Shown: positions 1 through 21,962 of the stretch, in pieces
How positions within the stretch are numbered: the stretch's first letter is position 1
Layout of the letters: each line of letters begins with the position of its first letter
From: a virus
IMG/VR virus record: IMGVR_UViG_3300047550_005050
Span: 1-21,962 of that record
Length of the DNA stretch: 21,962 nucleotides
Direction: 5' to 3' (one strand)
Made by a program: the position numbers and the translations under genes
Notes under the pieces: generated by a model
Databases searched by the model: none
The model's input: only the letters and a program-made list of their open reading frames with translations
What the model was told of the DNA's origin: nothing

Positions 1-3000
1 CCATATAACCTACTTAACGATTATTCTTCATATCCATACTTACAATTACCAAACGATCTAGATCAAACACTGGAAGTAAAATATGCATCTCCAGGTAGAA
101 TTGAAAGTGTTGGAATTGTAACTGGAGGAACAAATTATAAAGTAAATGATAAAGTAGTTTTTGATGAAGAAGGAACTCGTGGATTTGGATTTACATCAAA
201 GGTTTCCAGAATTGGTGGAAAGAAAGTAAATTCAATTAGCGTTGCAACTTCTTCTCTTTATAATGCCGAAATTTATTCCTCAGAAGGAAATAAAAATGGA
301 TTCATCATTCAATCAGATTCTCCTCATAATTTTTTAAATAAGGATATTGTTGTAATTTCTGGATTGAATACATCCACATCTTTAATTGGTGGTTCATATG
401 ATATAGGTGTATTAAAAAATACTTTATCACTTTCTAATCCATCTGGAATATCATCAGACGGTGTTACTGGTATAGTTACCTTTATTTCGGTTTCAGGTAA
501 TCTAGATTACTCTACAATAAAAGAAAATGATGTATATTTGATTGGAAACGAAAGAATTAAGATTTTAAATATAGATAGAAATTCTTCAAGAATTAGGGTT
601 TTAAGATCTATTGATGGAACTGTTGGGTCTGCACATAGTTATACTGACATTCTATATGAGGATCCCAGAAGACTTTCCATAAAAGTGGGGAATACTACTT
701 CATATGGATATAAAGTAAATAAAGAAATTTACTTTGACCCTAAAGAATCTGTAGGATTGGGTACTATTTCGGGAGTTGGAATTGGAATAACAATTTCTTT
801 TGCAAATCCTGGTGTTGGAATAACACAGATCTTTATTCCAACAAGATCAATCTATATTCCAAATCATAATTTACAAACCGGAGATGTTTTAACATACTCT
901 ACAAATTCAGGATCTTCTATTTCAATTTCAAATGATGGAGTAACATCATCATCTCTTGCTGACCAATCTTTGGTTTATGTTGCTAAAATTACAAATGATT
1001 TAATTGGAATATCAACTGTAAAGGTTGGTCTTGGAACTACTGGAACTTTTGTTGGAGTTACTTCTGCAACATCTTCGATCAGCACTCTATACTTTACTGG
1101 AATAGGAACAGGTTTTTATCATAGCTTTAAGACCAACTATCCAAAATTAACAGGAAATATATCTAAAAATATAGTAACCGTATCGACAGCACAAACGCAC
1201 GGATTAACAAATAATGATTACGTTTTTGTAAGTATAAATCCGGGTATTTCAACTACCGTTGTTGTTAAGTATGATGATTATAACAGAAGAATTTTAATAA
1301 ATCCAAGAACATTTGTTTCAGGTGATATTGATATAAATGCAAATACAATAACGATTGTGAATCATAATTTTGAAAATGGTCAAGAAGTTGTTTATACTTC
1401 TGGATCTCCATCCGGTGGATTAGTGAATAATAAAATTTATTATATTGTAGTTTTTGATAAGAATACGGTTAAATTATCTGCTTCTTATTTTAGTGCAATA
1501 AGTTTAAGTCCAGATATAGTCAATATAACATCTGCTTCTAGTGGAACTTTGTCGCCAGTAAATCCACCAATCAAAACTTATAAAAATTCTACAGTAGTAT
1601 TTGATCTATCAGACTCCTCTTTATCATATATTAATGAATCGATTAGATATTCTGCATTCGAATTTAATTTATATACTGATCCAAATTACACTCAAATTTT
1701 TGACAAATCACCAAATAGTAAAACTTTTGAGGTTATAAAATCTGGTAGAGTTGGAATTGATTCTACGGCTAAAATTACATTAACCGTAAATGAAAATATT
1801 CCAGAAAAATTATTCTATAAGTTAGATCCTGTTTATGCAAGTACCCTACCATCAATAAAGGAGGAAGTGAGTGTAGACTCATCTGTTCTTGCAAATAACC
1901 AAGTTCAAGTTGTTTTTAGTGAATATAATGGAAAACATAGAGTAACTTCAACTTCTTCAACAACATTTACATATAATCTTGAAAGAGATCCAGAAGCATC
2001 ATCATATACTTCTTCATCAAAGTTTAATTATGAAACAACATCCTTATCTGCACTTGGACCAGTATCTAAAGTTGATATTACATCAAAAGGTCAACAATAC
2101 TCAAGTATTCCTAAGTTTTCCAATATAGTTTCTTCTAGTGGATCTGGTGCTATTTTAGAGGTATTCAGCAAATCTGTAGGAAATGTTCAAAAGACAAAAT
2201 TAAATAACATTGGATTTGATTTTTCTTGCGATTCTACGGTAAGACCAAATATAGCTCTTCCACAAATTTTAAAAATTGAACCACTCAATTCAATTGAGTC
2301 TATTGGAATTACTTCAACTGGAAGAGGTTATTCTACTGCACCAAAACTAATAGTTATAGATGGCAAAACAAAAGAAGTTTTACCTGAAGTAGATCTTCAA
2401 TATTCACTTGGAGACACTTATGTTACTATTTTGAAGAATACATATAGACTTAATGATATTGATCCTATTATCATTCCAACTCAAAATTCAAATGGGGTTG
2501 GAATAGCATCTATTACATATGATTCCGTAACAAAGGATGTAATTGTTGAATTGTCTGTTGGATTTAGTACTGCAAGTTCATTCCCATTCTCGGTTAATGA
2601 TAGAATTTTAATTGAGAATATTAGTATTGGTATTGGTTCTGACGCAAAAGGATTTAATTCCAGTGAGTATGATTATCAACTTTTCACAATTACTTCAATA
2701 GATCCAAATATCGGCGGAACTGGATCTGTTACCTATAATCTTGCAGAATTCTTAACTTCTGACGAAACTCCAGGAACTTATGATGATATTAATTCCTCCG
2801 GAAGAATTATACCAGAAAAATATTTCCCTAGATTCAACGTTACATTGAGTCCAAATAACTTCTTAGTAAATGAAGAGGTTAAGTATTCAAATCAATCAAC
2901 ACCTCTGGGAATTGCTGAAGATTGGGACGAAAAAACTAAGTATCTTAAGGTTTCTTCTAGAGAAGTTTTAATTGAAGGTAATATTATTGAAGGAGTTTCT

Positions 3001-6000
3001 TCAAAAACTCAAGGTAGAATTTCAACTACATTTGGATCTTATGGATTTATTAATCTTGCCCCATATTCTAAAGTAGAAGGTGGATGGACAACTGAAACCG
3101 GAATATTGAATAATGAATTGCAAAGAATTCAAGATAATTTCTATTATCAGAATTTCTCATATTCCCTAAAATCAAAAGTTCCCTACAGCACTTGGGAAAA
3201 TGCAGTTGGATCTTTAAATCATACGGCAGGATTTAAGAAATTCAGCGATTATCAATTAGAATCATTTGGTTATTCCGGAATCAGTACAGATGCGGTCTCT
3301 GTTTTAGATGCAACAGCAGATCTCTATGGATTTGCAAGTTTAAATTGTGTTTATGATTTTGATCTAGCTAAAGAAAATGCACTAGTAATTGGATCTAGTA
3401 CGTATTCCGATGAAATAACTTTTTCAAGTAGAGTACTTACTGATTATTTCGAATCTGTCGGAAACAGAGTACTGTTTATTGATGATATAAGTGGTCAATT
3501 TAATAGCAATCCAAGATCAACAAGATACTCTATAGTTCACAGATTCCCATTGACAGATGCTCGTGCCCAAAAATACATCGCTTATATAAGAGATCGGAGA
3601 TATTTTGCCCAAAGGCAAATGATGGTCTTCACCTTGCTTCACGATGATAGTATTGGTTATTTAAATCAATATGGTAGAGTTGAATCGGTTTATGACTTAG
3701 GATCTTTTGATTTTTCTATAGATGGAACTGATGGATTAATACTTTTCTATCCAGTAAACTATAGAGTAAATGATTATGATGTCACAACTCTTTCATATAA
3801 TTTAAAGGACAATCTTTCTGGTGTAGGAAGCACCACGTTGGGTAATATTGTAACTGTAAGTACCGATACTATTATCATTCCTCCATCGACGGCAACGCCA
3901 ATTATTAGTATTGGAACTACCTATACTTCATCTAAAGTTTTAGTTGAAGTTTCTACGGAAGATAAAAAGTATCAATATAATGAACTGACTTTAATTCATG
4001 ATGGAACAAATATAGAACTTTTAGAATATGGTCAATTAACTAATCATTCTGTAGATTCATATTCAAGTTCTGGTCTTGGTTCATATTTCCCATATTTCTC
4101 AGGATCAGAGTTAAAGGTTAATTTCATTCCTAATGTTGGAACAGCAGCATCTGTAAGTATTATTCAAGTTTCAATAGCAGATACAACAGTTTCCGGAATT
4201 GGAACGTTTGATCTCAGATATGCAAGATTTGAAGCCAGATCAACTTCTATCGCTTCTACTACATCTCCAACAGAAAATATAGTTGCCGAGTATCCAGATA
4301 ATTATGATGGGGGATATTATATTGTTCAAGTTTCCGATACAACAAACAATAGACATCAATTATCCGAAGTTGTTGTCTTAGATGATGAAAATAATGCATT
4401 TATTACAGAGTTTGGAAACGTCGAAACACATTCTGGTCTTGGAACTATTGGTGCATCAAAAACTGCAAATTCGACTAGACTAACGTTTACTCCTCTTCCA
4501 GATATTGACGTTCAAGTTAAAGTTTACTTCAATACTTTAACTAATTTCGATGAGACTAATGTAATAACACAATACAATAACAATACAGCGACTTCAGATT
4601 ATGGTACATATTATGGTACTGAAAGAGACGTAAAACTCTCATTTGAACTTAAGCATCAAGGATATCCAATTTTCAAAAGATATTTCAATGGAAGTGATTC
4701 AACAGTCGTAAGTATTGCTTCAAGTACAATTAGAATTCAAAATCATTTCTTTGTTACTGGAGAGAAAGTTACTTATTCTGCAGGCGAATCTACAGCAACT
4801 TCCTCACCTATTGGAATTACAACTACTGATTTTGGTGTGGGCATTGGCACTACAGATAAACTTCCATCGACAATTTATATTGTTAAAATTGATGAAAATA
4901 CAATTAAACTTGCAAAGAGTGCTGAGGATGCTCTAAAGACTGTTCCAGATGTAATTACGATGACCTCAGTTGGAATTGGAACTAGTCATTCACTGACTTC
5001 CTTCACTCAAAATGCAAAGGCACTTATTTGTATTGATAATGTAATACAATCTCCTGTAGTATCAACATCAACTACAACACAATTATCAGCAAATCTACTT
5101 TCCGTAGATGATCTATTATACTCAAATTCTACTCTGGACTTCTTTGCTGGAGACCTAATTCGTATTGATGATGAGATAATGAGAATAGAATCTGTTGGTG
5201 TTGGTAGCACTAATGCAATTCGTGTTCAAAGACCTTGGCTAGGAACTGAAATTACCAGTCATTCAATTGGTACTTCAGTTACAAAACTGAACGGAAACTA
5301 TAATATAATTGATAATACAATTACTTTTGTCGATGCACCTTATGGAAACACCCCAATTGGAACATCCACAAATCCACCAGATGAAAGAGATTGGGTCGGA
5401 ATTACTTCATCCTCTTCCTTCCATGGAAGAACTTTTATGAGATCTGGTGCGATAGATTCTTCAAATGAACCATATCATAAGAACTATGTTCTAGATGATA
5501 TTTCTTCAGAATTCAGTGGATCTCAAAATACATTTACACTGACTTCAAATAAATCAAACATTTCTGATATTTTTGAAGAGAATGCTATTATACTAGTTAA
5601 TGAAATATTCCAAGAGCCAGGATTAACAAACAATTATACTTTATCGGAATCAGTTGGAGTAACCTCAATTTCTTTTGTTGGATCTGCAACTTCACAACCT
5701 TCCGATATCAACTCATCAAATCTTCCCGCTGGAGGTATAATTGTCTCTGTTGGATCCACAGAAGGACTTGGATACCAACCTCTAATCTCTGCTGGAGGAA
5801 CTGCTATTGTATCTGCAGCGGGAACCATTTCTTCGATCAGTATTGGTAATAGTGGTTCTGGTTATAGATCTTCAATACAAACTTTAAGTGGAATTGCAAC
5901 TGTTATTGTTAGAGTTGGAGTTGCAACATCATCAACAGGAACTCCTAATATTGAATTCATAGGAACTGCTGCAGTTAGTAATGGTAATATTGTAAGTATT

Positions 6001-7854
6001 GCTATTACCAACCCTGGAGTTGGATACACATCATCTAATCCACCACAAGTAATTATTGATGCTCCACTATCATATTCAGACATTCCTCTCATTTATAGTT
6101 CATCTTCATCAGGTATAGGAACTCAAGCTACTGTAGATATCGTTGTTGGACAAGGATCCAGTGTAATTAATTTTGAAATTAAAAACACTGGATATGGATA
6201 TAAAGTTGGAGAAATTCTAACAATTCCAACAGGTGGTGCTACTGGAATTCCAACTACACCAAATTCAACATTGAGACAATTCCAAATCACTGTTGATATT
6301 GTGGATAGAGACAAGTTCTCTGGATGGACAATTGGTGAATTGGAAGTGTTTGATAATATTGAAAGACTTTTCGATGGAAAGAGAGTCATTTTCCCATTAT
6401 TATTGAATGGAACTCTCACTTCAGTATATGCTAAAAAAGGATCTCTTATTAAGATTCAAGATGTACTTCTAGTCTTTATAAATGATATTCTCCAAATTCC
6501 AGGAGAAGCATATATTTTCAATGGCGGAAGCAAGATAGAGTTTACCGAAGCACCGAAACCAGAGGATACTTGTAAGATCATATTCTATAAGGGAAGTGGT
6601 GAGGGTGTTGATGTTATATTCAGAGATGTTGTAGATACTGTGAAAAAAGGTGATGATTTACAATTAACTTACGATTCTTCTGTTGGTCAATCACCAACTC
6701 TGTTAGAAGATGAAAGAAAAGTGACCGATATTTTATCAATTGAAACTGTTGAAACTAATCCATATTTTGGACCAGGAAATACTTCAGATACAACTTTATC
6801 AAGACCAATAAATTGGTGCCGACAAACTGAGGATTTGATTATTAACGAAAATGATGTAACAAAGGATAGAGAGTTTTATGAGCCACATATCTTCCCAACA
6901 ACTTATCTAATTCAGTCTGTTGGAATTGGATCTACCGTCCTTTATGTTGAGAATTTAAGACCTCTATTCAATGCAACAAATGAAAACAGCGTTTCTTTAG
7001 ATTTCCAAAAGAATATTACATTCATTTCACAGGATTCTAAAGTTTCTGCGAGTGCAACTGCTGTTGTATCTGCAGCAGGAACAATAACATCTATTAGTAT
7101 TGTAAGTGGTGGATCTGGTTATGTTACTGCACCAAATGTGAGCATTCAAAATCCCGTAGGAGTAGGATCTACTACTTCCACGGCAGTATCCTCTATAACT
7201 TCTGGAATTGTTACATCTATTTCCTTAACGGGCATTGTTACTGGATATTCTCAAGATAATCCCCCAGTAGTTCTGATAGAACCCCCAATTATTCAAATTG
7301 AGAGTGATAAAGTTGTTTCTTATGAGGGTGATTTTGGAATAATTAGTGGAATATCCACAGTTTCTGTCGGTGTTGCTTCTACTGGATTAGTTTTTGACTT
7401 CTTTATTCCAAAGAATTCTCCTCTCAGAGAAGGATTGATAACTGGAATCACAACAGTAAGTGGTATACAAACTGGATATTATTTTGTAATTTCCAATTCT
7501 AATGTTGGGAATGGAGTAACATCTCTGAATAGTAATGGATCGATTGTTGGATCTGGAACAAGTTTCCTTGATGGAGTTTACAGAGTTGCTGCAGTTTCTA
7601 TAGCACAAACATCTACCGTTGGTTTTGGTGTTACATATGTTGCTAAAGTAACGGTTAGTGTTTCAAGTTATAATGGATTAACTGGAATTGGTTATAGCAA
7701 TTACTATGGTAACTTTAGCTGGGGAAGAATATTCCTCAGATCAAGATCACAAGTAGCACAATATAATGCATATACTAATGGCGGATACTCCGGAATTTCA
7801 ACTGGAACAATTATAACTAGAACTGCTCCACTAAAATACTCAAATTACCTTTAA
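1..7854 (+). CDS. Giant T4-like phage baseplate/tail structural protein, 5' partial
   Basis: The frame is open from base 1 with no stop before TAA at 7852, so the gene begins left of the window. The ATG at 364 is only an internal methionine. At least 2617 residues are visible. I infer a virion protein of the baseplate periphery: it sits immediately before gp8, where T4 carries gp7 (about 1030 aa), but I cannot show homology to gp7. The protein is Gly/Ser/Thr/Ile-rich and beta-like, with no membrane segment or signal peptide. Visible pieces, numbered from base 1: repeated NHxFxxGxxVxY units (near residues 109, 289, 455, 1582), about eight GY-type repeats, a conserved-looking block near 1040-1090 (HTAGFKKFSDYQLES), another near 1177-1226 (HRFPLTDARAQKYIAYIRDR), a PWLGTEITSH module near 1745, and the C-terminal segment with WGRIFLRSR and RTAPLKYSNYL. 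The C-terminal segment resembles large structural proteins of cyanomyoviruses as I recall them. The virion role is fairly secure; the exact position is not. Confidence 0.75.
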   Translation, partial: PYNLLNDYSSYPYLQLPNDLDQTLEVKYASPGRIESVGIVTGGTNYKVNDKVVFDEEGTRGFGFTSKVSRIGGKKVNSISVATSSLYNAEIYSSEGNKNGFIIQSDSPHNFLNKDIVVISGLNTSTSLIGGSYDIGVLKNTLSLSNPSGISSDGVTGIVTFISVSGNLDYSTIKENDVYLIGNERIKILNIDRNSSRIRVLRSIDGTVGSAHSYTDILYEDPRRLSIKVGNTTSYGYKVNKEIYFDPKESVGLGTISGVGIGITISFANPGVGITQIFIPTRSIYIPNHNLQTGDVLTYSTNSGSSISISNDGVTSSSLADQSLVYVAKITNDLIGISTVKVGLGTTGTFVGVTSATSSISTLYFTGIGTGFYHSFKTNYPKLTGNISKNIVTVSTAQTHGLTNNDYVFVSINPGISTTVVVKYDDYNRRILINPRTFVSGDIDINANTITIVNHNFENGQEVVYTSGSPSGGLVNNKIYYIVVFDKNTVKLSASYFSAISLSPDIVNITSASSGTLSPVNPPIKTYKNSTVVFDLSDSSLSYINESIRYSAFEFNLYTDPNYTQIFDKSPNSKTFEVIKSGRVGIDSTAKITLTVNENIPEKLFYKLDPVYASTLPSIKEEVSVDSSVLANNQVQVVFSEYNGKHRVTSTSSTTFTYNLERDPEASSYTSSSKFNYETTSLSALGPVSKVDITSKGQQYSSIPKFSNIVSSSGSGAILEVFSKSVGNVQKTKLNNIGFDFSCDSTVRPNIALPQILKIEPLNSIESIGITSTGRGYSTAPKLIVIDGKTKEVLPEVDLQYSLGDTYVTILKNTYRLNDIDPIIIPTQNSNGVGIASITYDSVTKDVIVELSVGFSTASSFPFSVNDRILIENISIGIGSDAKGFNSSEYDYQLFTITSIDPNIGGTGSVTYNLAEFLTSDETPGTYDDINSSGRIIPEKYFPRFNVTLSPNNFLVNEEVKYSNQSTPLGIAEDWDEKTKYLKVSSREVLIEGNIIEGVSSKTQGRISTTFGSYGFINLAPYSKVEGGWTTETGILNNELQRIQDNFYYQNFSYSLKSKVPYSTWENAVGSLNHTAGFKKFSDYQLESFGYSGISTDAVSVLDATADLYGFASLNCVYDFDLAKENALVIGSSTYSDEITFSSRVLTDYFESVGNRVLFIDDISGQFNSNPRSTRYSIVHRFPLTDARAQKYIAYIRDRRYFAQRQMMVFTLLHDDSIGYLNQYGRVESVYDLGSFDFSIDGTDGLILFYPVNYRVNDYDVTTLSYNLKDNLSGVGSTTLGNIVTVSTDTIIIPPSTATPIISIGTTYTSSKVLVEVSTEDKKYQYNELTLIHDGTNIELLEYGQLTNHSVDSYSSSGLGSYFPYFSGSELKVNFIPNVGTAASVSIIQVSIADTTVSGIGTFDLRYARFEARSTSIASTTSPTENIVAEYPDNYDGGYYIVQVSDTTNNRHQLSEVVVLDDENNAFITEFGNVETHSGLGTIGASKTANSTRLTFTPLPDIDVQVKVYFNTLTNFDETNVITQYNNNTATSDYGTYYGTERDVKLSFELKHQGYPIFKRYFNGSDSTVVSIASSTIRIQNHFFVTGEKVTYSAGESTATSSPIGITTTDFGVGIGTTDKLPSTIYIVKIDENTIKLAKSAEDALKTVPDVITMTSVGIGTSHSLTSFTQNAKALICIDNVIQSPVVSTSTTTQLSANLLSVDDLLYSNSTLDFFAGDLIRIDDEIMRIESVGVGSTNAIRVQRPWLGTEITSHSIGTSVTKLNGNYNIIDNTITFVDAPYGNTPIGTSTNPPDERDWVGITSSSSFHGRTFMRSGAIDSSNEPYHKNYVLDDISSEFSGSQNTFTLTSNKSNISDIFEENAIILVNEIFQEPGLTNNYTLSESVGVTSISFVGSATSQPSDINSSNLPAGGIIVSVGSTEGLGYQPLISAGGTAIVSAAGTISSISIGNSGSGYRSSIQTLSGIATVIVRVGVATSSTGTPNIEFIGTAAVSNGNIVSIAITNPGVGYTSSNPPQVIIDAPLSYSDIPLIYSSSSSGIGTQATVDIVVGQGSSVINFEIKNTGYGYKVGEILTIPTGGATGIPTTPNSTLRQFQITVDIVDRDKFSGWTIGELEVFDNIERLFDGKRVIFPLLLNGTLTSVYAKKGSLIKIQDVLLVFINDILQIPGEAYIFNGGSKIEFTEAPKPEDTCKIIFYKGSGEGVDVIFRDVVDTVKKGDDLQLTYDSSVGQSPTLLEDERKVTDILSIETVETNPYFGPGNTSDTTLSRPINWCRQTEDLIINENDVTKDREFYEPHIFPTTYLIQSVGIGSTVLYVENLRPLFNATNENSVSLDFQKNITFISQDSKVSASATAVVSAAGTITSISIVSGGSGYVTAPNVSIQNPVGVGSTTSTAVSSITSGIVTSISLTGIVTGYSQDNPPVVLIEPPIIQIESDKVVSYEGDFGIISGISTVSVGVASTGLVFDFFIPKNSPLREGLITGITTVSGIQTGYYFVISNSNVGNGVTSLNSNGSIVGSGTSFLDGVYRVAAVSIAQTSTVGFGVTYVAKVTVSVSSYNGLTGIGYSNYYGNFSWGRIFLRSRSQVAQYNAYTNGGYSGISTGTIITRTAPLKYSNYL
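5836..6230 (+). repeat. GY-type protein repeats in giant structural protein, first cluster
   Basis: The translation carries three successive units of the form I-x-I-x-N-x-G-x-GY: SISIGNSGSGY (from about 5836), SIAITNPGVGYTSSNPPQVII (from about 5995) and FEIKNTGYGYKVGEILTIP (from about 6172). The first is preceded by an Ala/Gly-rich strand, AIVSAAGTIS. Earlier, more diverged copies lie near 100-210, 2068-2166 and 2299-2362. They look like short beta-hairpin or beta-prism units. The fold is inferred. Confidence 0.7.
7045..7290 (+). repeat. GY-type protein repeats in giant structural protein, second cluster
   Basis: Two further units are encoded here: TSISIVSGGSGYVTAPNVSI and TSISLTGIVTGYSQDNPP. 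The strand before the first reads SASATAVVSAAGTITSI and is almost the same as SAAATAVVSAAGTITQI in the neck protein gp14 (19236-19286). In these 17 codons there are 2 amino-acid differences and 9 synonymous differences, so this is a conserved protein module and not a recent DNA copy. Confidence 0.7.
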
Positions 7855-7860
7855 TAAATA
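7853..7860 (+). promoter_or_regulatory. Putative T4-type late promoter for gp8
   Basis: AATAAATA matches the late promoter core TATAAATA of T4-like phages, with the relaxed first base seen in marine relatives. It overlaps the tandem stop codons TAATAA of the upstream gene and lies 17 bases before the gp8 ATG. T4-type late promoters need no -35 box. The gp8 start has no clear Shine-Dalgarno sequence. Confidence 0.6.
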
Positions 7861-7877
7861 GATAAAAAACTCTCCAA

Positions 7878-9431
7878 ATGTCTGCAATTATAACTGATCA
7901 GATTAGAATATTAAATGCAAAAAACTTTATTGCGGGGGTAACAACATCCGATAATTCATATTATACTTTTGTCGGATTACCTAACCCCTCTGATATTCAA
8001 AGTGATTGGGATACTACCCCACCAGCTCCTAAAGACAGTTTTGATGAAGAAAATAGTTATTGGGACACGATGATTGCATTGAAAAAAATAAATTTATCGG
8101 ATATTCGTCAAGTTGTTCAAAAAAGAGTTTGGTCTTCTGGAACAACTTATGATTATTATAGACATGATTATAGCAGATCAAACACCGCTCCAGTTTCTGG
8201 AGCGACTAGTCTGTATTCTTCTTCATATTATGTTCTGAATAGTGATTATAGAGTTTATGTTTGTCTGCAAAATGGAACCGATCCTACTTATCCAAATGGA
8301 AGACCTTCATTAGATGAACCAACATTTGTAGATCTAGAGCCAAGATCAGCTGGTACTAGTGGTGATGGTTATATATGGAAATATCTTTATACTATTAAAC
8401 CAAGTGACATTGTAAAGTTTGAGTCAACAAACTTTATGCCTGTTCCTTTAAATTGGGAAACAAGTGCAGATAATGCTGCGGTTAGAAATAATGCAGTTGA
8501 TGGTTCAATCAAAATTGTTACTATTACAAATAGAGGAGTAGGGATAGGAACTGCAAATAGAACATATACTAGAGTTCCTATAAAGGGAGATGGTACTGGT
8601 GCAGAGTGTACAATTGTTGTTAATAATGATCAGCAAGTTGAATCGATTGTAGTATCAAATCAAGGTTCTGGGTATACTTATGGAAACGTTGATTTAGTTG
8701 CTGGAAATGTACCAACAGGATCTGTTAACCCAACTTTTGATGTGATTATTCCACCAAAGGGAGGACACGGTTATGATATCTATAGGGAATTGGGAGCATA
8801 TAATGTTCTTCTCTATTCTAGAATTGAAAATGACTCACAAAATCCAGATTTCATAACTGGTAATCAAATTGCAAGAGTTGGAATTGTTGAAAATCCAAAC
8901 CAATTTGGTTCATCTCAATTATTGACTTCAGATAAGGCAAGTGCTGTTTATGCAATAAGATTAGCAGGTGTCGGATACAGTTCTGCATCTTTTACTCCAG
9001 ATTCTATAATTACTCAAACAGTAGGTACTGGTGTTACCGCTTCGGGTAAGGTTATTAGTTATGATTCAACCACGGGGGTTTTAAAATACTGGCAGGATAG
9101 AACTCTTGCCGGATTTAATACAGTAGGTACTGCACAGACTACGCCACAATATGGTTTTGATCTTGTTGAGTTTACAAGTAACCCTTCCACTGGAGGAAGT
9201 TTAGTTATTACAGGAAATACTGGCGCTACATTGTCCATCAGCACATCCTTTACAGGCATATCTACAGTAATAAATAGTAGGACCTACTATCTTGGTCAGT
9301 CTTTTGTTAACGGTCTATCAAATCCAGAGGTTAAAAAATACTCAGGAAACATCATTTACGTGGATAATAGACCAGCAATTACAAGATCATCCAATCAAAA
9401 AGAAGATATCAAAGTCATTTTGCAGTTCTAA
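7878..9431 (+). CDS. 8: Baseplate wedge protein gp8
   Basis: In T4, gp8 is a dimeric component of the baseplate wedge, joining gp10-gp7 during wedge assembly. I recognise this 517-aa protein from its N-terminal part: residues 1-80 with the Asp/Trp-rich segment PSDIQSDWDTTPPAPKD, then RVWSSGTTYDYYRHDY near 85-100, and GYIWKYLYTIKPSD near 165-180. The GGHGYDIYRELGAYNVLL block near 295 and the C-terminal DNRPAITRSSNQKEDIK also look typical of the family. It is much longer than T4 gp8 (334 aa). Part of the extra length lies in two GY-type repeats (TITNRGVGIGTANRTYTRVP near 212-238 and SIVVSNQGSGYTYG near 255-270), shared with neighbouring virion proteins. It starts 23 bases after the giant gene, with a late promoter motif in that gap, and is followed 6 bases later by the DUF4815 gene. 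Confidence 0.9.
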   Translation: MSAIITDQIRILNAKNFIAGVTTSDNSYYTFVGLPNPSDIQSDWDTTPPAPKDSFDEENSYWDTMIALKKINLSDIRQVVQKRVWSSGTTYDYYRHDYSRSNTAPVSGATSLYSSSYYVLNSDYRVYVCLQNGTDPTYPNGRPSLDEPTFVDLEPRSAGTSGDGYIWKYLYTIKPSDIVKFESTNFMPVPLNWETSADNAAVRNNAVDGSIKIVTITNRGVGIGTANRTYTRVPIKGDGTGAECTIVVNNDQQVESIVVSNQGSGYTYGNVDLVAGNVPTGSVNPTFDVIIPPKGGHGYDIYRELGAYNVLLYSRIENDSQNPDFITGNQIARVGIVENPNQFGSSQLLTSDKASAVYAIRLAGVGYSSASFTPDSIITQTVGTGVTASGKVISYDSTTGVLKYWQDRTLAGFNTVGTAQTTPQYGFDLVEFTSNPSTGGSLVITGNTGATLSISTSFTGISTVINSRTYYLGQSFVNGLSNPEVKKYSGNIIYVDNRPAITRSSNQKEDIKVILQF

Positions 9432-9437
9432 AGAATT

Positions 9438-12400
9438 ATGTCTCAAGTAACAAACCTCAATGTATCGCCATATTTTGACGATTTTGATGCAAATAATGAC
9501 TATTATAAAGTTCTCTTTAAGCCAGGGTATCCAATTCAGGCAAGAGAATTAACAACTCTACAAAGTATTCTGCAAAATCAGGTTGAAAAGTTTGGTCAGC
9601 ATTTCTTTAAGGAAGGCGCAAAAGTTATTCCTGGTAATACAACATATAATCAATTTTATTATGCAGTAGAATTAAATAATACTTATCTGGGTGTTCCTGT
9701 AGATTCTTATGCTGAACAATTAATAGGTTCAAAAATTACAGGTCAAACTTCTGGAATTACTGCAGTAGTAGAAAAGGTATTATTATCAAGCGATTCTGAA
9801 AGAGGAAATACTACTTTATATGTAAATTACTTGGGATCTAGTACTCAAAATAATTCAACTGTACAATTTTTAGATGGTGAGAATCTTTCTTCAAATATTA
9901 CTATAACCTCAGGACTATTAGGAAATACAACAATTTCTGCAGGAACTCCTTTTGCAATTACAGGTGCAAGTAACGCAACTTCTGTAGGATCTGCATTTTC
10001 TATTGCTGAGGGTGTTTACTTCATAAGAGGATATTTTGTAACTGTAAATTCCGAAACTCTTATTCTTGATCAATATACAAACACACCGAACTACAGGGTT
10101 GGTTTGTTTGTAAATGAAGAGATTGTTAATTCAGACATTGATGAGGCATTAAATGATAATTCACAGGGATTTAATAACTATGCTGCTCCAGGAGCAGATA
10201 GATTAAAAATTTCAGTATCTTTGTTTAAGAAAGATTTAACTGATTTTAACGATAATAATTTTGTTGAACTTGCTACAATTGTTGATGGCGTAATAAAAAC
10301 CAACAGAGTAGCTAAAGAATATAATATTATACAAGATGAACTTGCCAGAAGAACGTATGCAGAATCTGGTGATTATTATGTAATTCCTTTTGATTTAAGT
10401 ATTAAAGAATCTCTAAATGATGGTTTAGGAAATAGAGGTATATTTAACGAAGGACAATTTACATATGGTGGATCAACTCCATCAGAAAATTTAGCAATAT
10501 ATCAAATTTCTCCAGGTAAAGCATTCGTAAGAGGTTATGAAGTAGAAACTACTTCATCAACATTTTTAGATTCCGAAAAACCAAGAACTACTTCTACTCT
10601 TAACGACCTTTCAATCAATTATAATACAGGATCAACTCTAACATTGAATAGAGTTTTTGGTTCTCCTACGATTGGTATCGGAAATACTTATGTTTTAAGT
10701 CTAAGAGATTCTAGAGTTGGATCTGCATCTACCACACCATCAGGAAAAGAAATTGGTGTTGCTAGAGTTTATGACTTTAGATTAGAATCTGGATCATATG
10801 ATACTGCTAATGCAAACATAAATCAATGGAATATTTCTCTATATGATGTTCAAACTACAACAGAAATAACTTTAAATGAACCAGTTACTCTTTCTGTTCC
10901 AACGTTTATTAAGGGAAAGAGTAGTGGTGCTACTGCATTCTTAAAAGATGCGGTCACTAACAGTGCATCAATTACCGTCTATCAGAAAAATGGAGACTTC
11001 ATTGCGAATGAGTCTTTTATAATTGACGGTATTGGAAATAATAGAGTAGCAACAGCAATTACTTCATATGGTATTTCCGATGTTAAGTCTGTTTATGGTA
11101 TTGTAGGGTCAGCAAAAACTTTTAATGCTGATACCATTCAATCAGATTTCTTTACAGTAGGTATTGCTACTATTAGTGCTTCTAGTGGTGGCATTAGCAC
11201 TATAACTAGCACTAATGAGAACTTCCCGGGAACAATAGTTAAAGTTGGCAATTTAGTTAAGTTCAGTAATAATTCATCTCTACCAGTTTATGGTAGTGTA
11301 GTAAGCGTAGGAAAAACAACAGTATCAATTGCAGGTCTAACAACAGTAACTGGTGTAAATCAAGGTGGATTACCAGCATCTACTATAAGTGTCTCGGATC
11401 TAAAGATCTTAGGAACAAGATTAGTAAAATCAAGTGACGATACTTTATACACTGTTCTACCAAGACCTAATGTATCATCGGTAGATTTGACTAATGCATC
11501 TCTTACGATTAGAAAGACTTTTAATGTAACGATCTCTGGTAATCAATTATCTACACCAGTTACTGCCGGAGAAAATGAAACATTTTTACCCTTTGATGAG
11601 GAAAGATATTCCCTAATTAGGTCAGATGGAAGCACGGAAGTTCTTACCTCAGATAAATTTGATTTTATTAATGGGTCAACACAAATTCAAATTTATAATC
11701 TAGGTGCGAATGATACTGCAACTTTAGTTGCAAGTTTAAGAAAGATTAAACCGAAATCAAAAATTAAGTTTAAAAATAGAGTATCAACACTAATTATTGA
11801 TAGATCAAAGTATGAATCATCTGGTATTGGTGCTACAACACTAAATGATGGATTAATTTATGGCAATTATCCATACGGAACAAGAGTTCAGGACGAAAAC
11901 TTATCACTAAATGTTCCCGATATTATTAATGTTTACGGTGTTTATGAGTCAAAGACAACTTCAGACCCATCAGCACCCACTCTTGTACTTTCATCCATAA
12001 ACGGACCAACAACAAAAACTACAGATTTAATTGTTGGTGAGCAGTTTATTGGACAAATAAGTGGTGCTATCGGTGTATATGCAGAAAGACTAACTGATTC
12101 TCAAGTCTCTTTCATTCCATTAAATGAAAATATTTTTAAAGAAGGAGAGTCTATTACTTTCTCAGAATCAAATATTTCTGCCGTAATAACAACAATAGAT
12201 TCCCCAAGTTTAAATATTTCATCAAACTTTAAGTTTGATAATGGGCAGAAAGGATCTTTCTATGGTTATGGTGCAATTAATAGAACTCCAGGGTCGCCAG
12301 AACCTACCAAAAAAATAAAAGTATATTTTGCAAATGGTTACTATCAAGGTTCTGATAATGGAGATATCACTACAATAGAATCTTATCGTGGTTTTGATTA

Positions 12401-15400
12401 TAGAAAGGATATTCAAGTAGTAAATTCAGTAAGAAATTCTGATATAATTGATATTAGACCAAGAGTTTCTTCTTATACTTTAACGGAAAACTCAAGATCT
12501 CCTCTGGAATTCTACGGAAGACTTTTCAATGGATCTGGAAATTCGGCAGCAAATATTTTAGCATCTGACGAATCAATTATAACCACATTCTCATATTATC
12601 TTGGTAGAATTGATAGGGTTTATCTTCGCAAAGATGGAACATTCCAAGTTAAGTATGGTGTTCCTTCAGAAAAGCCAGAAAAACCAGTTTCTGTCGATGA
12701 TGCATTAGAAATTGCAACTGTAACTCTTCCACCATATCTCTTTGATATATCTCAAGCTTCTGTTCAATTCCTTGAGCATAAGAGATATAGAATGGTTGAT
12801 ATCAAGCAACTTGAAAATAGACTCAAAAATCTAGAGTATTATACTTCATTATCAATGCTTGAATCAAATACTGCAAATCTGTTTGTTCCTGATACAAATG
12901 GAATAGATAGATTTAAGTCTGGATTTTTTGTAGATAATTTTAGTACTTTAGATTCTCAAGAAAACGGTATACCTTTTGAAAATAGTATTGATCCCAAAAA
13001 CAAAGAACTTAGACCAAAACATTACACAACTGCTATAGATCTAATTGCAGGTCCAGTAGAAGGAGTCTCTGCAACAACAGATAGATTCTTTGAGCAACCC
13101 GAAGGAAACAATATTAGAAAAACTGGAGATTTGATCACTCTAGATTATGCTGAAGTTGAATGGTTGAAGCAATCATTTGCAACAAGAACTGAAAATGTAA
13201 CTCCATTTGTTATTAGTTTCTGGCAGGGAACTATTGAATTGTTTCCTTCTTCTGATACTTGGGTTGATACAGTCAGATTAGATGCAAAAGTCATCAATCA
13301 GGAAGGAAATTATGCCCAGACAATGGCTCTTGCACAAAATCAATTTAATGTAGACCCACAAACAGGTTATGCACCTACGGTTTGGGGTGCTTGGGAAACT
13401 AATTGGACCGGCAAAGAAGTAATTGAAACCGTAGATGTTAGAACAAATACTACTTATAAATCATTTCACGGTAAATATTGGTGGGGATGGCCATATGGTC
13501 GATATAGTTACTGGGGTTACTGGGGTTACTGGGGGAGAAAAAGAGGATATTCAACAACTGAAGTAATCCAAGACACTTATAGAGAAACTAAAGAAACCGG
13601 AGTTGAAACTAGAACTGGAACTACAACTTTAGTTACTGAACAATTCGATAAAACTTCATTGGGAGATAGAACTGTAAGTAGAGAATTAATTCAGTATCTG
13701 AGATCTAGAAACATTCAATTCTCTGCTAAGAACGTCAAACCATTAACTCAACTTTATGCATTCTTTGATGGTGTCGATGTAACTAAGTATTGTGTTCCAA
13801 AACTACTGGAGATTAGTATGATCTCCGGAGTATTTGAGGTAGGAGAAACTGTTGTTGGATCTATTCGTAAGACAGAACTTTCCACATCCACAATTGAAGA
13901 AAGTGAATCAAATATTACGTTTAGAGTTTCTCAATCAAATCACAAGGAAGGACCTTATAATACACCAACTGAAACATATTCATTAAATCCATATACAAGT
14001 CAACCTCTAGCAGCAACATATTCTTCTACTAGCAACCTACTGAACATTGATATACTATCATTATCAACACATTCTCAAGGAGAATATAGTGGATGGGTTC
14101 AATCTGGTATGACTTTGGTTGGAAAAACAAGTGGAGCTCAGGCAACTATTACGAATGTAAGACTACTTTCGGATGTATATGCCTCCTTAATTGGTAGTTT
14201 CTATATTCCCAATCCAAATATATCAGTCAATCCAAGATTTGAAAACGGTTCTAAAACTTTTACCTTGATTAATAACACTATCAATGATAGAAATCTTGCT
14301 TCTACAGTTGCCGAAGAGAAATTTATCTCAAGTGGATTTGTAGAAACTGTTCAAGAAAATATCATTTCTACAAGAAACGCCAGAATAGAACAAAAGCAAG
14401 AACTACAAACTGAAAATGTATCCAGAACAACAGGAACACAGTTAGTAAGTAGTAATGTTGTTTCTAAGACTACAAACTGGTATAAGTGTCCTTGGTGGGA
14501 TCCTCTTGCCCAATCTTTCTTAGTGACGGAGGAGAGTGGTATCTTCCTCACAAAATGTGATATATTCTTCAAAACTAAAGATGATGCGGATGTTCCCGTA
14601 TTGTTCCAAATCAGAACAATACAAAATGGATATCCAACACAAACAGTTATTCCATTCTCAGAAATTATACTAAATCCAAATCAGGTCAATACTTCGAATG
14701 ATGGATCAGTTGCAACTTCATTTACCTTCAAGTCTCCAGTTTATTTGGAAGGCGGAAAGGAATATGCAATAGTTGTTGGTTCAAATTCCAACAAATACAA
14801 CGTCTTTATTTCTAGAGTAGGTGAAGTTGATTTACTGACCCAATCATATATTTCAAATCAACCATATCTTGGTTCACTATTTAAGTCTCAAAATGCTTCA
14901 ACTTGGGAAGCAAGTCAGTGGGAAGATCTTAAATTTACTCTTTACAGAGCTGATTTCTTAAGTTCTGGTAGTGTTGAATTCTATAGTCCAGAATTAACTC
15001 CAGGAAACTCTCAAGTTCCAACTTTATTACCAAATTCACTGAATTTAAATTCAAGAAGAATTAGAGTTGGATTATCAAGTGCAGTTTCTGATAGTGGTTT
15101 AACTCTAGGTAATACTATTCTTCAACAGGAAACAAATGCTACCGGAAATTATGTCGGTAACGCAGGTATCGCCACAGGCACACTTCAGGTTATTAATTCT
15201 GGTATTGGATATACGCCAGCATCTGGAAGTCTAACATTTAATGGCGTAAACTTAGTAACAATCACTGGAAATGGTAGAAATGCAGCAGCAGATATTACTG
15301 TTTCTAATGGTGTTGCAATAGCTGCTACTATTGTCGTATCTGGTAATGGTTATCAAGTTGGCGATGTACTTGGAATTTCGACTCTTGGATCAGTACCATC

Positions 15401-16961
15401 TGGTAGAGATGCTCTGTTCTCTCTGGTTTCAATTGCAAGCACAAATGAACTTATTCTTGATAATGTTCAGGGAGAATTCTCTATAGCTGGTGCCGGAAAG
15501 ACAGTACAATATGTTAATAATTCCGGTTTAACAACAACATTAAATTCTTCATCTGGAGGAAATGTGCAGATTTCCGATATTAATGTTGAGAGTGATGGAC
15601 TGCACATTGTAGTAAATCACAAAAACCACGGAATGTATTTCAATGATAATTATGTGAGAATTTCTGGAGTTGAATCTGACGTTCCATCAACAAAACTATC
15701 TTCCACATATACTGGAGGATCTATTCTAATTAACAATACATCGAACTTTACTTCATTTGAGAATGTGGGAGTTGGAACTACAAATCCAGGATATGCATTA
15801 ATTGGAAAAGAACTATTTGAATACACTGCAGTGAGTGCAAACTCTTTAGACAATGTAACTAGATTGGGATATATTGAGCCAGTATTCTCAGATCTAGTGT
15901 CTGCAATGTCTTTACCTGAATATTCAACTAATACACCAGTTTATAAGTATGAGTTGGGTGGAGTTTCTCTGAGAAGAATTAACACGACACATTATCTCTC
16001 AAATGTAAGCGTTCAAGATCCAATTACATTTGATTCCTACAATATTAAGGTTCAAATGGATTCAAATGGAATAGATAGAACTAATGGATCCAGTTTCCCC
16101 AAACTATATGTTAATCAAACAAAGTTCACTGGAGGATTCAACATAAAGGCAACTCAAAATATTCCGTTTGAACTCATTACTCCTTCCGTCCAGAACATTA
16201 CCGTACAAGGAACAACAATTAACGCCGAAATTAGAACAATCACTGGATCTAGCATTAGTGGTCAAGAAATCCCATTTGTCGATAGTGGATTCGAATCAAT
16301 TACATTAAATAAGACTAATTATTTTGCAAATCCAAGAATAATTGCATCTAAGATAAATGAAGATGAAAAACTAACAACGATTAAGGGTAAGAAATCTATG
16401 AATTTGAGACTATTCTTAAATTCTGTAGATTCTAGAGTAAGTCCTGTTATTGATACTCAAAGAATTAGTGCAATTTTAACATCCAATAGAGTTAATAAAG
16501 TAATTGATAATTATGCTACTGATAATAGAGTTAATTCTATAGGAACAGATCCTTCATCTTTCCAGTATATTTCAAAAGAAATTAACTTGGAAAATCCAGC
16601 AACATCTATTAAAATTCTACTAGATGCTCATATTAATAATTACTGTGATATAAGAGCATTCTATTCAATTGGAGAAAATCCAAACTTTATTCCTATTTTC
16701 ACTCCTTTCCCAGGATATAATAATCTTGATTCCAGAAATCAAATTATAAGTTTTGAAAATAGTGATGGATTACCTGACGTTTTCGTTCAACCATCACTTT
16801 CATTTGGTTTTGATTCCGGAAACATTGAATTTAGAGAATATAGTTTTACTGCCGATCAACTTCCTTCATTCAGATCATATAGAATTAAATTAGTTCTAAC
16901 ATCTACAAATCAAGTTTATCCACCAAGAGTTAAAAATCTAAGAGTAATTGCGCTTGCATAA
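9438..16961 (+). CDS. Giant DUF4815-type virion structural protein
   Basis: This 2507-aa protein begins SPYFDDFDANNDYYKVLFKP, then QARELTTLQSILQNQ and KFGQHFFKEG, which I recognise as the start of DUF4815 phage proteins found after gp8 in marine T4-like phages. It occupies the interval where T4 has genes 9-12 and wac, so a role in the baseplate periphery, adsorption apparatus or fibre attachment is likely but inferred. A predicted helical stretch near residues 1110-1150 (QLENRLKNLEYYTSLSMLES) is followed by RFKSGFFVDNF. Residues 1347-1366 are an extreme Trp/Tyr/Gly patch. A C-terminal block opens with WWDPLAQSFLV near 1685 and continues through ITKCD-like and TWEASQWEDLKFTLYRADF segments to about 1840. 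Two GY repeats lie near 1915-1980. The end, YPPRVKNLRVIALA, looks conserved. Start chosen because it lies 6 bases after the gp8 stop; only a weak AAAGAA precedes it. Confidence 0.85.
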   Translation: MSQVTNLNVSPYFDDFDANNDYYKVLFKPGYPIQARELTTLQSILQNQVEKFGQHFFKEGAKVIPGNTTYNQFYYAVELNNTYLGVPVDSYAEQLIGSKITGQTSGITAVVEKVLLSSDSERGNTTLYVNYLGSSTQNNSTVQFLDGENLSSNITITSGLLGNTTISAGTPFAITGASNATSVGSAFSIAEGVYFIRGYFVTVNSETLILDQYTNTPNYRVGLFVNEEIVNSDIDEALNDNSQGFNNYAAPGADRLKISVSLFKKDLTDFNDNNFVELATIVDGVIKTNRVAKEYNIIQDELARRTYAESGDYYVIPFDLSIKESLNDGLGNRGIFNEGQFTYGGSTPSENLAIYQISPGKAFVRGYEVETTSSTFLDSEKPRTTSTLNDLSINYNTGSTLTLNRVFGSPTIGIGNTYVLSLRDSRVGSASTTPSGKEIGVARVYDFRLESGSYDTANANINQWNISLYDVQTTTEITLNEPVTLSVPTFIKGKSSGATAFLKDAVTNSASITVYQKNGDFIANESFIIDGIGNNRVATAITSYGISDVKSVYGIVGSAKTFNADTIQSDFFTVGIATISASSGGISTITSTNENFPGTIVKVGNLVKFSNNSSLPVYGSVVSVGKTTVSIAGLTTVTGVNQGGLPASTISVSDLKILGTRLVKSSDDTLYTVLPRPNVSSVDLTNASLTIRKTFNVTISGNQLSTPVTAGENETFLPFDEERYSLIRSDGSTEVLTSDKFDFINGSTQIQIYNLGANDTATLVASLRKIKPKSKIKFKNRVSTLIIDRSKYESSGIGATTLNDGLIYGNYPYGTRVQDENLSLNVPDIINVYGVYESKTTSDPSAPTLVLSSINGPTTKTTDLIVGEQFIGQISGAIGVYAERLTDSQVSFIPLNENIFKEGESITFSESNISAVITTIDSPSLNISSNFKFDNGQKGSFYGYGAINRTPGSPEPTKKIKVYFANGYYQGSDNGDITTIESYRGFDYRKDIQVVNSVRNSDIIDIRPRVSSYTLTENSRSPLEFYGRLFNGSGNSAANILASDESIITTFSYYLGRIDRVYLRKDGTFQVKYGVPSEKPEKPVSVDDALEIATVTLPPYLFDISQASVQFLEHKRYRMVDIKQLENRLKNLEYYTSLSMLESNTANLFVPDTNGIDRFKSGFFVDNFSTLDSQENGIPFENSIDPKNKELRPKHYTTAIDLIAGPVEGVSATTDRFFEQPEGNNIRKTGDLITLDYAEVEWLKQSFATRTENVTPFVISFWQGTIELFPSSDTWVDTVRLDAKVINQEGNYAQTMALAQNQFNVDPQTGYAPTVWGAWETNWTGKEVIETVDVRTNTTYKSFHGKYWWGWPYGRYSYWGYWGYWGRKRGYSTTEVIQDTYRETKETGVETRTGTTTLVTEQFDKTSLGDRTVSRELIQYLRSRNIQFSAKNVKPLTQLYAFFDGVDVTKYCVPKLLEISMISGVFEVGETVVGSIRKTELSTSTIEESESNITFRVSQSNHKEGPYNTPTETYSLNPYTSQPLAATYSSTSNLLNIDILSLSTHSQGEYSGWVQSGMTLVGKTSGAQATITNVRLLSDVYASLIGSFYIPNPNISVNPRFENGSKTFTLINNTINDRNLASTVAEEKFISSGFVETVQENIISTRNARIEQKQELQTENVSRTTGTQLVSSNVVSKTTNWYKCPWWDPLAQSFLVTEESGIFLTKCDIFFKTKDDADVPVLFQIRTIQNGYPTQTVIPFSEIILNPNQVNTSNDGSVATSFTFKSPVYLEGGKEYAIVVGSNSNKYNVFISRVGEVDLLTQSYISNQPYLGSLFKSQNASTWEASQWEDLKFTLYRADFLSSGSVEFYSPELTPGNSQVPTLLPNSLNLNSRRIRVGLSSAVSDSGLTLGNTILQQETNATGNYVGNAGIATGTLQVINSGIGYTPASGSLTFNGVNLVTITGNGRNAAADITVSNGVAIAATIVVSGNGYQVGDVLGISTLGSVPSGRDALFSLVSIASTNELILDNVQGEFSIAGAGKTVQYVNNSGLTTTLNSSSGGNVQISDINVESDGLHIVVNHKNHGMYFNDNYVRISGVESDVPSTKLSSTYTGGSILINNTSNFTSFENVGVGTTNPGYALIGKELFEYTAVSANSLDNVTRLGYIEPVFSDLVSAMSLPEYSTNTPVYKYELGGVSLRRINTTHYLSNVSVQDPITFDSYNIKVQMDSNGIDRTNGSSFPKLYVNQTKFTGGFNIKATQNIPFELITPSVQNITVQGTTINAEIRTITGSSISGQEIPFVDSGFESITLNKTNYFANPRIIASKINEDEKLTTIKGKKSMNLRLFLNSVDSRVSPVIDTQRISAILTSNRVNKVIDNYATDNRVNSIGTDPSSFQYISKEINLENPATSIKILLDAHINNYCDIRAFYSIGENPNFIPIFTPFPGYNNLDSRNQIISFENSDGLPDVFVQPSLSFGFDSGNIEFREYSFTADQLPSFRSYRIKLVLTSTNQVYPPRVKNLRVIALA
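13508..13534 (+). repeat. 9-bp tandem repeat encoding YWG units
   Basis: GTTACTGGG occurs three times head to tail without mismatch. Its frame reads (S/G)-Y-W, so the protein runs YSYWGYWGYWGR. The length is a multiple of three, so copy number could change by slippage without breaking the frame. Confidence 0.9.
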
Positions 16962-16966
16962 TTAGA

Positions 16967-17191
16967 ATGGATTATTTAAAAGTTGAAGGGCATAATGATC
17001 TCTTAAGAGATCCAAATACAAATTCTATTATTAATACAAATATGTCCGAATATAAGCAATATATTGCAAGACGCAATATGAAAAGTGAAGAGAATCAGAA
17101 GTTAGAAAATTTAGAGTCTGATGTGAATAACATTAAAAATGACTTGGACGAAATCAAATCATTACTTAGGAGTTTAGTCAATGGATCCTGA
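16967..17191 (+). CDS. Small coiled-coil protein, function unknown
   Basis: A 74-aa acidic and basic protein. The second half (about residues 36-72) has regularly spaced hydrophobic residues, LENLESDVNNIKNDLDEIKS then LLRSL, which is a short coiled coil by eye. The first half includes DLLRDPNTNSIINTN and a YKQYIARR helix. It starts 5 bases after the DUF4815 stop with no good ribosome binding site, so translation is probably coupled to that gene. I do not recognise a named family. Its position between baseplate and neck genes suggests a minor virion or assembly factor, which is inference only. Confidence 0.8.
   Translation: MDYLKVEGHNDLLRDPNTNSIINTNMSEYKQYIARRNMKSEENQKLENLESDVNNIKNDLDEIKSLLRSLVNGS
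17168..17172 (+). promoter_or_regulatory. Strong ribosome binding site inside the upstream gene
   Basis: AGGAG lies 8 bases before the ATG at 17181 and within the last codons of the 74-aa gene. It is the best Shine-Dalgarno match in the window and decides the start of the following 59-aa gene. Confidence 0.75.
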
Positions 17192-17360
17192 TAAAATAGA
17201 ACTTGAAAATTTAAGCAAAAGTTTTGAATATTTCAAGGGTGCTTCTGAAATTGATAATATAACGGACATAGATGAGGCTAAAAAAGTTGCAAAATGTTAT
17301 TTTAAATTATATCTCAAGCAACAAGAAGTTGTTGCACAGTTAATGACTGCATCAACATAA
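17181..17360 (+). CDS. Small overlapping gene, 59 aa, function unknown
   Basis: The frame starts at ATG 17181, overlaps the 74-aa gene by 11 bases in another frame, and ends at TAA 17358. The product begins MDPDKIELENLSKSFEYFKG and ends in a Lys/Gln-rich helix (YFKLYLKQQEVVAQLMT); it is predicted all-helical and has one Cys (residue 39). Support for a real gene: an AGGAG ribosome binding site at ideal spacing, exact filling of the gap up to the gp13 promoter, and codon use like its neighbours. I do not recognise a family. It may act with the coiled-coil protein encoded just before it, since the overlap favours coupled synthesis. Confidence 0.8.
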   Translation: MDPDKIELENLSKSFEYFKGASEIDNITDIDEAKKVAKCYFKLYLKQQEVVAQLMTAST

Positions 17361-17363
17361 ATA
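17356..17363 (+). promoter_or_regulatory. Putative late promoter for gp13-gp14
   Basis: CATAAATA matches the T4-type late core. The TAA in its middle is the stop codon of the 59-aa gene. It lies 21 bases before the gp13 ATG, and an AGGA ribosome binding site follows at 17372-17375. Confidence 0.65.
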
Positions 17364-17384
17364 TTTTTAATAGGAAATAGATAA

Positions 17385-18233
17385 ATGGCGCAACCATCTA
17401 CTAGACAAGAACTAATAGATTATTGTAAAAGAAAGCTGGGGGCGCCAGTTTTAGAAATTAACGTTGCCGATGAGCAAATTGAAGATCTTGTTGATGACGC
17501 TATTCAGTTTTTTCAAGAGAGACATTTTGATGGCGTATATCCGACTTTTTATAAGTATAAAGTAACTAAGGAAGATATTGATAGAGGAAGATCGAAAGGA
17601 TTAAGTCCAAATAGTGTTGGAATTGTAACAACCTCAGTAACTACAAATATAGTAGGGACTGCAACTACTTTTAATTATTTTGAAAATAGTAATTACCTCC
17701 AAGTTCCACCAAATATTATTGGAGTAAATAAAATTTTTACTTTTGATGGTGCAAATACAATCACTCATAATATGTTTAGTGTTAAGTATCAATTGTTTTT
17801 GAACGATATTTACTACTGGGGAAGCACCGAACTATTAAGTTATGCGATGGTTAAGACATATCTAGAAGATTTAGATTTTCTCTTAAATACGCAGAAACAA
17901 ATAAGATTTAATAAAAGACAGGATAGATTGTATCTTGATATAGATTGGGGATCGGTAACTGATAATCAATATTTTATTATCGACTGCTATTCGACACTTG
18001 ATCCAAATGATTATTCAAGAGTTTGGAACGACTCATTCATAAAACCATACTTAACTTCATTGATTAAGAAGCAATGGGGGCAAAATATGATGAAATTTAC
18101 TGGAGTTAAACTCCCAGGAGGAGTTGAATTAAATGGTAGACAAATGTATGATGATGCCCAAAGAGAGATAGACATTTTAATGGAAAAAATGTCTAATACT
18201 TATGAACTTCCACCTTTCGATATGATAGGTTAA
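17385..18233 (+). CDS. 13: Neck protein gp13 (head completion)
   Basis: In T4, gp13 and gp14 form the neck that closes the packaged head and offers the docking site for the tail. This 282-aa protein is near the T4 size (309 aa). It opens with RQELIDYCKRKLGAPVLEIN, followed by an acidic helix, QIEDLVDDAIQFFQERHFDG, which is the most recognisable gp13 segment. Further on it has NDIYYWGSTELLSYAMVKTY, an aromatic DRLYLDIDWG strand and the LIKKQWGQNMMKFTGVKLPGG region, ending in ELPPFDMIG. The start has an AGGA ribosome binding site 9 bases upstream. The gp14 start is 3 bases after its stop, as expected for partners made in fixed ratio. Confidence 0.92.
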   Translation: MAQPSTRQELIDYCKRKLGAPVLEINVADEQIEDLVDDAIQFFQERHFDGVYPTFYKYKVTKEDIDRGRSKGLSPNSVGIVTTSVTTNIVGTATTFNYFENSNYLQVPPNIIGVNKIFTFDGANTITHNMFSVKYQLFLNDIYYWGSTELLSYAMVKTYLEDLDFLLNTQKQIRFNKRQDRLYLDIDWGSVTDNQYFIIDCYSTLDPNDYSRVWNDSFIKPYLTSLIKKQWGQNMMKFTGVKLPGGVELNGRQMYDDAQREIDILMEKMSNTYELPPFDMIG

Positions 18234-18236
18234 TTT

Positions 18237-19643
18237 ATGTTAAATCCATTCTTTCTTCAGGGATCAAGATCAGAACAAGGTCTAATTCAAGATCTTATCA
18301 ATGAACAATTGAGAATGTATGGGGTTGAAGTTTATTATCTACCAAGAAAGTATATTACTGAGAAAACTGTAATAAAAGAATTAATAGAATCTCAATTTAC
18401 AAATGCTTATCCAATAGAGGCATATATTGATACTTATGAAGGATATGGAGATAATCCAACTATATTATCAAAATTTGGTATTCAAGCACTCAATGAAATA
18501 AATCTTATAATATCAAGAGAAAGATTTAAAACTTATATTTCTCCACTTATAAACAATCAACCAAATATTAAACTATCTTCAAGACCAAAGGAAGGAGATT
18601 TAGTATATTTTCCTTTAGGAGATCGTTTATTTGAAATAAAATATGTTGAGCACGAAAAACCGTTTTATCAACTACAAGGATTATATACCTATGAGCTAAG
18701 ATGTGAACTCTTTAGATATGAAGATGAAGTTATTGATACTGGTATAGAAGATATTGATGATAATATAAGCGGAAGTGGTGGAACTGATTCGGTTCCGGTT
18801 GGAAATATACAAAAACTTACTATGGTTGGAGTTGGAATAACAGCAAGTGCAATTACTGGAATTGTAAATGGTGGTATTAGATTCATAACCATTACAAATA
18901 GAGGTGGTGGTTATACAAGCACTCCAACTGTTGGTATTTCTTCTGCTCCATCTGGAGGAAAGACTGCAACTGCTGTTGCAAAAATGATTGGTGGAATAGT
19001 CGTATGTAATGATAACACAAATCCAGCAGCACAATCAGTTCAGAATGTAGAAATAATAAATCCTGGATATGGTTATACAGTTACTCCCGGAGTTAGATTT
19101 ATTGGAGGTGGTGGTAATGGAGCGACTGCAACTGCAACTCTTGGTGACGGAATTGTTGGAATAATTACTGTTACAAATTCAGGATCTGGATACGTAACTC
19201 CTCCTCAAATTACATTTACTGGAATTTCTAGTGTCTCCGCCGCTGCTACTGCAGTAGTTTCTGCGGCAGGAACAATCACTCAAATTAGAATTACAAACGC
19301 TGGTCTTGGATACACTACAACTCCAACGATTACAATTGCAAGTCCATCCATAGTTTCTTCCGGAACTTTTACTTTCAACGAAATTGTTGTTGGATCGCAA
19401 AGTGGAGTAAGTGCAAGAGTAAGATCTTGGAATGCATCTACTAATATTCTTGAGGTATCAAATGTTAATGGACAATTTATTCCAGGAGAAGATATAGTAG
19501 GAGCTGCATCCAGTGCTTCGTATCGTCTAAGAGCAATTGATACATTTGTGGTGAAGGACGGATTTGCTAATAATGATGAAATTGAAGAAGAAGCAAATGA
19601 TATCATTGACTTCAGTGAAATAAATCCTTTCGGAACACCATAA
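18237..19643 (+). CDS. 14: Neck protein gp14 with large repeat insertion
   Basis: Partner of gp13 in the neck. The first 180 residues (MLNPFFLQGSRSEQ, VYYLPRKYITE, GDLVYFPLGDRLFEIKYVEH, FYQLQGLYTYELRCELFRYE) are the gp14 core, and the last 17 (NDIIDFSEINPFGTP region) are its usual ending. At 468 aa it is much longer than T4 gp14 (256 aa). The extra residues, about 190-440, lie between core and ending: four GY-type repeats (about 213-370), then a GQSGV-type unit, NEIVVGSQSGVSARV to FIPGEDIVGAASSA. The insertion has the same repeat type as the giant protein, gp8 and the DUF4815 protein. The start follows gp13 by 3 bases with only a weak AGG upstream, so coupling is likely. Confidence 0.9.
   Translation: MLNPFFLQGSRSEQGLIQDLINEQLRMYGVEVYYLPRKYITEKTVIKELIESQFTNAYPIEAYIDTYEGYGDNPTILSKFGIQALNEINLIISRERFKTYISPLINNQPNIKLSSRPKEGDLVYFPLGDRLFEIKYVEHEKPFYQLQGLYTYELRCELFRYEDEVIDTGIEDIDDNISGSGGTDSVPVGNIQKLTMVGVGITASAITGIVNGGIRFITITNRGGGYTSTPTVGISSAPSGGKTATAVAKMIGGIVVCNDNTNPAAQSVQNVEIINPGYGYTVTPGVRFIGGGGNGATATATLGDGIVGIITVTNSGSGYVTPPQITFTGISSVSAAATAVVSAAGTITQIRITNAGLGYTTTPTITIASPSIVSSGTFTFNEIVVGSQSGVSARVRSWNASTNILEVSNVNGQFIPGEDIVGAASSASYRLRAIDTFVVKDGFANNDEIEEEANDIIDFSEINPFGTP
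18874..19347 (+). repeat. Four GY-type repeats inside gp14
   Basis: Translated units: FITITNRGGGYTSTPTVGI, NVEIINPGYGYTVTPGVRFI, IITVTNSGSGYVTPPQITF and QIRITNAGLGYTTTPTITI. Spacing is about 37 to 54 residues, and Ala/Gly/Thr-rich strands (TATAVA, GATATATLGDG, SAAATAVVSAAGT) separate them. This is the most regular array of the motif in the window. Confidence 0.85.
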
Positions 19644-19646
19644 ATA
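19639..19646 (+). promoter_or_regulatory. Putative late promoter for gp15-gp16
   Basis: CATAAATA, with the gp14 stop codon TAA forming its centre. It lies 41 bases before the gp15 ATG, the longest leader among the four candidate promoters, and that leader contains a hairpin. Confidence 0.65.
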
Positions 19647-19647
19647 A

Positions 19648-19673
19648 AAGTTATTATGTTTAAATAATAACTT
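19648..19673 (+). promoter_or_regulatory. Perfect 10-bp hairpin in the gp14-gp15 gap
   Basis: Left arm AAGTTATTAT (19648-19657), loop GTTTAA, right arm ATAATAACTT (19664-19673), with no mismatch. It lies just after the late promoter core and ends directly before AAGG (19674-19677), the likely gp15 ribosome binding site. There is no T-run after it on the plus strand, so a classic terminator is unlikely. It could be a 5'-end stabiliser, a cleavage site or a translational control element. The stem is AT-rich, so its stability is modest. Confidence 0.6.
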
Positions 19674-19687
19674 AAGGTCAATAAAAT

Positions 19688-20689
19688 ATGTTTGAGTATT
19701 TTTACCACGAAATTTTAAGAAGAACCGTTATATCTTTTGGTTCTCTCTTTAATGAAATAACCATTAAACACACAAATAATAGCGGAGCTGTTACTAGTGT
19801 TATCAAGATTCCTCTTGCATATGGTCCGACTCAAAAATTTCTTGCAAGACTAGAACAGTCTCCAGATTTGAATAAACCAGTTCAAATTACATTACCAAGA
19901 ATGTCTTTTGAATTTACTGGTTTAACTTACGATCCAACAAGAAAGGCAACAACTACTCAAACATTTACCGCAAAGTCTGTAACTGACGGAACTGAGACTA
20001 AAAAAACTTATCTCCCAGTTCCATATAATATGCAGTTTGAACTTAGCATTATGTCTAAGTTAAATGACGATGCTTTACAAATTATTGAACAAATTTTACC
20101 TTACTTTCAACCAGCATATACGATGACAGTTGAGTTGGTTGATGAAATTAATGAGAAGAGGGATATTCCTGTAGTCTTGGAAAACATTACGATGCAGGAT
20201 GATTATGAAGGGAATTTCACAACGAGAAGGGTATTAATTTATACCCTAAGATTTACAGTAAAAACATATCTATTTGGACCTGTTTCTTCTGCAACCAAAG
20301 ATATTATCAAGAAAACAACCATTGGTTATGTTGCTGGAGATACAACAAATACTCCCACAAGAGAAATTGTTTATTCAGCAGAACCAAGAGCTATCAAAAA
20401 TTATACTGGCACAATCGTCACAAATCTCACCAAAGATATTACTACAGAAGACATTTTGATTACTGTAGATAATGCGAGTTCAATTCTTGCAAATACATAT
20501 CTTGATTTAGAAGGTGAGGAAGTATATGTAAGATCTAAGGCAGGAAATATTCTTACCGTAGATAGAGGAAGAGACGGTACAACTATAACGTCTCACTTGG
20601 CAGGATCAGCAGTTAAGTCTATTACAACTACCGATAATACTTTAATAGAAGATGGGGATGATTTTGGTTTTAGTGGATCTAACTTTTGA
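19688..20689 (+). CDS. 15: Tail terminator and sheath stabiliser gp15
   Basis: In T4, gp15 forms a ring that caps the finished tail tube and sheath and joins the tail to the neck. The N-terminus MFEYFYHEILRRTVISFGSLF parallels T4 gp15 (MFGYFYNSSFRR). The middle block ALQIIEQILPYFQPAYTM, followed by EKRDIPVVL near residues 128-165, is the family's clearest signature (T4: QIVEQILPYFQPHF and KRDIKIVL). Length is 333 aa against 272 in T4. The extra C-terminal part, about 246-312, is a separate module: DILITVDNASSILANTYLDL, a GEEVYVRS strand, then DRGRDGTTITSHLAGSAV. It resembles a segment of the giant protein at bases 5092-5290. An AAGG ribosome binding site lies 10 bases upstream. gp16 follows after 6 bases. 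Confidence 0.93.
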   Translation: MFEYFYHEILRRTVISFGSLFNEITIKHTNNSGAVTSVIKIPLAYGPTQKFLARLEQSPDLNKPVQITLPRMSFEFTGLTYDPTRKATTTQTFTAKSVTDGTETKKTYLPVPYNMQFELSIMSKLNDDALQIIEQILPYFQPAYTMTVELVDEINEKRDIPVVLENITMQDDYEGNFTTRRVLIYTLRFTVKTYLFGPVSSATKDIIKKTTIGYVAGDTTNTPTREIVYSAEPRAIKNYTGTIVTNLTKDITTEDILITVDNASSILANTYLDLEGEEVYVRSKAGNILTVDRGRDGTTITSHLAGSAVKSITTTDNTLIEDGDDFGFSGSNF

Positions 20690-20695
20690 TGACCT

Positions 20696-21130
20696 ATGAA
20701 AATGACTAAAAAATTTGATAAACTCAATGAATCCTTTAATGTCGATGGAGATATAATTCCAGTCGAATCTAAAAGTGAAATTCAAAAAATAGAAACAATC
20801 GCCTCAACTGTAGATGATATCAAAAAAGATTATGACTATACAAGGGGCAATCTTTATTCTCTTATAGAAAAGGGTCAAGAAGCAATCAACGGAATCTTAG
20901 AACTTGCCCAAGAAAGTGAAATGCCCCGTGCTTATGAAGTTGCCGGACAACTTATTAAAAACGTTGCTGATGCAACGGATAAACTAATGGATCTTCAAAA
21001 AAAATTAAAGGATATTGAAGAAGAAAAGGTAAAAGGTCCCACAACTGTTAATAACGCACTTTTTGTTGGATCTACAGCAGAATTAGCAAAGTTACTTAAG
21101 CAACAAACTCAAAACCAAATTGATCAATAA
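20696..21130 (+). CDS. 16: Terminase small subunit gp16
   Basis: In T4, the small terminase recognises concatemeric DNA and regulates the large subunit gp17 during packaging. This 144-aa helical protein shows the marine T4-like gp16 pattern: acidic N-terminus, YDYTRGNLYSLIEKGQEAIN, the central AQESEMPRAYEVAGQLIK helix, a KLMDLQKKLKDIEEE coiled-coil segment, then TVNNALFVGSTAELAKLLKQ. It is slightly shorter than T4 gp16 (164 aa). The start may be ATG 20696 or ATG 20702; neither has a clear ribosome binding site, and the short gap after the gp15 stop suggests coupling. The expected partner gp17 is not in the window, because a different gene follows. Confidence 0.88.
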   Translation: MKMTKKFDKLNESFNVDGDIIPVESKSEIQKIETIASTVDDIKKDYDYTRGNLYSLIEKGQEAINGILELAQESEMPRAYEVAGQLIKNVADATDKLMDLQKKLKDIEEEKVKGPTTVNNALFVGSTAELAKLLKQQTQNQIDQ

Positions 21131-21137
21131 ATAAATA
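21126..21137 (+). promoter_or_regulatory. Putative double late promoter for the last gene
   Basis: Two overlapping AATAAATA cores (21126-21133 and 21130-21137). The gp16 stop TAA (21128) lies within the first. The next ATG is 17 bases after the second core, and AAGG at 21138-21141 may be a distant ribosome binding site. Confidence 0.6.
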
Positions 21138-21154
21138 AAGGTTCATTTATATCA

Positions 21155-21962
21155 ATGAATAAAATTAAATCTCATAAAACAGTTGAACAAATTGCAAAGA
21201 AGCATCGTCTTGATGCTTCTTTTATACAGAAGCAACTTGATATGGGAGAACCCATTGAACATGAACACACTAAAGATCATGATCTTGCTAGAGACATTGC
21301 TCTTCAACATCTAGATGAAATTCCAGATTATTATACTCGTTTGAAAAAAATGGAAGCAGATGCTAAAAAGCATCATAAAAAATTTAAAGATGTAAAGTCC
21401 GTAAAAGAAGAAGAAGAAATTGATATGGATGTTCCAATGCATTCAGTGCATTTAGAACAAGATAAAAGATACTGCCCAAAATGCAAAAAAGTAGAACTTA
21501 GAAGTCAGTGTAAATATGGACCAACTTATTGGGACATATATTCAATTCCAGAAAAACTAAAGGAAGAAACCATGCAAGAAGAAAAAAGATACTGCCCTCT
21601 TTGTGATAAAAGAGAAACAAGATCAGAATGTTCTTATGGTGAAAAAGCATGGGACAAAGTTTCTATCAAAGATCATGAATATTCAATGGTAAGATCAGAA
21701 CTTAAAACTCTTATGAGTGCTGCAAAAAGACTTAATGCAAAGGTAGGTAAAGGTGAAGGTAATTTAGAAGCGTGGGTGCAATCAAAAATTACTAAAGCCG
21801 CAGATTACATTGATACTGCAGCAGATTACGTTGCATCTGGAGAAATGGAAGAACAAAAAATCATTGATAAAATTTTATCAGAACTTCAAGAAGGTGAAAA
21901 GAAGGGGTTGTGGTATAACATTCACAAGCGTAGAAAGGCAGGTCTTCCACCAAAAAAACCAG
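21155..21962 (+). CDS. Modular Cys-motif protein, 3' partial, function unknown
   Basis: The frame runs from ATG 21155 to the window edge without a stop (269 residues seen). Parts in order: residues 8-66, KTVEQIAKKHRLDASFIQKQ to PDYYTRLKKME, resembling the DUF5661 family; an acidic linker with EEEEIDMD; residues 105-131 and 145-171, two copies of RYCPxCxKxExRSxCxYGxxxWDxxSI; a helical block at about 175-230 (SMVRSELKTLMSAAKRL, EAWVQSKITKAADYID); and residues 250-269, KGLWYNIHKRRKAGLPPKKP. I recall the helical block and the GLW-NIH-basic segment as recurring in proteins of marine phages, often with no assigned function. The Cys pairs suggest metal binding, but only three Cys per copy are seen. 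The gene lies where gp17 would be expected. A role in packaging or head assembly is inference only. Confidence 0.85.
   Translation, partial: MNKIKSHKTVEQIAKKHRLDASFIQKQLDMGEPIEHEHTKDHDLARDIALQHLDEIPDYYTRLKKMEADAKKHHKKFKDVKSVKEEEEIDMDVPMHSVHLEQDKRYCPKCKKVELRSQCKYGPTYWDIYSIPEKLKEETMQEEKRYCPLCDKRETRSECSYGEKAWDKVSIKDHEYSMVRSELKTLMSAAKRLNAKVGKGEGNLEAWVQSKITKAADYIDTAADYVASGEMEEQKIIDKILSELQEGEKKGLWYNIHKRRKAGLPPKKP
21467..21667 (+). repeat. Tandem 27-residue Cys motif repeats
   Basis: The two copies (21467-21547 and 21587-21667) start 40 codons apart and share 16 of 27 residues, including all three Cys (C-x2-C-x8-C), the YG pair and the WD pair. The spacer between them is an acidic/basic helix (KLKEETMQEE). 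Confidence 0.85.

Follow-up and report, generated by a model that had tools for sequence, protein, structure and literature searches.

Most of the portable surface domains known from phage particles are Ig-like. These domains (Big_1, Big_2, I-set and FN3) are portable beta domains that are inserted into, or appended to, tail-tube, baseplate, fibre and capsid proteins (PMC9022992, PMC8718954). Virion proteins of five classes carry such domains, which project outward (PMC9022992), are often dispensable for assembly and are thought to aid adsorption (PMC9022992, PMC8718954).

The repeat described here, the GY unit, would resemble the Ig-like domains in its position on the outer surface, in its variable presence and in being carried by cores that fold without it. 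Its hosts (neck, baseplate wedge, DUF4815, sheath and tail-tube proteins) belong to several functional classes, as do those of Ig-like domains. However, GY units are tandem units of 38-42 residues whereas an Ig-like domain is a single domain of roughly 90 residues, and unit-bearing fragments compared with the Pfam Ig, Big and FN3 models gave no match up to E=1. The resemblance is one of use, not of membership. Each unit of about 38-42 residues would consist of a strand (I-x-I-T-N), a loop (G-x-G-Y-x3-P), a second strand (V-x-[IF]), a Gly-rich loop and a third strand (ATATA).

Repeat units in a cyanophage structural cluster

The window, the whole stretch of 21,962 bases that was analysed, is a viral metagenome fragment (IMGVR_UViG_3300047550_005050) and, judging from its sequence, is part of the structural cluster of a T4-like cyanomyovirus, a marine virus of cyanobacteria. 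Its gene order (gp7, gp8, a DUF4815/VrlC-like protein, gp13, gp14, gp15 and gp16) matches that of Synechococcus phage S-SM2. The nearest isolates by gp14 identity are S-SM2 (66.5%) and Bellamy (59%). The features described below all lie on the + strand.

The first gene (1..7851, stop codon 7852-7854) has its start cut by the window edge and encodes 2617 amino acids in the window. The first-pass annotation regarded its product as a giant peripheral protein, but it is a homologue of gp7, the baseplate wedge initiator: it matches phrog_2885 (baseplate wedge subunit, E=0), it lies upstream of gp8 as in S-SM2, and residues 1901-2617 are 52% identical to the protein annotated as 'baseplate wedge initiator' in Synechococcus phage Bellamy. 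The cores of gp14 and gp8 are homologous to their T4 counterparts, whereas the assignment of gp7 comes from the PHROG match and the cyanophage annotation.

Seven places in gp7 were found with a profile of 14 units, some of them also with unit profiles built from other sources. The unit at 2056..2178 is weak and was found with the 14-unit profile, which also detects the unit at 2287..2406 (E=6e-4 with a hidden Markov model, HMM, trained on gp14 units). Three units follow one another further downstream. The unit at 5821..5964 contains an insertion past the GY residues and is recognized by the 14-unit profile and by its predicted fold; the unit at 5983..6147 is detected by the gp14-trained HMM (E=1.5e-4) and by an HMM of bacterial units (E=4e-7); and the unit at 6160..6261, a GYKVGEIL variant, is detected by the 14-unit profile and by hhalign comparison of gp7 residues 1890-2110 with gp8 and the DUF4815 protein. 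The unit at 7078..7197, with SASATAVVSAAGTIT (7045-7095) ahead of it, is detected by the gp14-trained HMM (E=9e-5), by the bacterial-unit HMM (E=2.5e-7) and by hhalign with gp14 (98%). It is followed by a degenerate unit (VTGY) at 7204..7287 (14-unit profile, E=1e-5).

The second gene (7878..9428) encodes the baseplate wedge protein gp8 (phrog_438, 1.2e-169; Pfam Phage-Gp8, 4.2e-17). T4 gp8 aligns only to the two ends of the window protein, residues 3-194 and 484-517, and the units fall within residues 195-483. One unit, at 8631..8747 in this stretch that has no T4 gp8 counterpart, was found with the gp14-trained, 14-unit and bacterial profiles and with hhalign, and a weak partial unit lies upstream of it at 8502-8543. 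PliI, returned by the NCBIfam and Pfam search at 6e-5, was rejected as a name for the gp8 unit; the match is under the cut-off of that model and covers a part beyond the unit. The third gene (9438..16958) encodes a DUF4815/VrlC-like virion protein of 2507 amino acids (Pfam DUF4815, 5e-54; phrog_358), of which a relative of 1152 amino acids has been solved (9euf, ORF65). Two units lie in this protein, one at 15177..15299 (14-unit profile, E=4e-6) and a GYQVGDVL variant at 15309..15428 (14-unit profile; hhalign with gp7 98%, with gp14 96% and with gp8 94%).

The neck protein gp13 (17385..18230; phrog_211, 3e-48) carries neither the GY unit nor the motif and serves as a negative neighbour. The adjacent neck protein gp14 (18237..19640) consists of a T4-like core (residues 1-177; Pfam T4_neck-protein, 1.2e-29, residues 2-177) and a repeat region (residues 191-437; 18807..19547) that is predicted by AlphaFold2 to be all beta. 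The T4 gp14 chains of PDB 9mkb align to residues 2-172 only and the units come after residue 177, so that in gp14, as in gp8, the T4 protein aligns to the core alone and not to the unit-bearing part. The four gp14 units (18870..18992, 19032..19145, 19149..19265 and 19269..19391) are each detected by the 14-unit and bacterial-unit profiles, and the final strand of the fourth runs into a further beta segment. According to the gp14-trained HMM, the units start at residues 212, 266, 305 and 345, with one longer spacing of 54.

About 16 copies of the pattern I-x-[IV]-x-N-x-G-x-GY-x3-P-x-[VI] had been reported from a first reading of the window. The literal pattern matches only three times, each time in gp14, and the figure is approached only with the 14-unit profile, which recognizes 15 places: two in gp8 (one of them weak), two in the DUF4815 protein and four in gp14, as originally counted, and seven instead of about eight in gp7. 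Since the 14-unit profile was trained on the window's own units, it serves for counting and not for testing, and independent tests were added. The core G-x-G-[YF] occurs nine times in gp7, four times in gp8, twice in the DUF4815 protein and four times in gp14, compared with means of 1.6, 0.3, 1.2 and 0.5 in shuffled sequences; the count for the DUF4815 protein is not clearly above chance.

Profile comparisons and predicted folds

A profile built from units of the gp14 family only was the first independent test. This gp14-trained HMM finds units in gp7 (9e-5 and 1.5e-4) and gp8 (3e-3) and reaches the DUF4815 protein only at the level of chance; membership of the DUF4815 protein therefore rests on profile-profile evidence. 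The bacterial-unit HMM was built from 26 bacterial units and contains no phage copies. It detects all four units of gp14 (4e-13 to 1e-7), two units of gp7 (about 3e-7) and gp8 (3e-4). The best score among 306 shuffled or reversed controls was 3.1 bits, and gp14, gp7 and gp8 exceed all shuffled controls.

Family-to-family comparison was carried out in hhalign with a two-unit profile built from two bacterial proteins alone. It scored 99.2% with gp14, 96.3% and 98.7% with two regions of gp7, 95.0% with gp8 and 94.8% with the DUF4815 protein (unit at 15177..15299), and just 33% with gp7 residues 640-840, the weakest region, which includes the unit at 2056..2178. Each of 14 control regions, mostly Gly/Ser/Thr-rich stretches of the same proteins, scored at most 0.5% with this profile. 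When the phage families were compared with each other, most pairs of repeat regions scored 93-98% and controls at most 0.3%. The low scores involved gp7 residues 640-840, gp8 with gp14, and gp8 with gp7 residues 2320-2450; the DUF4815 protein scored 71% with gp7 residues 2320-2450. Two control pairs exceeded 4% in another comparison, both with gp7 residues 2320-2450: the adjoining region c5 (83%), which overlaps gp7 2320-2450 by 11 residues, and c1 (27%). Neither c5 nor c1 exceeded 0.5% with the bacterial profile. At the level of sequence, these comparisons confirm that the repeat shared by gp7, gp8, the DUF4815 protein and gp14 is real and above chance, and they bear out the earlier view that a common module is present in virion proteins with unrelated cores. 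The DUF4815 protein and gp7 residues 640-840 are its weakest cases.

The predicted structures agree with the profiles. In an AlphaFold2 model of gp14 made from a 90-sequence alignment, residues 191-437 are all beta, with three strands per unit and pLDDT mostly about 85-94. With a pTM of 0.52, the model does not predict how the repeat is placed relative to the core. The model of gp7 residues 1886-2115 resembles that of gp14 in pattern and has high confidence at its centre. When compared with viral predicted structures, the gp7 model retrieves the neck protein of S-RIM32 (probability 0.99); the gp14 model retrieves the same protein and many other entries in common with the gp7 model. These shared matches support a common predicted fold for the gp7 and gp14 repeat regions, the two that the first-pass annotation had proposed to compare. 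In a Foldseek search of the PDB, the full-length gp14 model matched only T4-type cores at E<=0.001, and no Ig protein was among the top 50. Sequence searches of the PDB with the unit profile and with a bacterial carrier gave no match.

Spread of the unit among phages and bacteria

The sharing of the unit between virion proteins is not peculiar to this phage; the unit is found in other cyanophages, in PHROG families and in bacteria. It is present across the Kyanoviridae and in a dozen or more PHROG virion families. Among eight cyanophages compared, gp14 carries four units in the window and in S-SM2, three or four in P-SSM2, about two in ACG-2014f and in S-H9-2, and one or two in S-RIM2 and S-RIM8, where the number varies with profile and cut-off. 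The unit profiles found none in the gp14 of P-RSM6, although the gp7-region protein of this phage has units. No unit was found in the 40-kb structural region of the T4-type coliphage record teqhad or in a stretch of Vibrio phage K352.

Unit-bearing fragments match PHROG virion families annotated as connector, baseplate wedge, tail fibre, hub and head. The unit is contained in PHROG 701, 708, 719, 4406, 5342, 19630, 22827, 30655, 32294 and 1922, but these families are clusters of whole proteins in which it is neither described nor named. Pfam and NCBIfam, searched with phage fragments and bacterial carriers, contain no model for it. No paper naming the repeat was found in the literature; most subscription journals lay outside the search, and an earlier description may exist.

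When bacterial and archaeal genomes were scanned, 59 loci with the GY unit came to light. A Dehalococcoidia protein (L343) contains the unit about 38 times, at a period of 38-42, adjoining a multicopper-oxidase-like region; among the other bacterial carriers are a GH64 glucanase bearing a dockerin and a protein that has laminin-G and PA14 domains. The secreted tandem repeats of GSGYTSAPTV type in L343 and in a Chitinophaga protein (L344) are the same unit by profile, by period and by the G-x-G-Y...P signature, but the bacterial copies are many more and more regular than those of phages and are joined to enzymes. Across the unit columns, G is conserved at 100%, Y at 99% and P at 76-98%, and the bacterial spacing is 38-42. 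Conservation falls on Gly, Tyr, Pro and aliphatic residues in alternation, and none of these looks catalytic.

Two prophage proteins carry the unit as a clean insertion. In the tail sheath protein of a Roseibium prophage (phrog_23, 2e-91), residues 5-137 and 301-533 can be aligned with the pyocin sheath (3j9q), and the 163 residues between the aligned parts, where pyocin has 3, contain four units. The tail-tube protein of a Pseudomonas putida prophage (phrog_158, 3e-22) aligns to PDB 25vd at residues 1-99 and 189-234, and the 89 residues in between, where 25vd has 5, contain two units. Tape measure, portal or capsid genes accompany both genes in their phage clusters. Their alignments show that the GY unit is portable between virion proteins. 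The sheath and tube insertions belong to unrelated prophages and not to the phage of the window.

Candidate roles and age of the unit

In the reading that we prefer, with a probability of roughly 60%, the GY unit serves as a portable accessory module at the exterior of the particle, akin to phage Ig-like domains but belonging to a separate, unnamed family. The units would be inserted into the assembly cores of virion proteins or appended to them, and in the phage of the window they would decorate gp14 of the neck, gp7 and gp8 of the baseplate wedge, and the DUF4815 protein. The units would not be needed for the core fold, would vary in number and would be displayed in many copies, and they probably interact weakly with the envelope of the host or its sugars, or else bulk out and stabilize the outer surface. 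Exposure on the particle and a contact role are what we infer; sheath and tube proteins pack tightly on their inner faces, and inserts in them would therefore have to point outward. The clean insertions in the sheath and tail-tube proteins of unrelated prophages thus favor surface decoration, one of the roles first suggested. A broader and tentative proposal, to which we give somewhat less than even odds, is that the unit represents a repeat superfamily as yet without a name, whose fold may be absent from the PDB, which tailed phages would use as a second general display module alongside the Ig-like domains (neck, baseplate, sheath and tube) and which is shared with secreted bacterial proteins. 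A second, unrelated module would, if true, explain why PHROG families with no other relationship have segments in common, and would account for some of the bulk of structural proteins in cyanophages. As a small domain, the unit offers a defined target that can be studied apart from the phage for its structure and binding, and the insertion points mark where loss of units should leave assembly intact.

Instead of contacting the outside, the units could clamp neighbouring subunits within a ring or wedge and so provide stability. There is a precedent in domain 2 of the YSD1 tail tube, an inserted beta-sandwich that folds onto the neighbouring subunit (PMC8718954), and the gp14 repeat region has many nearly invariant positions across 90 homologues. 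However, gp14 copy number ranges from four to none among related phages and the same unit is found in unrelated secreted enzymes, which argues against a specific interface and makes such reinforcement rather unlikely. Each unit or pair of units might also bind a glycan of the host envelope; the GH64 glucanase with a dockerin and the laminin-G and PA14 protein would fit a carbohydrate-binding module, as would an invariant Tyr in repeated copies, which would suit avidity. This role too seems improbable: no carbohydrate-binding model of Pfam or NCBIfam matches, conservation is limited to Gly, Tyr, Pro and aliphatic residues, the multicopper-oxidase-like carriers do not point to sugars, and the Tyr could be buried.

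The occurrence of units in gp7, gp8, the DUF4815 protein and gp14 of one phage had led to the suggestion that they dock these proteins to each other within the particle. In a T4-like tail the neck is at one end and the baseplate at the other, and the unit is present in secreted bacterial enzymes, as well as in sheath and tail tube, so docking is very unlikely. Moreover, P-RSM6 has units in its gp7-region protein and none were found in its gp14, and no co-evolution is seen, since unit pairs within a phage are no more alike than pairs between phages. Equally remote is the idea that there is no common module and that Gly/Ser/Thr-rich beta sequences have converged. The strict motif is rare, and single-sequence searches recover the DUF4815 copies and some of those in gp7 no better than chance, but profile-profile scores of 95-99%, against at most 0.5% for the 14 controls, set the units apart from Gly/Ser/Thr-rich sequence in general, and the tandem bacterial copies keep a fixed period of 38-42.

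The age of the module can be judged from the units of gp7 and gp14. As originally claimed, the stretches 7045-7095 and 19236-19286 are identical in 15 of 17 residues and differ by 9 synonymous codon changes; there are also 2 non-synonymous changes, and 37 of 51 bases are identical. The gp7-gp14 unit pair of the window scores 124, a value that is equaled or exceeded by 8% of the gp14 units of other phages; for two further phages the corresponding fractions are 36% and 17%, and orthologues average 164. Overall, pairs are not distinctly closer within a phage than between phages, and orthologues resemble each other more than paralogues do. Since gp14 units of other phages can score as high and orthologues score higher, there is no sign of recent exchange, and gene conversion between gp7 and gp14 was rejected on these scores (124 versus 164). 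Together with the synonymous changes, the pair scores support an apparently old duplication that has been conserved at the protein level, in keeping with the age first proposed for the module. The two matching stretches cover the third strand and the linker, and the GY motif lies outside them.

Extent of gp7 and its possible further modules

The size of gp7, the baseplate wedge initiator, varies greatly: the window encodes at least 2617 aa (1-7851, truncated), while the homologs of cyanophages S-SM2 (L241:13546-26016) and P-SSM2 (L242:5-15592) reach 4156 and 5195 aa, respectively. A gp7 of the T4 type has about 1030 aa. Residues 32-56 of gp7 (window 94-168) contain GGTNYKVNDKVVF, which scores 13 bits by iterated profile and is a possible further, divergent unit of the GY type (the beta repeat with the loop G-x-G-Y-x3-P). 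The pattern V-x-R-x3-GT-x-ITSH-x2-G-x2-V is common to gp7 (residues 1738-1760, window 5212-5280) and gp15 (residues 287-309, window 20546-20614), with 48% identity over 23 residues (E 0.04), and this stretch may be another small shared module.

The neck protein gp14

Beyond its last GY unit, gp14 contains a second conserved beta segment (residues 374-437, window 19356-19547; FNEIVVGSQSGVSARVRSW...FIPGEDIVGAAS) that falls within the same confidently predicted region as the GY units. Matches to PHROG 4406 and 32294 span both the units and this segment. Its faint single-sequence similarity to the VrlC-like DUF4815 protein (E 0.03) is insufficient to consider it common to both proteins. A cyanophage-type gp14 (phrog_460, 1e-124) is also encoded at L338:4368-5816. 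The contig that holds this gene has been assigned to the bin Euryarchaeota archaeon TMED129; it is therefore probably viral and misplaced there.

The interval between DUF4815 and gp13

The DUF4815-gp13 gap of the window (16962-17384, about 420 bases) has no ORF of at least 80 aa; S-SM2 carries small genes (61-130 aa) at this position. Several cyanophages (L331, L332, and L333) encode very large extra structural proteins of about 1800-3500 aa between the DUF4815 region and gp13, and GY units occur in the large proteins of this interval in S-H9-2 and S-RIM2 as well.

Follow-up and report, generated by a model that had tools for sequence, protein, structure and literature searches.

The window, by which we mean the whole 21,962-base stretch of this virus record, carries a T4-like late gene run with a gp8-type wedge protein, large tail proteins, gp13, gp14, gp15 and gp16, followed by an open reading frame (ORF) that is referred to below as the mosaic. 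The features at this end of the window are:

20696 to 21130, + strand: gp16, small terminase (PF11053, E 3e-9; phrog_445, E 4.3e-55), the anchor of the locus
21126 to 21137, + strand: two overlapping late-promoter-like octamers NATAAATA, starting at 21126 and 21130 (consensus match)
21155 to 21962, + strand: mosaic protein, N-terminal 269 aa, open to the contig end, the 3' end lying beyond the contig
21167 to 21385, + strand: DUF5661 module, aa 5-77, alpha-helical (Pfam, module profile and structure model)
21401 to 21409, + strand: candidate gp21-type site VKE, after DUF5661 (junction motif scan)
21461 to 21547, + strand: Cys module copy 1 (C-x2-C-x8-C), aa 103-131 (module profile)
21557 to 21580, + strand: candidate sites LKE (21557-21565) and MQE (21572-21580), between both Cys modules
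21581 to 21667, + strand: Cys module copy 2, aa 143-171 (module profile)
21671 to 21847, + strand: helical module EAWVQSKITKAADYIDTAADY, aa 173-231, abutting Cys copy 2 (profile and model)
21845 to 21892, + strand: linker with candidate sites MEE, LSE and LQE, holding the recurrent linker element IIDKILSELQE
21899 to 21961, + strand: GLW basic module, aa 249-269, cut by the contig end (module profile)

The gap between the end of gp16 and the start of the mosaic ORF is 24 bases in the window. The doubled late promoter that a preliminary description of this DNA had proposed is present here as the two overlapping octamers, which match the NATAAATA consensus given in PMC2984593. An octamer of this kind lies within 60 bp upstream of the mosaic in 47 of 81 relatives, against an expectation of 0.021 per 60 bp, and two or more are found in 10 of the 81. 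In the relatives gp17 lies downstream of the mosaic, with none to several genes intervening; in T4, gp17 presumably follows gp16 directly. Two other genes of the run show extensions. The head closure gene gp14 (window 18237-19643) bears a C-terminal insert with GSGYTxxP-type repeats, which have matches in phrog_708, 701 and 5342, families of baseplate, fibre and virion structural proteins; the same kind of repeat occurs in the ORF at 1-7854. The gp15 product (19688-20689) extends at its C-terminus beyond the PF16724 match, which ends at aa 247 of 333, and this extension shows weak matches to tail-fibre and unknown families.

The preliminary description was accurate as to the parts of the mosaic ORF, in which we find DUF5661, two Cys copies, the helical block and the basic GLW segment. 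DUF5661 (PF18905) matches aa 11-67 in Pfam (E 6.4e-14, 52.5 bits against a cut-off of 27), and the sequence reading of 16 identical residues out of 27 between the two Cys copies stands. Relatives such as L004 and L033 have the GLW module in full. The AlphaFold2 model of the window protein has a mean pLDDT of 57 and a pTM of 0.30; DUF5661 alone is predicted with confidence (block means of 74-92 over aa 11-70), and the model shows a short beta hairpin for each Cys motif. For the full-length relative L003 the mean pLDDT is 47, with 481 of 772 residues below 50, as would be expected for beads on a string, and the model gives no functional clue. Foldseek against the PDB gave nothing at E ≤0.001 (best E 4.2), a PDB sequence search with the profile gave a single match at E 0.31, and NCBIfam gave nothing useful. 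Our literature search found no paper on DUF5661 and a single one for DUF6321, DUF5872 and phrog_727 combined, which is indexed under DUF5872.

Relatives were collected as 61 phage records by tblastn and, from a contig search yielding 589 stretches, the best 80 of 589. A gp16 ORF shares the locus with the mosaic in 75 of 88 rows, two of the 88 being the window itself, and in named T4-like cyanophages the mosaic gene lies between gp16 and gp17. Complete relatives measure 428-1047 aa (median 577), so that the gene is only partly visible in the window. The gene bears the cluster number T4-GC119 in S-SM1, S-SM2 and P-HM1, and seven of the eight complete relatives scanned match phrog_727; this hypothetical protein of cyanomyoviruses is the same gene, in the same place and with the same C-terminal DUF6321, as the mosaic family. 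The question raised at the outset, whether this is a routine family already described in this place, receives a divided answer: the family is known here, but its annotated function is 'unknown'. Existing annotations of the relatives read hypothetical, virion or structural protein, and the gp16-gp17 interval is one of the four hot-spot regions named by Sullivan et al. 2010 (PMC3037559). A search of 84,980 bacterial and archaeal genomes with two narrow peptide patterns found no cellular relatives.

Using profiles of 14 modules built from the relatives, we found 36 module orders among 71 complete proteins and, in a later set, 37 orders among 86 complete proteins. The word 'mosaic' is thus well supported, the gene being a shuffled string of small modules of about 25-90 aa. 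Module order differs in 4 of 12 pairs whose gp16 is at least 95% identical, and L016 and L019 have different orders with gp16 99.3% identical. Module order turns over faster than the neighbouring gp16. DUF6321 is usually the C-terminal module and occurs once each in 22 of 26 whole records or large contigs; of the four records without it, G001 and G003 end in a KSHVV module instead, and neither module was found in Melnitz and Cr30. Eight module types have a median pI of about 10 or above (DUF6321, with a median net charge of +15, KSHVV, GLW, GWSEKY, GLRDWF, FWHPDP, CWGY and KKDACY), the HELIX and IEDA modules are acidic, and exactly two Cys are usual in six types. A recurrent linker element, helix-like, was found in 29 variants.

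Two kinds of larger insertion were also seen. The mosaic of S-SM2 (L085:4701-6827) holds a DUF192 domain (PF02643, E 3.6e-24) inserted between x-E sites, apparently a foreign cargo domain. In L034:5001-7772, L058:3516-6113 and L027:4503-7646, an insert of ~280 aa interrupts the KKDACY module at ...WPSAYA / SGALVKC. The inserts have intein-like ends, that of L034 beginning with C and ending in ITGN before S; Pfam Hint matches them below the cut-off in L034 (E 0.007) and L058 (E 0.003), with no match in L027.

The C-x2-C-x8-C pattern is kept in all 68 distinct copies of the Cys module, together with an invariant Trp and Gly. It is true, as had been noted, that each motif holds only three Cys, and these are retained across all homologous copies. 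A fourth Cys lies inside the module in 5 of the 68, and no His is conserved across the copies. A fourth ligand from a second copy cannot be general, because 63 of the 71 complete mosaics have one copy (55) or none (8). The module, with three invariant Cys and no conserved fourth ligand, may or may not bind metal.

These observations bear on the idea, put forward in the preliminary description, that the mosaic assists gp16 and gp17 in DNA packaging as a zinc-binding cofactor. The position of the gene between gp16 and gp17 and the three invariant Cys are what such a cofactor could show, and DUF5661 bears a weak likeness to IF2_N or helix-turn-helix domains, in no case significant. The Cys module is nevertheless missing from 8 of 71 complete mosaics, the fourth ligand is not conserved, and in P-SSM4 the near-constant DUF6321 is found a long way from the packaging genes. 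We found no support for a packaging, terminase-like factor and regard this explanation as very improbable.

A first reading of the joints showed that a hydrophobic residue, any residue and Glu recur just ahead of modules. The motif [ILVMF]xE is present at 330 of 361 distinct junctions and in 51 of 53 junction types, and the strict form [LI]xE at 163 of the 361; this count is taken without joints longer than 200 letters and split KKDACY pairs, and the CYS-HELIX joints, with a site in 3 of 20, are kept outside the total. By admitting V, M and F at P3, the relaxed motif goes beyond the L/I that has been published. In the later set of 145 loci, scored with unchanged profiles, [ILVMF]xE was found at 358 of 402 junctions (shuffled mean 215.8, maximum 238 in 200) and [LI]xE at 219 of 402 (shuffled mean 135.4, maximum 155); the same exclusions were applied, near-linkerless joints and sequences identical to the first set were also removed, and the set is new without being fully independent, because near relatives of first-set loci may remain.

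Columns anchored on individual modules, counted over contexts that hold the anchor pattern, gave the same picture. Before TGN, Glu is found in 36 of 39 contexts, the position two residues ahead of it holds V, I, M or L in 36 of the 39, and at least eight kinds of residue occur between them. Glu precedes DUF6321 in 14 of 15 and 29 of 31 contexts and FWHPDP in 6 of 6, and DUF5661 is followed by FKD[VI]xE in 42 of 47. In the DUF6321 contexts of the later set Glu is present in 36 of 42, and the P3 hydrophobic residue in only 25 of 42. The junction Glu is fixed while the preceding residue varies. Inside modules such sites are depleted relative to shuffled sequences (ratio 0.27 for [LI]xE and 0.47 for [ILVMF]xE), more mildly so in the later set (135 [ILVMF]xE sites against 169 shuffled, sd 12). 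Most CYS-HELIX, short CWGY-IEDA and KKDACY-IEDA joints have no site. DUF5661 contains a conserved internal LDE (67 occurrences in 77 copies), which would need protection by folding.

The junction motif resembles the site of the T4 prohead protease gp21, which cleaves after L/I-X-E as described in PMC9026906. In the window, the linkers hold L/I-x-E consensus matches at LKE, LSE and LQE, which are candidate sites by sequence only. The density of pure [LI]xE was judged an insufficient test, since control ORFs of the same phages also exceed their shuffles (ratio 1.34 for [LI]xE and 1.19 for [ILVMF]xE), and we therefore relied on the anchored columns, the junction counts and the later set. The linker set itself was limited to 6-150 aa, 150 of 159 non-redundant linkers being kept. 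In the main texts of openly readable papers, no published description of the module anatomy or of the cleavage signature was found; both appear new in print, the gene having been known before as hypothetical, virion or structural.

This mild enrichment in ordinary proteins, and the records that label the mosaic a virion or structural protein, would suit an uncleaved multi-domain virion protein, a head, neck or tail accessory whose linkers are fortuitously rich in hydrophobic-x-Glu. Such a protein would not account for a Glu that is fixed with a variable P2 at non-homologous junctions, for the avoidance of sites inside modules, or for the separate genes described below, whose targeting leaders have junction-like ends, and we consider it quite unlikely. 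One of the labels belongs to S-SCSM1, the mosaic of which is called 'virion protein' in its record, and 45 virion proteins were reported from mass spectrometry of this phage (PMC9602691); the TGN neighbour in the same record is labelled hypothetical, not virion.

As regards the protease, gp21 was tested in two phages and is clearly a Peptidase_S77 in both, and the gp23 position matching the T4 cleavage is [LI]xE in 10 of 10 cyanophages (one aligned, the rest by reading), so the cleavage specificity seems to hold in these phages. In T4, a leader of 10-19 residues takes internal proteins into the prohead; the targeting sequence of IPIII is its first 10 residues, with positions 4 and 7 important to targeting and positions 8 and 10 to processing (PMC9026906). 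Both T4 ipII and ipIII start with MKTYQEFIAEA.

Small genes near the mosaic carry the same modules behind leaders like this T4 capsid-targeting sequence. The TGN genes, downstream of the mosaic, begin MKSFKQFLSE-S..., and the leader is present in 17 of 17 in the first set, a few of them duplicates, and in 16 of 17 in the later set. When 6,084 ORFs of eight genomes were scored against the T4 leader, three TGN genes ranked 1-3, with scores of 30, 29 and 28 compared to 21 for the best shuffled sequence. The GWSEKY genes, upstream of the mosaic, mostly start MKTFKQFQ[ED]. Asp occupies position 10 in 12 of 19 by reading, the Glu-form pattern fits 7 of 19, and MKTFKQFQED is found among the GWSEKY ORFs of L030, L053, L064-L067, L069, L070, L077 and L080. 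According to PMC9026906, a change of this kind in T4 IPIII blocks processing and leaves targeting intact; by this precedent the GWSEKY proteins with Asp at position 10 may be targeted and left unprocessed. P-TIM40 has a minimal DUF6321 gene behind the leader-like start MKNFAQYIEE-DWQ..., and in the later set 13 of 13 small DUF6321 genes hold, by reading, an M-[KR]-x-[FY] start leading to x-E, an earlier start codon being also open in three of them. Considering that DUF6321 stands behind leader-like starts, the joint before DUF6321 in mosaics corresponds to the leader end in single genes. The N-terminus of the window protein, MNKIKSHKTVEQ, lacks a capsid-targeting sequence, as do the other mosaics starting with DUF5661, and internal targeting-like stretches are rare in mosaics (score of at least 22 in 6 of 89, against 2.3 expected).

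Taken together, the junction Glu, the module shuffling and the leader-bearing neighbours make it probable that the window holds the start of a head-internal polyprotein that is cut by gp21 into small cargo peptides. Transcription from the late promoter between gp16 and gp17 would give one long chain of small modules on flexible linkers. During prohead maturation the S77 protease gp21 would cut after the Glu of [I/L/V/M/F]-x-E in the linkers, freeing the modules as small, mostly basic and often two-Cys peptides, of which at least some may stay with the DNA and probably be ejected together with the genome, in the manner of T4 internal proteins. A leader is missing from most mosaics themselves, so that they would have to reach the inside of the head in some other way, perhaps by means of the recurrent linker element.

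A prohead core (scaffold-like) protein, cut by gp21 for clearance like T4 gp22, gp67 and gp68 and with modules that are assembly parts, would be expected to show the same cleavage signature. Cleavage of the T4 core proteins yields many fragments (PMC9026906), and the helix-like linker element with its 29 variants would be at home in such a protein. Modules with invariant Cys, their exchange with separate leader-bearing genes, the DUF192 insertion in S-SM2 and the turnover of modules between near-identical phages all fit cargo better, and the S-SCSM1 mosaic is labelled a virion protein; we hold a core protein to be unlikely. The earlier suggestion of a head-assembly factor or a carrier of short functional tags was right in part. 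The tag carrier is well supported by the shuffled small modules; the head factor is supported in part, in that gp21-type sites at module borders and leader-bearing neighbours point to the inside of the head. The packaging role has no support, and cargo is favoured over an assembly role itself.

For the polyprotein cargo, the most likely role, by analogy with the anti-restriction protein IPI of T4, would be host take-over or counter-defence. More tentatively, and with somewhat less than even confidence, we propose a mix-and-match arrangement in which up to about eleven exchangeable peptides would be diced in the head and ejected as an anti-host kit, the same peptides also existing as single leader-bearing genes. 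On this view modules would pass back and forth between single genes, with one cargo behind one leader, and a single chain with many cargoes.

Like T4 IPI, IPII, IPIII and Alt, the mosaic has a cut signature in which P3 is hydrophobic and P1 is Glu; its modules are small, mostly basic and of fast turnover like the T4 internal proteins, and its neighbour genes have a targeting-like leader ahead of the same modules. The T4 internal proteins, in contrast, are each one protein from one gene, cut behind the leader, whereas the mosaic joins many modules in one chain, with a candidate site at nearly every joint and in most cases with no leader. The polyvalent proteins of phages and conjugative elements likewise have many domains per chain in shuffled architectures, and are thought to be packaged or delivered and then cut apart (PMC5512222). 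They hold embedded peptidases and enzyme domains, whereas Pfam found no peptidase domain in the window protein, eight mosaics and two further insert-bearing mosaics, and the mosaic would be cut in trans, by the prohead protease; the functions of its modules are also unlike known enzyme domains in being unassigned. In phiKZ and SPN3US, too, internal head proteins are substrates of the prohead protease, which cuts behind a short Glu-ending motif; these proteins have long propeptides and are sometimes cut several times (PMC5694885, PMC10052503); their pieces are propeptides for clearance, with the motif A-x-E in SPN3US, whereas those of the mosaic are conserved modules.

If the polyprotein reading is true, a gene annotated as hypothetical would amount to a collection of delivered peptides, sharply bordered and testable one by one, and the prohead protease would be used for cargo release from a polyprotein. 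It would also provide a sequence rule for spotting internal head proteins of marine phages. T4-like cyanophages are very common in the sea, and we found no paper on what they deliver besides DNA.

Related proteins were seen elsewhere in these phages. In S-B64, a HELIX-bearing protein of 250 aa near ribonucleotide reductase (L113:2318-3070) is labelled 'major head protein'; the label looks like a misannotation, and we set it aside as doubtful support for a head location. S-WAM2 has a second cluster (L114:735-4985), beside a cytidylyltransferase gene, with the leader-like starts MKDFKKLREE and MKTFKQLREE and with CWGY- and HELIX-type modules. Additionally, proteins of 370-409 aa with a leader-like MKSFxQFLxEA start are encoded in S-SCSM1 (88819-90048), S-SM2 (130761-131987) and S-T4 (98932-100044), and are candidate internal head proteins away from the mosaic locus.
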